A DNA stretch of 64,000 bases from Thalassococcus sp. S3 (lineage in GTDB: Bacteria > Pseudomonadota > Alphaproteobacteria > Rhodobacterales > Rhodobacteraceae). Each line of letters starts with the position of its first letter. Positions within the stretch are counted from its first letter, which is position 1. Shown piece by piece: positions 1-64,000 of this stretch. The stretch lies in contig NZ_CP022304.1 in assembly GCF_004216475.1 (NCBI RefSeq), positions 1 to 64,000 of the forward strand. Reading direction: 5' to 3'. A model generated the notes under the pieces. The model did not search any database. It saw only the letters and a list, made by a program, of their open reading frames with translations, and was not told the origin of the DNA. Both the position numbers and the translations under genes were made by a program.

Positions 1-58
1 ATATCCACAGGCGCGCTTTCCAATACTCTAACGAACACAAAAAATCCGGTTTACTGGT

Positions 59-142
59 ATTGGGGGTCACTCTGGTTGTCCCCCATTGGTGGCCTTTTGT
101 CCCCCAATGGCTAGCAGATGTCCAGATCGTGTCCCCCAATAT
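59..142. repeat. Iteron-like GTCCCCCAAT repeats upstream of parA
   Basis: Three direct copies of GTCCCCCAWT start at 78, 99 and 131, and one inverted copy (ATTGGGGGTCAC) lies at 59-70. The flanking bases partly match too (GTCCCCCATTGG, GTCCCCCAATGG). Repeats of this sort just upstream of a partition operon may be replication iterons or binding sites for ParA/ParB autoregulation. Spacing is irregular (21 and 32 bp). No reading frame in 1-334 looks like a real gene; the rest of this stretch holds only the palindrome at 311. Confidence 0.4.
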
Positions 143-310
143 CGTGTTGGAAGGTCAAGGTATCCCGTTCTCCCGGTACACCCTTTGCCACCCGATATCT
201 TTCCGACGTGCCAGGCTCTTGCTGGCAATCCCGTCAATCCCCGCTCCCACCATATTGGCTTTTGCCTTTTTCGCAAATTCGCCGTAAATTCCGTTTGAGG
301 CAGAATTAGC

Positions 311-324
311 GTCCCCGCGGGGAC
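311..324. other. parS-like palindrome, copy 1 (24 bp before parA start codon)
   Basis: Perfect 14-bp palindrome GTCCCCGCGGGGAC immediately ahead of parA. Identical copies lie at 1319, 3185, 4360, 4729, 4753 and 32079, and a one-mismatch copy at 34668. Clustering around a parAB operon is what is expected of a ParB centromere site. The assignment as parS is inference from position and symmetry. Confidence 0.6.
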
Positions 325-334
325 AGGAGCAGAT

Positions 335-1630
335 ATGTACACCCATCAGGACCTGGCGCAGCTTCAGGCGCAATCGCTCAAGATGCAGGGCTTTATCCGG
401 CAGCAGACCTTCTCGCCCGAGAACGAAAAGACCCTGCGCCGCTTCTCCAGCTGGGAGGTTGCGGAGCTGATCTTCAAGGTGAACCAATCCACCCTGCGCG
501 GTCGTCTCGCCGCCGACCCCACCCTGCCCCAGGGCATTGTCGAGGAGGATGGCCGCCAGCGCTGGTACACGCTGGAAGAGATCAACACGCTCCGCCGCAA
601 GCTGCGCGTCAACCGCCGCTCCCTCATGCCCCCCCGGCCCGCCGGCAAGCGCGCCATGCGCGCCGCCATCGCCAACTTCAAGGGCGGCGCCGGCAAGTCC
701 ACCGTGGCGCTGCATTTCGCCCATGCCGCGGCCCTCGACGGCTACCGCGTCCTCTGCGTGGATTTTGACCCCCAGGCTACGCTCAGCCACTCCATGGGTC
801 TGTCGGACGTTGCCGAGGAATTCACCGTCTGGGGTATCATGGCTCGCGATCTGGGGCTTGAAACCGCGCGCATGAACGCCGCTGCCCAAGGCGCTGAGAG
901 CGGCACCACCCTGCCCCAGCGCCGCCTGCCCGCCTCCGTGGCCGAGATGGGTCTGACCGACCTGCGCGTCTCGGACTTCATCAAGCCCACCAACTGGCCC
1001 ACCATCGGCCTCGTCCCCTCCTGCGCCAACGCGGCCTTTGTCGAATTTGCCTCCGCTCAATACCGGCACATGAACCCCGAATGGTCTTTCTTCGCGGCCG
1101 TCTCCCGCTTCCTCGACCAGCTTCCGCCTGACGCCTATGACCTCATTCTCTTCGATTGCCCGCCTGCCATCGGCTACCAGTCCATGAACGCCGTCTTCGC
1201 CGCTGACATGCTCTACATCCCCTCCGGTCCCGGCTACTGGGAATATGACAGCACCACCTCCTTCATTGGCCAGCTCGCCGAGGCTCTGGAGGATCTCACC
1301 CGCTTCAACAACGGCCTTGTCCCCGCGGGGACAAAGGCCTTCGCCGATATCCGGTTCCTTCTCACCCGGTTCGAGCCCAACAACGATCTGCACCGCGCGA
1401 TGCAGCAGGCCTTCGTTAAGGTCTTTGGCGACAGAGTGACCGAGCACCCGATCGAAATGACCCGCGCGGTGGAGCAATCCGGCCGCTTCCTGTCGTCGAT
1501 CTACGAGATCGATTACCGCGATATGACGCGGGAAACCTGGCGCCGCGCGCGTGCGTCCTTCGATCAGGCCTATGAGGAATTCAAAACCCATGTCGCAGAC
1601 GCATGGGACCAGCTAGAGGAGGCCGCATGA
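335..1630 (+). CDS. parA: ParA-type partition ATPase (plasmid RepA/ParA family)
   Basis: Predicted 431-residue ParA/Soj-type ATPase that would segregate the replicon together with ParB and a centromere. The deviant Walker A motif FKGGAGKST lies at about residues 113-121. An aspartate-rich Walker A-prime region (DFDPQATLS) and the Walker B-like LILFDCPPAIG follow. The roughly 110-residue N-terminal extension resembles the DNA-binding, MerR-like domain of plasmid ParA proteins that autoregulate. A parS-like palindrome sits just before the start and another lies inside the gene at 1319. The stop overlaps the parB start by ATGA, so the two are translationally coupled. Chromosomal ParA proteins are usually shorter (about 260-270 residues), which favours a plasmid system. 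Confidence 0.9.
   Translation: MYTHQDLAQLQAQSLKMQGFIRQQTFSPENEKTLRRFSSWEVAELIFKVNQSTLRGRLAADPTLPQGIVEEDGRQRWYTLEEINTLRRKLRVNRRSLMPPRPAGKRAMRAAIANFKGGAGKSTVALHFAHAAALDGYRVLCVDFDPQATLSHSMGLSDVAEEFTVWGIMARDLGLETARMNAAAQGAESGTTLPQRRLPASVAEMGLTDLRVSDFIKPTNWPTIGLVPSCANAAFVEFASAQYRHMNPEWSFFAAVSRFLDQLPPDAYDLILFDCPPAIGYQSMNAVFAADMLYIPSGPGYWEYDSTTSFIGQLAEALEDLTRFNNGLVPAGTKAFADIRFLLTRFEPNNDLHRAMQQAFVKVFGDRVTEHPIEMTRAVEQSGRFLSSIYEIDYRDMTRETWRRARASFDQAYEEFKTHVADAWDQLEEAA
1319..1332. other. parS-like palindrome, copy 2 (inside parA)
   Basis: Perfect GTCCCCGCGGGGAC, flanked by TT and AA to give an 18-bp palindrome. It is read in parA as Val-Pro-Ala-Gly-Thr. Confidence 0.55.
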
Positions 1631-2703
1631 GCAAGCGCCGCATCTTCGACATCGATTTCGACATCTCATCCGAGGACAGCCCGCAAGGGCTGGACGAGGG
1701 CCAGGCAGAACCGCGCCGCGGCCCCATGGCCACCGCCATCTCCGAAAACGCCGAGGCCCTCACCGAACGCGCCACAGCCGAGGCCGCGATCCGCGCCGAA
1801 AACGACCGCCTCGCCCATGAATATGTGGCTCTGAAAAGGGACGGTCTGATCCAGGGCCGCATCCCTATCGACCGCATCAAGGCCGAGAAACTGACCCGTG
1901 ACCGCTCCACCACGCGCGACCCGGAGCTTGACGAACTCATCGCTTCCATCCGGGCTGTGGGCCTGTCCAACCCCATCCATGTGGAAGAGACAGAAACCGG
2001 CTATGAGCTGATCCAGGGCTTCCGCCGCCTCAGCGCCTACCGTGCGCTGCATGCTGAAACAGGCGCCACCGCCTATGCCACCATCCCCGCCACGCTCCAG
2101 GCCAAGGGCGCGGCCCGTGATCAGCTCTACCGCCGCATGGTCGACGAAAACCTCGTGCGCAAGGACATCTCCTTTGCCGAGATGGCCCAGCTCGCCATGT
2201 CCTATGCCAAGGAAACAGCCACCGTGATCGGTGAGGTGCCCGATGCCGTCGACCTTCTTTTTGCCTCCACTGGCCGTCAGAAACGCAGCTATATCCGTCA
2301 TTTCTGTCACCTGATCCGCATCCTCGGCCCCGCGCTGAAATACCCCGAGGTGATCCCCCGCGCGACCGGTCTGGCCCTTCTCAAGCGCCTCGATTCCGAC
2401 CCGCGCCTCGCCGGTCAGATCAAGTCTGTCCTGCAAAGCCGTCCCGACCGGGACGAGGCCGGCGAACTGGCCGTTCTGCGCGCCGCGGCAGAGGCGCCCC
2501 GCGGGGCGGCCAAGACCCCAGCCCGCCCGCAGCCCAAAAGCACCGCGAAAACCACGATCAAGCTCAACCGCCCCGAAGGTGTGGCCAAGTGCACCGCCGC
2601 CAATGGCCGGTTCGAACTGCAACTGGATCAGGATTTCAGCGCCATCGACCGGCGGCGGCTCGAAGCGGCAGTGCGGTCCTTCCTCGATCAGCTCAAGGGC
2701 TGA
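1627..2703 (+). CDS. parB: ParB-type centromere-binding protein
   Basis: 358-residue ParB/RepB-type protein. The ParB N-terminal nuclease-like fold is recognisable: DRIKAEKLTRDRS, then DPELDELIASIRAVGLSNPIHV, then the signature YELIQGFRRLSAYRAL (the ParB box II region, roughly residues 120-140). A helix-turn-helix region follows (LVRKDISFAEMAQLAMSYAKE and downstream). An Ala/Pro-rich linker leads to a C-terminal dimerisation segment. The ATG at 1627 overlaps the parA stop; the upstream in-frame start at 1603 lies inside parA and was not used. It is convergent with bchO, with a 16-bp overlap. It would bind the GTCCCCGCGGGGAC palindromes if those are parS. Confidence 0.88.
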   Translation: MSKRRIFDIDFDISSEDSPQGLDEGQAEPRRGPMATAISENAEALTERATAEAAIRAENDRLAHEYVALKRDGLIQGRIPIDRIKAEKLTRDRSTTRDPELDELIASIRAVGLSNPIHVEETETGYELIQGFRRLSAYRALHAETGATAYATIPATLQAKGAARDQLYRRMVDENLVRKDISFAEMAQLAMSYAKETATVIGEVPDAVDLLFASTGRQKRSYIRHFCHLIRILGPALKYPEVIPRATGLALLKRLDSDPRLAGQIKSVLQSRPDRDEAGELAVLRAAAEAPRGAAKTPARPQPKSTAKTTIKLNRPEGVAKCTAANGRFELQLDQDFSAIDRRRLEAAVRSFLDQLKG

Positions 2704-3563
2704 TCGGCCAAAAACCCCTGTATCAGAGCCGCAACGCGATCCGGTGCCTCTTCATGTGCGAGGTGGCCCAGATCCGGCAGCGTCACCGTCCGGCAATCCG
2801 GCATCCGCGCGGCAGCGCGGGCCGGGCTTGCCGGCGGCACTGTGCGGTCCCGCGCGCCTGTCAGAAAGAGGGCTGGCATGGCCAGCTTAGGCAACTCCTG
2901 CCTCAGATGATTGAGAGACCAACTGGCCATCATCAAAAGCGTGCCATCGACATGGTCGCGATCTCTGATCAACCGACGATAAAGCTGGAGGCCAATAGGG
3001 TCTAAATCAGACCCTGTAGAACGGATCAGAGCCGCGACGCGCTCCGGGCTGTCCGATGTGCGGGACACCATCTCTGCCGTGAACGGCGTCAGCGCGAGCA
3101 TCTTTGCCATCGCCGGGAACATAACGCTCGCCATACCTTTGAAATTCTCCAAGGCAGGGTTGATGCCAATAACGCGCGGCGCCTGTCCCCGCGGGGACAC
3201 CAGCCGGTGCGTGAGGTTCAGCGCCACAGCACCCCCTGCCGAGTGTCCGATGATTGCCGCCGGCTGCCAGCCTTCCTGCGCGCAGAGATTTGCGATGTCC
3301 TCGGTCGTGGCATGCAGCCCGCTGCGGTGTCTTGCGCCCAGTTGGGTCAGGCCCTGTCCGGGCAGGTCCAGCGATATAACGCGATGGCTCTGCGCGAGGA
3401 TTGGCGCCAATCCACGAAACGAATGCACGCTGCACCCCGTTCCGTGCAGCAGAAGCAGCGTTTCGCCTTGTCCCATCTCCTGCACATGCCAGCGATGGGG
3501 GCGGCAGAGGATCTGCCGGGAATGCTCAAGGAGGGGCCAATCGGCGGGCGGGGGCCAGCGCAT
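2688..3563 (-). CDS. bchO: BchO, magnesium chelatase-associated alpha/beta hydrolase
   Basis: 291-residue alpha/beta hydrolase of the BchO family, always found with bchI and bchD in photosynthesis clusters; its exact reaction is not settled. The oxyanion region HGTGCSVHSF (about residue 40), the nucleophile elbow GHSAGG (about residue 110) and a C-terminal LGHLAHEE carrying the expected histidine are visible. It is the last gene of the crtA-bchI-bchD-bchO operon and starts 3 bp after the bchD stop. A parS-like palindrome at 3185 is embedded in its coding sequence. Confidence 0.9.
   Translation of the reverse strand: MRWPPPADWPLLEHSRQILCRPHRWHVQEMGQGETLLLLHGTGCSVHSFRGLAPILAQSHRVISLDLPGQGLTQLGARHRSGLHATTEDIANLCAQEGWQPAAIIGHSAGGAVALNLTHRLVSPRGQAPRVIGINPALENFKGMASVMFPAMAKMLALTPFTAEMVSRTSDSPERVAALIRSTGSDLDPIGLQLYRRLIRDRDHVDGTLLMMASWSLNHLRQELPKLAMPALFLTGARDRTVPPASPARAAARMPDCRTVTLPDLGHLAHEEAPDRVAALIQGFLADQPLS
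3185..3198. other. parS-like palindrome, copy 3 (inside bchO)
   Basis: Perfect GTCCCCGCGGGGAC within the bchO reading frame, where it contributes the residues Val-Ser-Pro-Arg-Gly in the loop after the nucleophile elbow helix. Confidence 0.5.
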
Positions 3564-3566
3564 GGC

Positions 3567-5255
3567 TCACGCCTCGCTCAGCGCGCCGGTGACGGCGGCA
3601 GAGACCCGGGCCGCATCTGCGCGCGGCAGCGGCAGATAGGGCGCGCCCAGGGTGGCTGCGAGGCTTTTGAGCGCGGGTTGGGGCCGGTTCGACATGTCGA
3701 TCATCAGCCCGGGAACGGATTGCAGGCGCAGGGCGGTGGCCAGCGTTTCGCTGTCCTGCGCCGCGCGCTGTCGGTCGGGCGTGCCGTCCAGCGCGATATT
3801 CGCGCGCCCGTCCGTCATCAGCACTACCGTGGGGGTCAGGCCCTTCGAGCGGCTAAGCAGGGACAATTCGGCGGCGGCCTTGAGGCCCGCGGCCAGGGGT
3901 GTGCCGCCGCCGCCAGGCAGGGCGGCCAGACGGCGTTTGGTTTGCACGAGGCTGCGGGTCGGGGGAAGGAGGAGGTCTGCCTCCTCACCCCGGAACGCGA
4001 TCAGGGCGACGTGGTCGCGGCGTGCATAGGCTTCGCCGAGTAGGAGTTCGACGGCGCCTTTGGCCTCACCCAAACGCGACACGGCGGCGGAGCCGGAGGC
4101 GTCAACGGTGAAAATCAGCAGACGGTCGGAGGTCTCCTCGAACCGGCGCAGCCGGATGTCGCTGGAGCGGATGAGCAGACCGGGCGCGTCGGGTTGCGTA
4201 CGACGGCGGAGAGGTTGCCAGGGGGCGGCGGCGCGCAGGGTGGCCACGAGGTCGATCCGCGCGCGTCCATCGAGCCGTCCGGAGCGCGAGGGCAGGGGGC
4301 GTCCACGCCGGTTGCCTTTGCGCTTTTGTCCGGCGCCCGAGCCGCCCGATCGCCGCCCTGTCCCCGCGGGGACAAGCCCGTCCAGAAGGCCCGGCGGCAA
4401 GAGCGCCTTGACCGCTTCGACCATCATCTCGGCGGGGATCGCTTCGCCTGTTGTGCCGTCGTTGCCCGCATCGTCGGGCACGGATTGATCCTGCAGCGGG
4501 GCAGGGAGGTCCTCTGCTGCATCTTCGGGAATGCGGGTGGCGCGGGAGGGGTAGACCAAGGTGGCTGCTGTGGTGAGGTCATCATCGGTGACCTTTGTCC
4601 TGCCATTCATAGCGGCGTGCGCGCGGGCGCAGGAGAGGGCGAGAAGCGGTGCGCGGAGGCTGTCGATTCCGAAACGGGCCGCAAGAGAGACTAGGATTTC
4701 GGGGGACTTGTACGGGATTTTGACATCTGTCCCCGCGGGGACAGGTGGGGGTGTCCCCGCGGGGACAGTCATGTCGGCGATGCGCAGACCGTCGAGATCC
4801 ACATGGAAGGCGAGACGATCCGTCAGGGCTTTGGGGGCACGCTCATCGGGTTCGGCGCCTTCGTCGAGGAGGATCAGGGCGCTGCCGATTGCGGCGTCGA
4901 GATGTTGGGCGAGTTTGGCGGCGAGATCGGTGGGGATCCGTTCGGCCATGGTGGCCAAGATGATGCGGGGATGGCTGAAAAGTCCATCATTTTCAATCAC
5001 TTGAGAGGCTGCGAGCGTAGCGGAGATGTTGATGCCGCCGAAAAGCTGGTCGTCGCTGATCGTGGGGTGGATCTTGCGGATGGGCAAGGGCAGGCGGGGC
5101 AGGGCGGAGAGGAGCGCATCGCGGGCCGGGCCGGTGCGGGCGCGGATGACCATGCCGCCGAGGCCGCCGGGGTCTTGTGCGAGACACGCCAAAGCGGTCC
5201 AGATCAGGGCCGCTCCTTCGCCCTTGCGGGCGGCGTCGCGGGCGGGGGCGCTCAC
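3567..5255 (-). CDS. bchD: Magnesium chelatase subunit D
   Basis: 562-residue BchD, which forms the AAA+ motor of magnesium chelatase with BchI and delivers Mg2+ into protoporphyrin IX with BchH. The N-terminal AAA+-like domain lacks a clear Walker A motif, as is usual for BchD. A Pro/acidic linker (about 250-330) follows, then a C-terminal integrin-I/von Willebrand A domain with the metal-site signature DASGS. The GTG start at 5255 overlaps the bchI stop (GTGA); the longer frame upstream is a shadow of bchI. Three palindromes (4360, 4729, 4753) are embedded in the coding sequence, two of them only 24 bp apart and encoding a VPAGT-x3-VPAGT duplication. Confidence 0.93.
4360..4373. other. parS-like palindrome, copy 4 (inside bchD)
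   Basis: Perfect GTCCCCGCGGGGAC in the bchD linker region, read as Val-Pro-Ala-Gly-Thr. Confidence 0.55.
4729..4766. other. Tandem parS-like palindromes, copies 5 and 6 (inside bchD)
   Basis: Two perfect GTCCCCGCGGGGAC copies at 4729-4742 and 4753-4766, centres 24 bp apart. Both are inside bchD and encode VPAGT followed by PPP and a second VPAGT. This is the densest cluster of the motif and a good candidate for a partition-complex nucleation site. Confidence 0.6.
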
Positions 5256-6256
5256 CCCAGAACGCTTTCGACGGTGCGGGTGACGCGGGTGCCCGAGCCT
5301 GCTTCGTCGAGGGGGTCGCGGCGGAGGCGGTGGGAGAGGGCCATGGGGGCCACGCTGCGTAGATGTTTGCGGGTGACGGTTTTGCGACCCTCCCAAGCGG
5401 CCAGCGCGCGGGCGGTGCGCAGGAGCGTGAGCTCGCCGCGTAGGCCGTCGGAGCCGAGGGCGACGCAAAGCTCGGCGCAGTCGCGGAGGATGGTTTTTGG
5501 GGTTCTGACCTCTGTCAGGGCCTGACGGGCGGCGAGGATGCGGTCGCGGGTCTTGGCGTCTTCGGCCTGCCAGCGGGTCAGGAAGGCGTCGCGGGTGTTC
5601 TCGTAGCTGTCGCGGCGGCGGATCACCTCTATGCGCTGGCCGATATCGGTAGGCGAGCGGACCTCGACGGAGAGGCCGAACCGGTCCAGCAATTGAGGGC
5701 GCAGTTCGCCCTCTTCGGGATTGCCGGAGCCGACGAGTACGAAGCGGGCGGGGTGGCGGATGGAGAGGCCTTCGCGCTCCACCACATTCTCGCCGGATTG
5801 GGCCACGTCGAGGAGGAGGTCGACGATGTGATCCTCAAGCAGGTTGACCTCGTCGATATAGAGATAGCCGCGATTGGCGCGGGCCAGGAGGCCCGGTTCG
5901 AACGCCTTCTCGCCCCGGGTGAGGGCGCGTTCGATATCGAGGGCGCCAACGACGCGGTCCTCGGTGGCGCCCAGAGGCAGGTCTATGACCGGGGTGGGGC
6001 GTGAAACCACCTGTTTAGAGCCTATTTCGGCCCAATCGGGGCAATCTTCGACGCGGGCGGAGTTCACTGGGCAGCCTTCGACCTGTTCGATGGGGGGCAG
6101 GAGCGCGGCGAGGGCGCGGACGGCGGTGGATTTGCCTGTGCCGCGGTCGCCGAAGACCAGCACGCCGCCGATGCCGGGGTCGATGGCGGTGAGCACCATG
6201 GCGCGTTTCATATCGGTTTGGCCGACGATGGCCGAAAAGGGGAAGGGCGCGGTCAT
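5252..6256 (-). CDS. bchI: Magnesium chelatase ATPase subunit I
   Basis: 334-residue AAA+ ATPase of magnesium chelatase (first committed step of bacteriochlorophyll synthesis). Walker [10 protein letters not shown] lies at about residues 33-41. Walker B is in [15 protein letters not shown], sensor-1 in [22 protein letters not shown], and the arginine-finger region follows. Length is standard for BchI (about 330-350). The start overlaps the crtA stop (ATGA) and the end overlaps the bchD GTG, so the operon is translationally coupled throughout. Confidence 0.96.
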
Positions 6257-6963
6257 TGAGGTCTTTCCAAATGTCTAAGCGGGCTTTTTCCGCCCCATGT
6301 GCCCATGTCGCCGGTCACGGCGAAGCGGGCGTAAAGCTCTTCCCGGAACCAGCCTTCTTCTCGCACGGCCTGGATGGCACGGGCATGGGGTCCGGCAGGA
6401 TCACGGGCGAAATCGGCCATCTGCCGGGCGCCGGGCCAGATGGAGAAGGTGACTTGATGCAGGAGAGGGACCTCTCCGATCCCGATCTTGAAAATCACGT
6501 TGGGATCGGCTCCGATTACCGCGGAAATGTCGGGGACCTGCCCCCAGAACTTCCATGCAACCCGGGGTTTGACCGTGGCGCGGGTGAGGGCGGCGAGGGG
6601 GCCTTTCGGCTCGTCTTCGCTCACCTCGAAGGGCGCGACACCGGACCATTCCCCGCGTGCGGAGGTGGGGGTGAGGAAGACGGTCCAGTCTTCCTCCGCC
6701 CGGTGGCGGTAGCGGTTCCAGATGCGGGTGTCGGAGACCCGGGCGCGGGCTGTCGCGAGGTCTGGCCAGGTGGCCAGAATCGCATAAACGCCCGTGTTTG
6801 GCACGGGTGTGAAGCCTTCGCCGGTGCCCGATCCGCAGAGTTTCCAGAAGCCGATATCGGGCACGCGGGGCAGCGAAAAGCGGGCCGCGCCCATCATTCC
6901 AAGCGCCCAGGCCCGCGCCAGCGGCGCGCCAAAGCGGAAGAAGCTGAGCGAGACGGTTTGCAT
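6253..6963 (-). CDS. crtA: Spheroidene monooxygenase
   Basis: 236-residue CrtA, which oxidises spheroidene to spheroidenone, the red keto-carotenoid typical of aerobic Roseobacter phototrophs. The family regions SLSFFRFG at the N terminus, [11 protein letters not shown], and a C-terminal [14 protein letters not shown]...[12 protein letters not shown] are present. I chose the ATG at 6963 rather than the in-frame TTG at 6996, because the TTG would place the coding region over a PpsR box at 6991-7008. It leads the crtA-bchIDO operon and is divergent from crtI, sharing a 118-bp promoter region with two PpsR-type boxes. Confidence 0.93.
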
Positions 6964-6990
6964 GAGGCGTGGCTTCGGCAGTGGCTTGGG

Positions 6991-7008
6991 TGTCAACCTA
7001 AGCTGACA
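6991..7008. promoter_or_regulatory. PpsR-type box in crtA-crtI intergenic region (site 1)
   Basis: TGTCAACCTAAGCTGACA fits TGT-N12-ACA exactly and lies 28 bp upstream of the crtA start. PpsR/CrtJ represses carotenoid and bch genes by cooperative binding to two such boxes; the partner is at 7045. Confidence 0.8.
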
Positions 7009-7044
7009 GAATTATCCTTGCAGGAAAACGAAGCTAAAGGCAAT

Positions 7045-7062
7045 TGTAAATCAAACTAGACA
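7045..7062. promoter_or_regulatory. PpsR-type box in crtA-crtI intergenic region (site 2)
   Basis: TGTAAATCAAACTAGACA, an exact TGT-N12-ACA match, 20 bp before the crtI start. Its spacing of 54 bp from site 1 means one repressor complex could serve both divergent operons. Confidence 0.8.
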
Positions 7063-7081
7063 GTCGTATCGTCATCCTATC

Positions 7082-8629
7082 ATGACTCGCGTTGATCCGA
7101 TCTCCCCGCCTCAGACCGGTTCCGTGCCGGATGCCCGTCCACATGCCATTGTCGTTGGCGCCGGTCTGGGTGGCCTTGCCGCCGCGATGCGGCTGGGGGC
7201 CAAGGGATATCGGGTGACGGTGATCGACAAGCTGGACGTGCCGGGCGGGCGGGGGAGCTGCATCCGCCAGGACGGCCACCGCTTCGATCTGGGGCCGACC
7301 ATCGTGACGGTGCCGCAGCTTTACCGGGAGCTTTGGGCGGCCTGCGGACGGGATTTCGATCAGGATGTGACGCTGAAATCGCTCGATCCCTTCTATGAGA
7401 TTCGCTGGCCGGATGGGACAAAGTTCGTGGCCCAGCACGACAGCGAAAAGATGCGCGAAGAGGTCGCTAAGATTAGCCCGGAGGATGTGAAAGGGTTTGA
7501 TCGCTTCCTCAGGGACAGCGAGGCGCGGTATTGGTTCGGGTTCGAGGATTTGGGCCGGCGCCCGATGAACGAGCTTTGGGAGCTGATCAAGGTGCTGCCC
7601 CGCTTTGCGATGCTGAGGGCGGACCGATCGGTTTATGCCCATGCTGCAAGGCGGTTCAGGGATGACAAGTTGAGGATGGCGTTTAGCTTCCATCCTCTCT
7701 TTATCGGGGGCGATCCGCTGCATGTGACGTCGATGTATATCCTTGTCAGCTATCTCGAAAAGCAGTTCGGTGTGCATTACGCGATGGGCGGGCTTGCGGG
7801 GATGGCGCAGGCGATGGGCCGGGTGATCGAGGATCAGGGCGGATCGCTTTTGATGCAGACGGAGGTGGACCGGGTGTTGATCCGGCAGGGCCGAGCGGCG
7901 GGCGTGAGGCTGGCGAGCGGGCTGGAGATGGGCGCGGATGTGGTCGTGTCGAACGCGGATGCGGGGCATACTTATGACCAGCTGATGAAGGATGCACCCA
8001 AGAGGCGCTGGACGCCCGGGAGGCTGAAGCGCACGAGGTGGTCGATGAGCCTGTTTGTCTGGTATTTCGGGACCAAGGGGACCCGAGGCAAATGGCAGGA
8101 TGTGGGTCATCACACGATCCTGAACGGGCCAAGATATCAGGGTCTGCTCAAGGATATTTTCATGAAAGGCAAGCTGGCGGAGGATTTCAGCCTTTATGTG
8201 CATCGCCCGTCGGTGACGGATCCGAGCGTGGCGCCGGAGGGGGACGATACGTTCTATGTTCTCAGCCCGGTGCCGCATCTGGGGCATGACAATGGTGTGG
8301 ACTGGAGTGAGGAGGCCGAACGCTACAAGGCCCGCGTGCTGAAGGTGCTGGAAGAGCAGATGACGCCGGGGCTGGGAGAGGCGATCAGCACGGAGGTCGT
8401 GTTCACGCCGGAGACGTTCAGAGACAGGTATCTCAGCCCGTTCGGAGCCGCGTTCTCCATCGAGCCGCGCATTCTGCAAAGCGCGTGGTTCCGGCCGCAT
8501 AACGTGAGCGAGGAGGTGCCGGGGCTTTATCTGGTGGGCGCGGGCACGCATCCGGGTGCCGGGGTGCCGGGCGTGATCTCGACGGCGGAAGTGCTGGGCA
8601 AGCTGGTGCCCGACGCGGTGCGGGCATGA
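7082..8629 (+). CDS. crtI: Phytoene desaturase
   Basis: 515-residue FAD-dependent CrtI, which desaturates phytoene to neurosporene (three steps in this pathway type). The N-terminal dinucleotide fold HAIVVGAGLGGLAAAMRL and the characteristic DVPGGRGSCIRQDGHRFDLGP are clear. The C-terminal bacterial-type phytoene dehydrogenase signature GLYLVGAGTHPGAGVPGV lies at about 485-502. It is the first gene of crtI-crtB-tspO. The stop overlaps the crtB start (ATGA). Confidence 0.96.
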   Translation: MTRVDPISPPQTGSVPDARPHAIVVGAGLGGLAAAMRLGAKGYRVTVIDKLDVPGGRGSCIRQDGHRFDLGPTIVTVPQLYRELWAACGRDFDQDVTLKSLDPFYEIRWPDGTKFVAQHDSEKMREEVAKISPEDVKGFDRFLRDSEARYWFGFEDLGRRPMNELWELIKVLPRFAMLRADRSVYAHAARRFRDDKLRMAFSFHPLFIGGDPLHVTSMYILVSYLEKQFGVHYAMGGLAGMAQAMGRVIEDQGGSLLMQTEVDRVLIRQGRAAGVRLASGLEMGADVVVSNADAGHTYDQLMKDAPKRRWTPGRLKRTRWSMSLFVWYFGTKGTRGKWQDVGHHTILNGPRYQGLLKDIFMKGKLAEDFSLYVHRPSVTDPSVAPEGDDTFYVLSPVPHLGHDNGVDWSEEAERYKARVLKVLEEQMTPGLGEAISTEVVFTPETFRDRYLSPFGAAFSIEPRILQSAWFRPHNVSEEVPGLYLVGAGTHPGAGVPGVISTAEVLGKLVPDAVRA

Positions 8630-9660
8630 TCGCGCCGGCGGATATGGAGGCATGCCGGGAGGCGATCCGCCACGGGTCGCTGTCATTTTACGCAGCGTCG
8701 AAGTTGCTGCCGGCAAGGGTGAGGGACCCGGCGCTGGCGCTTTATGCGTTTTGCCGGTTGGCGGACGATGCGGTGGATCTGCAGGTGCAGAAGGCCGAAG
8801 CGGTGCTGCGTCTGCGCGACCGGCTGGATCTGGTCTATGCCGGACGGCCGCGGGATGCGGCAGCGGACCGGGCCTTTGCCGCGGTGGTCGAGCACTTCGA
8901 GATGCCCCGCGCCTTGCCGGATGCCCTGCTGGAGGGGCTGGCCTGGGATGCGGAAGAGAGACGCTATGCAACGCTTTCGGATCTGCATGGTTATTCAGCA
9001 CGCGTGGCCTCCGCCGTGGGCGTGATGATGTGCGTTCTGATGGGTGTGAGGGACCGGAACGCGCTGGCGCGGGCCTGTGATCTGGGCGTGGCGATGCAGC
9101 TTACCAACATCGCCCGCGACGTGGGCGAGGACGCGATGGAGGGGCGGCTTTACCTGCCGACGGACTGGCTGCAAGAGATCGGGCTGGAACCGCAGGCGTT
9201 TCTTGCCGATCCGCGCCCGACCAAGGCGGTGCGCGCGCTGGTCAAGCGGCTCGTGATGCAGTCCAACAGGCTCTACTACAGGTCGGAGGCGGGGATTGGT
9301 GCGTTGCCGGTGACGGCAAGGCCGGGGATCTTTGCGGCAAGATTGATCTACGCCGGGATCGGAGGACAGCTCACCGCGATGGGCTATGACAGTCTGAGTG
9401 CGCGGGCACGGACGTCGAAGCTGCAGAAGATCGGGTGGCTGGGGCAATCGATGCTGCGAACTGGAGTGACATTGGTCATGCCACGCTCGGCCGTGGTCTA
9501 TGCGGAGCCCTTGCCGGAGGTGGCGTTCCTGGTTGATGCGGCGGGTGCGGCGGAACGGGCGAGCCGCAGCGATGCGCTCATTGACGTGCTGAATACGCTG
9601 GAGCGGCGCAGCCGGGCGCAACGCGCGGCCTTGATCAGCGACGGGGCGCAGTTAAGCTAG
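8626..9660 (+). CDS. crtB: 15-cis-phytoene synthase
   Basis: 344-residue trans-isoprenyl diphosphate synthase family member that condenses two geranylgeranyl diphosphates into phytoene. Both Asp-rich Mg-diphosphate motifs are visible: CRLADDAVD (about 43-51) and NIARDVGED (about 160-168). The phytoene synthase signature YSARVASAVGVMM lies between them. It is translationally coupled to crtI. Confidence 0.95.
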   Translation: MIAPADMEACREAIRHGSLSFYAASKLLPARVRDPALALYAFCRLADDAVDLQVQKAEAVLRLRDRLDLVYAGRPRDAAADRAFAAVVEHFEMPRALPDALLEGLAWDAEERRYATLSDLHGYSARVASAVGVMMCVLMGVRDRNALARACDLGVAMQLTNIARDVGEDAMEGRLYLPTDWLQEIGLEPQAFLADPRPTKAVRALVKRLVMQSNRLYYRSEAGIGALPVTARPGIFAARLIYAGIGGQLTAMGYDSLSARARTSKLQKIGWLGQSMLRTGVTLVMPRSAVVYAEPLPEVAFLVDAAGAAERASRSDALIDVLNTLERRSRAQRAALISDGAQLS

Positions 9661-9664
9661 CGTT

Positions 9665-10132
9665 ATGGACTGGCTCTACTTCTGCATCTTTTTCGCGGCC
9701 TGCCTTGGCGCAGGGGTCACGGGCGGGTTGTTTCCCCCGGGGGAGTGGTATCGCCAGCTGACCAAGCCTGTCTGGACACCCCCCGATTGGGTGTTTCCGG
9801 TGACCTGGATGGTGCTTTACGTCTGCATTGCGCTGGCGGCGACCCGCGTGGCCAGCCTGCCGGACAACGGGCTGGCCTTGGCCTTCTGGTCGCTACAGAT
9901 CGCGTTCAACGGGCTATGGACGCCAGTATTTTTCGGTCTGAGGAAGATCCGGCTTGGCATGGCGGTTGTGGCGGCGCTCTGGCTCGCGGTGCTGAGTGGG
10001 ATGATCGCGCTCTGGCAGGTGGATTGGGTCGCGGGCGCGCTGTTCGTGCCGTATCTGATTTGGGTGACGATCGCCTCAGCGCTGAATGCAGCGGTTTGGA
10101 GGCTGAATCCGGGCGAGGCGCAAGCGGCGTGA
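9665..10132 (+). CDS. tspO: TspO/MBR tryptophan-rich sensory protein
   Basis: 155-residue TspO (CrtK), an outer- or inner-membrane tetrapyrrole-binding protein that modulates photosynthesis gene expression in Rhodobacter. Five hydrophobic segments, many tryptophans and the family residues KPVWTPPDWVFPVTW (about 35-49) and FNGLWTPVFFG are seen. It follows crtB by 4 bp, the usual crtIBK arrangement. A perfect hairpin at 10145-10170 follows the stop. Confidence 0.93.
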   Translation: MDWLYFCIFFAACLGAGVTGGLFPPGEWYRQLTKPVWTPPDWVFPVTWMVLYVCIALAATRVASLPDNGLALAFWSLQIAFNGLWTPVFFGLRKIRLGMAVVAALWLAVLSGMIALWQVDWVAGALFVPYLIWVTIASALNAAVWRLNPGEAQAA

Positions 10133-10144
10133 CCTGCGTTTGGA

Positions 10145-10170
10145 TCAGGATATCGCGGGCGATATCCTGA
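10145..10170 (+). terminator. Stem-loop after tspO
   Basis: Perfect 12-bp inverted repeat (TCAGGATATCGC / GCGATATCCTGA) with a 2-base loop, 12 bp after the tspO stop. A T-run follows only 17 bp downstream inside the dispersed element at 10183, so it may be a terminator or a 3'-end-stabilising hairpin. Confidence 0.6.
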
Positions 10171-10182
10171 CGCCTCCGGCGG

Positions 10183-10211
10183 CCGTATTTTTATCGAGAA
10201 GAAGCAGGGGA
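10183..10211 (+). repeat. Dispersed element GTATTTTTATCGAGAAGAAG, copy after tspO
   Basis: Core CGTATTTTTATCGAGAAG then AAGCAGGGGA. Near-identical copies occur at 10515-10560 (inverted) and 42911-42956, with looser ones at 28322 and 26475, always in the gap after a gene. The stretch 10133-10577 contains no credible gene; it holds this element, the inverted copy and the palindrome at 10416. Confidence 0.75.
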
Positions 10212-10415
10212 TACGCTTTGTCGGTAACCGCGCGTTAAGGTTAATCGTTTTTATTGGAGAAGCGGTACAGGCTGCCGAGCCGATGACCGCTCGAGGAGAA
10301 GCCCCGTGTCCCGGTTGAGTGCCGTCTAACGAGATCAACTTCGGATGCGGGGTGGACCCCTTCTACGCTTTTGCGGCGTGCTCCCGACCCGTCGATCCCG
10401 CATTAACTCTAATCG

Positions 10416-10431
10416 GCATTAACGTTAATGC
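10416..10431. promoter_or_regulatory. 16-bp perfect palindrome in the tspO-crtC gap
   Basis: GCATTAACGTTAATGC is a perfect AT-rich palindrome in a GC-rich non-coding gap between two convergent operons. Related GTTAA/TTAAC words occur nearby (10234-10247, 10402, 10440). It could be an operator or a structural site; no regulator is identified. Confidence 0.35.
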
Positions 10432-10514
10432 TCGTGAAGGTTAACTCTATCAGAACTCGGACAAATGTTGACCCAAACGCGCTTTCCAAAAGATCCGCGG
10501 TGTTTGGCAGAGAA

Positions 10515-10560
10515 CAGGTCCCCTGCTTCTTCTCGATAAAAATACGGAAAATCCCGCCGC
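10515..10560 (-). repeat. Dispersed element, inverted copy after crtC
   Basis: 46 bp whose reverse complement matches 42911-42956 with a single mismatch. It lies just downstream of the crtC stop, in the same position relative to its gene as the copies after tspO and idi. Confidence 0.8.
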
Positions 10561-10577
10561 TTGCCGTCCGCGCCCCG

Positions 10578-11521
10578 TCAGCCTGGTGCGAATGTCCAGC
10601 CTCGCCGTCTTGGCACACGCACCGCCAGCATCGGTTTCAGAAGCGGGTTGCGGAAGCGGCGCAGATCGAGCGCCTCGTGCACGCCCACCGTCTCCACTCC
10701 GCCAAGCTGTGTGCGCACCGCTGCACGGGTGTAAAAGGGCGCATCGAGCATCGGCTTGACCTGCCGCGGACGATAGCCGGCATCTGCCCGCGTCTCCCGC
10801 GCCACCGCCCACAGGCTGCGGGCCATCCGTGCTTTGGGCGGCAGGGCAATCACGCTGGCATTGCCGTCCTCATCAAAGGAAAATCCCGCTGCCAGCGTGC
10901 TGCCATCCAACCGTTCCGCGTCATAAAAACAGGCCGCACCGTCCGGCGTCGGAAAGCGCCCCCATGTCCAGTAGGAGAAATCCTCCTCCAGCGCTCGTGT
11001 GCCGAAATTGGCATCAAAATAGCCGTGCCCCCGCCAGTTCCAGCCTGGGCGGTCGATCTCGACTTCAATGCGTGCAACCGGCGCGAAAGGGCGCCATATG
11101 TGGCTCTGATCTGCCTTGAGTGGCAATTCAACGGAGGTCACGGCGGTTGGGATTACCCGGACCTGCCCGCGGATCCGGCTGATCAGCGGTGGAGAGGAGA
11201 CCTCATCGATATCCACGATCAGACGGTCGCCCTCCCAGCGCATCATCGACGGGCCGACCTCCAGCCGGGAGGCGGTCTGACGTAAGGCCGAGGTCCCCCG
11301 GTCGGTCATGGTAAACCGCCCGCCGCGTCCATAGGTGGCCACGTTGATGCAGACGTGGTTCTGCGGGCATTTCCGTCCCGACCAGCGATACCAGGGTGAA
11401 AAGACCGACCCGATGAACCCGATAATCGAGATCGCGCGCGCCCCGTCGTCGCTTATCCCGTCGACATACCACCAGGCATAGCCATTGGGGCCGACATCGA
11501 CGTTGAAGTTAGGTCGCTCAA
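10578..11521 (-). CDS. crtC: Hydroxyneurosporene synthase (carotenoid 1,2-hydratase), start unresolved
   Basis: CrtC adds water across the terminal double bond of neurosporene or demethylspheroidene. The conserved start of the family is clear (GPNGYAWWYVDGISDD), followed by FIGSVFSPWYRWSGR and GYFDANFGTRALEEDFSYWTWGRF. About 310 residues remain from that point, close to family length. The frame holds no ATG, GTG or TTG between the conserved N terminus and an ATG at 11801 that lies deep inside crtD. A TTG at 11521 in the crtD frame would give M-S-D-P-N-F-N-V if the ribosome slipped back one base at CC (11512-11513), or if one base is missing. The boundary given is that TTG and is approximate. 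The gene overlaps the crtD 3' end. Confidence 0.85.
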
Positions 11522-13021
11522 GATCGCCGCGGCCGCGTGCGAGGCGGAGCGTGTCGCCATCGGCACGCCCGCCCCCGGATGGGTCCCGCCCCCGGCCAGA
11601 TAAAGCCCCGGCACCGTCGTGCGCGCCGTCGGGCGCTGGAAGGCGGCGGTCAGGCCATGCGGGCTCTGCCCGTAAAGCGACCCCAGGCTTTCGGGAAAGA
11701 GCCGGTTGAACATCTGCGGCGTCGTGAGGCTCTCCACCCCCGGTGTCGGGCTGAAATGCGTCCCGTGCTGCGCCATCTTCTGCATGATCATCGCGTGCCA
11801 TTCCAGCACCTCCGTGTCATCTGCATCGGCCTCCGCGCGCGCCATAGGGGGCGCATTGGCAATGATTTCGAACCGTTCAAGCGCTGGCGGGGCATGACCT
11901 TGGCCCCTGTCTTCGGCGCAGAGATAAAGCGTGGGGTCGCGGGGCAGGCGCCCGGCGACAAGATCGTCGAATTCCGATGCGGGATCGGAACCGAAATAGA
12001 CGTTGTGATGGGCCAAGGGCCGGCCCGACGGCGTGGCGGCGAAACTGTGTACCCGCGCCGAGAAGGAGCGCGGCAGCGTCAGCGTCTGCCGCGCGACAGC
12101 CGAGGCGCCCGGTCCAAGTGCGCCTGTCGCAAGCGCCCGGGGATCGCCGTTGAACAGCACCGCCTCGGCCGGCACAAAGCGTCCGCCCTCAAGCGATACG
12201 CCCCGTACCCGGCCCCCTTGCAGAGACAGCCGATCCACATGGACGCTCATTTCAAAGCGCACCCCGTGCGCGGCGGCCAGTTCCGCCATGGCGCCTGCCA
12301 GCTTGTGTATGCCTCCCTTGACCACCCAGACACCCGCAGCCTCCGCCTGCCAGATCAGCGCCAGCACCGCGGGGGAGCGGAAGGGCGAGCCGCCCACATA
12401 GGTCGCGTAGCGACCGAAGAGTTGTGCGAGGCGGGGATCGCTGAATTGCCGCCGCAGCATCTGGCCGAGCGTCGACAGTGGCGCCATTGGGGCGATCAGA
12501 TAGGGGCGGGCGAGCACGTGGCGGGTCAAGGCGCTCAGCCTGGGTTCCGCACTTTGCATCATCGGCGCGTCAAAGCCGGCAAAGAGTTGCCGGCACCGCT
12601 CGCAGAAGCCGCGAAACTCCGCCTCCGACCGATGCGCGGCAAAGGCGCGGATCGCCGCGGCGCTGGCCTCCATATCCGCGAAGAGATCCAGGGTGGAGCC
12701 ATCGCTCCACACATGGCGTGCCAGGATCTCTTGCGGCACCAACGTCACATGATCGTCAAGCCGTGCGCCAGCGCTGGCGAAGAGATCGTCAAACACATGC
12801 CGCATTGTCAGCACGGTCGGGCCTGCATCCACAGGGCCGGCCGCACTTGGCAGCGTCCGGATCTTGCCGCCCACATGGGCGTGCCTCTCGATCACCGTGA
12901 CATCCAGGCCCGCTGCCGCGAGCCGGATCGCCCCGGCCAGCCCGCCCATGCCCGCGCCGATCACCACCACACGCGGGCGTGTGGTGCGGTCAGGCACGAT
13001 CGTTGGTTTTGCAAAGGTCAT
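11453..13021 (-). CDS. crtD: 1-hydroxycarotenoid 3,4-desaturase (methoxyneurosporene dehydrogenase)
   Basis: 522-residue CrtI-like FAD desaturase acting after CrtC and CrtF. The N-terminal fold RVVVIGAGMGGLAGAIRLAAAG and HVGGKIRTLPSAAGPVDAGPTVLTMRHVFDD distinguish it from CrtI. The C-terminal signature GLYLAGGGTHPGAGVPMAT is at about 475-493. The last 20 or so residues (after SDLTSTS) are read across the start of crtC in another frame. It is divergent from crtE, with two PpsR boxes between the two genes. Confidence 0.94.
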   Translation of the reverse strand: MTFAKPTIVPDRTTRPRVVVIGAGMGGLAGAIRLAAAGLDVTVIERHAHVGGKIRTLPSAAGPVDAGPTVLTMRHVFDDLFASAGARLDDHVTLVPQEILARHVWSDGSTLDLFADMEASAAAIRAFAAHRSEAEFRGFCERCRQLFAGFDAPMMQSAEPRLSALTRHVLARPYLIAPMAPLSTLGQMLRRQFSDPRLAQLFGRYATYVGGSPFRSPAVLALIWQAEAAGVWVVKGGIHKLAGAMAELAAAHGVRFEMSVHVDRLSLQGGRVRGVSLEGGRFVPAEAVLFNGDPRALATGALGPGASAVARQTLTLPRSFSARVHSFAATPSGRPLAHHNVYFGSDPASEFDDLVAGRLPRDPTLYLCAEDRGQGHAPPALERFEIIANAPPMARAEADADDTEVLEWHAMIMQKMAQHGTHFSPTPGVESLTTPQMFNRLFPESLGSLYGQSPHGLTAAFQRPTARTTVPGLYLAGGGTHPGAGVPMATRSASHAAAAILSDLTSTSMSAPMAMPGGMSTG

Positions 13022-13068
13022 GGCGCGTTCCTTGGCTGTGCCATGATTGTTGACTCCCGACCGTAAAG

Positions 13069-13086
13069 TGTCCAGTGTAATTTACA
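13069..13086. promoter_or_regulatory. PpsR-type box in crtD-crtE intergenic region (site 1)
   Basis: TGTCCAGTGTAATTTACA, exact TGT-N12-ACA, 48 bp upstream of crtD. Confidence 0.8.
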
Positions 13087-13092
13087 CATTGA

Positions 13093-13110
13093 TGTCGCCG
13101 TTGCGTGACA
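13093..13110. promoter_or_regulatory. PpsR-type box in crtD-crtE intergenic region (site 2)
   Basis: TGTCGCCGTTGCGTGACA, exact TGT-N12-ACA, 24 bp from site 1 and 22 bp upstream of the crtE ATG. It overlaps the in-frame GTG at 13105, another reason to prefer the ATG at 13132. Confidence 0.75.
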
Positions 13111-13131
13111 AATCGAGCGGGAGACCACCCA

Positions 13132-14004
13132 ATGCCTCTGAAATCACGGATCGAAGCGGCCATTTCAGGCGCCATTCAAGTGGGGCAGGGGCGGATGTCT
13201 CCGCCCAAGCTGGCCTCGGCCCTGGAATATGCCGTGACACCCGGGGGCGCGCGAATCCGTCCCACGATCCTGATGTCGGTGGCCATGGCCTGCGGAGATG
13301 ATAGGCCCGCCCTCTCGGACGCAGCCGCCGCAGCGCTTGAGCTGATCCACTGCGCGAGCCTTGTGCATGACGATATGCCCTGTTTCGACGATGCGGATAT
13401 GCGGCGTGGCAAACCGTCGGTGCACCGCGCCTATTCCGAGCCTCTGGCTTTGCTCACCGGCGACAGCCTGATCGTGCTGGCCTTCGAGACGCTGGCGCGT
13501 GTGTCGGCGCAGTCCCCCGAGCGGGTGGCGCAACTGATCCTGACGCTGGCGCAGCGCACCGGAATGCCGGGCGGCATCTGCGCGGGTCAGGGCTGGGAGA
13601 GCGAGGAGAAGGTGGACCTGTCGGCCTATCACCAGGCCAAAACCGGCGCGCTGTTCATCGCGGCCACGCAGATGGGTGCGGTCGCCGCCGGACAGGAGGC
13701 GGAGCCGTGGGAGGAACTGGGCGCCCGCATCGGTGAGGCCTTCCAGGTCGCCGATGATCTGCGCGATGCACTTTATGACGAAGAGACGCTGGGCAAGCCC
13801 GCCGGGCAGGACGATCTGCACGGCCGCCCGAATGCGGTGACCGAATTTGGCGTGCAAGGTGCGATCCAGCGGCTCAAGGATATTCTGGGCGGCGCGATTG
13901 CGTCGATCCCCTCCTGCCCCGGAGAGGCGCAACTGGCCGAGATGGTGCGCCTTCAGGCTGAGCGTCTGACGCCCGTCGCCCCCACTGTGCGGCAGAGCCT
14001 CTGA
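13132..14004 (+). CDS. crtE: Geranylgeranyl diphosphate synthase
   Basis: 290-residue polyprenyl synthase that supplies GGPP both for carotenoids and for the bacteriochlorophyll side chain. The first Asp-rich motif DDMPCFDDADMRRG (about 80-93) has the bacterial type II four-residue insertion. The second is VADDLRDA (about 205). The ATG at 13132 was taken over an upstream GTG that lies in a PpsR box. It starts the long crtEF-bchCXYZ-puf superoperon. Confidence 0.95.
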   Translation: MPLKSRIEAAISGAIQVGQGRMSPPKLASALEYAVTPGGARIRPTILMSVAMACGDDRPALSDAAAAALELIHCASLVHDDMPCFDDADMRRGKPSVHRAYSEPLALLTGDSLIVLAFETLARVSAQSPERVAQLILTLAQRTGMPGGICAGQGWESEEKVDLSAYHQAKTGALFIAATQMGAVAAGQEAEPWEELGARIGEAFQVADDLRDALYDEETLGKPAGQDDLHGRPNAVTEFGVQGAIQRLKDILGGAIASIPSCPGEAQLAEMVRLQAERLTPVAPTVRQSL

Positions 14005-14005
14005 T

Positions 14006-15121
14006 ATGGACGACGCGGTTCCGGCCTGGCGCGGTGGTTGGCTGAACCGTCTGGTGGCCCGCCCGGGGTTCCAGGCCTGGGCCAGTCATTTCCCCCTGAC
14101 CCGCGCGCGTGCTCGCAAGGACGGGGCGGAGCTGTTCGATCTGGTCCAGGGTTTCGTGCAAAGCCAGGCGCTAATGGCTCTGGTCGAGTTGGACGTGATG
14201 CGTCGCCTGCGCGCCGGGGCGCGCGGGGCGAGTGAGTTGGGCCGCGCGCTGGATCTGCCGGAAGACCGGATGCAAGTGCTGCTGCAGGCCGGGGCCGCGA
14301 TGGGTCTGCTCAGGCGCCGCCGCGACGGGCGCTTTGCGCTTGCGCGCAAGGGTGCGGCGCTGATGGGCGTGCCGGGGCTTGAGGCGATGATCCGGCATCA
14401 CAAGGCCTTCTACAGCGATCTCTCTGATCCCGTCGCCCTGCTGCGCGGCGAGGTGGAGACGGAGCTGGCAGAGTTCTGGCCCTATGTCTTCGGCGCCCAT
14501 GGCGAGGTCGACCCGGGGGTCGCGCGCACCTATTCCGACCTTATGGCGCAGAGCCAGCGTCTGGTTGCGCAGGACACGCTGCGCATGGTCTCGCTGAAAG
14601 GTGTCGGGCGTCTTCTGGATATCGGAGGCGGGACCGGCGCCTTTCTGGAGGCCGTCGGTCAGGCCTACCCCGCGCTTGAGATGGAGCTTTTCGATCTGCC
14701 GCAGGTCGCCCCGGACGCGGCGGAGCGATTCGCCCGCGCCGGGATGGCGGACCGCGTCACGATCACGCCCGGATCCTTTCGTGAGGATGCCTTGCCACAG
14801 GGTGCGGATGCGATTTCGCTGATCCGCGTGCTTTATGATCACAGCGACAGCACCGTTCGGGCGCTACTGTCTAAAATATATGACACATTACCGGTCCGAG
14901 GCCGCCTGATCATCTCCGAGCCGATGGGTGGCGGTGCGCGGCCTGAAAAGGCGGGCGATGTTTATTTTGCCTTCTACACGATGGCGATGCGCACTGGGCG
15001 CGCCCGTTCGCAGCAGGAAATCGCGGATTTATGCGCAGAAGCCGGCTTTTCCGGCATCCGCCGGCCGCGCAGCGCGCGGCCTTACGTGACCTCTGTGGTC
15101 ACTGCGGAGAAATCAATCTGA
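14006..15121 (+). CDS. crtF: Demethylspheroidene O-methyltransferase
   Basis: 371-residue SAM-dependent methyltransferase that methylates the 1-hydroxyl of demethylspheroidene. The N-terminal dimerisation/winged-helix region (FDLVQGFVQSQALMALVELDVMRRL) precedes the SAM motif GRLLDIGGGTGAFLEAVGQAYP (about 199-220) and DLPQVAPDAAERFA. The later segment RGRLIISEPMGGGARPEKAGDVYFAFYTMAMRTGRARS fits the plant-type O-methyltransferase fold. It starts one base after the crtE stop. Confidence 0.94.
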   Translation: MDDAVPAWRGGWLNRLVARPGFQAWASHFPLTRARARKDGAELFDLVQGFVQSQALMALVELDVMRRLRAGARGASELGRALDLPEDRMQVLLQAGAAMGLLRRRRDGRFALARKGAALMGVPGLEAMIRHHKAFYSDLSDPVALLRGEVETELAEFWPYVFGAHGEVDPGVARTYSDLMAQSQRLVAQDTLRMVSLKGVGRLLDIGGGTGAFLEAVGQAYPALEMELFDLPQVAPDAAERFARAGMADRVTITPGSFREDALPQGADAISLIRVLYDHSDSTVRALLSKIYDTLPVRGRLIISEPMGGGARPEKAGDVYFAFYTMAMRTGRARSQQEIADLCAEAGFSGIRRPRSARPYVTSVVTAEKSI

Positions 15122-15137
15122 CCTTTGCAGAAAGAAG

Positions 15138-15155
15138 TGTCTAAAAGAATTGACA
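15138..15155. promoter_or_regulatory. PpsR-type box upstream of bchC (site 1)
   Basis: TGTCTAAAAGAATTGACA, exact TGT-N12-ACA, in the crtF-bchC gap. It indicates an internal PpsR-controlled promoter for bchCXYZ-puf, as known in Rhodobacter. Confidence 0.82.
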
Positions 15156-15163
15156 CTCACAAC

Positions 15164-15181
15164 TGTCAGGATAAACTGACA
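15164..15181. promoter_or_regulatory. PpsR-type box upstream of bchC (site 2)
   Basis: TGTCAGGATAAACTGACA, exact TGT-N12-ACA, 26 bp from the first box; the side-by-side arrangement suits cooperative repressor binding. Confidence 0.82.
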
Positions 15182-15252
15182 CTGCGTAAAAAAAGCGCAC
15201 TGAGTCTCCGCGCTGCGGCACGGAGCAGGGGATGAGCACGAGGGAGGCCGTC

Positions 15253-16194
15253 ATGGATACCAAGGCGATCGTACTGAAAGGTCCAAAAGATCTGGCTGTC
15301 GATCATGTGGTGCTGACGGAGCCCGGTGAGATGGACCTGGTGGTCGACATCTCTCATTCCGGAATTTCCACGGGGACGGAGAAGCTGTTCTGGTCCGGCC
15401 AGATGCCGCCCTTTCCCGGCATGGGCTATCCGCTGGTCCCGGGCTACGAGGCCGCGGGCGAGGTGGTGGAGGCCGGACGGCTGACCGGGTTCAAACCGGG
15501 CGAGCGTGTCTTTGTGCCGGGTGCGAATTGTTATGACGGGGCCTTTGGTCTGTTCGGCGGCGCCACGGCGCGGCTGGTCACGGATGCCGCCCGCGTCACG
15601 CGGATTGATCCGGCCCTTGGGGCCGAAGGTGCCCTGCTGGCGCTGGCGGCCACGGCGCGTCACGCGATGGCGGGCATGGACAAGGCGACGCCGGACCTCA
15701 TCGTGGGTCACGGTGTTCTGGGTCGGTTGCTGGCCCGGCTGACCATCGCGGCAGGCGCCCCTGCGCCGACCGTGTGGGAGATTGATCCGTCGCGCCAAGG
15801 CGGTGCTGAAGGATACGAGGTCATCGCACCGGATGCGGATGAGCGCCGCGACTATCGCGCGATCTATGACGCGTCGGGCAATGGCGGTCTGCTCAACGAT
15901 CTGGTGGGCCGTCTGATCAAGGGCGGAGAGATCGTGCTGGCGGGGTTCTACACAGAGCCGCTCAGCTTTGCATTCCCGCCGGCCTTCATGAAAGAGGCGC
16001 GGTTCCGTGTGGCGGCGGAATGGCAGCCGGACGATCTGACCGCCACCCGCGCGCTGGTCGAGGCCGGCGCGCTCAGCCTGGACGGGCTGATCACACATGA
16101 GGCCCGGGCCGAGGATGCGCCCGACGCCTATCGCACGGCCTTCGAAGATCCGGCCTGTCTGAAAATGATCCTGAATTGGGGAGCAGTCGCGTGA
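15253..16194 (+). CDS. bchC: Bacteriochlorophyllide a dehydrogenase (3-hydroxyethyl to 3-acetyl)
   Basis: 313-residue medium-chain dehydrogenase-like BchC, which oxidises the C3 hydroxyethyl group late in bacteriochlorophyll a synthesis. Visible are [42 protein letters not shown] near the N terminus (interrupted here only by the fold) and the nucleotide-binding [15 protein letters not shown] (about 150). An AGGGAGG ribosome site 5 bp before the ATG at 15253 favours that start over the ATG at 15232. The stop overlaps the bchX GTG. Confidence 0.94.
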
Positions 16195-17192
16195 AAGACG
16201 AAGTACCGAACCTGAAGGATTTCGACCAACGCTTGCGCGATGAGGCGCATGAGGATCTCGCCGACGTGATCCCGGCGGAGGCGACAAAGAAAACGCAGAT
16301 CATCGCAATTTACGGCAAGGGCGGCATCGGCAAGTCGTTCACGCTGGCCAATCTCAGCCACATGATGGCCGAGCAGGGCAAGCGCGTGCTGCTGATCGGA
16401 TGCGATCCGAAGTCGGACACGACCTCGCTGCTTTTTGGCGGAAAGGCCTGCCCGACGATCATCGAGACCTCGACCAAGAAGAAGCTGGCCGGGGAAGAGG
16501 TCGCCATCGGGGACGTATGCTTCAAACGCGGCGGCGTCTTCGCGATGGAGCTCGGCGGCCCGGAAGTGGGCCGCGGCTGCGGCGGGCGCGGGATCATCCA
16601 CGGGTTCGAGCTCTTGGAGAAGCTGGGCTTTCACGATTGGGATTTCGACTATGTGCTGCTGGACTTTCTGGGCGACGTGGTCTGCGGCGGGTTCGGCCTG
16701 CCGATTGCGCGGGACATGGCGCAGAAGGTGATCCTGGTGGGCTCGAACGATCTGCAGAGCCTTTACGTGGCAAACAATGTCTGCTCGGCGGTGGAGTATT
16801 TCCGGAAGCTGGGCGGCAATGTGGGCGTCGCGGGGCTGGTCATCAACAAGGATGACGGCACGGGCGAGGCGCAGGCCTTTGCCAAGGCGGTGGACATCCC
16901 GGTGCTGGCCTCGATCCCGCAGGACGACGATCTGCGCAAGAAGTCGGCCAATTACCAGATCGTGGGCACGATGGAGAGCCAGTGGGGGTCGCTCTTTGCG
17001 GAGCTGGGTCTGAACGTGGCGGAGGCACCGCCGGTGCGCCCGACGCCGCTGAGCCAGGACGGATTGCTGGAGCTGTTCGACGGATCGGATACCGGAGCGG
17101 GCGTGGTACTGGAGCCGGCGACGGATACGGATATGCGCGGGAAGAACGCCAAGCCCAAGGTCTCGCTGGAGGTGATCTATGACGAGGCGTGA
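16191..17192 (+). CDS. bchX: Chlorophyllide a reductase iron protein subunit X
   Basis: 333-residue NifH-like ATPase that donates electrons to BchYZ, reducing ring B of chlorophyllide a. Walker A is [13 protein letters not shown] (about 42-54). The two cysteines that ligate the inter-subunit 4Fe-4S cluster lie in [13 protein letters not shown] and [18 protein letters not shown]. The GTG start at 16191 overlaps the bchC stop and has GGGGAG upstream; the TTG at 16176 lies in bchC. Confidence 0.96.
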
Positions 17193-17229
17193 GCGGAGCG
17201 GTTTCGGATCGCTGAAGCGATCCGACCGG

Positions 17230-17280
17230 CTGGGGGCGCTGCCCCCAGACCCCCGGAGTTTATCTGGCAAGATGAAGGGG
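17230..17280 (+). repeat. Hairpin plus conserved element before bchY
   Basis: Stem CTGGGGGC / GCCCCCAG (17230-17248) is followed by GGAGTTTATCTGGCAAGATG and AAG at 17255-17277. The same 23-bp block, also preceded by a C/G hairpin, recurs before bchZ at 18988. The stem could attenuate transcription or set mRNA end points inside the operon. Confidence 0.7.
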
Positions 17281-17288
17281 CGTGTCTC

Positions 17289-18854
17289 ATGAGTGGTCCT
17301 GTCACGTATGATGCTGCTGATCAGGTGGATGTGTTGCCGGGCGACCGTCGCGAGGAAAGCCCGCAAGGGCTTGAGGAGCCGCCTGTTTTGGGCTGCCATT
17401 CGGGCAGCGAGATGGAGAAGGCGGCTAAGCTGGCGGGCAACTCGGAATTGCTGGAGCAGTTCGCGAAGGACTACCCGCAAGGGCCGCACGACAAGCCACA
17501 GAGCATGTGCCCTGCCTTTGGTTCGCTGCGCGTGGGTCTGCGGATGAAGCGGGTTGCGACCGTGCTATCTGGCTCGGCCTGCTGCGTCTACGGGCTGACC
17601 TTCGTGAGCCATTTCTACGGCGCGCGGCGCTCGGTCGGCTATGTGCCGTTCAATTCCGAGACGCTGGTGACCGGCAAGCTTTTCGAGGACATCCGGGAAA
17701 GCGTCCATGATATGGCCGACCCCGACAAATACGACGCCATCGTGGTGACGAACCTGTGTGTTCCCACGGCGAGCGGCGTGCCGCTGCGGCTGTTGCCGAG
17801 CGAGATTAACGGTGTCCGGATCGTCGGGATCGACGTGCCCGGATTTGGAATCCCCACTCATGCCGAGGCCAAGGATGTTCTGGCCGGAGCAATGCTGAAC
17901 TATGCCCGCGCCGAGGTAGAGGCGGGGCCGGTGGCGGCTCCCGTGGGTGGGAAATCGGATCGTCCGACGGTGAGCCTTCTGGGAGAGATGTTCCCGGCGG
18001 ATCCGGTGATGATCGGTCAGATGCTGGCGCCGATGGGGCTGGCAGCCGGACCGGTTATCCCCTGCCGGGAATGGAGAGAGCTGTATGCCGCGCTCGATTG
18101 TGGCGCGGTGGCAGCGATCCATCCCTTCTACACCGCGGCGATCCGTGAGTTTGAAGCCGCGGGGCGGCCCATCGTGGGCTCCGCGCCCGTGGGGCATGAC
18201 GGCACGGCGGCGTGGCTTGCGGGCATCGGCGATGCGTTCGGGCTGGCGGCGGACAAGGTGGCGGAGGCGCAGAATGCGTTCCTGCCGGCCATCAAGGGCG
18301 CGCTGGCGGCGATGCCGATCAAGGGGACGATCACGCTCTCGGGTTACGAGGGCAGCGAGCTTCTGGTCGCACGTCTGCTGATTGAAAGCGGCGCGGAGGT
18401 GCCTTACGTGGGCACCGCCTGCCCCAAGACGCCCTGGTCGGCGGCAGATGCCGCATGGCTGGAGGCGAAGGGCGCCAAGGTCAAGTTCCGCGCATCGCTT
18501 GAAGATGATTGCGCGGCGATGGAGGCGATCACGCCGGATTTGGCCATCGGCACCACACCGGTGGTGCAGAAGGCCAAGGAGCTTGGCATTCCGGGGCTTT
18601 ACTTCACCAACCTGATCTCCGCCCGGCCTTTGATGGGCCCGGCAGGGGCGGGTAGTCTGGCGCAGGTGATCAATGCGGCCATCGGCAACAAGGACCGGAT
18701 GGCGCATATGAAGGCCTTCTTCGAAGGCGTGGGGGAGGGCGATACGGCGGGCGTCTGGGAAGGCGATCCGAACCTGAGACCGGATTTCCGCGCCGCGCAT
18801 CAGAAGAAGCTCGACAAGCAGGCGCGCGTCGCGAAGGCGGAGCAGATGATATGA
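17289..18854 (+). CDS. bchY: Chlorophyllide a reductase subunit Y
   Basis: 521-residue NifD-like subunit of chlorophyllide a reductase. With BchZ it forms the catalytic heterotetramer that receives electrons from BchX. Conserved cluster-ligand cysteines occur in VLGCHSGSEMEKA and MCPAFGSLRVGLRMKRVATVLSGSACCVYGLTFVSHFYGA. The C-terminal half carries NifD-like Rossmann repeats (ITLSGYEGSELLVARLL). Length is normal. Start at the ATG 17289, after the hairpin element. Confidence 0.95.
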   Translation: MSGPVTYDAADQVDVLPGDRREESPQGLEEPPVLGCHSGSEMEKAAKLAGNSELLEQFAKDYPQGPHDKPQSMCPAFGSLRVGLRMKRVATVLSGSACCVYGLTFVSHFYGARRSVGYVPFNSETLVTGKLFEDIRESVHDMADPDKYDAIVVTNLCVPTASGVPLRLLPSEINGVRIVGIDVPGFGIPTHAEAKDVLAGAMLNYARAEVEAGPVAAPVGGKSDRPTVSLLGEMFPADPVMIGQMLAPMGLAAGPVIPCREWRELYAALDCGAVAAIHPFYTAAIREFEAAGRPIVGSAPVGHDGTAAWLAGIGDAFGLAADKVAEAQNAFLPAIKGALAAMPIKGTITLSGYEGSELLVARLLIESGAEVPYVGTACPKTPWSAADAAWLEAKGAKVKFRASLEDDCAAMEAITPDLAIGTTPVVQKAKELGIPGLYFTNLISARPLMGPAGAGSLAQVINAAIGNKDRMAHMKAFFEGVGEGDTAGVWEGDPNLRPDFRAAHQKKLDKQARVAKAEQMI

Positions 18855-18958
18855 GACGCGAAGCACTCTCACATCATTTGCCCGGTGCGGGAAAGCGGGT
18901 TTGCTTGCAAACCGGCGGCCGCACACCATCGAACGGTGCGCCTTTGGGAGACGTTGGA

Positions 18959-19010
18959 CCGGGGGTTTCACACCCCCGGACCCCCGTGGAGTTTATCTGG
19001 CAAGATGAAG
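18959..19010 (+). repeat. Hairpin plus conserved element before bchZ
   Basis: Stem CGGGGGT / ACCCCCG (about 18959-18977), then GGAGTTTATCTGGCAAGATG and AAG at 18988-19010, identical over 23 bp to 17255-17277. The remainder of 18855-19026 has no gene. Confidence 0.7.
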
Positions 19011-19026
19011 CAGGGGAGGCAGTTTC

Positions 19027-20526
19027 ATGCTGATCCAGGATCATGACAGGGCCGGAGGATATTGGGGCGCCGTCTATGCGTTTTGCGCCGTGAAGGGGCT
19101 GCAATGCGTGATCGACGGGCCTGTTGGATGTGAGAACCTGCCGGTGACCTCGGTGTTGCATTACACCGACGCGTTGCCGCCGCATGAGCTTCCGATCGTG
19201 GTCACTGGCCTCGGAGAGGAAGAGCTGGGTCGGGATGGGACCGAGGGCGCGATGAAGCGCGCTTGGGGTGTGCTCGACCCAGCTTTACCCGCCGTTGTTG
19301 TGACCGGGTCGATTGCGGAGATGATTGGCGGCGGGGTGACCCCCCAGGGCACCAACATCCAGAGGTTTTTGCCGCGCACCATTGACGAGGATCAGTGGGA
19401 AGCCGCGGACCGGGCGATGACCTGGATCTTTACCGAATTCGGTATGACGAAAGGTCGGATGCCCCGCGAGGCCAAGCGTGAGGAGGACGCAAAGCCGCGC
19501 GTGAATATCCTGGGTCCGATGTACGGCACGTTCAACATGCCCTCGGATCTGGCCGAAATCCGGCGTCTGGTCGAAGGGATCGGCGCCGAGGTGAACATGG
19601 TGATGCCCCTAGGCGCGCATGTGGCCGAGATGCGGAACCTCGTGAATGCGGATGTGAATATCTGCATGTACCGCGAATTCGGGCGTGGCCTCTGCGAAGT
19701 GCTGGGCAAGCCCTATCTGCAGGCGCCCATCGGGGTGGAGAGCACGACGAAGTTCCTGCGCACGCTGGGCGAGATGCTGGATCTGGATCCCGAGCCCTTC
19801 ATCCAGCGCGAGAAGCATTCGACGATCAAACCGGTCTGGGATCTGTGGCGGTCGGTCACGCAGGACTTCTTTGCCACGGCGTCTTTCGCGATCGTGGCGA
19901 ACGAGACCTATGCCCGGGGCATCCGGTTGTTCCTGGAAGAGGATATGGGTCTGCCTTGCGCCTTTGCGGTGGCACGGACGGCGGGTGCCAAGACCAACAA
20001 TGAGGAAGTGCGCGCGCTGATGGCGCAGAAACGGCCCCTGATCGTGATGGGGTCGATCAACGAGAAGATGTATCTGGCCGAGCTTAAGGGTGGGCACGGG
20101 CCAAGCCCGGCCTTTATTCCCGCAAGCTTCCCCGGTGCTGCGATCCGACGGGCCACGGGCACGCCGTTCATGGGGTATGCCGGGGCCACCTACATGATCC
20201 AGGAGGTCTGCAACGGCCTCTTCGATGCGCTCTTCCACATCCTGCCGCTGGCCAGCGACATGGATGATGCAGAGGCCACGCTGACCCCGCTGCGCCGGGA
20301 TTTCCCCTGGGATCCGGAGGCGCAGACCATGCTCGACAAGATCGTGGCGCAACACCCGATCCTCACGCGGATCTCCGCGGCCAAGACGCTGCGGGATGCC
20401 GCTGAAGAGGCCGCCCTGGCCGCAGGTGCCGACCGCGTTGTGGTCGAGACCGTGCGCGCCCTGGACCCTGCGCTGGCTGAGGCCGGCGACACAGACGAGA
20501 CACCCATGAAAGGAGACCCGTCATGA
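19027..20526 (+). CDS. bchZ: Chlorophyllide a reductase subunit Z
   Basis: 499-residue NifK-like partner of BchY. N-terminal features include [46 protein letters not shown] with the cluster-binding cysteine, and [14 protein letters not shown]. The C-terminal BchB/BchZ-type tail ([37 protein letters not shown]) is present. The stop overlaps the pufQ start (ATGA), so bchZ and the puf genes are co-transcribed. Confidence 0.95.
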
Positions 20527-20747
20527 CGGATATGACTTCGAACACGCCGGTGGAGGCGCGCAGCCACAAGCCGCCGAAGACGGAATTCATGGTCTATTTC
20601 GCGATCATTTTCGTGGCGACGCTGCCGCTGGCCACGCTCACCTGGGCGCTGGCCGCGATCAAGAGCGGATCGTTCACCGAAAAGGGTCCGGTGGCACGTG
20701 CCTGGAGCCAGGCCCGGATCATCACACCGATGATCTTTACCGCATGA
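20523..20747 (+). CDS. pufQ: PufQ, photosynthetic complex assembly / bacteriochlorophyll regulatory protein
   Basis: 74-residue PufQ, a small single-span protein needed for normal bacteriochlorophyll delivery to pigment-protein complexes. A transmembrane segment at about 23-46 ([21 protein letters not shown]) is followed by a basic tail with [16 protein letters not shown], a family hallmark. It overlaps bchZ by 4 bp. The 138-bp gap to pufB holds GC-rich inverted repeats and no gene. Confidence 0.92.
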
Positions 20748-20885
20748 GAATACCCCGTCGCCCGATCGTGGCGGGGATCAAGACTGGCCGTCCGACAGGG
20801 CGGGCAGAGCCCGGAGGGGCGCAAGCCCTAAAGGACCCGGCCGCGGGGAGCGCGGCGTCAGCTTAGGTTTTCGAAAGGAAAGTTT

Positions 20886-21035
20886 ATGGCTGATAACTCC
20901 GACCTGTCCTTCACAGGTCTTACCGACGAACAGGCGCAGGAATTGCACTCTGTCTACATGAGCGGGCTCTGGCTGTTTTCGGCCGTGGCTATCGTCGCTC
21001 ATTTGGCAACGTTCATCTGGCGTCCGTGGTTCTGA
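20886..21035 (+). CDS. pufB: Light-harvesting 1 beta polypeptide
   Basis: 49-residue LH1 beta chain: [20 protein letters not shown], then the amphipathic entry helix [11 protein letters not shown], one membrane span, and the bacteriochlorophyll-ligating histidine in [22 protein letters not shown] precedes the ATG. It is followed 14 bp later by pufA. Confidence 0.95.
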
Positions 21036-21049
21036 GGAGGGATTGAGAC

Positions 21050-21214
21050 ATGCAGAAATTCTATAAGATTTGGCTCGTTTTCGATCCCCGCCGTGTGTTT
21101 GTCGCACAGGGCGTTTTCCTTTTCCTGCTGGCAGCGATGATTCACCTCGTCCTGCTGAGCACGGACCACTTCAACTGGTTTGAACTGGCGGCCCAAAAGG
21201 CGGCTGGCGGCTGA
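21050..21214 (+). CDS. pufA: Light-harvesting 1 alpha polypeptide
   Basis: 54-residue LH1 alpha chain: [20 protein letters not shown], then a single span with the bacteriochlorophyll-ligating histidine in [12 protein letters not shown] near the C terminus would tune pigment absorption. GAGGAGGG lies 9 bp before the start. Two hairpins follow the stop. Confidence 0.95.
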
Positions 21215-21290
21215 TCCCCCCGGATCAGCCCTGTGAAGTGACAGACAACGTTGCGGGCGGCACGCGCTGCTTGAACCGGGTCGCCCGCAA
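21209..21290 (+). other. puf intercistronic stem-loops between pufA and pufL
   Basis: Hairpin 1: GGCTGATCC / GGATCAGCC, 9-bp stem with a 4-base loop (21209-21230), beginning in the last pufA codons. Hairpin 2: TTGCGGGCG / CGCCCGCAA (21251-21290) with a 22-base loop. In Rhodobacter such hairpins protect the pufBA mRNA from 3' decay and give excess LH1 over reaction-centre message. Confidence 0.75.
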
Positions 21291-21357
21291 CAAACCAAAA
21301 ATAACGACGGCTTTCGGACCATGACGGACGGGCCGCCAAACGCGGAGATCAGAGAAG

Positions 21358-22197
21358 ATGGCGTTGCTCAGCTTCGAGAGAAAGTATCGCGTCCGCGGAG
21401 GGACGCTGATCGGCGGTGATCTGTTCGACTTCTGGGTGGGGCCCTTCTATGTGGGGTTCTTCGGGGTCACGACTGCCTTTTTTGCCCTGTTGGGCACGGT
21501 TTTGATTTTCTGGGGCGCGAGCCAGCAGGGCACGTTTAACCCATGGTTGATCAACATCGCCCCGCCTGACCTCAGCTACGGTCTGGGCATGGCGCCGCTG
21601 ATGGAAGGCGGTCTGTGGCAGATCATCACCTTCTGCGCGGTGGGCGCCTTCGTCAGTTGGGCGCTGCGCGAGGTGGAGATTTGCCGAAAGCTGGGCATGG
21701 GATATCACGTTCCCTTCGCCTTCGGGGTTGCGATCTTTGCCTATGTGACATTGGTCGTCTTTCGCCCGCTGCTCATGGGGGCATGGGGGCATGGATTTCC
21801 CTACGGCATCTTCAGCCACCTCGATTGGGTGAGCAACACGGGCTACGCCTATCTGCACTTCCACTACAACCCGGCGCATATGCTGGCGGTGACCTTCTTC
21901 TTTACCACCACACTGGCGCTGGCGCTGCACGGCGCGCTGATCCTGTCGGCGGCGAACCCCGAAGAGGGGGAAGAGATGAAGACGCCCGATCACGAGGACA
22001 CGTTCTTTCGCGATTTCATCGGCTATTCGGTGGGCACCCTGGGCATTCACCGCGTGGGCCTTCTCCTGGCGCTGAATGCCGGGTTCTGGAGTGCGATCTG
22101 CATCATCATCAGCGGCCCGGTCTGGACCAAGGGCTGGCCCGAATGGTGGAACTGGTGGCTTGAGCTGCCGATCTGGGGCTCGAATGTGGGACTGTAA
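21358..22197 (+). CDS. pufL: Photosynthetic reaction centre L subunit
   Basis: 279-residue L chain with five membrane spans. Accessory- and special-pair bacteriochlorophyll histidines lie in the [13 protein letters not shown] segment (about 163-175). The non-haem iron and quinone-site histidines are in [16 protein letters not shown] (about 190) and [14 protein letters not shown] (about 230). Length matches the family (about 275-282). Confidence 0.97.
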
Positions 22198-22199
22198 TC

Positions 22200-23186
22200 A
22201 TGGCTGAATATCAGAACATTTTCACGCAGGTGCAGGTCCAGGGAACGCCCGAATGGGGCATGGACGACAACGGCACCATGACCGCGGAGCGGATCGGCAA
22301 GCCCGGTTTCTCCAAACTCTTCGGGCTTTTCGGCAACGCCCAGCTTGGCCCCTTCTATCTGGGCTGGACGGGCATGATCTCTCTGGCCTGCGGCCTCATC
22401 TGGTTCAACATCGTGGGCCTGAACATGCTGGCGCAGGTGGGCTGGGATTTCCCCGAATTCATCCGGCAGCTGTTCTGGCTGGCGCTTGAGCCGCCCAGCC
22501 CGGAATACGGCCTGTCGATGCCGCCGCTGAATGATGGCGGGTGGTACATCATCTCCAGCTTCTTCCTGCTGGTCAGCGTGATGACCTGGTGGCTGCGCTC
22601 CTATCTGCTGGCCGCCGAGCACAAGATGGGCAAGCATGTCTTCTGGGCGTTCGGCAGCGCCATCTGGCTCTTCCTGGTGCTCGGTCTTTTCCGCCCGGTC
22701 CTGATGGGATCGTGGTCGGAGGCCGTGCCATACGGTATCTTCCCGCACCTCGACTGGACCACGGCGTTTTCGATCCGCTACGGCAACCTTTACTACAACC
22801 CGTTCCACTGCCTGAGCATCGTGTTCCTTTATGGCTCTGTCCTGCTCTTTGCGATGCATGGTGCCACGATCCTGGCCGTGACCCGCTATGGCGGCGACCG
22901 GGAGCTAGAGCAGATCGTGGATCGCGGCACGGCCTCAGAACGCGCGGCTCTCTTCTGGCGGTGGACCATGGGCTTTAACGCCACGATGGAGGGCATTCAC
23001 CGCTGGGCCTGGTGGTTTGCGGTGCTGACCCCGATCACCGGAGGGATCGGCATTCTGCTGACCGGCACGGTGGTCGACAACTGGTTCATCTGGGCGCAGG
23101 AACACAATTTCGCGCCGATCTATGACGGCTCCTACGGCTACGAAGACTATCGCAGCTACGAAGCCTTTATCGGACAGGAGGGCTGA
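22200..23186 (+). CDS. pufM: Photosynthetic reaction centre M subunit
   Basis: 328-residue M chain, starting 2 bp after pufL. Five spans are evident. Special-pair region [15 protein letters not shown] (about 194-208), iron-ligand histidines in [39 protein letters not shown] and [14 protein letters not shown]. The C terminus extends slightly ([19 protein letters not shown]), typical of species whose reaction centre carries a PufC cytochrome. Confidence 0.97.
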
Positions 23187-23189
23187 GCC

Positions 23190-24311
23190 ATGCTGCCCAA
23201 GTGGTTTGACGACTGGAACCGTGAGAACCCCACGGATATCTACGGGCCGGCCATCGTGGTCGGCACGGTGGGGGCGGCGGTGTTCGCGGCGGCGCTGATC
23301 GTGAGCTGGGGGCAACCCTTCGCCACGGACAGCCTGCAGACCGGTCCGCGCGGAACGGGGATGTCGGTGCCGGAATTCACTTCGGATCTCGACACACCGG
23401 ATCCCACGATCGAGGCCTATTACACCGAAGAGCCGTATCTGCCGGAAGGTGGCGAGCCGCTCGCACGCGACATTTATGACAACGTGCAGGTGCTGGGCGA
23501 TCTGACGGAGGACAACTTTAACCGTCTGATGAACGCGATGACCCAATGGGTCAGCCCCGAACAGGGCTGCGCCTATTGTCACGGCGATCTTGATCTTGAG
23601 GATTATGGTCAGGACAACCTCTACACCAAGGTTGTCAGCCGACGCATGATCCAGATGACCCAGAACATCAACGAGAACTGGGATGGGCATGTGAACGCCA
23701 ACAAGGAGGTGGGCGTAAACTGCTATACCTGCCACCGGGGCGAGAATGTGCCGTCGGAGATCTGGTTCCGCATCTCGCCGGTGAACGAGGCGGCAGAAGG
23801 TTGGGCCGCGGTGCAGAACCGTGCCACCAGCCTCAGCCAGTCGACCTCGCTGCCGTCGAATGCGATCGAGGTGTATCTGACCGATCCCGACAGCATGGTG
23901 AACGTGCATGATCTGGAAAGCCGCGTGGCCGGTGTGCCGGGGCTGACGGAGGATGTGCATACGATCCAGAAGACCGAGATGACCTATTCGCTGATGAATT
24001 ACTTCTCGAACTCGCTGGGTGTGAATTGTGTCTTCTGCCACAACAGCCGCGCGTTCTATGACGGATCCGAGCATACGCCCCAATGGGCCACCGCGCAGCT
24101 GGGTCGCCAGATGGTGATCGAGATGAACAACGAATACCTGATCCCACTCAAGGACACCTATCCGCCGGAACGCCTGGGCCCTGTTTATGCCGACGCGCCC
24201 AAGGCCGCATGTGCGACCTGCCACAAGGGCTATCAGCAGCCATTGCAGGGCACCAACATGATCGCGGATTGGCCGGAACTCGCGTCCAGCGACCCGCCGG
24301 AATACGAATAA
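23190..24311 (+). CDS. pufC: Reaction-centre tetrahaem cytochrome c subunit
   Basis: 373-residue PufC, the periplasmic cytochrome that re-reduces the special pair. Four CxxCH haem sites are visible in order: CAYCH, CYTCH, CVFCH and CATCH. An N-terminal hydrophobic stretch (AIVVGTVGAAVFAAALIVSWGQPFAT) anchors it, with no lipobox cysteine seen. It starts 3 bp after pufM. No pufX follows, so the LH1 ring is probably organised without PufX. Confidence 0.96.
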   Translation: MLPKWFDDWNRENPTDIYGPAIVVGTVGAAVFAAALIVSWGQPFATDSLQTGPRGTGMSVPEFTSDLDTPDPTIEAYYTEEPYLPEGGEPLARDIYDNVQVLGDLTEDNFNRLMNAMTQWVSPEQGCAYCHGDLDLEDYGQDNLYTKVVSRRMIQMTQNINENWDGHVNANKEVGVNCYTCHRGENVPSEIWFRISPVNEAAEGWAAVQNRATSLSQSTSLPSNAIEVYLTDPDSMVNVHDLESRVAGVPGLTEDVHTIQKTEMTYSLMNYFSNSLGVNCVFCHNSRAFYDGSEHTPQWATAQLGRQMVIEMNNEYLIPLKDTYPPERLGPVYADAPKAACATCHKGYQQPLQGTNMIADWPELASSDPPEYE

Positions 24312-24426
24312 GGGCCGGGCGGTGCCATCCGGCGCCGCCCCCCTTTGCCAGGCGCGGACCCGCGGCTTCCTGGGTCCGGGCACGGGGTGTAACACCCCGG
24401 TTCCCTTCCTGTTGGCTACAGGAGAC

Positions 24427-24472
24427 TGGCGCCGTACCTGAAGCTCACCTTCAAGTGCGGCGCCAATTTTTT
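24427..24472 (+). terminator. Probable intrinsic terminator after pufC
   Basis: Stem TGGCGCCG / CGGCGCCA (24427-24434 with 24458-24465), extended inside by TGAAG / CTTCA, followed by AATTTTTT. It stands between pufC and dxs, only 20 bp before the dxs ATG, so dxs would need read-through or a promoter overlapping this region. Confidence 0.65.
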
Positions 24473-24491
24473 CTCGGGAGGAGAAAGAGAC

Positions 24492-26408
24492 ATGACCCAT
24501 CCGCAGACACCGACCCTGGACCGTGTCGCCGGCCCCGCCGACCTCAAGGCGCTAAGCGACCGGGAATTGAAGGCGCTGGCGGATGAGTTGCGATCCGAGG
24601 TGATTTCAGCGGTGTCCGAAACGGGCGGACATCTGGGCTCCTCCCTCGGTGTGGTCGAGATGACGGTGGCGATCCACGCGGTCTTTAACACGCCGATGGA
24701 CAAGCTGGTCTGGGATGTGGGCCACCAATGCTATCCGCACAAGATCCTCACGGGCCGTCGCGACCGCATCCGCACCCTGCGCCAGAAAGACGGGTTGAGC
24801 GGGTTCACCAAACGCAGTGAAAGCGAATATGACCCGTTCGGGGCAGCGCATTCCTCGACCTCCATCTCTGCGGCGCTTGGGTTCACCGTGGGCCGCGATA
24901 TGGGCCAGCCCACGGGGGATGCAATCGCGGTGATCGGAGATGGCTCGATCAGTGCGGGCATGGCCTATGAGGCGCTCAACAATGCGGGCGCCGAGGGGCG
25001 GCGGATGTTCGTGATCCTGAACGATAACGAGATGAGCATCGCCCCGCCGGTGGGTGCGATGAGCACCTATCTCAGCCGCATCTCGCAGATGGGGCCGCTG
25101 CCGATGCTGGACGCGGTGGCCAAGGATATGGAGAAGATGCTGCCGGAGCCGGTCCGCCTTGGCGCGCAGCGCGCACGGCAGATGGTGACGGGGCTGCAGG
25201 GCGAAGGCACGTTCTTTGAAGAGTTGGGCTTCGACTATATCGGGCCCATCGACGGCCATGACATGACCCAGCTTCTGACCGTCCTGCGCGCCGCGCGGAC
25301 ACGGGCGAGCGGGCCGGTCGTGATCCATTGCTGCACGGTGAAGGGCAAGGGATACGCGCCCGCCGAAGGGTCGGCGGACAAATATCACGGCGTGGCCAAG
25401 TTCGACGTGGAAAGCGGCGTGCAGGCGAAAGCCAAGGCCAGCGCGCCCGCCTACACCAAGGTGTTCGGGGAGCAGCTGACCAAGGAGGCCGCGCGCGATC
25501 CGAGCATCGTGGCGGTGACGGCGGCGATGCCGTCGGGCACGGGCGTGAACATCATGGCCGACCGCTTCCCGGCACGGGTCTTTGACGTGGGCATCGCGGA
25601 ACAGCATGGCGTGACCTTTGCGGCGGGCATGGCGGCGTCGGGGCTGAAACCCTTCTGTGCGATTTACTCGACTTTCCTGCAACGTGGCTATGACCAGGTG
25701 GTGCACGATGTGGCGCTTCAGGGTCTGCCGGTGCGATTTGCCATCGACCGGGCGGGGCTGGTGGGGGCCGATGGTGCCACCCATGCGGGGTCGTTCGACG
25801 TTGGCTATATGGGTGCGCTGCCGGGCATGGTGGTGATGGCTGCTGCCGATGAGGCGGAGCTGTGCCACATGGTGCGCACGGCGGCGGAGTACGGAGAAGG
25901 TCCGATTGCCTTCCGCTATCCGCGCGGCAACGGAACGGGTGTTGCGATGCCGGAGCAGCCGGAGGTGCTGGAGATCGGCAAGGGTCGCGTGGTGCGGGAA
26001 GGCACCGATGTCGCGCTTTTGTCCTTCGGCGCCCATCTGGGCGAATGCGAGGCGGCGGCGGCGCTGCTGGAGGCCGAAGGCGTGTCGGTGACCATCGCGG
26101 ATGCACGCTTTGCCAAGCCGCTCGACATGGAGTTGATCCGGCAACTGGCCGGGCATCACGCCGCGCTGGTGACGGTGGAGCAGGGTGCGATGGGCGGCTT
26201 TGGCGCCTTTGTGCTGCAGGCGATGGCGGCGGAGGGGCTGCTGGATGGCGCCTGTGCGGTGCGCAACATGCATCTGCCGGACCGGTTCATAGACCAGGCG
26301 AGCCCGGCGGATATGTATGCGGCGGCGGGTCTGACGGCGCAGGATATCTCGGCCCGGGCGTTGCAGGCGTTGGGGCGTGAGGCGCGGGTCGTGCCGTTGC
26401 GCGCTTGA
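24492..26408 (+). CDS. dxs: 1-deoxy-D-xylulose-5-phosphate synthase
   Basis: 638-residue thiamine-diphosphate enzyme that condenses pyruvate and glyceraldehyde 3-phosphate, the entry step of the MEP isoprenoid pathway feeding carotenoids and the phytyl tail. Family motifs: [40 protein letters not shown], the ThDP motif [18 protein letters not shown]...ILNDNEMSI and [21 protein letters not shown] lies 9 bp upstream. A dxs copy directly after puf is common in Rhodobacteraceae and is often a second, phototrophy-linked copy. Confidence 0.96.
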
Positions 26409-26474
26409 CGGATCGCGCTGCGCGCGATTGCCTTCCCTCTCGGGTCCGTAAACGGACCCTGACGGGCAGTGGGC

Positions 26475-26500
26475 GAGGATATTTTTAACCCAAAGAAGAC
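26475..26500 (+). repeat. Degenerate dispersed element after dxs
   Basis: GATATTTTTAACCCAAAGAA then GAC, resembling the ATTTTTA...GAAGAAG elements after tspO, crtC and idi. It overlaps the 3' end of the convergent hydrolase gene. Confidence 0.45.
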
Positions 26501-27300
26501 AAGGGATGCGCGTCCGTGAAGGCGCGTATTCTGTTTGCGACCGGTTGAGGGGCGTCCCAGTGGATCGAGTGGCCGGCATCCTCGATCACGTGTTGCGTGA
26601 CGTTGGGGATGGCCGAGAAGGCAGCGCGGCCTTCGGCTTCGGGGATCAGAAGGTCATGTTCGGCAAAGACGATTTGCGTGGGGCAGGGGATGTCAGCCGG
26701 ACGGGTCTGGGGTTTGAACGTCTTGAGCGCCTCGATCTGGTGGGCCATGGCCTGAAGCGATTGCGCGTGGGGATAGGCGAGGGCGGCCTGCAGGGCGATT
26801 TCGGTGTTTTGCGGATCGGCGAAGAAATCTGGGCGGAAGACCCAAGGATAGAGCGCCTTGAGCCAGAGGGTTTCGCCTTCGGGTGCGGCGCGCACCTCGT
26901 GGATCATGTCGAAGACGGCGATGGTGCGGGGGATGCGCACGGGGGCCGACGCGAGGATGGTCAGCGAGGCGATGCGGTCTGGGGCGAGGCCTGCAATCTC
27001 CATCGCCATCAGCCCACCCATGGAGTGGCCGGTGACATGGGTCTTGTCGATCTGCAGGTGATCCAGAAGCGCCAGCGCGTCCTGCGCCATCTGCTCGACG
27101 CTGACGGGTGCATCCCATGGGGTCGTGCGCCCGGTGGTGCGGTTGTCGGGGCGGATGACGTGGTGATCTTTGGCCAGCAACGAAACCAGAGGCCCCCAGC
27201 TTGCACTGTCGGAGAGCATCCCGGCGAGCAGGAGGAGCGGCGGGCCATCGCCATCTGTTTCGTAGTGCAGAGAGATGTCGTCTAGCGGCAGGTCAGGCAT
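26485..27300 (-). CDS. Alpha/beta-fold hydrolase (enol-lactonase-like)
   Basis: 271-residue hydrolase with the nucleophile elbow GHSMGGLMA (about 91-99), an oxyanion region LLLAGMLSDSASWGPL, an acid in FAEHDLLIPEAEG and the final histidine in EDAGHSIHWD. Closest in pattern to 3-oxoadipate enol-lactonases and related carboxylesterases, but the substrate cannot be read from sequence. The start overlaps the end of the P1-family peptidase by 8 bp, so both belong to one minus-strand operon. Confidence 0.75.
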   Translation of the reverse strand: MPDLPLDDISLHYETDGDGPPLLLLAGMLSDSASWGPLVSLLAKDHHVIRPDNRTTGRTTPWDAPVSVEQMAQDALALLDHLQIDKTHVTGHSMGGLMAMEIAGLAPDRIASLTILASAPVRIPRTIAVFDMIHEVRAAPEGETLWLKALYPWVFRPDFFADPQNTEIALQAALAYPHAQSLQAMAHQIEALKTFKPQTRPADIPCPTQIVFAEHDLLIPEAEGRAAFSAIPNVTQHVIEDAGHSIHWDAPQPVANRIRAFTDAHPLSSLG

Positions 27301-28303
27301 TCAGATCGCTCCATGTCGGAAGGATGTCCCCGGGCGCGGGCCGGGCGAGGTAGATCGCGCGGGCAATGGCACGGGAGAGGCAAAGGGCGGCGGCGTGGCC
27401 GATGACGGTGAGACCGCGTTCGGCGTCGGCGGGGGGACGGGCGCCGGTGGAGAGGGCAAAGACCAGATCGCCGTCACCGGGGCTGTGGGCCGGGACGGTG
27501 GCCCGGGCGATGCCGTCATGGGCGGCGATGGCCATGCGCTGGCATTGTGCCTTGGTCAGGTCCGCATCGGTGGCCACGATGGCGATGGTGGTGTTGGCGC
27601 GCTCCATCTCGCCCAGCATGCTGGCGAGCTTGCGGCTTTCGAGATCACGGCCCAGCCCTGTCGCGGGATCGGGGCCAAGGCCGCCAAATTCGCCGTCGAT
27701 CTCGAACGGGGCGGCGTAGAAATGGCGGTCTCCGGGGGTTGTCACGCTGCCCATCGGGTTGGCCGCGACGAGGGCACCGACGGTGGTGCCATCGGGCAGG
27801 ATGAGCGAGGCGGAACCGAGCCCGCCCTTGGTCATCGCGGTGAGCGCGCCGGTCCCTGCACCGGCCGTCCCGAGGGCGAAGTCGGACCCGGCAGCGTCGA
27901 AGGCGGCACGGCCCAGGGCGGGGTAGGGGTTCCGGGTCCAGTCTTTCTGCCCTCCGTTGAGCAGATCGAAGATGATCGCACCGGGCACCAGCGGGATGAT
28001 GGCTGGGCCGACCGGATGACCGCGCCCCGCCGCGCGCAGGCCATCGACCACGCCGGAGCAGGCGTCGAGGCCGTAAGCCGACCCGCCCGCGAGGGTCAGT
28101 GCGTCAATCCTGGCCACCGATTTGTCGGGGGCGAGCAGGTCCGTTTCCCGCGTGCCGGGCGCGCCGCCCATCACGTGGACGGAGGCGGTGAAGGGCGCGT
28201 CGGCGGTCAGCACGGTGACGCCGGATTTCAGGGTGTCGTCCTGCGCGTTGCCGACATGCAGGCCGGAGACGTCGGTGATCAGGTTGCGGGGGCCGGGCTG
28301 CAT
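27293..28303 (-). CDS. P1-family (S58, DmpA-like) aminopeptidase
   Basis: 336-residue member of the DmpA/BapA family of N-terminal-nucleophile peptidases, which cut small peptides or beta-peptides after self-cleavage. N-terminal GPRNLITDVSGLHVGNAQD, LTLAGGSAYGLDACSGVVDGLRAAGRG and the GTAGAGTGALTAMTKGGLGSAS region are characteristic. The autoprocessing site is expected before a Ser/Thr near residue 230-250 but I could not fix it. It pairs with the hydrolase downstream. Confidence 0.8.
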   Translation of the reverse strand: MQPGPRNLITDVSGLHVGNAQDDTLKSGVTVLTADAPFTASVHVMGGAPGTRETDLLAPDKSVARIDALTLAGGSAYGLDACSGVVDGLRAAGRGHPVGPAIIPLVPGAIIFDLLNGGQKDWTRNPYPALGRAAFDAAGSDFALGTAGAGTGALTAMTKGGLGSASLILPDGTTVGALVAANPMGSVTTPGDRHFYAAPFEIDGEFGGLGPDPATGLGRDLESRKLASMLGEMERANTTIAIVATDADLTKAQCQRMAIAAHDGIARATVPAHSPGDGDLVFALSTGARPPADAERGLTVIGHAAALCLSRAIARAIYLARPAPGDILPTWSDLNA

Positions 28304-28321
28304 GGCGTCTGTGGGACTTTT

Positions 28322-28347
28322 CCGTATTTTTTCGAGAAGAAGGCCCC
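28322..28347 (+). repeat. Dispersed element between cupin and peptidase genes
   Basis: CCGTATTTTTTCGAGAAGAA then GGCCCC, a shorter copy of the element found after tspO, crtC and idi. Here it lies in a 45-bp gap between two genes on the minus strand. Confidence 0.6.
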
Positions 28348-28348
28348 A

Positions 28349-28702
28349 TCAGAGCCTTGGCTTGGGCGCGGCGGTCTCTGGATCACCGGTATTGGGCTCG
28401 CCCTTGGGTTCGATCAGCAGGACCTCGCATTCGGCCTTGGCGCGGGGGCGGTGGGTGACGCCTTTGGGCACGACATAGATCTCTCCGGCGCGGATGGTCT
28501 GGGGGGCCGCGCCGTCGATATCCATCACCATCTCGCCCTTGAGGACGAGGAAGAAGTCATCCGTCTCGGCATGGCTGTAATAGGGGAATTCGCCCTGAAA
28601 CTTCACCACCATCACGTCATTGTCGTTGTAATCAGCGACCACATGCGGGTCCCAATGGGTGCGGATCTGGGCCAGCTTTTCGGCGAGGTTCACGTGGCTC
28701 AT
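28349..28702 (-). CDS. Cupin-domain protein
   Basis: 117-residue single-domain cupin. The metal-binding motif 1 appears as YYSHAETDDFFLVLKGEM and motif 2 as GEIYVVPKGVTHRPRA, with His and Glu positions intact. Such small cupins bind a metal and may be isomerases, dioxygenases or sugar-acid binding proteins. ATGA overlap with the SDR stop shows an operon with that dehydrogenase. Confidence 0.8.
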   Translation of the reverse strand: MSHVNLAEKLAQIRTHWDPHVVADYNDNDVMVVKFQGEFPYYSHAETDDFFLVLKGEMVMDIDGAAPQTIRAGEIYVVPKGVTHRPRAKAECEVLLIEPKGEPNTGDPETAAPKPRL

Positions 28703-29445
28703 ATGCAGCGGCCCCCGTCGACTTCCATGCAGACGCCGGTGAGCATGCTGGCCTCGTCCGAGCAGAGGAAACAGGCGGCGTTGCCGAGGTCTTCGGGCTG
28801 GGAGAAGCGGCCCAGCGGAATGGTGGAGAGGAACTTGGCGCGGGTCTCTGGCGTGTCCTCGCCCATGAAGCTTTTCAAAAGAGGGGTTTCGCCCGCCACC
28901 GGGTTCAGTGCGTTCACCCGGATGCCGTCGGGGGCGAGCTCCACCGCCATGGTGCGGGTGGCGGTGATCATCCACCCTTTGGAGGCGTTGTACCAGTTGA
29001 GCCGGGGCCGGGGTGAGACACCGGCGGTCGAGGCGATGTTGAGAAATGTGCCCGCGCCCCGCGCTTTCATATGGGGCACCAGAGCGCGGGCGGTGAGGTA
29101 AACGGATTTCATGTTGACCTGAAAAACGCGGTCGAAATCCTCGTCCGTTATGTCTTCGAGCGGGGCGGGCATGTGGGTGACGCCCGCATTGTTGACCATG
29201 ATATCGACATGGCCGAACGTCTCGATTGCCGTATCGATCATCGCTGTGACCGAGGCTTTGTCGGATACGTCCACGCTCTGCGCCACGGCAGGGCTGCCGA
29301 TCTCGGCGGCAAAGCCGGCGGCCCCTTCGGCATTGATGTCGGCGATCATGACACGCGCGCCTTCGGCGGCGAATTTGCGCACGATGCCAGCGCCGAAGCC
29401 CGAGGCGCCTCCGGTCACGATGGCGGTTTTGTCGGCAAGTCTCAT
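28699..29445 (-). CDS. SDR-family oxidoreductase
   Basis: 248-residue classical short-chain dehydrogenase. Cofactor motif TGGASGFGAGI (about 11-21), NNAGVTH (about 87), catalytic Ser region and YNASKGW (Tyr/Lys at about 151-155). An acidic residue after the second strand (MIADINAEG) suggests NAD(H). Substrate unknown; the C terminus resembles glucose/3-oxoacyl-type SDRs. Confidence 0.85.
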   Translation of the reverse strand: MRLADKTAIVTGGASGFGAGIVRKFAAEGARVMIADINAEGAAGFAAEIGSPAVAQSVDVSDKASVTAMIDTAIETFGHVDIMVNNAGVTHMPAPLEDITDEDFDRVFQVNMKSVYLTARALVPHMKARGAGTFLNIASTAGVSPRPRLNWYNASKGWMITATRTMAVELAPDGIRVNALNPVAGETPLLKSFMGEDTPETRAKFLSTIPLGRFSQPEDLGNAACFLCSDEASMLTGVCMEVDGGRCI

Positions 29446-29567
29446 CAGCGTCCCTCCCTTGATGGCAGAGAACGGGATTGATGGCGGAGGGGCAAGGGGG
29501 TTTGACGAGATTGTCGTCTATCTGCGCGTTGAGGGCGGCCAGCATAACGGAGCCTGCGCCCGGTGCG

Positions 29568-31019
29568 CTAGCCGTGAAAGCTGGCCACGGTCTTGAGTTG
29601 AGAAAAGCCGTAAAGGGCCTCGAAGCCTTTCTCACGACCATGGCCGGATTTGCCGACCCCGCCGAAGGGCAGTTCCACGCCGCCGCCCGCACCGTAATTG
29701 TTCACAAAAACCTGCCCGGCATGCAAGGCTCTGGCCAGCCGCATCTGGCGCGCTCCGTCCCGGGTCCAGATCGAGGCGACGAGACCGTAATCGGTGCTGT
29801 TGGCGATGCGCAGCGCTTCGGCCTCGTCGGTGAAGGGGATCAGGACCTGAACGGGGCCGAAGATCTCATCCCGTGCAAGGGTGTGGTCGGGCGGGACATC
29901 GGAAAAGAGCGTGGGACGGATATAGGCGCCCGCTTCGGGCGCGTCGGCGTGCAGAACGCCCTGGGCGGCGATGGGAAGGTCACGGCCCTTGGCAAGGAAG
30001 CCGGACACGATGTCTTTCTGACGGGTCGAGATGAGGGGGCCGACCCGCAGATCCTCGGTCGCCGGGCCGACGGTCAGCGCGGCATAGGCCTCGGCCATGC
30101 GGCTCTGAACGGCGTCATAGACCCCTTTTTGGACCAGAATTCGGGAGGAGGCGGAGCAGGTCTGACCGGCATTCTGGATCCCGGCACTGACCAGGAAGGG
30201 CAGTGCGGCGTCGAGATCGGCATCGTCAAAGACAAGCTGGGGGGATTTGCCACCCAATTCCAAAGTGACGGGCACGACATTACGCCCCGCGGCCTGCTGG
30301 ACAAGGGCGCCGGTCGCAACGGAGCCGGTGAAGGAGATGTGGTGTATTCCGGCATGGCCGCTGAGGGCCGCCCCGGCCTCGGCCCCCAGACCGGGCACCA
30401 CGTTCAAGGCGCCGGCGGGCAGACCGGCCTCCAGCGCAAGATGCGCGAAGGCGAGGGCGGTCAGGCAAGCCTCTTCGGCGGGTTTCAGGACGCAGGCATT
30501 TCCCATCGCCAGAGCCGCGCCGACGGAGCGGCCGATGATCTGCATCGGATAGTTCCAGGGAACGATATGGCCGGTTACGCCATGCGGCTCCCGCAGAGTA
30601 TAGACGGTATAGCCGTCGAGATAGGGAATGGTCTCTCCCATCACCTTGTCGGCGGCGCCCCCGTAGAATTCCATATAGCGGGCAAGGGCCAAGGCGTCGG
30701 CGCGCGCCTGGCTGAGCGGTTTGCCGACATCCAAAGCCTCGATCAGGGCCAGATCATCGGCCCGCGCGGTGACGAGCGTTCCGATGCGCATGAGGATCCG
30801 CCCCCGTTCTGCCGCGGTCATGCGCCCCCATGCGCCCGCCCGCGCAGTATGCGCAGCGGCGATTGCGGCGTCGATGTCCTGGGCGCCGCCCCGGGCGATT
30901 TGCGCCAGCTTGCTGCCATCGGACGGATTGATCAGATCAAGCGTCTGGCCGGAGGCAGGAGGGCGCCAGTCCGAACCGACAAGACAGAGCGATGGGTCGA
31001 ACCAGAGGGGCAAGGACAT
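29568..31019 (-). CDS. Aldehyde dehydrogenase
   Basis: 483-residue NAD(P)-dependent aldehyde dehydrogenase. Visible motifs: IVPWNYPMQI, SFTGSVATGALVQQAAGRNVVPVTLELGGKSPQLVFDDADLDAAL (general-base Glu in ELGGKSP), the catalytic cysteine in NAGQTCSASSR, and EIFGPVQVLIPF. The ATG at 31019 was preferred over the upstream in-frame start at 31172. It is in the same direction as the SDR, 122 bp upstream of it. Its 181-bp upstream gap contains a short GAGC tandem repeat (31048-31063) and no gene. Confidence 0.9.
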   Translation of the reverse strand: MSLPLWFDPSLCLVGSDWRPPASGQTLDLINPSDGSKLAQIARGGAQDIDAAIAAAHTARAGAWGRMTAAERGRILMRIGTLVTARADDLALIEALDVGKPLSQARADALALARYMEFYGGAADKVMGETIPYLDGYTVYTLREPHGVTGHIVPWNYPMQIIGRSVGAALAMGNACVLKPAEEACLTALAFAHLALEAGLPAGALNVVPGLGAEAGAALSGHAGIHHISFTGSVATGALVQQAAGRNVVPVTLELGGKSPQLVFDDADLDAALPFLVSAGIQNAGQTCSASSRILVQKGVYDAVQSRMAEAYAALTVGPATEDLRVGPLISTRQKDIVSGFLAKGRDLPIAAQGVLHADAPEAGAYIRPTLFSDVPPDHTLARDEIFGPVQVLIPFTDEAEALRIANSTDYGLVASIWTRDGARQMRLARALHAGQVFVNNYGAGGGVELPFGGVGKSGHGREKGFEALYGFSQLKTVASFHG

Positions 31020-31200
31020 AAGGGGCCTGCGATCTTGATGTTGTCTTCGAGCGAGCGAGCGAGCGGGGCGCGGCATGCGGCCGCTGATGTGGCCGCCTGT
31101 CATGCCTCTTTGCCCCTGGGCACCAAACTGCATTGCGTGGGTGGAAGCAAGGGCAGGTCGATCCGCGACCATCGGGTCAGAGGACTTTTCGGCGGGCAGG

Positions 31201-31662
31201 TCAGGGGCTGACGCGGAACGTGAAACTGTGGGATTGGTACGGCGTCAGAGGGGGACCCTTCCGCAGCTGCCGGACGGAGGGCAGAGATGGAAGGCAATGG
31301 TCCCAGAACGGCGCGGCCGAGGCGGAGCCGGCGGCCACACCCAGGATCCAGGAGCCGGGAAAGTGGCGCAGGGTAAGATCGACGGCCTGCACCCCGAGGC
31401 CTTGCCGGCGATGATCGGGGGTGATGTAGAATTCCGCCAGTTCCCGCCGTCCGGAAGGTTCGTCCCGCACCAGGGCAAATCCCATCGGGATGGCGCCATT
31501 GAGCAGGGTCAGCGCATGGCGACCTGCGTCCGTCCACACGTCGTCGTTGTAGTCGGGTCCGGGAGCGGGCAGGTGGGGCACCAGCTCGGCGAAATAGGGG
31601 ACCATCAGGCTGTGAAGCCAGGCCCTGTCGGCTTCGGGTGTTGGCAGGATACGGACGGTCAT
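31201..31662 (-). CDS. GNAT-family acetyltransferase
   Basis: 153-residue GCN5-type N-acetyltransferase fold: AEFYITPDHRRQGLGVQAVDLTLRHFPGSWILGVA contains the acetyl-CoA loop (R-R-Q-G-L-G). It is coupled to the ABC ATPase upstream by an ATGA overlap, so it may modify something related to the transported peptide or amine. Confidence 0.8.
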   Translation of the reverse strand: MTVRILPTPEADRAWLHSLMVPYFAELVPHLPAPGPDYNDDVWTDAGRHALTLLNGAIPMGFALVRDEPSGRRELAEFYITPDHRRQGLGVQAVDLTLRHFPGSWILGVAAGSASAAPFWDHCLPSLPSVRQLRKGPPLTPYQSHSFTFRVSP

Positions 31663-33287
31663 GCGGCCCCCAATTGCGGCAGCCGCGGTGCGGCGGCGAT
31701 CAGGCTTTGCGTATAGGGATGTGCGGGCGAGGTGAAGACCTCTTCGGTGGGGCCCTGTTCGACGATCTCCCCGGCTTTCATGACCAGAACGCGGTCGGTG
31801 ACACGACGCACGACGCTGAGGTCGTGGCTGATGAAGAGGTAGCTGAGCTGATATTCGCCACAGAGGCGGGCCATCAGATCGAGGATCTGGGCGCGGACGG
31901 AGACGTCGAGCGCGCTGACGGCCTCGTCAAAGAGGATCAGCTCGGGGCGGATGATCAGGGCGCGGGCGATGGCGATCCGCTGGCGCTGCCCGCCGGAGAA
32001 TTGGTGGATGTATTTGGTGGCGTCGTCGGGGGAGAGGCCGACGGCGGTCAGGGCCTCGGCGATGGCCTGTTGCAGCGCGTCCCCGCGGGGACGGTCGTGA
32101 AGCAAATGGAAGGGTTCGGTGATCAGCCGGTCGACGCGGTGGCGGGGATTGAAACTGCCGAAGGGATCCTGGAAGACCACCTGCATCTTGCGCCGCACGG
32201 CAAGGTTGGGCTGGTGGCCGGAGAAGACCGGTTCGCCCGCGAGGCGGATGTCGCCGGATTGCACCTCTTCAAGCCCGAGGATGGCGCGGGTGAGGGTGGA
32301 CTTGCCGCAGCCCGATTCGCCTACGAGACCAAGGCGTTCGCCGCGTTCGAGTGTGAAGCTGACGTTGTTGACGGCGCGGAAGTGGCGTTGGGGTGCAAAG
32401 AGGCGGGTGCGGGGCAGGCGGTAGTCACGGCAGACATCGGTGACTTCGAGGAATGGCGCGGGTGCTGGGCGTGGGGGCAGGGTGACGGGGTGGTCGGAGG
32501 CTTCGAACAGCATTTTCGTATAGGGATGCTGCATGTGCCGGAGGAGGTGCTGTGTGGGGTCGGCCTCCACCACTTCGCCCAGACGCATGACGGTGATGCG
32601 GTCGGCCATGTCGGCCACGACGGCGAGGTCATGGGTGATCATCAGGAGGCCCATGCCGTCTTCTTTGACCAGCTGTTTGAGGAGCGCGAGGATCTGGGCC
32701 TGGGTGGTGACGTCGAGCGCGGTCGTGGGTTCATCGGCGATGAGGAGTTTAGGGCGAAGCGCGATGGCCATGGCGATGACGACGCGCTGACGCTGGCCGC
32801 CGCTGAGCTCATGCGGGTAGCGGGTGAGGGGGAATCGGTCTTCGGGCAGGCCGACGCGGGTGAGGACCTCACGGGTCCGCTCTTTCGCCCTTGCGGGCGG
32901 CATCGCTGCGTGGGTGAGGATCGTCTCGGCCACCTGATCGCCGATGGTCTGGACGGGGTTCAGGGCGGTCATGGGCTCCTGGAAGATCATGCCCACGTCA
33001 TTGCCGCGGATGGCACACATCTGCGGTTCGGTGGCCTTCAGGATGTCGGTGCCGTCGAGGGTGATTTGACCGTGGCTCCGCGCGCCCTGCGGCAGGAGTT
33101 GCATCACGGCGAGGGCGGTCATGGACTTGCCGGAGCCGCTTTCGCCGGTGACGGCGACGATCTCACCGGGTGCGATCTTCAGAGAGATGTCCTTGAGTAT
33201 GGGGGTGGCGTGGATCGTGAGGGACAGGTTCTGGATGGAGAGTAGCTCGGTTTGGCGCGGCGCTTCGCCTTGTTGTGACACCGTCAT
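31659..33287 (-). CDS. Oligopeptide-type ABC transporter ATPase, DppD-DppF fusion
   Basis: 542 residues with two complete ABC domains. First: Walker A GESGSGKS (about 50), signature LSGGQRQRV, Walker [13 protein letters not shown]. Second: GESGCGKS (about 315), [21 protein letters not shown]. Each domain has the C-terminal oligopeptide extension ([34 protein letters not shown]). It energises the two permeases upstream, each coupled by ATGA overlap. A parS-like palindrome lies inside at 32079. Confidence 0.92.
32079..32092. other. parS-like palindrome, copy 7 (inside ABC ATPase gene)
   Basis: Perfect GTCCCCGCGGGGAC, about 27 kb away from the parAB cluster of sites, in the second ATPase domain (DRPRGDALQ). 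Confidence 0.45.
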
Positions 33288-34099
33288 GTCCGCGCCACCC
33301 TGAGCTTTGGGTCGAGCCAGTCGCGCAGGCCGTCTCCCATCAGGTTCAGCCCCAGCACGGTCAGGATGATTGCGCATCCGGGGATGAGGGCGAGATGCGG
33401 CGCGAGGCTGACCATCGTCTGGGCATCGGCCAGCATGCGGCCCCAGCTGGGCGTGGGCGGCTGCGCGCCGAGGCCCACGTAAGACAGCGCCGCCTCGGCG
33501 AGGATGCCGAGGGAGAACTGGATTGTGCCTTGTACGATCAACAGGTTGGTGACGTTGGGCAGGATATGCTCGGCACTGATGCGGGTGGCGGATTTTCCGG
33601 CGACACGCGCGGCGAGGATGAATTCGCGTTGCCAGAGGCTGAGTGCTGCACCGCGGGTGATGCGGGCGAAGACGGGGATGTTGAAGATGCCGATGGCGAT
33701 AATCGCGTTCACGGCACTGGGGCCGAAGACAGCGGTGATCAGGATGGCAATGACCAGTGACGGGAAGGCAAAGATTAGGTCGTTGCCGCGCATGATGATC
33801 TCATCGAGCCATCCGCCGCTGCGGGCGGCTGCCGCAAGGCCGAGGGGCACGCCTAGAATGATGCCGATACCGACGGCCACGAGGGCCACGGCGATGGAGG
33901 TCCGCGCGCCCACCATGATCATCGACAGCATGTCACGTCCGAAGTGATCGGTGCCCAGAAGATGCGTGCCGTTCGGTGTCTGCAGGCGGGCGGGGATGTT
34001 CATCGACGCGTGATCGAAGGGCGTCCAGAGGAACGACAGGAGGGCGGCGGCCACGAAAATGGCTGTGAGGAGCGCGCCGAGGATCAGGTTGCGCGTCAT
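33284..34099 (-). CDS. Oligopeptide-type ABC transporter permease (DppC/OppC family)
   Basis: 271-residue inner-membrane permease, with an N-terminal span (LILGALLTAIFVAAALLSFLW), the periplasmic TPNGTHLLGTDHFGRDMLSMIM segment typical of DppC, and the EAA-type loop AARVAGKSATRISAEHILPN. It forms the channel with the DppB-type permease. Confidence 0.9.
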   Translation of the reverse strand: MTRNLILGALLTAIFVAAALLSFLWTPFDHASMNIPARLQTPNGTHLLGTDHFGRDMLSMIMVGARTSIAVALVAVGIGIILGVPLGLAAAARSGGWLDEIIMRGNDLIFAFPSLVIAILITAVFGPSAVNAIIAIGIFNIPVFARITRGAALSLWQREFILAARVAGKSATRISAEHILPNVTNLLIVQGTIQFSLGILAEAALSYVGLGAQPPTPSWGRMLADAQTMVSLAPHLALIPGCAIILTVLGLNLMGDGLRDWLDPKLRVART

Positions 34100-35043
34100 G
34101 TCCGGGACCTCAGCCGCGGGTCGACGGCCGCATAGGCGAGATCGACGAGGAAGTTCACGAGGATCACGGCGAAGACGAGGAGCATGACGACCGATTCCAC
34201 AACGATCAGATCGCGGGAGCTGATCGATTGGAAGATCAGACGGCCAAGGCCGGGCAGGTAGAAAACCTGTTCGATAATGATGGCACCGGCGAGCAGGAAG
34301 GAGAATTGAAGACCGATGATGGTCAGGACGGGGATCAGCGCGTTGCGCACGCCGTGTCGCCAGAGGGCCTGGCGGCGGGAAAGGCCCTTGGCCCGGGCGG
34401 TGCGCATGAAATCCTCACCCAGGATATCGAGGAGCGACGAGCGCATCACGCGGGCGAGGATCGCGGCTTGGGGGAGAGCCAGCGCGATGGCGGGCAGGGT
34501 CAGGGCATGCAGGCCGGTCCAGAGACCCTGATCCCAACCGGGAAAGCCACCCGCGCTGAACCAGCGCAGGTTGATGGCGAAGACCAGCACCAGCATCATC
34601 GCGAACCAGAAATTCGGGATCGCGACGCCCAGTTGGGTGGCGCCCATCACGGTGACATCGCCGGCCTGTCCCCGCCGGGACGCGGCGTAAATGCCGGCGG
34701 GAAAGGCGATGAGTGTGGAGAGCGTCAGGGCATAGAGCGCCAGAGGCAGGGAGACCCAGAGACGGTCGGCCACCATCTCTGCCACCGGGGTCCGGTAGGT
34801 GTAGGAGGTGCCGAAATCGCCCGTGAGCATACCGCCCACCCAGTCGAGATATCGCTGCCATTTGGGCACGTCGAGGCCAAGCTCGGCCCGCAGGGCCGCG
34901 AGCGTTTCGGGCTGCGCGTTGACCCCGAGCATGAAGGAAGCCGGATCGCCCGGTGCCACCTCGATCACAAAGAAGATGATCAGGCTGGCGACGGCCAGGC
35001 TGATGATCAGAGAGAGCAGGCGTTTGAGCGTATATCGCAGCAT
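34096..35043 (-). CDS. Oligopeptide-type ABC transporter permease (DppB/OppB family)
   Basis: 315-residue permease with six predicted spans, N-terminal LRYTLKRLLSLIISLAVASLIIFF and EAA loop FMRTARAKGLSRRQALWRHGVRNALIPVL. First gene of the dppB-dppC-dppDF-gnat operon. No periplasmic binding protein gene adjoins it in this window. A one-mismatch parS-like site lies inside (34668-34681, GTCCCCGCCGGGAC). Confidence 0.9.
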   Translation of the reverse strand: MLRYTLKRLLSLIISLAVASLIIFFVIEVAPGDPASFMLGVNAQPETLAALRAELGLDVPKWQRYLDWVGGMLTGDFGTSYTYRTPVAEMVADRLWVSLPLALYALTLSTLIAFPAGIYAASRRGQAGDVTVMGATQLGVAIPNFWFAMMLVLVFAINLRWFSAGGFPGWDQGLWTGLHALTLPAIALALPQAAILARVMRSSLLDILGEDFMRTARAKGLSRRQALWRHGVRNALIPVLTIIGLQFSFLLAGAIIIEQVFYLPGLGRLIFQSISSRDLIVVESVVMLLVFAVILVNFLVDLAYAAVDPRLRSRT

Positions 35044-35121
35044 TCTCCGCGCACGTTAGGGGCGGGCAAGGCGGCGGTCCATAGGGTTGTTTGCGCGCGC
35101 GACGGCCTTAGCTTGGCCGCT

Positions 35122-36243
35122 ATGCTGGACCAGCCCCTGTTCATCGGATCGGAGATTTACCGTCATTCAAGTTACGGCGGGTGGCATCCCTTGCGGGTGC
35201 CGCGTGTATCGACCGTGATGGATCTGAGCCGCGCGCTGGGGTGGTTGCCGGATGCGCAATATGTGCTGTCTCCGCGCGCCAAGCCCAAGGCTTTGATATC
35301 CTGGCACGATCCGGATTATGTCGCGGCGCTTCAACGGGCGGAAGAGGCGCAGGAGGCTGGTGCGGAGGACCGGGCGCGGTTTCATATCGGAACGGTGTCC
35401 AACCCGGTTTTCCCGGAGATTTTTCGCAGGCCGGCCACAGCGGCGGGCGGGTCGATGCTGGCAGGCGAGCTGCTGGCGGAGGGGGGCATCGTCTATCACC
35501 CGGCAGGCGGGACACATCATGGAATGCCGGGGCGGGCAAACGGCTTTTGTTATCTCAACGATCCGGTTCTGGCGATGCTGAGCCTCAGGCATCACCGGGT
35601 ACGGCGGCTGCTCTACCTCGATATCGACGCGCATCACCCGGATGGCGTGGAGGTGGGTTTTGCCGGCGACCCCGACTGCCTGATGATCTCGATCCACGAG
35701 GAAAACCTGTGGCCCAAGACCGGGCTGCTGGAGGAGGATGCGGGCGGATCGGCGCTGAACCTGCCGGTGCCGCGTGGCTTCAATGACAGCGAAATGTCGT
35801 TTGTCCTGAACGCTCTGATCCTGCCTGTAATTGACCGGTTCCGGCCCGATGCCATCGTTCTGCAATGCGGGGCGGACGGGGTGGAGGAAGACCCGCTGGC
35901 GCATCTGGCGCTTTCCAACCAGGCGCATTGGGAGGTTGTGCGATCCCTGATGGGTCTGGCGCCCCGGCTGCTGGTTCTGGGCGGGGGCGGATACAATCCA
36001 TGGACGGTCGGGCGGCTCTGGACGGGGGTCTGGGGCGTGCTGAGCGGTCGGGACGTGCCGGAGCGCTTGCCCAAAGATGCAGAAGACGTGCTCAGAGCGC
36101 TAGAATTTCGCGGCAACCGGAGGAGGCGGGATCCGGGGGAGCATCTTTTTACCACGCTGGCGGATCAGCCGAGATCCGGTGCGGTGCGGCCCGAGATCCG
36201 GGAGCGTGTGGGCGTTCTGGCGCGACGTGCGCTGCCGTCCTGA
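35122..36243 (+). CDS. Histone-deacetylase-like amidohydrolase (AcuC/HDAC superfamily)
   Basis: 373-residue zinc amidohydrolase fold. Active-site blocks: HPAGGTHHGMPGRANGFCYLND (paired histidines), YLDIDAHHPDGVEVGF (zinc Asp/His), FRPDAIVLQCGADGVEEDPLAHLALS (second zinc Asp) and LGGGGYNPWTVGRLW (transition-state region). Bacterial members deacetylate acetyl-CoA synthetase, polyamines or small amides; which one applies is unclear. It is divergent from the dpp-like operon across a 78-bp gap. Confidence 0.85.
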   Translation: MLDQPLFIGSEIYRHSSYGGWHPLRVPRVSTVMDLSRALGWLPDAQYVLSPRAKPKALISWHDPDYVAALQRAEEAQEAGAEDRARFHIGTVSNPVFPEIFRRPATAAGGSMLAGELLAEGGIVYHPAGGTHHGMPGRANGFCYLNDPVLAMLSLRHHRVRRLLYLDIDAHHPDGVEVGFAGDPDCLMISIHEENLWPKTGLLEEDAGGSALNLPVPRGFNDSEMSFVLNALILPVIDRFRPDAIVLQCGADGVEEDPLAHLALSNQAHWEVVRSLMGLAPRLLVLGGGGYNPWTVGRLWTGVWGVLSGRDVPERLPKDAEDVLRALEFRGNRRRRDPGEHLFTTLADQPRSGAVRPEIRERVGVLARRALPS

Positions 36244-36301
36244 CAGCCGATCCATTATCCGCCACGTCTGGGATCAACCGCGAGAGAGCTGCGCTTCTTC
36301 A

Positions 36302-37360
36302 TCACTCGGCGGCCCGGACGGCGCGCGCCAGACATGCCAGATCGTCGGCTGTGTTGTAGAGGTTTAGCGACAGGCGCAACGGCATGGTCTCTGCCGGTAG
36401 GGCGGGGGCGAAGGGTTCGTCCTGCTGCGGGTTGGGTGTCTTCGTGACGATGTCATGTGCGGCAAGAGACCCAATCAACCCATCGGCGCGCGCCTTGGGG
36501 ATGGCAAGGCAAAGCGCCCCGGTCATCGGGTCGGGGCCTGCGATCCGGTCAAAGCCCGCATCGGCGATGATCACGCGGGCCTCATCGCGCAGCGAGATCA
36601 GATGGGACCGGATCCGCGCCACGCCCGGTTTCAGCGCATCGGCCAGAGCGGTGCCCAGACCGAGCCGGAGCGCGACATTGGCCTCGAAGGGTCCCAGATT
36701 GCCGCGATGGAAGAGGGTCTGCTTGGCCGGGTTCACCCAGAAGAGAGCCGTGTTGCGCGGGGCACGCAGCCATTTGCGGCACGTTGCGACCAGCGCGTCG
36801 CAGCCGATTGCCGTGACGTCGATTGGGACCTGACCAAGGGCCTGTGCCGCATCGATCATGTAAAAACAGCTCTCGGGCCGGGGTAGCGCGCCGATGGCCT
36901 CCACCGGATAAAGCAGGCCCTGAACGCTGGTGACCATGGGCGTGAAGATGGCGGCGACATCGTCGTCGATCCGCGCGGCCCATGTGCTTAGATCGGGTGC
37001 GGTCAGGTCGAGAGGCGGCAGCACCTCGATCCGGGCGCCGCATTGGGTGGCCAGGGGGCTGATAAGCCGAATGTTGTCGCCCCATTCATGGGGTGCGACG
37101 AGGATGCGCTTGCCTGCCAGCGGCAGACTGGCCGCAAGGCCGAACCACGTGGCGGTCGTGGTGGTGGAAAACCGCGTATCCTCGGGGCGCGCACCAATCA
37201 GGGTGGCGGCATCTTTGTGGATGCGCGACAGCTCCTCCGCTGCCCTCTCGAACGCGGCGGTCGCGCCTATGGTCTGTTCAAGCTCAAGATGACTGATCAT
37301 CCGGCGGAGTGCGGCGTCCGACGGCAGGCCATGTCCAGCGGAATTGAGATAGATTGTCAT
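36302..37360 (-). CDS. Class V aminotransferase-fold PLP enzyme
   Basis: 352-residue enzyme with the class V fold. FYMIDAAQALGQVPIDV (PLP-contacting Asp and His/Gln position) and DALVATCRKWLRAPRNTALFWV (Schiff-base lysine) are visible, with YLNSAGHGLPS at the N terminus. It resembles SufS/CsdA and isopenicillin-N-epimerase-like proteins. It lacks an obvious active-site cysteine loop of NifS/SufS, so a desulfurase role is doubtful. It stands alone between two convergent/divergent neighbours. Confidence 0.75.
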   Translation of the reverse strand: MTIYLNSAGHGLPSDAALRRMISHLELEQTIGATAAFERAAEELSRIHKDAATLIGARPEDTRFSTTTTATWFGLAASLPLAGKRILVAPHEWGDNIRLISPLATQCGARIEVLPPLDLTAPDLSTWAARIDDDVAAIFTPMVTSVQGLLYPVEAIGALPRPESCFYMIDAAQALGQVPIDVTAIGCDALVATCRKWLRAPRNTALFWVNPAKQTLFHRGNLGPFEANVALRLGLGTALADALKPGVARIRSHLISLRDEARVIIADAGFDRIAGPDPMTGALCLAIPKARADGLIGSLAAHDIVTKTPNPQQDEPFAPALPAETMPLRLSLNLYNTADDLACLARAVRAAE

Positions 37361-37472
37361 GCCGGTGTGATAGCAGAGATGCGCCGCGAGATTCTATCGC
37401 GGTGTTCGCAGTTTGGCAGAGCGTTTCGAATTGTGCGATTTTCCGGACGGTCGATCCGACATGTTGCGAGAC

Positions 37473-38450
37473 TTAAGCGGTCCGACCGAGCCTGTGTACT
37501 TCGACGGTGATGTGCGACACGTGATCAATCTGCCTCAGCATGTCCTTGTAATCCGACACGGCTTTCGGGGTTTCCGAGGCAATCGACGCGATGACCGAGA
37601 CGTGGCCCGGACCGATTTGCCAGATATGCAGGTCGGTGATGGTGTCGGTGTCTGTTTCGATGACACCGCGTATCCTGCCTTCGATCTCGCCGCTGTCGGG
37701 AACGCGATCCAGCAGGACGCCTCCGGTGTCGCGGATCAGGCCCCATGACCAGCGCGAGATCACGATGGCACCGACAATGCCCATCAAGGGATCTGCCCAG
37801 TACCAGCCGTACCCGCGCCCGACGAGGAGGGCGATGATGGCCAGGACCGATGTCAGGGCATCGGCCAGAACATGCAGGTAGGCGGCGCGCAGATTGTTGT
37901 CCTGACCATGCTCGTGGTGATGGTGGTGTCCGTGATCGTGGCCATGATGGTGATGATGGTGGTCGTCGCGGAGGAGCCAGGCGCTCACCAGATTGACGAT
38001 CAGCCCGATGACAGCCACCATGATCGCCTGTTCGAAGCTGATATCGACAGGCTCCACCAGCCGCAGCAGGCTTTCCCAGCCGATCAGGAGCGCAATCAGC
38101 ACCAGGACCACGGCGCTTGCAAAGCCGGCCAGATCCCCGACCTTGCCGGTGCCGAAACTGAACTTGCGGTTGCTGGCGTTCTTGCGGGCATAGCGATAGG
38201 CCAGGACCGCAATCAGCATGGCGCCCGCATGGGTCGACATATGCCAGCCATCGGCGATCAACGCCATGGAGCCGAACCAGTGGCCGGCCGTAATCTCGAC
38301 AACCATCATGGTTGCGGTCAGCAAGATGACTAACCAGACTTTACGCTCGTTCCGTTTCTCGTTCGTGCCAAGAAAGACATGGTCGTGCGTCAGCGCCGAC
38401 GCGGTTTCGTCGCCCGTCGTTGGCTTGTTCGATGTGGTCTGGCCCGTCAT
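37473..38450 (-). CDS. dmeF: Cation diffusion facilitator, DmeF-like metal exporter
   Basis: 325-residue CDF transporter with six spans. Metal-binding HxxxD-type residues occur in IADGWHMSTHAGAM (span 2) and YLHVLADALTS (span 5). A His-rich cytoplasmic loop (DDHHHHHHGHDHGHHHHHEHG) between spans 4 and 5 is typical of Co/Ni/Zn exporters. The TTG/ATG region upstream was rejected; the ATG at 38450 overlaps the regulator stop. Pairing with an RcnR/CsoR-type repressor matches DmeRF systems, which respond to Ni and Co. Confidence 0.88.
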   Translation of the reverse strand: MTGQTTSNKPTTGDETASALTHDHVFLGTNEKRNERKVWLVILLTATMMVVEITAGHWFGSMALIADGWHMSTHAGAMLIAVLAYRYARKNASNRKFSFGTGKVGDLAGFASAVVLVLIALLIGWESLLRLVEPVDISFEQAIMVAVIGLIVNLVSAWLLRDDHHHHHHGHDHGHHHHHEHGQDNNLRAAYLHVLADALTSVLAIIALLVGRGYGWYWADPLMGIVGAIVISRWSWGLIRDTGGVLLDRVPDSGEIEGRIRGVIETDTDTITDLHIWQIGPGHVSVIASIASETPKAVSDYKDMLRQIDHVSHITVEVHRLGRTA

Positions 38451-38719
38451 TTGAGGTAAGACCGCAGAATCGCGATCATCTCTTCGGCGCCCTGGACACG
38501 GGCCGCATCCGTGGCTGCGTTCACCACGTGGTTGTGCAGATGTTCCTGGAGAACTTCGTTGGTCAATCCATTCATGGCGCCGCGGATGGAGGCGATCTGG
38601 CGGAGCACTTCGGTGCAATCGGCCTCGGCCTCCAGCGCGCGCTCGACCCCCTCCACCTGCCCCTTGATCCGGCGAAGGCGCGCGATCAGCTTGGAGTTAT
38701 CGCGGCTGAGATGGGACAT
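38447..38719 (-). CDS. dmeR: DmeR-like metal-responsive repressor (RcnR/CsoR family)
   Basis: 90-residue all-helical repressor. RLRRIKGQVEGVERALEAEADCTEVLRQIASIRGAMNGLTNEVLQEHLHNHV contains the family W-x-Y-z metal site residues (Cys near 35, His at 60-64). It probably represses its own operon until Ni or Co binds. The G-tract operator candidate lies directly upstream at 38731-38754. ATGA-type overlap with dmeF. Confidence 0.88.
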   Translation of the reverse strand: MSHLSRDNSKLIARLRRIKGQVEGVERALEAEADCTEVLRQIASIRGAMNGLTNEVLQEHLHNHVVNAATDAARVQGAEEMIAILRSYLK

Positions 38720-38730
38720 GGCATGCTCCT

Positions 38731-38754
38731 AAATATACCGTAGGGGGGTATACT
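38731..38754. promoter_or_regulatory. Candidate DmeR operator with G-tract
   Basis: TATACC and GGTATA (38734-38739, 38747-38752) flank a G6 tract (38743-38748). On the minus strand it reads AGTATACCCCCCTACGGTAT. RcnR-class repressors recognise a C/G-tract between AT-rich inverted repeats, and this lies 12 bp upstream of the dmeR start. Confidence 0.7.
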
Positions 38755-38955
38755 ATTAGGCTGAAGGGATGCAAGCCTTGATGATGACCGGGCCGTCGAT
38801 CCGCCGGTCTGCATTCCGGTTCCCTTGCCATCTGTATATCTCGCCCGGATTCGCGAGGCCTCCTCGAGGGCCAGGGGGGATTTGTCCAAACCCGAAAACC
38901 TGCAGACCGGGCAGGCTGCCGCAGGGGGAGGGGTTTCGCTTGCACCGACTCAATG

Positions 38956-38973
38956 TGTCAGCCATAGTTTACA
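38956..38973. promoter_or_regulatory. PpsR-type box immediately before bchG
   Basis: TGTCAGCCATAGTTTACA, exact TGT-N12-ACA, ending one base before the bchG ATG. Only one perfect box is found here, unlike the paired boxes at the other promoters; binding would block initiation or early elongation. Confidence 0.65.
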
Positions 38974-38974
38974 C

Positions 38975-39880
38975 ATGAGTGTCACCGGAACGATACGAGA
39001 GCGCCGCTATCCCGAGCCAGCGGCAATGCTGAGACTGATCAAGCCGATCACATGGTTTCCACCGATGTGGGCCTATCTTTGCGGTGTGATCTCGTCCGGC
39101 GTGTCGCCGATGGAGAACCTGTTTCTGGTGATCCTCGGCGTGCTGCTGGCCGGTCCCATCGTCTGCGGGATGAGCCAGGCGGCCAATGACTGGTGCGACC
39201 GCCATGTGGATGCGATTAACGAGCCTGACCGGCCGATCCCGTCGGGGCGCATTCCGGGCCGTTGGGGGCTGTGGATCGCCCTGGCGATGTCGGCCCTGTC
39301 GCTGTTCGTGGGCTGGCAGCTTGGGCCATGGGGCTTTGGCGCCACCGTTCTGGGCGTGCTGGCGGCCTGGGCCTATTCGGCGGAGCCTGTGCGCCTGAAG
39401 CGTTCGGGCTGGAGCGGGCCGGGACTGGTCGGTCTCAGCTACGAGACGCTGCCGTGGTTCACGGGCGCTGCCGTGCTGAGCGCAGGTGCGCCGAGCGCAG
39501 AGATTGTGATCGTGGCCCTGCTTTACGGACTGGGCGCGCACGGGATCATGACGCTCAATGATTTCAAGGCGCTGGAGGGGGATCGCCAGATGGGCGTGAA
39601 TTCTCTGCCCGTGGTGCTGGGACCACGCCGTGCGGCGCAGGTGGCCTGTATCACGATGACGATCCCACAACTGGTGGTGCTGATCCTGCTCTTCCTCTGG
39701 GGCAAGCCGCTGCATGCGGCGGGGGTCACGACGATGCTGGCGCTGCAATTCTGGGCGATGACGGTGATGTTCAAGGACCCCAAGGGCAAGGCGCCCTGGT
39801 ATAACGGCACGGGCGTTCTGTTCTACGTAAGCGGCATGATGATCAGCGCCTTTGCGCTGCGTAATCTGGGAGCGTTCTGA
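38975..39880 (+). CDS. bchG: Bacteriochlorophyll synthase (BChlide geranylgeranyl transferase)
   Basis: 301-residue UbiA-type membrane prenyltransferase that esterifies bacteriochlorophyllide a with GGPP. First Asp-rich motif NDWCDRHVDAINEPDRPIPSG (about 71-91) and second NDFKALEGDRQMGVNSLPVVLG are conserved. About eight or nine spans. The ATG at 38975 is chosen because the upstream extension of the frame has no BchG similarity. The stop overlaps the pucC ATG (TGATG). Confidence 0.95.
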   Translation: MSVTGTIRERRYPEPAAMLRLIKPITWFPPMWAYLCGVISSGVSPMENLFLVILGVLLAGPIVCGMSQAANDWCDRHVDAINEPDRPIPSGRIPGRWGLWIALAMSALSLFVGWQLGPWGFGATVLGVLAAWAYSAEPVRLKRSGWSGPGLVGLSYETLPWFTGAAVLSAGAPSAEIVIVALLYGLGAHGIMTLNDFKALEGDRQMGVNSLPVVLGPRRAAQVACITMTIPQLVVLILLFLWGKPLHAAGVTTMLALQFWAMTVMFKDPKGKAPWYNGTGVLFYVSGMMISAFALRNLGAF

Positions 39881-41169
39881 TGCGAACGCTCAGTTGGCTT
39901 GCCATTGTCAGGCTGGGGTTGATCCAGATGTGTCTGGGCTCAATCGTGGTTCTGACGACCTCGACGCTGAACCGGCTGATGGTGGTCGAACTGGCTTTGC
40001 CCGCCGTGCTGCCCGGCCTGCTGGTGGCGCTACATTACGGCATCCAGATCACGCGCCCCAATTGGGGGTTCCGGTCGGACACGCAGGGCAACCGGACCCG
40101 CTGGATCATCGGCGGGATGGCGGCGCTGGCGGCGGGTGGGATGCTTGCGGCGTTTGGTGTGACGGTGCTGGAGCAGAGCTTTGCCATGGGCATGGCCGTG
40201 TCGGTCGTCGCCTATGCGCTGATCGGGCTGGGTGTGGGTGCGTCCGGCACCTCCCTGCTGGCGCTTCTGGCCACGGCGACCCATCCGAGGCGGCGGGCGG
40301 CAGCGGCGACGATCACCTGGCTGATGATGATCGCGGGGATCGCGATCACCGCCGGGGTCGTGGGTGCGCAGCTCGATCCCTATTCGCACGGGCTGCTTTT
40401 GCGGATCGTGGCGGTGGTCACGGGCGGGGCGGTGGTTCTGACCACGCTCGCCGTCTGGGGCGTGGAGGCGCGGGTGGACGCGCAGGCGGAGCCCGATCCG
40501 ATGCCCTTCATGGAAGGTTTGAAAGAGGTCTGGGCCGAGCGCAAGGCGCGCAACTTCACCCTTTTCGTGTTCCTGTCGATGACCGCCTACTTCATGCAGG
40601 AGCTTATTCTGGAGCCCTATGCGGGCCTCGTCTTCGACTTCACGCCGGGTCAGTCGACGTCCCTTTCGGGCGCGCAGAATGGCGGTGTCTTTATCGGCAT
40701 GGTGATCGTCGGTATTGCCGCGACCGGTCTGCGGATCGGGTCGCTGCGGGCCTGGGTGATCGGCGGATGCCTCGGCTCGGCTGCGATGCTGGGCGTGATC
40801 TCGGCCCTGGGGCCGCTGGGCCCTGGCGCGCCGCTGGTGCCGGCGGTGGCGATGTTGGGCGTCTTTAACGGCATGTTCGCGGTCGCGGCCATTGGGTCGA
40901 TGATGGCGCTGGCCGGAGAGGGCAGGGGCCGGCGCGAAGGCACGCGGATGGGCCTTTGGGGCGCCGCGCAGGCGATGGCCGCCGGGTTTGGCGGTCTGAC
41001 CGGTGCGGCTGCCGTCGATATTATGCGGGTGCAAATGGCCAGTGATACGGCCGCGTTCGGCGCGGTGTTCCTGGCCGAGGCTGCCCTGTTCGTTGCCGCA
41101 GCGCTTTTGGCGCTGCGGATCATGGAAACCGCGCGGTCACCTGCCGCGCAGATGGTACCGGGGGAGTGA
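39880..41169 (+). CDS. pucC: PucC/LhaA-family MFS protein (bch2-type, between bchG and bchP)
   Basis: 429-residue, 12-span major-facilitator-fold protein of the PucC/LhaA/Bch2 family, thought to deliver bacteriochlorophyll to or help assemble light-harvesting complexes. N-terminal LGLIQMCLGSIVVLTTSTLNRLMVVELALPAVLPGLLVALHYGIQITRPNWGFRSD is characteristic. The bchG-orf-bchP order is the standard one. No pucBA (LH2) genes are seen in the window. Confidence 0.88.
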   Translation: MRTLSWLAIVRLGLIQMCLGSIVVLTTSTLNRLMVVELALPAVLPGLLVALHYGIQITRPNWGFRSDTQGNRTRWIIGGMAALAAGGMLAAFGVTVLEQSFAMGMAVSVVAYALIGLGVGASGTSLLALLATATHPRRRAAAATITWLMMIAGIAITAGVVGAQLDPYSHGLLLRIVAVVTGGAVVLTTLAVWGVEARVDAQAEPDPMPFMEGLKEVWAERKARNFTLFVFLSMTAYFMQELILEPYAGLVFDFTPGQSTSLSGAQNGGVFIGMVIVGIAATGLRIGSLRAWVIGGCLGSAAMLGVISALGPLGPGAPLVPAVAMLGVFNGMFAVAAIGSMMALAGEGRGRREGTRMGLWGAAQAMAAGFGGLTGAAAVDIMRVQMASDTAAFGAVFLAEAALFVAAALLALRIMETARSPAAQMVPGE

Positions 41170-41172
41170 AAG

Positions 41173-42351
41173 ATGTATGACGTCGTTGTCGTGGGCGGAG
41201 GGCCGTCGGGCGCCACAGCCGCAGAGGATCTGGTCCGCTCGGGCCACAAGGTCGCGCTTTTGGATCGCGAAGGTCGGATCAAGCCCTGCGGCGGGGCGAT
41301 CCCGCCCCGGCTGATGCGGGATTTTCATATCACCGACGATCAGCTTGTGGCCAAGGTGAACACGGCCCGCATGATCTCGCCCACCGGGCGGACGGTGGAC
41401 ATCCCCATCGAGAACGGTTTTGTCGGCATGGTCGACCGCAAGGATTTCGACCCGTTCCTGCGCCAGCGCGCGGTCGAGGCCGGGGCGGAGTATTTCGTGG
41501 GCACCTTCGTGCGCATCGAACGCGACGGGCGCGGCCCCACCGTGATCTACCGCGACAAGGCCAGCGGGGAGGAGCGGGAATTACCCTGCAAGCTGGTGAT
41601 CGGCGCCGACGGCGCGCGCTCCCGCGTGGGCCGGGCCGAAGTGCCGGGAGGCGACAAGATCCCTTACGTGCTGGCCTATCATGAGATCATCAAGGCGCCG
41701 CCCAAGAATGCGGTCTACGATCCGGTGCGCTGCGACGTGGTCTATGACGGCGCGATCTCGCCCGATTTCTACGGCTGGGTCTTCCCGCATGGCGACAGCG
41801 CCAGCGTGGGCATGGGCACGGGGCTGGAAAACGTGGATCTGAAAGCGGCGACGGCGTCGCTGCGTGCGGCCTCGGGCCTGAGCGATTGCGAGACCCTGCG
41901 CAAGGAGGGCGCGCCCATTCCGCTCAAACCGCTCGACCGCTGGGACAACGGCAAGGATGTCGTGCTGGCCGGCGATGCGGCGGGTGTCGTGGCACCCTCG
42001 TCGGGCGAGGGGATCTATTATGCGATGGCAGGTGGTCGGGTGGCGGCCACGGCTTGTGCTGCGACACTTCGCTCTGGGCGCGTCAAAGACCTGCAATTGG
42101 CCCGCAAGCTCTTTATGAAAGAGCACAAGACCGTGTTCCGGGTGCTGCAATCCATGCAGAATGCCTATTATCGGTCCGATGACCGGCGGGAGCGGTTCGT
42201 GTCGCTCTGCCATGATATCGACGTGCAGCGACTGACATTCGAGGCCTATATGAACAAGGAACTGGTGAAGGCACGGCCCCTGGCGCACATCAAGATCGGG
42301 CTGAAGAACATCGCTCATCTGACAGGTCTGGTGTCACCAGAACGGGTATGA
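41173..42351 (+). CDS. bchP: Geranylgeranyl reductase (bacteriochlorophyll phytyl reductase)
   Basis: 392-residue FAD enzyme that reduces the geranylgeranyl tail of bacteriochlorophyll to phytyl. N-terminal YDVVVVGGGPSGATAAEDLVRSG (dinucleotide fold), LDREGRIKPCGGAIPPRL, and GDAAGVVAPSSGEGIYYAMAGGRVAA (FAD-binding second motif, about 265-290) are present. It is the third gene of bchG-pucC-bchP-idi; the stop overlaps the idi start (ATGA). Confidence 0.95.
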   Translation: MYDVVVVGGGPSGATAAEDLVRSGHKVALLDREGRIKPCGGAIPPRLMRDFHITDDQLVAKVNTARMISPTGRTVDIPIENGFVGMVDRKDFDPFLRQRAVEAGAEYFVGTFVRIERDGRGPTVIYRDKASGEERELPCKLVIGADGARSRVGRAEVPGGDKIPYVLAYHEIIKAPPKNAVYDPVRCDVVYDGAISPDFYGWVFPHGDSASVGMGTGLENVDLKAATASLRAASGLSDCETLRKEGAPIPLKPLDRWDNGKDVVLAGDAAGVVAPSSGEGIYYAMAGGRVAATACAATLRSGRVKDLQLARKLFMKEHKTVFRVLQSMQNAYYRSDDRRERFVSLCHDIDVQRLTFEAYMNKELVKARPLAHIKIGLKNIAHLTGLVSPERV

Positions 42352-42887
42352 GCCTGATGATCCCGGCCTGGGTAAACGGTACTTTGACCCCGGTCGAGAA
42401 GCTGGAAGCGCATCAGCGCGGGCTGCGCCACAAGGCGGTGTCGGTCTTCGTGATCCGGGGCCGGGAGATCCTGATGCAGCGCCGGGCGATGGGGAAATAC
42501 CATACGCCGGGCCTGTGGGCGAATACCTGCTGCACGCATCCCGATTGGGGTGAAAGCCCAAGCGATTGCGCGGTGAGACGGTTGAAGGAGGAGTTGGGTA
42601 TCACGGGTCTTTACCCGGAGTTCCGGCACCATCTGGAATACCGCGCGGATGTGGGCAACGGACTGGTCGAACACGAGGTGGTCGATGTGTTCCTGGCCCG
42701 CGCGGGTGCCGATGTGAAGGTGGAGCCGAACCCGGACGAGGTGATGGAGACGCGCTGGGTCGACTATCACGATCTTCTGGCTGAGGTCGCACGGCATCCC
42801 GACCGCTTCACACCCTGGCTGAAGATCTATCTGCGCGACCATGCGGATGTGATCTTTGGCCCCGATCTGGTGATCGCGGCGCGTTAG
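42348..42887 (+). CDS. idi: Isopentenyl-diphosphate delta-isomerase (type I)
   Basis: 179-residue Nudix-fold isomerase interconverting IPP and DMAPP. Catalytic Cys in LWANTCCTHPDWGES (about 62-76), the Nudix-like CAVRRLKEELGI, and the Glu region HEVVDVFLARAG. It supplies DMAPP for GGPP made by crtE. Its presence in the bch operon is usual in this family. Followed by a dispersed element at 42911. Confidence 0.94.
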   Translation: MSLMIPAWVNGTLTPVEKLEAHQRGLRHKAVSVFVIRGREILMQRRAMGKYHTPGLWANTCCTHPDWGESPSDCAVRRLKEELGITGLYPEFRHHLEYRADVGNGLVEHEVVDVFLARAGADVKVEPNPDEVMETRWVDYHDLLAEVARHPDRFTPWLKIYLRDHADVIFGPDLVIAAR

Positions 42888-42910
42888 GCTAGCCAAAGCG
42901 CCTTTGGCAG

Positions 42911-42956
42911 GCGGCGGGATTTTCCGTATTTATATCGAGAAGAAGCAGGGGACCTG
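42911..42956 (+). repeat. Dispersed element after idi
   Basis: 46 bp matching the reverse complement of 10515-10560 with one difference (TTTATAT versus TTTTTAT). It lies 24 bp after the idi stop. Confidence 0.8.
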
Positions 42957-43010
42957 CGCTTGATAGTTACACTTTGCGCTGATTGCGTCGGCGCAAAGGG
43001 AGGATTTCGC

Positions 43011-44252
43011 ATGACGGTTCTGATCGCGGGCGGCGGTATTGCCGGGCTGACGCTGGGATTGACGCTGCACCAGATCGGGGTGCCCTTCCGGATCTTCGAG
43101 GCTGTGCGAGAGCTGAAACCCCTGGGCGTGGGGATCAACATTCAGCCAAATGCGGTGCGGGAGCTGATGGATCTGGGGCTGGGGCCGGAGTTGGACCGAA
43201 TTGGTGTGCGCACGCGGCAATACGGGTTTTATTCGAAACTCGGCAAGACGATCTGGGAAGAGCCACGCGGCACTTTTGCCGGCTATGACTGGCCGCAATA
43301 CTCGATCCATCGCGGGCGGCTGCAGATGCTTCTGTACGAGGTGCTTTGCGTGCGAGCCGGGGCGGGTTGTGTGGAGACCTCGGCGCGTGCGATTGGGTTT
43401 GAGGGGGCGCGTCTGCTGTTGGAGGACGGGCGGCAGGTGCAGGGTGATGTCATCGTCGCAGCGGACGGTATTCATTCGGCGATCCGCGCGCAGATGGTCC
43501 CGGATGAGGGCGCGCCGATCTGGGATGGCGCGATCCTGTGGCGGGGCACCAGCATGGCCAAGCTGTTCTTTGGCGGAGGGGCGATGGTGCTGATCGGGCA
43601 CGACACGCAGCGACTGGTGGCCTATCCGATCAGCGAGGCAGACGAGGAGACTGGCCTAGCCGAGATCAACTGGATTGCGGAACTGCGCGTCGATCCCTCC
43701 CACGGCTGGAAGAAGGAAGACTGGAATCGGGGAGCGGATCTGGCGGATTTCGCGCCCGACTTCGCCGATTGGCGGTTCGACTGGCTGGACGTGCCGGCGC
43801 TGATCGCGGGCGCGCAAGCCGTCTATGAGTATCCCATGGTGGATCGTGACCCACTGGAGCAATGGACGCATGGCCCGGTGACCCTGATGGGCGATGCGGC
43901 GCATCCGACCTATCCCGTGGGATCGAATGGCGCGAGCCAGGCCATCATGGATGCCCGCATGATCGGTGCGAAGATCCTGCACCACGGTGTCGGAGCCGCA
44001 GCGCTTGAGGCCTACGAGGCTGAGATGCGACCGCTGACCACCGGTGTGATCAACGCCAATCGCGGGGCGGGGCCGGATGCGATCCTGCAGAAGGTGGAGG
44101 ATTTGTGCGGCGGGCGTTTCGAACGGATCGATGACGTGATTTCGCAGGAGGCGCTGGCCGATCACGCCGCGCGGTACAAGGCCGTTGCCGGGTTTTCTAT
44201 CGAAGCGCTGAATGCAAGGCCGCGTCTTATCGCGGAAGGCGCGCGGTTCTAA
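43011..44252 (+). CDS. FAD-dependent monooxygenase (aromatic hydroxylase type)
   Basis: 413-residue class A flavoprotein monooxygenase. N-terminal TVLIAGGGIAGLTLGLTLHQIGVPFRIFEA (FAD fold), DVIVAADGIHSAIRAQM (the DG motif, about 150), and the second FAD motif VTLMGDAAHPTYPVGSNGASQAIMDA (about 285-310). Pattern is close to salicylate/3-hydroxybenzoate hydroxylase-like enzymes, but no ring-cleavage genes adjoin it, so the substrate is open. GGGAGG lies 7 bp before the ATG at 43011. Confidence 0.85.
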   Translation: MTVLIAGGGIAGLTLGLTLHQIGVPFRIFEAVRELKPLGVGINIQPNAVRELMDLGLGPELDRIGVRTRQYGFYSKLGKTIWEEPRGTFAGYDWPQYSIHRGRLQMLLYEVLCVRAGAGCVETSARAIGFEGARLLLEDGRQVQGDVIVAADGIHSAIRAQMVPDEGAPIWDGAILWRGTSMAKLFFGGGAMVLIGHDTQRLVAYPISEADEETGLAEINWIAELRVDPSHGWKKEDWNRGADLADFAPDFADWRFDWLDVPALIAGAQAVYEYPMVDRDPLEQWTHGPVTLMGDAAHPTYPVGSNGASQAIMDARMIGAKILHHGVGAAALEAYEAEMRPLTTGVINANRGAGPDAILQKVEDLCGGRFERIDDVISQEALADHAARYKAVAGFSIEALNARPRLIAEGARF

Positions 44253-45247
44253 AGGCCGTAATAGGCCCTGAACCAGCTCACGAAGCGGTCGATGCCGGTC
44301 TGAAGATCGGTCTGGGGCGCATAGCCCGTCAGGGCCTGCAGCAAAGTGGCATCCGCCCAGGTGGCAGGCACGTCCCCAGGCTGCATCTGCATCATGTTGC
44401 GGATGGCCTGGCGGCCGGTGGCCTTTTCAATCGCGGCGATGAACTCCATCAATGGCACGGGCGCGGAATTGCCAATATTGACCAGCCGCCAGGGCGCCAC
44501 CGGAGACAGGCTGTCCCCCGTTATGGTGGGGCCTTCTCCGGGGATTTGGTCGACTAGCAACGACAGGGCATGAACCAGGTCGTCGACGTAGGTAAAGTCG
44601 CGCTGCATGTCCCCGTGATTGTAGATATCTATGGGCTCTCCGCTCAGGATGGCCCGCGTGAACTTGTGCGGTGCCATATCGGGCCGGCCCCAGGGTCCGT
44701 AGACCGTGAAAAAGCGAAACATCGTGATCGGCAGGTCATGCAGATGCGCGTAGACATGGGCCAGGTTCTCGGTGGCCTTTTTAGTGGCCGCGTAGAACGA
44801 CATCTGATGATCGGCCCTGTCCGTCTCGGCATAGGGCATTTCGGTCTTTGCGCCGTACGCGGACGAGCTTGAGGCAAGAAGCGTATGCGCTGGAGGATGC
44901 CAGCGCGCGGCTTCGAGCAATTCAAACGTGCCGGTCACGTTGGTATCAAGATAGACGCGCGGGTTATCGAGCGAATAGCGAACACCGGCCTGAGCGGCGA
45001 GGTGAACCACCAGATCGGGGCGATGCCGGTCAAACAGGTCCTGCAGCAGTCCGGGCGTTTCCAGCCGGCCTTCGACAAGTTCAAAGGGGCCATCGGGCAG
45101 GTTGGCCAGGCGGGCGCGTTTGAGCACCACGTCGTAATAGTCGGTCATCGCATCGACCCCGATCACCTGCCATCCGTCCCGGAGCAGACGCGCACAGCAA
45201 TGGTATCCGATAAAGCCGGCGGCGCCGGTTACGAGTGCCGTTTTCAA
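44249..45247 (-). CDS. NAD-dependent nucleotide-sugar epimerase (UDP-glucuronate epimerase-like)
   Basis: 332-residue extended SDR. KTALVTGAAGFIGYHCCARLLRDGW at the N terminus, HLAAQAGVRYSLDNPRVYLDTNVTGTFELLEAAR, and catalytic SSSAYGAKTEMPYAETDRADHQMSFYAATKKATENLAH (Ser, Tyr-x3-Lys) are typical of UDP-glucuronate 4-epimerases. The start is uncertain: a TTG at 45247 with GAGG upstream was chosen over GTGs at 45259 and 45292. It converges on the FAD monooxygenase (4-bp overlap) and diverges from the glycosyltransferase; first gene of the polysaccharide block. Confidence 0.85.
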   Translation of the reverse strand: MKTALVTGAAGFIGYHCCARLLRDGWQVIGVDAMTDYYDVVLKRARLANLPDGPFELVEGRLETPGLLQDLFDRHRPDLVVHLAAQAGVRYSLDNPRVYLDTNVTGTFELLEAARWHPPAHTLLASSSSAYGAKTEMPYAETDRADHQMSFYAATKKATENLAHVYAHLHDLPITMFRFFTVYGPWGRPDMAPHKFTRAILSGEPIDIYNHGDMQRDFTYVDDLVHALSLLVDQIPGEGPTITGDSLSPVAPWRLVNIGNSAPVPLMEFIAAIEKATGRQAIRNMMQMQPGDVPATWADATLLQALTGYAPQTDLQTGIDRFVSWFRAYYGL

Positions 45248-45354
45248 CTCATGCCTCACTTCGTCTTTTCCGAAAGACCCGGCGGATTGCACTTGCCTCC
45301 GGATCTGCTCGGAGCCTCTTGCGCGATGGAGCCGGGCGAGGCAAGAGTACGCGC

Positions 45355-46599
45355 ATGAAGATATTGTTTGTGCATCAAAATATGCCGGGCCAGTACCGGG
45401 AATTGATCAAGTGGCTTGTGGACCGGGGGGAGCATGAAATCGTGTTCCTGACCCAGCGCGAAAATGTCAAACTGGACGGGGTGAAGACCCATGTCTACCG
45501 CACCCATCATGTCCCGAAAGAGGATGCCTATGGGCTATCCAAGGTCTGGGAAGAGGCTGCGGGGATGGGATTTGGCGCTGCGATGGCCGTGCAGGAAATC
45601 GAGCGCAAGGACGGCTTTCGCCCGGATATCGTGATCGGGCATGTCGGCTGGGGAGAGCTGACCTTTTTCAAGCAGATCATGCCGGACGTGCCGATCATCG
45701 GCTTTTTCGAATATTTCTACATGCTGCATGGCGGCCCGGTGAATTTCGACCCCGAAGAGACGACATCGGAACATACGCCGTTTCTGCTGCATGCGCGCAA
45801 CGTGGTGCCGAGCCTCAACATTCAAAGCGTGGATCTGGGCCACAGCCCGACGGAATGGCAGCGCGATACCTTTCCCAAAAGCTTTCATGACAAGATCTAT
45901 GTCTGTCACGACGGGATCCGGACCGATCAGCTCAGACCCGATGCGAATGTGTCGCTGAAGCTGGGGCGCCTGCCAAAGCCATTGACCCGCGACGACGAGG
46001 TGTTCACCTATCTCGCCCGCAATATGGAGCGGACCCGGGGGTTTCATCAGATCATGAGGGCGCTGCCCAAGATCCTGGAGGCCCGACCGAACGCAAGGGT
46101 TTTGATGATCGGCGGTAACGAGACGTCATATGGCCGCAAGAGCGAGCATCCCGGCGGGTTGCGCGGAGAGATGGAGCGCGAAGTCGGCGATCGGCTCGAC
46201 TGGGACCGCGTGCATTTCCTGGGCCGCGTGCCCTACAACTTTTTCAAGAATGTCGTGCAGATCAGCCGCTGCCACATCTACCTGACCATGCCGTTTGTCC
46301 TGTCCTGGTCGCTGCTGGAGGCAATGGCGATGGAGGCGACCATCGTGTCGTCAGATGTGGCGCCGGTCCGGGAGGTCATGACCCACGGCAAGACGGGTCT
46401 TTTGGTTGATTTCTTCGATGCCGAGCAACTGGCGGATCAGGTCATTGAGGTTCTGTCCAATCAACACGCCTATGCGCATCTGGGGCCTGCCGCCCGTGAA
46501 CACGTGGTCAAGAACTACGACTTCCTGACCAAATGCCTGCCGCAGCATATTGAGCACATCAACAGCCTGGTTCCGCCCGAAAAGGCGATCCGCATCTAG
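45355..46599 (+). CDS. Glycosyltransferase family 4-type
   Basis: 414-residue GT-B glycosyltransferase. KILFVHQNMPGQYRELIKWLVDRG at the N terminus, the acceptor-domain segment GHVGWGELTFFKQIMPDVPIIGFFEYFY, then the donor domain YLARNMERTRGFHQIMRALP, RVLMIGGNETSYG and the nucleotide-sugar EX7E-like region WSLLEAMAMEATIVSSDVAPVREVM (about 325-350). Likely builds the repeat unit of an exopolysaccharide or capsule. Cytoplasmic, membrane associated. Confidence 0.85.
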   Translation: MKILFVHQNMPGQYRELIKWLVDRGEHEIVFLTQRENVKLDGVKTHVYRTHHVPKEDAYGLSKVWEEAAGMGFGAAMAVQEIERKDGFRPDIVIGHVGWGELTFFKQIMPDVPIIGFFEYFYMLHGGPVNFDPEETTSEHTPFLLHARNVVPSLNIQSVDLGHSPTEWQRDTFPKSFHDKIYVCHDGIRTDQLRPDANVSLKLGRLPKPLTRDDEVFTYLARNMERTRGFHQIMRALPKILEARPNARVLMIGGNETSYGRKSEHPGGLRGEMEREVGDRLDWDRVHFLGRVPYNFFKNVVQISRCHIYLTMPFVLSWSLLEAMAMEATIVSSDVAPVREVMTHGKTGLLVDFFDAEQLADQVIEVLSNQHAYAHLGPAAREHVVKNYDFLTKCLPQHIEHINSLVPPEKAIRI

Positions 46600-46606
46600 C
46601 GGATCA

Positions 46607-47719
46607 TCAATTGCTTGCAGTCGTCACCAGACCGAACACCGATCCGATCAGGCCAAAGACGGTACGAACATTGCTCACGGGGCTTTCGCTGACAAAGACG
46701 AGGTCCTTGCTGTTGATCTCGAACTTCCGGGCAGAGAAAAGGCCGTCTGCCGTGGTCAGATCGATCGTAAAGACAACGCGCGTTTCCCGCGGGCCGCGGA
46801 CACCGGGACTGACGGATGTGGCCGGATATTCCCGAAGCACCAAAACGCCCTTGGGGTTGCCGCGAACATCCTCCACACCGCCGACGATCGACACGGCGTC
46901 CATGGCGGAGATACGATCCTTGGTGAATGGATGAAGGGCCTCTTGTCCGGTGGCACCGAGGGAGAGGAAATAGCGTTCGTCTTCTTCCACGATGATCTGA
47001 TCGCCGCCGACAAGGCGGGTGTCAAAGGACGGATTTTCATAAAGTCGGTCGACGGAGGTGCCATAAATCTGCGCGCCACGGATCAGGCGGATTTGCGGAT
47101 TGTCCATGGTCGGCGATACGCCGCCCCCGGCGGCCAGCAAGGCAAGTACGGTATAGTTCCGATCCGGCATCGGGTATTCGCCGGGTTGGTTCACACCGCC
47201 CACGAGGTCGACGGAATTGGAGCGGCCGGCAACCAGGCTCAACTGAACCTGCGCGGACGGGACGATAACCTCAAGATCGCGCTGAATGGATTCGCGGGCG
47301 CTTTCAGGCGTCCGTCCCGACACGTTGACGTTGCCGAGATAGGGTACAAAGACAGTCCCGTTCGGAGAGACGCGCACACCGTTCAGATCAACCGAAAGCT
47401 GCTCGGTGCTGGTCAGGAGGGAGCTTTCGTTGCTGTCCCAGACCTTCATGTCCAATGTGTCGCCGGCCCGGATCAGTTGGCTTGATGCGCCCCGGCTGCT
47501 TGGGATCCAGCTTAGATGCCGCTCTTCCACACGCGGCCATTGTGACAGGGTCGGTAGGAAAGCGCGGGTGACTGGGTAGACAGCGAAATCGGCGTCCGGC
47601 CTATCGGCGCTTCCGATGATCTCGTTCGTGACCGCCGCACCGCGTGGCAGGTTTCCGCAAGCGGTGAGACCGATCGACGTGGCCAGGACCAGAAATAGCT
47701 TTGTTAGGAAATGATACAT
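46607..47719 (-). CDS. Polysaccharide export lipoprotein (Wza-like)
   Basis: 370-residue outer-membrane export protein. Lipoprotein signal MYHFLTKLFLVLATSIGLTACG (lipobox LTAC). Poly_export domain begins around IRAGDTLDMKVWDSNESSLL, then SLBB-like segments (GGVNQPGEYPMPDRNYTVLALLAAGGGVSP; GGVEDVRGNPKGVLVLREYPA) and a C-terminal helix TVFGLIGSVFGLVTTA that may span the outer membrane. The ATG at 47719 starts the signal; the longer frame is unlikely. No Wzc-type kinase gene is adjacent. Confidence 0.88.
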   Translation of the reverse strand: MYHFLTKLFLVLATSIGLTACGNLPRGAAVTNEIIGSADRPDADFAVYPVTRAFLPTLSQWPRVEERHLSWIPSSRGASSQLIRAGDTLDMKVWDSNESSLLTSTEQLSVDLNGVRVSPNGTVFVPYLGNVNVSGRTPESARESIQRDLEVIVPSAQVQLSLVAGRSNSVDLVGGVNQPGEYPMPDRNYTVLALLAAGGGVSPTMDNPQIRLIRGAQIYGTSVDRLYENPSFDTRLVGGDQIIVEEDERYFLSLGATGQEALHPFTKDRISAMDAVSIVGGVEDVRGNPKGVLVLREYPATSVSPGVRGPRETRVVFTIDLTTADGLFSARKFEINSKDLVFVSESPVSNVRTVFGLIGSVFGLVTTASN

Positions 47720-47832
47720 GTGACGCTGCCCCTTTTGTCTTGTTTTTGCGCAATCGACCGTGATCCGTCTTTCCGCGCGCGACAAAAGCCACCCATTGGA
47801 ATTTGAATGTCGGCAAGATACTGGCTAACGCC

Positions 47833-48705
47833 ATGACGTCAACGGCTAGAACATCGAACTTTGCCGAAGGTGGGCTTCTTGTGACCGGTGGCAGCGGTGC
47901 GCTGGGGCGCATCCTGCGGCACCATTGGGACATGGTGCCGCAGATCACGTGGCAAAGCCGTACACCCGCGCCGGGTTTTCGCATATTCGACCCCCTGACC
48001 GACGAGGCGGCCTTTGCGGAAGCGGCCCAAAATGTCGCGGCGCTTTACTGCCTGTCGGGCGTGACACCCGCGTATCACCGTCGCACGGGCGCGCCCTTTT
48101 CGCTGAACGCCGATCTTGCCTGCGCTGCGATCCGGGCGGCGGAGCAGGGACAGGCACGCCGCGTCTTTCTGATGTCGAGCGCGGCTGTCTACGGGCGGGC
48201 CACCGGACGGCTGCAGGAAGAGATGCCATGCACACCGGTTTCAGACTACGGGCGCGCAAAGCTGGATATGGAAGAGGCCGCTCTGGCGCTTGGCCGGGCG
48301 CGGAACGTGCCGGTGACCATTCTGCGGATCGGGAACGTGGTTGGCGCAGATGCAATTGTCGGAGGCTGGCATGCCGATATGGCGCTGGACTGCGACGGGC
48401 AGGGAAATACGCCACGTCGCAGTTATATCGGGCCCGCCGGCCTTTCCCGCGCCTTGGCCGGTCTTGCACAGGAAAAGGATCTGCCGGATTGCATCAACAT
48501 CGCGGCGGGGGCGCCGGTGGCAATGGGTGCGCTTTTGGACGAAGCGGGTCTGCCCTGGACCTCCAGAACACCCGGAGCGGACGTGATCTGGACCGTCTCG
48601 CTTGAGACCGTACGCCTTGAAAAGCATGTCCGATTTACGCCAGAAGAGCGCAGTCTGACGGGGATGGTGCAAGAGTGGCGTAGAATGGAGGGCGGGAAGA
48701 AATGA
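47833..48705 (+). CDS. NAD-dependent epimerase/dehydratase family protein
   Basis: 290-residue extended SDR with GGLLVTGGSGALGRIL (about 12-27), SSAAVYGRATGRLQEEMPCTPVSDYGRAKLDMEEAAL (catalytic Ser, Tyr-x3-Lys) and ILRIGNVVGADAIVGGW. Shorter than typical nucleotide-sugar epimerases. Substrate unknown; operon with the sugar transferase (ATGA overlap) suggests synthesis of the first sugar. An in-frame ATG at 47803 is an alternative start. Confidence 0.78.
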   Translation: MTSTARTSNFAEGGLLVTGGSGALGRILRHHWDMVPQITWQSRTPAPGFRIFDPLTDEAAFAEAAQNVAALYCLSGVTPAYHRRTGAPFSLNADLACAAIRAAEQGQARRVFLMSSAAVYGRATGRLQEEMPCTPVSDYGRAKLDMEEAALALGRARNVPVTILRIGNVVGADAIVGGWHADMALDCDGQGNTPRRSYIGPAGLSRALAGLAQEKDLPDCINIAAGAPVAMGALLDEAGLPWTSRTPGADVIWTVSLETVRLEKHVRFTPEERSLTGMVQEWRRMEGGKK

Positions 48706-49319
48706 CCTGGCGCAAACGGATATTCGACCTTTTCTTTGCAAGCCTTCTTGTCATCATACTGGCGCCGGTGCTGATCGGTCTGATCATTTATCTTCTCGTA
48801 AAGGAGGGGCGCCCCCTGTTTTACGTGGCAGAGCGGATGAAAGGACCCGATACCCCGTTCAATCTCTGGAAATTGCGGACGATGAACGTGGTCGCTGAAG
48901 ATACCGGCGTATCGGGCGGGGACAAATCAAGCCGCGTGACCCGCACGGGTGCCTGGCTGCGCCGCAAAAGGCTGGATGAATTTCCCCAGCTTTGGAACAT
49001 CCTGCGCGGAGACCTGAGTTTTGTCGGCCCGCGCCCCCCCTTGCGCCAATATGTCGAGCAGTTTCCCGAGCTTTATTCCGAGGTGCTTAAGTCCCGGCCG
49101 GGTGTGACCGGTCTTGCCACGATCGTCTATCACAAGCATGAAGAGGCGTTGTTGTCGCGCTGCGCGACATCGCAGGAAACGGATGACATCTATTCGCGGA
49201 TCTGCGTTCCCCGGAAAGCGCGGCTGGACCTGATCTATCAGCGCAATCAGAATACATGCTATGACTTCGATCTTGTGTTTCAGACAATCGGAAACCTGTT
49301 CACACGCGATCGGCGCTAG
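48702..49319 (+). CDS. Initiating sugar-phosphate transferase (ExoY/WcaJ type)
   Basis: 205-residue bacterial sugar transferase that puts the first sugar-phosphate on undecaprenyl phosphate. One membrane hairpin (FDLFFASLLVIILAPVLIGLIIYLLV) then the family blocks PLFYVAERMKGPDTPFNLWKLRTMN, RVTRTGAWLRRKRLDEFPQLWNILRGDLSFVGPRPPL and KSRPGVTGLATI. Short form without the CapD-like N-terminal spans. The 215-bp gap after it holds no gene and probably the promoter of the CapD-type gene. Confidence 0.93.
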   Translation: MTWRKRIFDLFFASLLVIILAPVLIGLIIYLLVKEGRPLFYVAERMKGPDTPFNLWKLRTMNVVAEDTGVSGGDKSSRVTRTGAWLRRKRLDEFPQLWNILRGDLSFVGPRPPLRQYVEQFPELYSEVLKSRPGVTGLATIVYHKHEEALLSRCATSQETDDIYSRICVPRKARLDLIYQRNQNTCYDFDLVFQTIGNLFTRDRR

Positions 49320-49534
49320 GCGAACCGCATTTAAAACCCTCTGGTGTCAATATCTGGAACCTCTATAGGCGGTATTTTGCCAATTCCGGGATTGCGATTT
49401 TTCGACTTGCTTTCTTACTGATGTTTTCTGTGCTAAATCGCCTATGATTTGGCCATTTGCCGACCTTTTTGGCACTACGCTGCGGGTTAGCGTCATAAGG
49501 CCGACATTAATTGTGCTGATATAATGATAGTGCG

Positions 49535-51460
49535 GTGGGCGAGCCGCTGGTTTTCGGAGTGGGACAGAATTTGCTGCTCAATTTTGTAAAGTCGCTGACG
49601 CGATCTCAAAAGCGCGCGATTATGCTGGGTTTCGATCTGGCGTTGGTGCCTCTGGCGCTTCTTTTCACCTTTGCAATTCAACCCGGACTGGGCGGTATGA
49701 CCGACGCTGCGTTCGAGTATGCGTTCGTTCTGCCTTACCTGATGGTGATCGCGGCCGGTCTGTCATTCTGGTTGGGCATTTGTTCGGTTCAGTTGAACGC
49801 CTATGACGGCAGCGCCGTAGGCATGACAGCGATCTTTGCTTGCGCGCTTTCGGGCTTTTCCTTTCTGCTGTCGAGCCTCGCGAGCCTCACGCTCGATCCA
49901 TCGACACACGTCATATTCGGCATCAGCTTCTTTGTGTTCTCAGCGGTCAGCCGCGCCGTCCTGTTGCAGGTTGTGCTGGCCATCTACCGCAGATCGTCGC
50001 CACATTGCCGCGTACTTATCTATGGCGCCGGAACGACCGGCACGCAGCTTGTGTCGGCCTTTCGCGCACATGAGACGATCACGCCGGTGGCTTTTGTCGA
50101 CGACAACTCCGCATTGCAGGGTTTGGATGTGGCAGGCCTGCCCGTCTATACCCCGGTGCGAATCGCTGAGATTGTGAAAGACAAAAAGATCGACAGGGTG
50201 CTGCTGGCCGTGCCGTCGCTGAGCCACCCCAAACAGGCCCAGATTGCACGTCGCTTGCAGAAGATGGGCCTTGAAGTTCAGACGATCCCGTCATTCTCGC
50301 AATTGATCGGCGAAGAGGCCCTGATCGACAAACTGAAGCCCGTACCACCGCAGAATTTCCTGACCCGCCCCGAAGTGGCGGCAACGCTGGGCGAGGGCAG
50401 CGAGTGCTATCTGGACAAGGTGGTGCTGATCTCGGGCGCCGGGGGGACGATCGGGTCGGAACTGAGCCGACAGGTGCTGGATTGCCGGCCCCGCAAGATC
50501 GTTCTTTATGAGTTGAGCGAACTGGCCCTTTACACTGTCGATATGGAACTGCGCCAAATGGCGAAGGGGATGGATGTCGAAATCGTCCCGGTCCTGGGCT
50601 CCGTAACAGATCCCCGACAGGTTCGGCAGGTGTTTGCGGATCATAGCATTCAGGTGGTTCTGCACGCCGCGGCCTATAAGCATGTGCCGCTGGTCGAATC
50701 GAATCCTTTGGCCGGACTGGCCAACAACGTGTTCGGCACACAAACCCTGGCGAAAGAGGCCGCAGATGCCGGTGTCGAGCGAATCATCCTGGTTTCCTCG
50801 GACAAGGCAGTGCGCCCCACAAATGTCATGGGCGCGTCCAAACGCCTGGCCGAGCTGGTGATCCAGGACTTAGCCACGCGGGTGCCGAAAGGCGAGGGGC
50901 CGATCTATACGATTGTCCGCTTTGGCAACGTGCTTGGATCCTCCGGATCGGTCGTGCCGCTTTTTCAAGAGCAATTGCGGCGGGGTGGGCCGATTACGGT
51001 GACGCATCCCGATGTCACACGGTACTTCATGACGGTGCCGGAAGCCGTGAAACTCGTCCTCAAGGCCGGAGCCATGGCCGAGGGAGGCGAGATTTTCGTG
51101 CTCGATATGGGCAAACCGGTGTCGATTATGCAGCTGGCCCGGCAGGTTATCGAGAGCGCGGGATATTCCGTCAGGGACACCGCCAACCCCGATGGCGATA
51201 TCGAAATCACCATCACCGGGCTCAGGCCCGGCGAGAAGATGAGCGAAGAGCTGACCTATTCCGGCAACCTGATCGGAACCCGCCACTCCAAGGTCTTCGC
51301 CGCTCAGGAAGGCCGTCTGTCGGAGATCGAAATCGCGTCGGTTCTTCGCGCCTTGCGCCATGCGCTTGCCGCGAGCGACAAGAAGGCTGCGATCGATGTC
51401 GTCACGCGTTGGGTAGAGGGATATCATCCCCAGGTCCCGGCAGGACGCAAGACCTCCTGA
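49535..51460 (+). CDS. CapD/WbpM-type nucleoside-diphosphate-sugar epimerase/dehydratase
   Basis: 641-residue polytopic enzyme of the CapD/FlmA-WbpM group. Four N-terminal spans (about 25-135), a first CoA/Rossmann-like domain (CRVLIYGAGTTGTQLVSAFRAHETITPVAFVDDN), then the SDR domain KVVLISGAGGTIGSELSRQVL (about 296), HAAAYKHVPLVESNPLAGLANNV, SSDKAVRPTNVMGASKRLAE and GEIFVLDMGKPVSIMQLARQVI. Converts UDP-GlcNAc-type sugars for polysaccharide synthesis. Start uncertain: GTG at 49535 used, GTG 49559 possible. Confidence 0.9.
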   Translation: MGEPLVFGVGQNLLLNFVKSLTRSQKRAIMLGFDLALVPLALLFTFAIQPGLGGMTDAAFEYAFVLPYLMVIAAGLSFWLGICSVQLNAYDGSAVGMTAIFACALSGFSFLLSSLASLTLDPSTHVIFGISFFVFSAVSRAVLLQVVLAIYRRSSPHCRVLIYGAGTTGTQLVSAFRAHETITPVAFVDDNSALQGLDVAGLPVYTPVRIAEIVKDKKIDRVLLAVPSLSHPKQAQIARRLQKMGLEVQTIPSFSQLIGEEALIDKLKPVPPQNFLTRPEVAATLGEGSECYLDKVVLISGAGGTIGSELSRQVLDCRPRKIVLYELSELALYTVDMELRQMAKGMDVEIVPVLGSVTDPRQVRQVFADHSIQVVLHAAAYKHVPLVESNPLAGLANNVFGTQTLAKEAADAGVERIILVSSDKAVRPTNVMGASKRLAELVIQDLATRVPKGEGPIYTIVRFGNVLGSSGSVVPLFQEQLRRGGPITVTHPDVTRYFMTVPEAVKLVLKAGAMAEGGEIFVLDMGKPVSIMQLARQVIESAGYSVRDTANPDGDIEITITGLRPGEKMSEELTYSGNLIGTRHSKVFAAQEGRLSEIEIASVLRALRHALAASDKKAAIDVVTRWVEGYHPQVPAGRKTS

Positions 51461-51581
51461 ACGCGCCGCTTTATGTGGCTGGGAAGCCGCGTTTACGCAA
51501 GGTAGCGCTGACATCGGGTATTTGACCTTGCAGCGCCGCAAGGGAGCGTGATCTAAACCGTTTTGGGATGAATAAACTGGG

Positions 51582-53774
51582 ATGGGTAAGACAGTGTTGC
51601 GACTGAAACAAAGACTTCGGGCCGCGCTTTTACTCCCCTCCATTTTGCTCCCGGCGATGGCCACGGCCCAAACCGCCGAGGACGCGCCAAGTTTCAAACC
51701 GCTTCCACCACCCACGTTGAACTTCTACGGTGCGCCCGGTCTGATTGACATGCCCTCGGGCGAGGCAAGCCCGGAGGGTCAGTTCACGGCCACCGTGTCT
51801 TACTTTGGCGGGACCATCCGCAACACGCTCAGCTTTCAGGCGACACCGCGCATTTCGGCCAGCTTTCGTTATATCGGGATCCAGAACTGGAACTCCGACG
51901 GCTTTGACACCTACTACGACCGCAGCTTTGACGTTCGTTTCCTCCTGTTCCGGGAAACGCGGCGTTGGCCCGCCATCACCCTTGGCTTGCAGGACTTTGT
52001 GGGCACGGGCATCTATGGCGGCGAATACATCGCGGCCACCAAGACCTTTCAGGATGCAAGCGCTGGCAGTTTTCGCCTGCCGGGTCGGCTGAAGATCACA
52101 GCTGGTATCGGGTGGGGGCGTCTGGGCACCTCCGGCAGTATCGGATCGATCTTCGGGGATGAGCGCCCGCGCTTTGACGCCTCGCAAAGCCTGGGCGGCG
52201 AGCCCGCCTATGACGCGTGGTTCCGCGGGCCGGCCGCGCCGTTTGCGGGGATTGAATGGGCGCCAAACGATCGCTGGGGCTTCAAGGTCGAATATTCGTC
52301 CGACGCCTACGAGCCCGAGACGGTGCAGCGCAACGTGTTCGAGCGTAAGTCCGATTTCAACTTTGGCGTGGAGTATCAGTATTCCGAGCGTCTGAGGATC
52401 GGCGCGTATTACCTATACGGGTCCGAAGTCGGGATCATGGCGAATTTCCAGCTGAACCCGAAGGATCCTGTCACCCCGCTTCAGGTCGCAGCGCCGGATC
52501 CGGTTCTGATACGTCCGTCCCGTCGGGCCAATCCACAGGCCTGGTCAACGGATTGGGCGCAAAGCGCGGCGGCCCCCACCACGGTTCGGGACGCGCTTGC
52601 GCCGGAACTGCTGGAGCAAGGTCTGATACTGGAAGCCGTCGATGTGCAGGCCACGTCGGTCGAGCTGCGGTTCCGCAATACGCGCTACCTTTCGATGTCA
52701 AATGCAGTTGGGCGCGCGGCGCGCACCTTGGCAAACATCATGCCGCCATCGGTCGAGACATTCCGGATCGTTCCCGTGAATGGCGGCCTGGCGCTGTCGA
52801 CAGTCACCATCCGGCGGTCTGATCTGGAGGCTCTGGAATATGACGCAGACGCCTCCGATGCGATTGCCGCTGTCACAGGTGTCACCGATGCGGGCCGCCT
52901 GCCACGAACGGCCGCCTTGGCAACCGACCCCTATCCTGAATTCAATTGGTCGATCGGACCCTATTTCAGGCCGTCCTATTTCGACCCCTCCAACCCGGTC
53001 CGTTTCGATCTGGGGATCGAGGCATCCGCCTCTTACCGCTTTGCGCGCGGCTGGGTGATCGGCGGACGGATCTCACACCGCCTGGCAGGCAACGTGGATG
53101 GCGGGCGCGAATCCAACTCGGTGCTGCCCAGGGTCAGAACGGATGGCGTGCTTTATGCCCGCGGGGCGGATACCACGCTGGATCAGCTCTACATCTCAAA
53201 GCAATGGAAGCCGCGCCATAACCTCTATGCCCGTGTATCGGCAGGGTATTTCGAAAACGTGTTCGGCGGTATATCGGGCGAGCTTTTGTGGAAACCGGCC
53301 TCAAGCTCCCTGGGGATCGGGATCGAGGCGAACTATGTCAAACAGCGCGATTTTGATCAGCGCTTTGGTTTCCGTGACTACTCCGTCGCGACAGGTCACG
53401 TGTCAGCCTACTATGATTTCGGAGGCGGATATCACGGCCAGATCGATGTCGGTCGATACCTGGCCGGTGACATCGGCGCCACGTTCACGCTCGACCGTCA
53501 GTTCGACAACGGTTGGCGGGTTGGAGGCTTCTTCACCCTCACCGATGTGTCATCAGAGGAGTTCGGCGAGGGCTCGTTCGACAAGGGCATTCGCTTCTCG
53601 CTGCCTGTAAATTGGTTCATCGGCACCGAATCGCGGCGCCGGGTCAGCACGACGGTCCGTCCGATCCAACGGGATGGTGGCGCGCGCCTGTTCGTGCCGG
53701 GTCGTCTTTACGAACAGGTTCGGGAAGGGCATTTCGATGCGCTGGACGGCCAGTCTGCGAGGTTCTGGGAATGA
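51582..53774 (+). CDS. yjbH: YjbH-like outer-membrane exopolysaccharide protein
   Basis: 730-residue YjbH/GfcD-family protein (DUF940). Signal peptide to about residue 30 (LLLPSILLPAMATAQT). Beta-rich repeats (NFYGAPGLIDMPSGEASPEGQFTATVSYFGG; FGVEYQYSERLRIGAYYLYGSEVGIMANFQLNP; YYDFGGGYHGQIDVGRYLAGDIGATFTLDRQFDNGW) indicate an outer-membrane beta barrel, possibly two. The stop overlaps the yjbF-like start (ATGA). The order yjbH-yjbF-yjbE is reversed relative to the E. coli yjbEFGH operon. Confidence 0.85.
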   Translation: MGKTVLRLKQRLRAALLLPSILLPAMATAQTAEDAPSFKPLPPPTLNFYGAPGLIDMPSGEASPEGQFTATVSYFGGTIRNTLSFQATPRISASFRYIGIQNWNSDGFDTYYDRSFDVRFLLFRETRRWPAITLGLQDFVGTGIYGGEYIAATKTFQDASAGSFRLPGRLKITAGIGWGRLGTSGSIGSIFGDERPRFDASQSLGGEPAYDAWFRGPAAPFAGIEWAPNDRWGFKVEYSSDAYEPETVQRNVFERKSDFNFGVEYQYSERLRIGAYYLYGSEVGIMANFQLNPKDPVTPLQVAAPDPVLIRPSRRANPQAWSTDWAQSAAAPTTVRDALAPELLEQGLILEAVDVQATSVELRFRNTRYLSMSNAVGRAARTLANIMPPSVETFRIVPVNGGLALSTVTIRRSDLEALEYDADASDAIAAVTGVTDAGRLPRTAALATDPYPEFNWSIGPYFRPSYFDPSNPVRFDLGIEASASYRFARGWVIGGRISHRLAGNVDGGRESNSVLPRVRTDGVLYARGADTTLDQLYISKQWKPRHNLYARVSAGYFENVFGGISGELLWKPASSSLGIGIEANYVKQRDFDQRFGFRDYSVATGHVSAYYDFGGGYHGQIDVGRYLAGDIGATFTLDRQFDNGWRVGGFFTLTDVSSEEFGEGSFDKGIRFSLPVNWFIGTESRRRVSTTVRPIQRDGGARLFVPGRLYEQVREGHFDALDGQSARFWE

Positions 53775-54454
53775 AGCGGACATATTTGATGGCTCTGGCG
53801 GTTGCAGCTTTCGCGCTGTCCGCCTGCTCCAGCAGCGATGAGCAGGGATCGACAACGATCGCCCTGATCCAGACGCTCCAGGAGACGATTGTCACGCGAT
53901 CACGTGCCCGTCCGGCCCGTCCGGCTTTGACCCGAGACCTGATCAATCGGGTACCCGGTCCGGTTCTTGAGGTTGTTCGGGAGCAATCAGATGGCGCCCC
54001 CTCTTTCCTGTCTCCGGTGGCGCGCCGAACCGATTCTGGCGTCGGTGAAGTCGTAACCTGGACGGATTCGGCCACGGCGACGCTCACCTTCCGCTCCGAT
54101 CTGCTGATTGCGACTCGCGGTCTTGGAGGTGACATCCTGTCAAGCGAGGTGTCCCCAAGCATCGCAGCACTCAGCAACCGGTCGGGCGGGGGACAGAGAA
54201 TTCATTTTGTTCGGGCAGAGGACAACAAAAAGCGCCGCGTTTCTTTTGCATGTACGGTCGCCGATCAAGGACCCGAAACACTAAATATTGTGGGGCTTGT
54301 TGTCCAGACTCGCCATATCCGGGAGGACTGCGTCGCCCCGTCAGGCCGCATCGTCAATGATTACTGGGTAGATTCGCGTGGTGGTCCGATTTGGAAGTCT
54401 AGACAGTGGGGCGGCCCGGTCATAGGATACTTCAACATTCGACGGTTGAAATAA
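53771..54454 (+). CDS. yjbF: YjbF/GfcB-like group 4 capsule lipoprotein
   Basis: 227-residue lipoprotein. Signal MKRTYLMALAVAAFALSACSSS with lipobox LSAC. Family features WTDSATATLTFRSDLLIATRGLGGDILSSE and the C-terminal VNDYWVDSRGGPIWKSRQWGGPVIGYFNIRRLK are those of YjbF. Acts in the periplasm or outer membrane with YjbH in exopolysaccharide secretion. Coupled to yjbH. Confidence 0.87.
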   Translation: MKRTYLMALAVAAFALSACSSSDEQGSTTIALIQTLQETIVTRSRARPARPALTRDLINRVPGPVLEVVREQSDGAPSFLSPVARRTDSGVGEVVTWTDSATATLTFRSDLLIATRGLGGDILSSEVSPSIAALSNRSGGGQRIHFVRAEDNKKRRVSFACTVADQGPETLNIVGLVVQTRHIREDCVAPSGRIVNDYWVDSRGGPIWKSRQWGGPVIGYFNIRRLK

Positions 54455-54580
54455 TGGGCACCTTGCCTTTTGGAGCTGGCAAAAATGCTCCAATACGCGG
54501 GCGTGAGGGGGTGTCTCTATTGCGTGACCTCACAGTCTATACTAAGTCTTCGGTAAACCGAGGTAGAAAGGGTTTTCACC

Positions 54581-54859
54581 ATGGATAAATTGATTGCATT
54601 CGTATCGGGGCTGACCCTGGCGACCGCGACCGCCGTTGCGGCCGTGGCAGAGCAGCCTCTTCCCCTGAACAACACCGTGTCGACACAGAACGTCACACAG
54701 GACGATGACGAAACGGCAGGTCTTCTGCTGGGCGGCAACGAACTTGCCCCTGGTGTGGTTGCTGGCGCTGTTGCCGGCATCCTGGCCATCGCGCTGATCG
54801 CATCGGACGACGACGATCCGTCGACCACCACAACCACGACCACGACGACCACTCGTTAA
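54581..54859 (+). CDS. YjbE-like small exported protein with a poly-threonine tail
   Basis: 92 residues: signal peptide (MDKLIAFVSGLTLATATAVAAVA), a low-complexity acidic segment (QNVTQDDDETAG), a hydrophobic Gly/Ala helix (PGVVAGAVAGILAIALIAS), then DDDD, PS and a run of ten threonines ending in Arg. The architecture (short exported protein, Thr-run C terminus, next to yjbF and yjbH) recalls E. coli YjbE. It lacks sequence conservation beyond that. A strong terminator follows at 54888. Confidence 0.7.
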   Translation: MDKLIAFVSGLTLATATAVAAVAEQPLPLNNTVSTQNVTQDDDETAGLLLGGNELAPGVVAGAVAGILAIALIASDDDDPSTTTTTTTTTTR

Positions 54860-54887
54860 TCGGTCAACATCGGTTGGAGAAGTTTTG

Positions 54888-54911
54888 GCGGGCCTGAAAA
54901 GGCCCGCTTTT
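54888..54911 (+). terminator. Intrinsic terminator after the yjbE-like gene
   Basis: GCGGGCC / GGCCCGC stem (7 bp) with a TGAAAA loop, followed by TTTT. It marks the end of the polysaccharide block; the kdgK stop lies 13 bp further on the opposite strand, so it may act in both directions. Confidence 0.85.
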
Positions 54912-54923
54912 CGTATTTGGATG

Positions 54924-55799
54924 TTACCTCGGCAGGATCGCGCCGCGATGCTGGACGACCTGCAGGGCACATTGATGGGCGGCGACCAAAGCCTGGGCCT
55001 GATCCTGGCCAACCAAGTGTTGTGCGAGATAGGCGCCGTTAAAGCTGTCTCCGGCTGCTGTGGTATCGACCACTTTTGGCGCAGCGCCATAACTTTGATC
55101 GACCACCGCCCCCAGAGAGACCGGGCCGCGTGCACCTTGCTTGACCGCGCCAAGACATCCCATTGATTTGAACCGGGCGATCACCTGCTCGGCGCTCTCC
55201 CCAAAAAGCGCCATCTCATCATCGACGGAGGGCAGTGCAATTTTGGCCCTGTCAAAGAAAGCAGACATCGTCTCCCGAGCGACCTCGCGGCTCTCCCAAA
55301 GGGCGGGGCGGTAGTTGCTGTCAAAGGCAAAGGGCTGACCGGTCTCTACAAGGTGATCCAGCAAACCGGCACGGATCACCGGCGGCAGAATGGCGAGGCT
55401 GATGCCCGAAAGATAGACGAGGTCATAACCGACAAGGCCGGAGAAATCCGGCCCGTCCGGACCCTGAAAAAGCCGCCTTGCCGCGGACGACCCTCGCCAA
55501 TACGAAAACGAGCGTTCGCCTGTCTCGGATGTCGAAATCGCATAGAGGCCCGGCATCGCTCCCGTCTCGACCTCGATCCGGTCAGTCCCGATACCTTCTG
55601 TTGCGATGGCCTCTCTGATCCGATCGGAAAAAGCGTCAGAACCCAGCCGAGTGATGTAATCCACTTCAAGATCAGGTGCGGCGCGTTTGAGATAGATCGC
55701 GGTGTTGAGGGTATCGCCCGCCACGCCGACATGGGCCAAATTGGCCTCGGCCATCGACAGTTCGATCATCGCTTCTCCGATGGACGCAACGCGGGTCAT
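54924..55799 (-). CDS. kdgK: 2-keto-3-deoxygluconate kinase (PfkB family)
   Basis: 291-residue ribokinase-family sugar kinase: VASIGEAMIELSM, VGVAGDTLNTAIYLKRA (sugar-binding GD region), and the catalytic VDTTAAGDSFNGAYLAQHLVG (anion hole GAGD variant with catalytic Asp, about 245-265). The set fits KDG kinase, which phosphorylates 2-keto-3-deoxygluconate for KDPG aldolase. Divergent from the LacI-type regulator with an operator at 55850. Confidence 0.85.
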   Translation of the reverse strand: MTRVASIGEAMIELSMAEANLAHVGVAGDTLNTAIYLKRAAPDLEVDYITRLGSDAFSDRIREAIATEGIGTDRIEVETGAMPGLYAISTSETGERSFSYWRGSSAARRLFQGPDGPDFSGLVGYDLVYLSGISLAILPPVIRAGLLDHLVETGQPFAFDSNYRPALWESREVARETMSAFFDRAKIALPSVDDEMALFGESAEQVIARFKSMGCLGAVKQGARGPVSLGAVVDQSYGAAPKVVDTTAAGDSFNGAYLAQHLVGQDQAQALVAAHQCALQVVQHRGAILPR

Positions 55800-55849
55800 T
55801 CCGATAAGGCCTCTTCCGATCCTGGCTGAAGATATCCACGTGATAGCCT

Positions 55850-55863
55850 TGTTATCGGTAACA
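55850..55863. promoter_or_regulatory. LacI-type operator upstream of kdgK
   Basis: TGTTATCGGTAACA, a near-perfect palindrome around central CG, 50 bp before the kdgK start. It matches the core of the two operators before the ABC transporter (57059, 57080). GntR/KdgR-subfamily LacI regulators use such TGTTACCGGTAACA sites. Confidence 0.78.
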
Positions 55864-55975
55864 ATTCAAGACAGGATAAATGATGTGCGTTCTGCTTTAA
55901 CGTGCCTGACCCACTTGAGCCGGTTGGCGGCGCTTTGCATTTTTTGACCTATCACACTCGGAGTAAGACGGCCCT

Positions 55976-57016
55976 TTGTCAAAGCAAGCGAAACCAGGAT
56001 CGCCCGTGACCATGCGTGATGTCGCCCGCGAAGCGGGCGTGTCGCGGATGACGGTCTCGCGAGCCTTGCGTGCGGACAGCCCCGTATCGCAGGAAACGCG
56101 GGAGCGCATCCTCAAGGTCGTGCGCGAGATGAATTACGTCCCGGATCAAATGGCCGGAAGCCTGTCGACCAAAAGATCGGGCTTTGTCGCGGCATTGGTG
56201 CCGTCGCTCAACAACCTGCATTTTGCCGAGACCATTCAGGCACTGACCGAGGAGTTGGAGGAGATCGGCCAACAGATCCTTTTGGGCCACACGGATTACT
56301 CCATGGAACGCGAGGAACAGCTTGTCGAGGCGATGTTGCGCCGACGCCCCGAGGCGCTGGTCTTGTCTTATGACGGGCATTCGGACCGCAGCGTCGAATT
56401 GCTGACCAAGGCCCGGATCCCGGTGATCGAGCTGTGGGAGAGGCCGCCGCGTCCCATCGGACATACGATTGGCTTTTCAAACCGGGAGGCCGCCCGGCAA
56501 ATGGCCGAAGCGCTGATCGCTCTGGGATATAGCAACATCGCGTTTCTGGGCGAGGATGAGGATGACTGGACCCGCGGCGCGGCAAGGCGCGCGGGCTTTG
56601 TCGACGCAATGCAAGCCGCCGGATTGTCCACCGAACGGATCTTCAAGCACGGCAAACCGCCGATTTCGATCCAGGATGGCGCAGCGGTCGGTCCTGTCAT
56701 ACTCGAGCGGTTTCCCGAGACAGACTGCATCTTCTGCGTCTCGGATGCGTCCGCCTTTGGGGTGCAATCGTCTTTGATTGCGCAGGGCCTTTCGGTGCCG
56801 GATGACATCGGGATCGCAGGCTTTGGCAACTTCGAAGTGTCGCGATTCGCATCGCCCGATATCACCACGGTCGAGGTCGATTCGCGCGGTATCGGCCAGA
56901 CCGCCGGGCAACTGATCGGAGAGCTTCTGGCGCTTGATGACGACGCCCCGGTGATTCCACGTCATCTGAGCGTTGACACCCGCCTGAGCTTTCGCGGCAG
57001 TACAAAAAAGTCCTAA
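55976..57016 (+). CDS. LacI-family transcriptional regulator (GntR/gluconate subgroup-like)
   Basis: 346 residues. HTH TMRDVAREAGVSRMTVSRALRADSPVSQETRERIL and hinge helix (about 12-65), then a periplasmic-binding-protein-like sensor domain (GFVAALVPSLNNLHFAETIQALTEELEEIGQQILLGHTDYSMEREEQLVEAMLRRRPEALVLS). Probable ligand: a gluconate-type sugar acid. Start is a TTG at 55976 with GGAGTAAG upstream; an ATG at 56012 would truncate the HTH and is less likely. Sits between its two presumed target operators. Confidence 0.9.
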   Translation: MSKQAKPGSPVTMRDVAREAGVSRMTVSRALRADSPVSQETRERILKVVREMNYVPDQMAGSLSTKRSGFVAALVPSLNNLHFAETIQALTEELEEIGQQILLGHTDYSMEREEQLVEAMLRRRPEALVLSYDGHSDRSVELLTKARIPVIELWERPPRPIGHTIGFSNREAARQMAEALIALGYSNIAFLGEDEDDWTRGAARRAGFVDAMQAAGLSTERIFKHGKPPISIQDGAAVGPVILERFPETDCIFCVSDASAFGVQSSLIAQGLSVPDDIGIAGFGNFEVSRFASPDITTVEVDSRGIGQTAGQLIGELLALDDDAPVIPRHLSVDTRLSFRGSTKKS

Positions 57017-57058
57017 GCTGCTGAAATCTATGGGGGTCGAAAGTGTTGCACTCTAATG

Positions 57059-57093
57059 TGTTACCGGTCACAATAAGTCTGTGACCGGTAACA
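57059..57093. promoter_or_regulatory. Tandem LacI-type operators before the ABC sugar operon
   Basis: TGTTACCGGTCACA at 57059-57072 and TGTGACCGGTAACA at 57080-57093; the two are reverse complements of one another. Centres are 21 bp apart, two helical turns, suiting cooperative binding by the neighbouring regulator. They lie 40 bp upstream of the ATPase gene. Confidence 0.85.
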
Positions 57094-57132
57094 AATGAAC
57101 CTGTCACGCGATGAGGGGGGTGCGGCGCGACA

Positions 57133-58236
57133 ATGCCAAGGATTCAACTGGACGACCTGACCAAGAGCTACGGCAATCTTGAAGTCCTGCACGGCATCGA
57201 CCTGGAGATGGAAGACAACGAGTTCACCGTGCTTGTCGGGCCCTCCGGATGCGGCAAGTCCACGACGTTGCGTATGATCGCCGGGCTGGAAAGCGTATCG
57301 AGCGGCGAGATCTACATCGACGGAAAGCCCGTCAGCCATCTTGAGCCGAAGGCCCGCGATCTGGCGATGGTGTTTCAGGATTACGCGCTTTACCCGCACA
57401 TGGACGTCGCACGGAACATGTCGTTTGCCCTGCGGCTGCAAAAGCGCCCGAAGGCCGAGATCGCCAAGAAGGTCAAAGAGGTGGCCGAGATCCTTGGCCT
57501 GACCGAATATCTGCACCGCAAACCAGCCGAGCTTTCCGGCGGGCAACGCCAGCGGGTGGCGATGGGTCGGGCCCTGACGCGCGACAGCGCGACCTTCCTG
57601 TTTGACGAGCCCCTGTCGAACCTCGATGCCAAACTGCGCGGCCAGATGCGGGCCGAACTGGCGCTGATGCGGCAGCGCGTGCAGAAAAACATGATCTACG
57701 TGACGCATGACCAGATCGAGGCGATGACCCTCGCGGATCGCATCGTGGTGATGCATGGCGGTTACATCCAGCAGCAGGGCACGCCTGAGGACCTGTTCAA
57801 ACGGCCGGTGAACAAGTTCGTCGCTGGCTTTCTGGGGTCCCCGCCGATGAACTTTCTGAATGCCAGCATCGCCGAGAAAAAGGGCGGCACCTGGGTCTCC
57901 GGTGCGGGGTTTGATCTGAGGCTGGACGATGCGCACGCGGCCGCCGCGCGCACCTATGGCGCGGGCGAGGTGCTGTTGGGGCTCAGGCCTTCGGATCTGA
58001 CCTACAGCCCGGACGCATCGCCCGAGACGTCGCTGAACCTCAAAGTGATCGTGTCGGAATATATCGGCGCGCAATCTGTGCTGCTGTGTGATTGCGGCGG
58101 CCAAAGCGTGATGGTCGAGCTGAAATCCGACACGCCGATCGCGCTTGGCGAGACCCTGACATTCGCGGTGAACCCGGAGGGCGTTCACCTTTTTGACCGG
58201 AAAACAGAGGCCGCGATCCAGCGGCCCAATCACTGA
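57133..58236 (+). CDS. ABC sugar transporter ATPase (UgpC/MalK type)
   Basis: 367-residue ATPase. Walker A GPSGCGKST (about 37-45), signature [15 protein letters not shown] (about 134), Walker B FLFDEPLSNLDAKLR, switch His in YVTHDQIEAMT, and a C-terminal regulatory OB (TOBE) domain. First gene of ABC-SBP-permease-permease; regulated by the operators above. Confidence 0.94.
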   Translation: MPRIQLDDLTKSYGNLEVLHGIDLEMEDNEFTVLVGPSGCGKSTTLRMIAGLESVSSGEIYIDGKPVSHLEPKARDLAMVFQDYALYPHMDVARNMSFALRLQKRPKAEIAKKVKEVAEILGLTEYLHRKPAELSGGQRQRVAMGRALTRDSATFLFDEPLSNLDAKLRGQMRAELALMRQRVQKNMIYVTHDQIEAMTLADRIVVMHGGYIQQQGTPEDLFKRPVNKFVAGFLGSPPMNFLNASIAEKKGGTWVSGAGFDLRLDDAHAAAARTYGAGEVLLGLRPSDLTYSPDASPETSLNLKVIVSEYIGAQSVLLCDCGGQSVMVELKSDTPIALGETLTFAVNPEGVHLFDRKTEAAIQRPNH

Positions 58237-58252
58237 CTTATGGGAGGATCCA

Positions 58253-59581
58253 ATGAATAAGTCGTTCAAAGCAACCTGTGCCGGGCTTGCCCTTTCGGCG
58301 CTGATGGCAGGCGGGGCGCTGGCAAACCCGTACGAGGAATATGCGGGCACGACCCTGATCGTGAACTTCCCCGCGCATCCGCATTACAACGCGGCCATCA
58401 AGGTGCTGCCGGAATTCACCAAGCAGACCGGGATCGAGGTTGAGGTGGACCAGCTTCCCTACCTCAAGATGCGCGAACGCCAGACGCTTGAGCTGGCGCA
58501 GGAGGAAGGCGAATACGACCTGATCTCTTACGTGGTTTTCTCGAAAGCGGATTATGTCTTTGCCGACCAGCTTGAGAACCTCGCCAAGTATTTCATGAAC
58601 CCAAAGCTGGCCGATCCGAATTATGACGCCGGCGATCTGATTGATGGCTACGTGGAAAACATCGGCGTCGCAGGCGGTTTCAAAGGCTATCTGCCGGGAC
58701 CGACAGGATCGCTCTTCGGCATCCCGTTCGGATCGGAGACATCCGTTCTGGCCTACCGGAAAGACATCTTTGAAAAGCACGACATCCCGGCGCCCGAGAC
58801 CTATGATCAATTGCTGGATGCGGCGTGCAAGATCCCCGAAGTTGAGCCGGGAATGGGCGGCATGGCCTCCCGCGCCGCGTCGGGCCACCAGGCCAGCCAC
58901 GCGTTCCTGCTGCATCTCGCACCGCTTGGCGGGCGTGTCTTCGACGATCAGTGGAACCCGATCATCAACAACGATGCAGGCGTGCAAGCCGCCAACGCGT
59001 TGAAAACCATCGTCGATTGCGGACCCGAAGGCGCGATGAGCTTTGGACCGGCAGAGGCTGCGAATGCCTTCGCCAACGGCGACGCGGCGATGTTCCTCGA
59101 TTCAATTGCCTTCATGCCCGGCTTTGAAAATCCGGAACGGTCGAAAGTGGTCGGCAAGGTCGGATACGCGATGCATCCCAAAGGCGTGCGCCGCGGATCA
59201 CAAACCGGCGGGTTCGGGATCGCCATTCCCAAGAATGCCGAAAACAAAGAGGCCGCCTTTCTTCTGATGCAATGGCTGACCTCGAAAGAGGGCGATCTGA
59301 TGGTGGCGATGCAGGGTGGAAACCCCTCCCGCTTTTCGACCTATCAGAATGCAGAGCTGAACGAGAAATATCCGTTCTCGGCCACGTTCGGCGAAGCGCT
59401 GAAATACGCCGATCCCGACTGGCGTCCGATCATCCCCGTTTGGGGCAAGATCAACGCCGATATCGGCACGACCATGTCCAAGGTGCTCACCGAAGACCTT
59501 GATATTCAGGATGCATTGAACGGCGTCGCCGAACGGACACAGGCCGTCATGGAGGAGGCCGGGTACTACACCTGGAAGTAA
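58253..59581 (+). CDS. ABC transporter extracellular solute-binding protein
   Basis: 442-residue family 1 sugar-binding protein with an N-terminal signal peptide (TCAGLALSALMAGGALA). Regions TLIVNFPAHPHYNAAIKVLPEFTKQTGIEVEVDQLPY and PFGSETSVLAYRKDIFEKHDIPAPETYDQLLDAACK fit UgpB/MalE-like folds. Periplasmic capture of a sugar or sugar-acid derivative. GGGAGG lies upstream of the ATG at 58253; the earlier in-frame start at 58193 overlaps the ATPase gene. Confidence 0.93.
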   Translation: MNKSFKATCAGLALSALMAGGALANPYEEYAGTTLIVNFPAHPHYNAAIKVLPEFTKQTGIEVEVDQLPYLKMRERQTLELAQEEGEYDLISYVVFSKADYVFADQLENLAKYFMNPKLADPNYDAGDLIDGYVENIGVAGGFKGYLPGPTGSLFGIPFGSETSVLAYRKDIFEKHDIPAPETYDQLLDAACKIPEVEPGMGGMASRAASGHQASHAFLLHLAPLGGRVFDDQWNPIINNDAGVQAANALKTIVDCGPEGAMSFGPAEAANAFANGDAAMFLDSIAFMPGFENPERSKVVGKVGYAMHPKGVRRGSQTGGFGIAIPKNAENKEAAFLLMQWLTSKEGDLMVAMQGGNPSRFSTYQNAELNEKYPFSATFGEALKYADPDWRPIIPVWGKINADIGTTMSKVLTEDLDIQDALNGVAERTQAVMEEAGYYTWK

Positions 59582-59660
59582 TCCTCTCCAAATCCGGGGG
59601 CGCATATGCATGCCCCCCGGGTAACGACAAACGTTCCCCGTCAGACAAGGACGCCCGATC

Positions 59661-60623
59661 ATGGCCGACACAGCCATCGGCACAGCTACGGACAGCAGAA
59701 AGGCCGCCCGCCGACGCAACCAGATTGCAAACCGGCTGACGCCTTACATGTTCTTGGCACCTGCCGCGATTATCATGGCGATCGCGCTGCTTTATCCGCT
59801 GGGCTATATGGTCTGGGGCAGCTTTCGCGACTGGAACCCCAGCCAGACCATCGGCGAGGCGGAGTTTGTCGGACTGCGCAACTACATCTTTCTGTGGAAC
59901 GATCCGAACTTCCGGGAAAGCCTGGGCGTAACGCTGAAATTCGCGTTCTTCGTCGTCACCCTCGAGATGGTGATCGGCGTGGGCCTTGCGCTGCTTCTGG
60001 ATCGCAACATCCGCGGCATGTCGGTTTTACGCACGCTCTTCATTCTGCCGATGATGATCGCCCCTGTCGTCGTCGGTCTGATGTGGCGTTATATGTATCA
60101 TCCCACCTTGGGCACCTTTAACCAGTTTCTCGACAGCGTCGGATTACCCCGCGTCGATTGGCTAGGGGATCATGCCCTGATGTCGGTCATCATCGCCGAT
60201 ATCTGGCAGTGGACCCCGTTCATCTTCATCCTGACGCTGGCCGCGCTTCAATCCCTGCCGCGTTCGGCGCTGGAGGCGGCCCGGATTGACGGCGCGACGC
60301 CCTGGCAGCAGATCTGGCATATCAAGCTGCCTTTGATGATGCCGGTGCTCATCGTGACCTGCCTGCTGCGCCTGATCGACGCCTTCAAGGTGCTGGAGGT
60401 CATTCTGGTGATGACCGAAGGCGGTCCGGGCCTGTCCACCGAGATCCTGGCCCTTCGTATCTCGCGCACCGCGACGGAGTTCCGGGAACTGGGCGTTGCG
60501 GCGGCGATGTCGAACTATCTGCTGATGCTCCTGATGCTGCTGACACTCGCCATGTTCGCCTACACCCGCATCCAGGAAATGCGCGCCGCGCGTCTGCGCG
60601 CGCAGATTGAGGAGGAGGGGTGA
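59661..60623 (+). CDS. ABC sugar transporter permease (UgpA/MalF type)
   Basis: 320-residue permease with six spans. N-terminal basic segment, LTPYMFLAPAAIIMAIALLYPLGYMVWGSF, and the EAA loop EAARIDGATPWQQIWHIKLPLMMPVL (about 215-240). It is coupled to the next permease by the TGATG overlap. Confidence 0.93.
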   Translation: MADTAIGTATDSRKAARRRNQIANRLTPYMFLAPAAIIMAIALLYPLGYMVWGSFRDWNPSQTIGEAEFVGLRNYIFLWNDPNFRESLGVTLKFAFFVVTLEMVIGVGLALLLDRNIRGMSVLRTLFILPMMIAPVVVGLMWRYMYHPTLGTFNQFLDSVGLPRVDWLGDHALMSVIIADIWQWTPFIFILTLAALQSLPRSALEAARIDGATPWQQIWHIKLPLMMPVLIVTCLLRLIDAFKVLEVILVMTEGGPGLSTEILALRISRTATEFRELGVAAAMSNYLLMLLMLLTLAMFAYTRIQEMRAARLRAQIEEEG

Positions 60624-61558
60624 TGGCGCAGACCTACGAGAAACAGAACCCCGCGTTCTTCGTCCTTCTTGCCGTCCTGATCTTCATGGCGGTGGGGCCC
60701 ATCGCGCTGATGCTGATCAACTCGTTCAAGCTGGATGTGGATATCATTTCCGGATCGACCGGCCTTCTGTTCCTGCCGACGATCCAGAATTACGAAACAG
60801 CGCTCTGTGATGTTCTGCCTTACGAGTTGGACCATCTCGACTTCTGCGCGGTGAAGTTTGGCGGGGCTTTCATCAACTCGCTGATCATCGCGCTGATCTC
60901 AACCGCTTTGACGCTGGTGATCGGATGTATGGCCGCCTATGCGCTGGTGCGGTTCAAGTTCATGGGGCGCGATACGGCCTCATTTACCACGCTGATGGTC
61001 CGGATGGTTCCGCCTGCGGTGCTTCTGGTGCCTGTTTTCGGTCTTTGGAACAATGAGTTCTGCATCGACAGGGACACCATGGTCGGTGAGTTGATCCGGG
61101 ACACGTTCGGCGGACGCGGGGATGTCTGCCTGGCGGGGACCCATTCGGGGATCATCCTGATCTATGTCGCGATGAACCTGCCCTTCGTGATCTGGATCCT
61201 GCAAAGCTTTATCGTTCAAGTGCCCCAACAGCTTGAGGAAGCGGCCCGGATGGACGGGGCAGGGCCGTTCCAGGTGTTCTTTCTGGTCGTCCTGCCCCTG
61301 ATCAAGCCGGGCCTTGCGGCGGCGGCGATCTTTACCTTCCGCGTGGCGTGGAACGAATACCTTCTGGCCTCGGCCCTGTCGGATCGCGACACCAAGACGG
61401 TGCCCATCCTGATCGTCAACAACATGTCCGAATTCAACGTCGAATGGGGTGTGATCATGGCAACCGGCATGTTGCTGGCAATCCCGCCCATCATTTTCAC
61501 GCTTTTGGCATCGCGGCAGATCATCACCGGGATGACGGCAGGTGCGGTCAAGGGCTGA
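60623..61558 (+). CDS. ABC sugar transporter permease (UgpE/MalG type)
   Basis: 311-residue permease with six spans and the EAA loop EEAARMDGAGPFQVFFLVVLPLIKPGL (about 212-238). It ends in a short cytoplasmic tail (RQIITGMTAGAVKG), typical of the MalG family. The ATG at 60623 overlaps the preceding stop. A periplasmic insertion with two or three cysteines (CDVLPYELDHLDFC; CIDRD; VCLAGT) is unusual for the family. Confidence 0.92.
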   Translation: MAQTYEKQNPAFFVLLAVLIFMAVGPIALMLINSFKLDVDIISGSTGLLFLPTIQNYETALCDVLPYELDHLDFCAVKFGGAFINSLIIALISTALTLVIGCMAAYALVRFKFMGRDTASFTTLMVRMVPPAVLLVPVFGLWNNEFCIDRDTMVGELIRDTFGGRGDVCLAGTHSGIILIYVAMNLPFVIWILQSFIVQVPQQLEEAARMDGAGPFQVFFLVVLPLIKPGLAAAAIFTFRVAWNEYLLASALSDRDTKTVPILIVNNMSEFNVEWGVIMATGMLLAIPPIIFTLLASRQIITGMTAGAVKG

Positions 61559-62286
61559 TGTGGGAGTGGCTGGCACATCCCATCGACACAGGCCGCGCCC
61601 ATGAGGTCGGGCTGGCCGTGTCCTGGCATGGCCGCGCGATGTTCATCGCCTGGGCGGGCCTGGCCCCACTGGCCATCCTTGTCGCCCGTTTTCTGAAGGT
61701 GCTTCCATGGCAGGATTGGCCCAGAGAGCTGGACAATCAATTCTGGTGGCGCAGTCACTGGATCGGGCAGGGCATGGTGTTTGTTCTGTCGATCCTCGGC
61801 CTTGTGCTGATCCTGTCGCATCAGGGCAGTGGCGCAGGGCTGCACGGGACGCTTGGATATCTGGTGATCGGCGGCGCATTGCTGCAAATCCTGCTTGGCC
61901 TGCTGCGCGGAACAAAGGGCGGGCCGACGGCTTTGGCACCGGATGGCTCGCCGCGTGGGGATCATTACGACATGACCCCGCGCCGCCGGATTTTTGAAGC
62001 GGTGCATAAGTCGCTGGGATATCTCGTTCTGATCACCGCCGCCGCGACGGTTCTGCACGGCATGTGGCTTGCAAATGCACCGCGCTGGATGTGGGGATGC
62101 ACGGTACTGCTTTGGCTGGCTTTCGCGGCGCTCTTTGTCTGGCTGCAACGCAGGGGCTGGGCGGTAGACACCTATCACGCGATCTGGGGCCCGGACCCGA
62201 TGCATCCCGGCAACCGTCCGGCGAAAGACAGGACAGGAGGACAGAATGTTCGGAGTGATCGAGGGAACCGGCTTCGAGGTCATTGA
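61558..62286 (+). CDS. Cytochrome b561-type membrane protein
   Basis: 242-residue integral protein with about five hydrophobic segments. Histidines at positions expected for b561-type haem ligands: SWHGRAMFIAWAGLAPLAILVARF, WRSHWIGQGMVFVLS, LHGTLGYLVIGGALLQI and VHKSLGYLVLITAAATVLHGMW. It follows the permease stop with TGATG overlap and its 3' end overlaps the SMP-30 gene by 41 bp, so it is part of the sugar-acid operon. It may pass electrons from a sugar dehydrogenase. Confidence 0.78.
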   Translation: MWEWLAHPIDTGRAHEVGLAVSWHGRAMFIAWAGLAPLAILVARFLKVLPWQDWPRELDNQFWWRSHWIGQGMVFVLSILGLVLILSHQGSGAGLHGTLGYLVIGGALLQILLGLLRGTKGGPTALAPDGSPRGDHYDMTPRRRIFEAVHKSLGYLVLITAAATVLHGMWLANAPRWMWGCTVLLWLAFAALFVWLQRRGWAVDTYHAIWGPDPMHPGNRPAKDRTGGQNVRSDRGNRLRGH

Positions 62287-63166
62287 CCCCGAATTCGACG
62301 ATTGCCTGATCGGCCATGCGCGGGTCGAGCGTCTTTGGACCGGGGCACGCTGGTCGGAGGGTCCGGCCTGGTTTCCAGCCGGTCGCTATCTGATCTGGTC
62401 GGATATTCCGAACAATCGCATGCTCCGCTGGGATGAGACGGATGGCTCTGTCTCTACCTTTCGGGCAGCGTCCAACAATTCCAACGGCAACACGGTCGAC
62501 CGGCAGGGGCGTCTGGTGACCTGCGAACATCTCACACGGCGGGTGACGCGCACCGAACATGATGGCTCGGTCACGGCGATTGCCGAACACTTCGAGGGCA
62601 AGCGCCTGAATTCGCCCAATGATGTCGTCGTCAAATCCGATGGATCCATCTGGTTTACCGATCCATCCTACGGGATCATGATGGATTACGAAGGCGAGCG
62701 CGCGGAAAGCGAAATCGGCGCCTGTCACGTCTACCGCCTGGATCCGGAGACCAGCGTCGTAACAGCCATGGCGCAGGATTACGTCAAACCCAACGGCCTT
62801 GCCTTCTCACCAGACGAAAGCCTGCTTTACATCGCGGATACCGGCGGCACGCATCTTTCCGGAGGTCCCGCCCATATCCGGCGCCATCGCGTGGCATCTG
62901 ATGGCAGCCTCTCCGGGGGGGACGTGATCGCGGATTGCACAAACGGTTTCTTCGACGGGTTCCGGCTGGATCAGGCCGGACGCATCTGGACGTCTGCCGC
63001 TGACGGCGTGCATTGCCTGACCGCCGAGGGTCGGCTGATCGGCAAGATCCACATCCCCGAAATCGTGGCCAATGTCTGCTTTGGCGGGCCAAAGCTGAAC
63101 CGTCTCTTTATCTGCGGAACGACCTCTCTCTATTCGGTTTTCCTGAATGTGAACGGGGCGCGGTGA
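62246..63166 (+). CDS. SMP-30/gluconolactonase-family lactonase
   Basis: 306-residue six-bladed beta-propeller. Metal site residues: ARWSEGPAWFPAGRYLIWSDIPNNRMLRWDE (Glu near the N terminus), RLNSPNDVVVKSDGSIWFTDPSYGI (Asn and Asp), KPNGLAFSPDESLLYIADTGG and NGFFDGFRLDQAGRIWTSAADGVH. Hydrolyses sugar lactones to aldonic acids. GGAGGAC lies upstream of the ATG. It overlaps the preceding gene by 41 bp and the next gene by one base (TGATG). Confidence 0.92.
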   Translation: MFGVIEGTGFEVIDPEFDDCLIGHARVERLWTGARWSEGPAWFPAGRYLIWSDIPNNRMLRWDETDGSVSTFRAASNNSNGNTVDRQGRLVTCEHLTRRVTRTEHDGSVTAIAEHFEGKRLNSPNDVVVKSDGSIWFTDPSYGIMMDYEGERAESEIGACHVYRLDPETSVVTAMAQDYVKPNGLAFSPDESLLYIADTGGTHLSGGPAHIRRHRVASDGSLSGGDVIADCTNGFFDGFRLDQAGRIWTSAADGVHCLTAEGRLIGKIHIPEIVANVCFGGPKLNRLFICGTTSLYSVFLNVNGAR

Positions 63167-63579
63167 TGGAATATACCACTGAAACACGGGCGCTGACCAA
63201 TGCCGCCACTCTCGCGATGCTGACGGCTGCGGTTGCCAAGGCCGAAGCCCTTGGTCAGCCGCAATGCATCGTGATTGTCGATGCCAGCGGCGAGCCTTTG
63301 GGAGAGATCCGCATGAGCGGGGCAAAATTTCTCAGCCGCAAAAGCGCCCGCGCCAAGGCACGCACTGCCGCCTCCATCCGCGCAGAGACATCGACGATCC
63401 CGGAAGCCGTTAGACCGCTCATCGCCGCCGCGACCGAGGGGGAGGTGACAGCGCTGGGGGGCGGCTTGCCCATTCGCATGCAGGGTCAGATTGTGGGCGG
63501 TATCGGCGTCGGTTCTGGCACGCCGGAGCAGGATATCGCGGTGGCGCGGGCCGCTCTGGAGGCCATCGGGGCCGCTTAG
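63166..63579 (+). CDS. GlcG/HbpS-family heme-binding-like protein
   Basis: 137-residue GlcG/HbpS (DUF336) protein: TNAATLAMLTAAVAKAEALGQPQCIVIVDASGEPLGEIRMSGAKFLSRKSARAKARTAAS, then GGGLPIRMQGQIVGGIGVGSGTPEQDIAVARAALEA. Members bind heme or assist oxidation enzymes, with no firm role here. It is the last gene of the plus-strand operon. Confidence 0.85.
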   Translation: MEYTTETRALTNAATLAMLTAAVAKAEALGQPQCIVIVDASGEPLGEIRMSGAKFLSRKSARAKARTAASIRAETSTIPEAVRPLIAAATEGEVTALGGGLPIRMQGQIVGGIGVGSGTPEQDIAVARAALEAIGAA

Positions 63580-63581
63580 GA

Positions 63582-64000
63582 TCAGCCGAACCGGATCTGA
63601 GCCTTGATTGCCTGAGACCTGTCGGATGCCATCTGAAACGCTGGCACCGCATCTTTCATGTCGAAGCTGTGCGTGATCAGAGGGCTCACATCTATAAACC
63701 CCTTTCGCATCATCTCGACAGCCAACGGGAACTCTGCGTGGAACCGAAAGGAGCCGCGTATCTCAAGTTCTTTTGCCGTCATCGCCTGCATCGGCAGGGT
63801 CATATCGCCCCCCAATCCAAGCTGAACGATCACGCCGCCCGGGCGCATCGCCGGCACTGCGCTGGCCAGAGCGGCGGCAGCCCCACTGCATTCGAAAAGA
63901 ACGTCAAAATGACCCCTGTCAGCCTGAAACGCGCTCAAGGGGTCTGATGCCTCGGCTACATTCACGGCCAGGTCGGCACCAATCTCGCGGGCCTTTTGCA
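63582..64000 (-). CDS. Zinc-type alcohol/L-idonate dehydrogenase, C-terminal part (runs off window)
   Basis: At least 138 residues; the frame stays open to base 64000, so the N-terminal two thirds are outside. GADLAVNVAEASDPLSAF, FDVLFECSGAAAALASAVPAMRPGGVIVQLGLGGDMTLPM and ELEIRGSFRFHAEFPLAVEMMRKGFIDVSPLITHSFDM are typical of the medium-chain dehydrogenase C terminus, closest in pattern to L-idonate 5-dehydrogenases. Convergent with the GlcG-like gene. Confidence 0.8.
   Translation of the reverse strand, partial: QKAREIGADLAVNVAEASDPLSAFQADRGHFDVLFECSGAAAALASAVPAMRPGGVIVQLGLGGDMTLPMQAMTAKELEIRGSFRFHAEFPLAVEMMRKGFIDVSPLITHSFDMKDAVPAFQMASDRSQAIKAQIRFG

Follow-up and report, generated by a model that had tools for sequence, protein, structure and literature searches.

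Organization of the parAB-bchO-bchD region

The window, a contiguous stretch of 64 kb, lies on C2, a 95,560-bp plasmid of Thalassococcus sp. S3. The parA gene (335..1630, plus strand) encodes a RepA-like plasmid partition ATPase of the Walker type (Pfam AAA_31, E = 7e-24) and lies directly 5′ of parB (1627..2703, plus strand), which encodes the centromere-binding protein (Pfam ParB_N, E = 2.6e-7, above cut-off); the two genes overlap at 1627-1630. Convergent with parB is bchO (2688..3563, minus strand; NCBIfam TIGR03056, 319.6 bits, above cut-off), next to bchD for magnesium chelatase subunit D (3567..5255, minus strand; NCBIfam NF009943, 651 bits, above cut-off). As read from the sequence, bchD starts with a GTG codon overlapping the bchI stop codon, and R. 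litoralis has the same 4-bp overlap.

The plasmid has the layout of the DnaA-like I type, which was reportedly defined by Petersen et al. 2011. The replicase gene is divergent from parAB, and its product is 69% identical over 226 residues to the replicase of R. litoralis pRLO149_94, a plasmid with the same parAB-bchO-bchD junction that is typed as DnaA-like I in PMC6052148. Both replicases score below the DnaA_N cut-off of 24.6 bits (20.2 here and 23.0 in R. litoralis). The partition proteins fall far short of the RepABC models (partition_RepA, 211.9 against 348 bits; partition_RepB, 27.8 against 201.5 bits). Between the replicase gene and parA, iteron-like TGTCCCCCA repeats at 77, 98 and 130 (77..138, plus strand) are probably the replication origin.

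A rare palindrome clusters around parAB

The 14-mer GTCCCCGCGGGGAC occurs exactly seven times in the window, at 311, 1319, 3185, 4360, 4729, 4753 and 32079, and once with a single mismatch at 34668, as the original prediction had counted and placed them. The six leftmost copies are candidate parS sites, given here without strand. parS 1 (311..324) lies 11 bases 5′ of the parA start codon (335), just before the ribosome-binding site, and has counterparts 5′ of parA in R. litoralis (48), R. ponti (100908) and T. omphalii (31158). The other five are intragenic, again as predicted. parS 2 (1319..1332) reads VPAGT in parA, in an alignment column common to all four related ParAs compared; judged by distance, 57 of 66 loci with the palindrome of this class (TGT, after its outer bases) have a site within parA. 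parS 3 (3185..3198) encodes SPRGQ on the minus strand of bchO, and its alignment column ranks first for conservation among the 14-nt windows of that gene (1 of 860, in 18 linked genes). In bchD, parS 4 (4360..4373), parS 5 (4729..4742) and parS 6 (4753..4766) all read VPAGT. The parS 4 window ranks 1 of 1676 in 18 linked genes; in the region of parS 5, the R. ponti site column ranks 7 of 1676. parS 5 and parS 6 are exact matches 24 bp apart, and a pair with this spacing is also found in several Tateyamaria bchD genes.

All eight copies had been taken as one family, which holds for the six clustered sites; the remaining two are not clearly members. The exact copy at 32079..32092, in a gene for an oligopeptide/dipeptide-type ABC transporter ATPase, is 30 kb away, is without the usual outer T/A (position 8) and is not matched in the plasmids of R. 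litoralis, R. ponti and T. omphalii, where exact copies cluster around parAB; its status as a parS is uncertain. The one-mismatch copy at 34668..34681, in an ABC permease gene (Pfam BPD_transp_1), is probably due to chance.

The predicted rarity of the palindrome was borne out. Markov models (orders 1-4), trained on plasmid sequence minus the motif, gave 0.0006-0.002 exact copies per 95,560 bases, and eight matches at up to two mismatches compare with a shuffle mean of 0.92 (eight was reached in 0/100 shuffles). Nor is the motif equally common on the chromosome: the plasmid holds all seven exact copies of the 5.0 Mb genome, with none on the other three contigs, and one-mismatch copies genome-wide number three, C2:34668 plus two on contig C1. 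Chromosomal parS is TGTTTCACGTGAAACA, from which the motif differs by inspection. With its flanks the palindrome extends to the 16-mer TGTCCCCGCGGGGACA in five of the seven exact copies, the bases outside the 14-mer being C..A at 311 and C..G at 32079; outside the 16-mer, flanks differ among the copies.

The palindrome co-varies with ParB

In other genomes, 66 of 80 ParB loci contained the exact motif, and all 325 copies at these loci (1.24 Mb of sequence) fell between -3.0 and +4.5 kb of the parB start. Among 198 genomes of the family, this ParB (E 1e-30) was found in 20 of 21 motif-bearing genomes versus 47 of 177 motif-free ones (Fisher, 7e-10). G118 (84% complete) carries one copy with no ParB detected, G213 carries one copy and a ParB match of only 33%, and in some hosts copies lie far from parB, up to 89 of them (G063). 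Sites are also carried, in parA, parB and the following DNA, by plasmids that have no photosynthesis genes near parAB, so the tie is to distance from parB and not to photosynthesis as such.

The 14 motif-free ParB loci form one ParB clade (support 98/94), and 11 of them have TTCCCCGCGGGGAA instead. On the ParB tree, palindrome class changes five times against a shuffled mean of 14.6, and a value as low was obtained in 0/200 shuffles. In the ParB model (pLDDT 81.6, pTM 0.46), helix 204-211 and a turn precede helix 217-236, the predicted recognition helix, which opens with R217; Foldseek matched the model to ParB, Noc and KorB at E 6e-8 and weaker, with low TM-scores. Residue 217 pairs with the outer bases as Arg/TGT (86/86 loci), Tyr/CTT (16/16) and Pro/TTT (4/4), in a set of 117 ParB loci with some overlap, as certain genomes were included twice. 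A universal Arg217 rule is ruled out by G105, which has Arg with GTT (palindrome half GTTCCCC), and L141 (G075) has Arg217 yet no such palindrome. The GTTCCCCGCGGGGAAC subclass comprises G105 and G107.

Sites inside bchO and bchD accompany ParB linkage

In the BchD tree set, a class-matched palindrome lay inside bchO or bchD in 33 of 34 ParB-linked clusters versus a palindrome of either class in 0 of 29 unlinked ones, where unlinked means a BchD contig without a ParB match at E 1e-30, a label that may be affected in draft genomes such as G001, whose separate contigs may belong together. The palindrome was present in bchO or bchD in 32 of the 33 TGT-class-linked clusters, and the single cluster of the other class had its own; L074 is the sole linked cluster of the set without such a site. 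Among independent pairs on the tree, 8 of 9 agreed (p = 0.008). Duplicates (L111, L177) and bchD fragments of up to 1500 bases were removed before tree building, L076 was counted as ParB-linked, and L013, with another ParB, was left out of the count. Because the 30 best loci from 72 family genomes with BchD were used, G116 and others are off the tree; G116 is linked and has no site in bchO or bchD, with one exact copy in parA and a one-mismatch copy in parB. Among nine Roseobacter clusters, each of the five ParB-linked ones had at least one site within bchD or bchO, and the four without this ParB had no sites.

G202, which we take to be R. denitrificans, encodes a BchD 90% identical to that of R. 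litoralis and has no ParB match. At the four site positions 3, 2, 5 and 4 bases are changed, and these sites have decayed; among relatives, such sites are gained and lost along with the partition gene next to them. For bchD, a precise insertion of a 14-16 bp element was rejected: the alignment has variable residues replaced around columns 329 and 390, where no gap is shared, and is too gappy to judge in columns 155-205.

Interpretation of the palindromes

The idea that GTCCCCGCGGGGAC is a coincidence of coding, in which BchD and BchO need VPAGT and SPRGQ and GC-rich codons yield the palindrome, would suit the GC-rich sequences and the sensible peptides. We reject it as vanishingly improbable: copies of the palindrome in bchO/bchD occupy three reading frames, its exact codons are used in 59 of 62 VPAGT peptides of bchD/bchO (some loci duplicated) against about 1% expected from codon usage, the unlinked genes are devoid of it, and it decayed in G202. 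A self-spreading mobile repeat, such as a REP-like element or terminator hairpin, is very unlikely, even though G063 has dispersed copies and G034 has dispersed copies of the sister class, some of them in contexts that are symmetric or resemble terminators. Such dispersal is seen in 2 of 198 genomes, each with the class of its own ParB only, and the copies in the window share positions with several plasmids and no flanks beyond the 16-mer.

Site 311 directly precedes the parA ribosome-binding site, and by distance a site lies 5′ of parA at 50 of 66 loci, as would suit mere operators for repression of parAB by ParB/ParA without a centromere. We consider this highly improbable, because 207 of the 325 copies (placed by distance) are in or after parB, up to 4.5 kb off and in part within other genes, positions from which parA would not be expected to be repressed. 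Binding of the DnaA-like replicase instead of ParB, at origin or copy-control sites, is likewise very improbable: the replicase gene does adjoin the sites, and the probable iterons TGTCCCCCAAT have TGTCCCC in common with the palindrome half, but the palindrome tracks the recognition-helix residue of ParB. TGTCCCCCA was found in 53 of 62 TGT-class loci (those with 800 bp upstream) and in 5 of 11 other-class loci. The CTTCCCCCA form was absent from both classes, including all 11 switched-class loci, and several CTT-class loci had no iterons found. The iterons found in switched-class plasmids keep GTCCCCCA when the palindrome changes, so different proteins apparently recognize the two elements and reading of the iterons by ParB is unlikely.

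We therefore favour reading GTCCCCGCGGGGAC as the core of TGTCCCCGCGGGGACA, the putative parS (centromere) of the plasmid's own ParAB, located partly inside bchO/bchD; we hold this to be very probable. In line with a ParABS system, the ParB has an N domain above cut-off and a helix-turn-helix in its predicted model, and clustered inverted repeats specific to the ParB lineage lie near parAB. From location, class co-variation, conservation and decay we infer ParB binding, spreading, segregation and autoregulation. The parS assignment of the original prediction thus gains support from a motif that is confined to the plasmid in this genome, tied to ParB in relatives, switched in class with residue 217, found inside bchO/bchD only where these are ParB-linked, among the clusters examined, and decayed in G202. 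ParB dimers would read both half-sites via the helix-turn-helix, with Arg217, the first residue of the recognition helix, most likely touching the outer G-C pair. ParB would load on the six clustered sites and then spread along the flanking DNA, forming the cargo that ParA would move to each daughter cell, and site 311 probably also allows repression of parAB by ParB. As bchO-bchD follow parB immediately, the downstream half of the centromere would be written inside these genes, in poorly conserved protein stretches. There is thus a strong case that photosynthesis genes double as the predicted centromere.

Noc, an orphan protein resembling ParB, has tens of sites on the chromosome. A comparable arrangement, an orphan ParB with dispersed sites, is suggested for G063 and G034, the comparison covering the ParB fold. 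G063 has 89 TGT-class palindromes and an Arg217 ParB beside bchO (match from residue 78), with no ParA or replicase in the surrounding 20 kb; G034 has 33 CTT-class palindromes and a Tyr217 ParB on a 4.15 Mb contig (match from residue 79), with no ParA within the surrounding 28 kb. Neither has the other's class. It is conceivable, although doubtful, that on at least two occasions ParBs of this family left plasmids and became Noc-like DNA-binders acting across the chromosome and that, in the window, ParB spreading from parS in bchO/bchD covers the bch genes and couples the expression of bacteriochlorophyll to plasmid partition.

Comparison with known partition systems

These results name a likely centromere for a widespread Rhodobacterales plasmid type. 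The gain, class switch and loss of putative parS inside enzyme genes allow selection for a DNA site to be told apart from selection on the protein. That sites are missing from the four Roseobacter clusters lacking this ParB points to an added constraint on moves of the photosynthesis cluster between plasmid and chromosome.

Neither the exact motif nor a described parS of DnaA-like I plasmids was found in the literature searched, which did not extend to Petersen et al. 2011, so an earlier report is possible. A DnaA-like I module is described at a conserved central place of the photosynthesis gene cluster in PMC6052148; the passages used here name no centromere, and neither 'palindrom' nor 'partition' occurs in its main text. 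According to the portion of PMC9040568 used here, parS of Rhodobacterales repABC replicons are several palindromic ParB sites near and downstream of the partition operon; each is 16 bp long, has GC at its centre and carries T at position 6. A number of them fall within ORFs, cas genes in particular, and the authors suggest that selection acted inside the coding sequence. The present sites agree in number, placement, length, central GC, T at position 6 and partly intragenic position. Intragenic parS are thus already known in repABC plasmids; here the replicase and operon layout are different, the host genes are photosynthesis genes, and sites are shown to be absent from clusters without the ParB. 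The repABC consensus GTTNNNNGCNNNNAAC has outer GT where the palindrome here has TG (PMC9040568): at positions 8, 7 and 6 it reads G, T, T against T, G, T here, and its bases were found only in the GTTCCCCGCGGGGAAC subclass.

The pairing of residue 217 with the half-site offers a ready test for the evolution of ParB specificity and plasmid compatibility. In RepABC plasmids, one reciprocal exchange of palindrome bases separates two compatibility groups, as given in the section of PMC5613091 consulted. The difference between the TGT and CTT classes is comparable to this exchange, and here it accompanies a single ParB residue in plasmids of the DnaA-like I type.

Copies of the palindrome on the plasmid

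The contig C2, of which the window is bases 1-64000, is 95,560 bases long and carries parA (335..1630, + strand) and parB (1627..2703, + strand) with the photosynthesis genes bchO (2688..3563, - strand), bchD (3567..5255, - strand) and bchI. The replicase at its far end is 69% identical to that of the R. litoralis plasmid pRLO149_94, and its closest plasmid records are the photosynthesis plasmids of Roseobacter ponti, Tateyamaria omphalii and R. litoralis. According to PMC6052148, the R. litoralis plasmid is of the DnaA-like I type, and the DnaA-like I module has a constant central position within the photosynthesis cluster. The original prediction placed candidate parS palindromes of 14 bp at 311, 1319, 3185, 4360, 4729, 4753 and 32079, with a one-mismatch copy at 34668; we found them at these positions, and the count that it proposed as a check gave no exact copy outside C2 in the 5.0 Mb genome, which has three further contigs. 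The outer T is missing on one side of site 311 and on both sides of site 32079, which lies inside an ABC transporter ATPase gene.

The palindrome accompanies ParB

The palindrome belongs to this ParB as its putative parS. Exact copies (4 on the R. litoralis plasmid, 6 in R. ponti and 10 in T. omphalii) all lie around parAB-bchO-bchD, with all but 942 bases covered in R. ponti. A 50 kb stretch of an Alloyangia pacifica plasmid has 16 copies around parAB and no photosynthesis gene annotations, and no copy was found in 50 kb from Sulfitobacter S190, which has a ParB 33% identical to that of the window. Named genomes were searched with a ParB profile; of the 80 top-ranking loci, 66 contain the motif, and all 325 copies lie between 3.0 kb before and 4.5 kb after the parB start. 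Assigned by distance, 61 are upstream of parA, 57 in parA, 45 in parB, 60 in the first 300 bp after parB and 102 farther away. Position 8 is T in 92% of half-sites, giving TGTCCCCGCGGGGACA. Across 198 family genomes, ParB was detected at E 1e-30 in 20 of the 21 motif-bearing genomes versus 47 of the 177 motif-free ones.

The 14 motif-free loci form one ParB clade (support 98/94), with TTCCCCGCGGGGAA in 11, three copies of TTTTCCGCGGAAAA in one and neither in two. TTCCCCGCGGGGAA was found in 28 of the 198 genomes, 23 of them with ParB in our tally. ParB position 217 separates the classes, being Arg in 71/71 loci of the window's (TGT) class and Tyr or Pro in 11/11 of the other. In an enlarged set of 117 loci, which partly overlaps the first sample, half-site positions 8 to 6 paired as TGT-Arg (86/86), CTT-Tyr (16/16) and TTT-Pro (4/4); GTT occurred once with Lys217 and once with Arg217. 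Nine further loci comprised three with Arg and a mixed or CGT half-site and six without such a core, one of them Arg. In a structure model (mean pLDDT 81.6, pTM 0.46), residue 217 opens the second helix of the helix-turn-helix; Foldseek matched the model to ParB, Noc and KorB, the strongest hit having E 6e-8, and the TM-scores were low. Three ParBs with Tyr217-Thr218 (L140, L148 and L081), which perhaps constitute a further specificity class, lack the CCCCGCGGGG palindrome; one copy of TTACCCGCGGGTAA is present at L140 and one of TTACCCATGGGTAA at L148.

Iteron-like TGTCCCCCA repeats lie at 77-138, between replicase and parA. Most loci of the TGT class have them, as do some of the other class. 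The repeats have TGTCCCC in common with the parS half-site and stay unchanged across ParB classes.

Sites within bchO and bchD are gained and lost with ParB

Both bchD and bchO contain sites; together these occupy various positions and use three reading frames (VPAGT, SPRGQ and CPRGD), and their peptides fall where unlinked BchD varies. In 18 genes from clusters linked to this ParB on the same contig, no 14-nt window of bchO is more conserved than its site (rank 1 of 860), and the bchD sites rank 1 (matching 4360) and 7 of 1676, despite a mean column conservation of 0.73-0.75. In the BchD tree set, the own-class palindrome lies inside bchO or bchD in 33/34 linked clusters, and either palindrome in 0/29 unlinked ones; linkage and palindrome go together in 8 of 9 independent pairs. 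Two linked clusters are exceptions without a site in either gene: L074 and G116, the latter not part of the tree set. In G105, whose plasmid is of the other class, TTCCCCGCGGGGAA occupies bchD alignment columns that hold the palindrome in several TGT-class clusters, and its position in bchO is almost identical to theirs.

In the Roseobacter genus of locus L020, BchD was detected at the threshold used in 17 of 19 genomes. A close ParB (72-100%) is present in 13 of the 17, and each of these 13 carries one or more exact motifs at bchO/bchD; the four genomes that lack such a ParB (G201, G202, G203 and G213) have none there. G202 groups with R. litoralis as its sister lineage in the tree, and 3, 2, 5 and 4 of 14 bases are changed at the four sites of G202. 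Six plasmid lineages (63-76% bchD nucleotide identity) keep both shared bchD sites, and the one in bchO, at 0-1 mismatches; a third bchD site of R. litoralis (1032) is retained in just two of the six. The decay of the sites in G202 is a natural loss.

Dispersed palindromes and orphan ParBs

Two genomes with dispersed palindromes and an orphan ParB provide a lead rather than a result. G063 has 89 exact copies over many contigs, some in terminator-like contexts, and a ParB beside bchO (L221, G063:C17:12318-13154). G034 has 33 CTT-class palindromes, many flanked by AAACC..GGTTT and, among the copies listed, all on the 4.15 Mb contig that also encodes its ParB (L237, G034:C1, near 3419974-3420840). 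Both ParBs are short at the start, the match beginning near residue 78, and ParA was not found in the surrounding 20 kb (G063) or 28 kb (G034). Elsewhere, the 3.8 Mb contig G035:C1 has five CTT-class palindromes (L247-L251) with symmetric AAAACC..GGTT flanks, its ParB being on another contig, and the ParB-bearing genomes G215 (L229-L233) and G205 (L227-L228) have single exact palindromes away from parAB in unrelated contexts.

Relation to known systems

Because parS within coding sequence has a precedent in repABC replicons, where PMC9040568 describes cas genes as the hosts, sites of this kind are already known. New relative to the literature searched, as far as shown here, are the system, the photosynthesis host genes and the gain-and-loss evidence.
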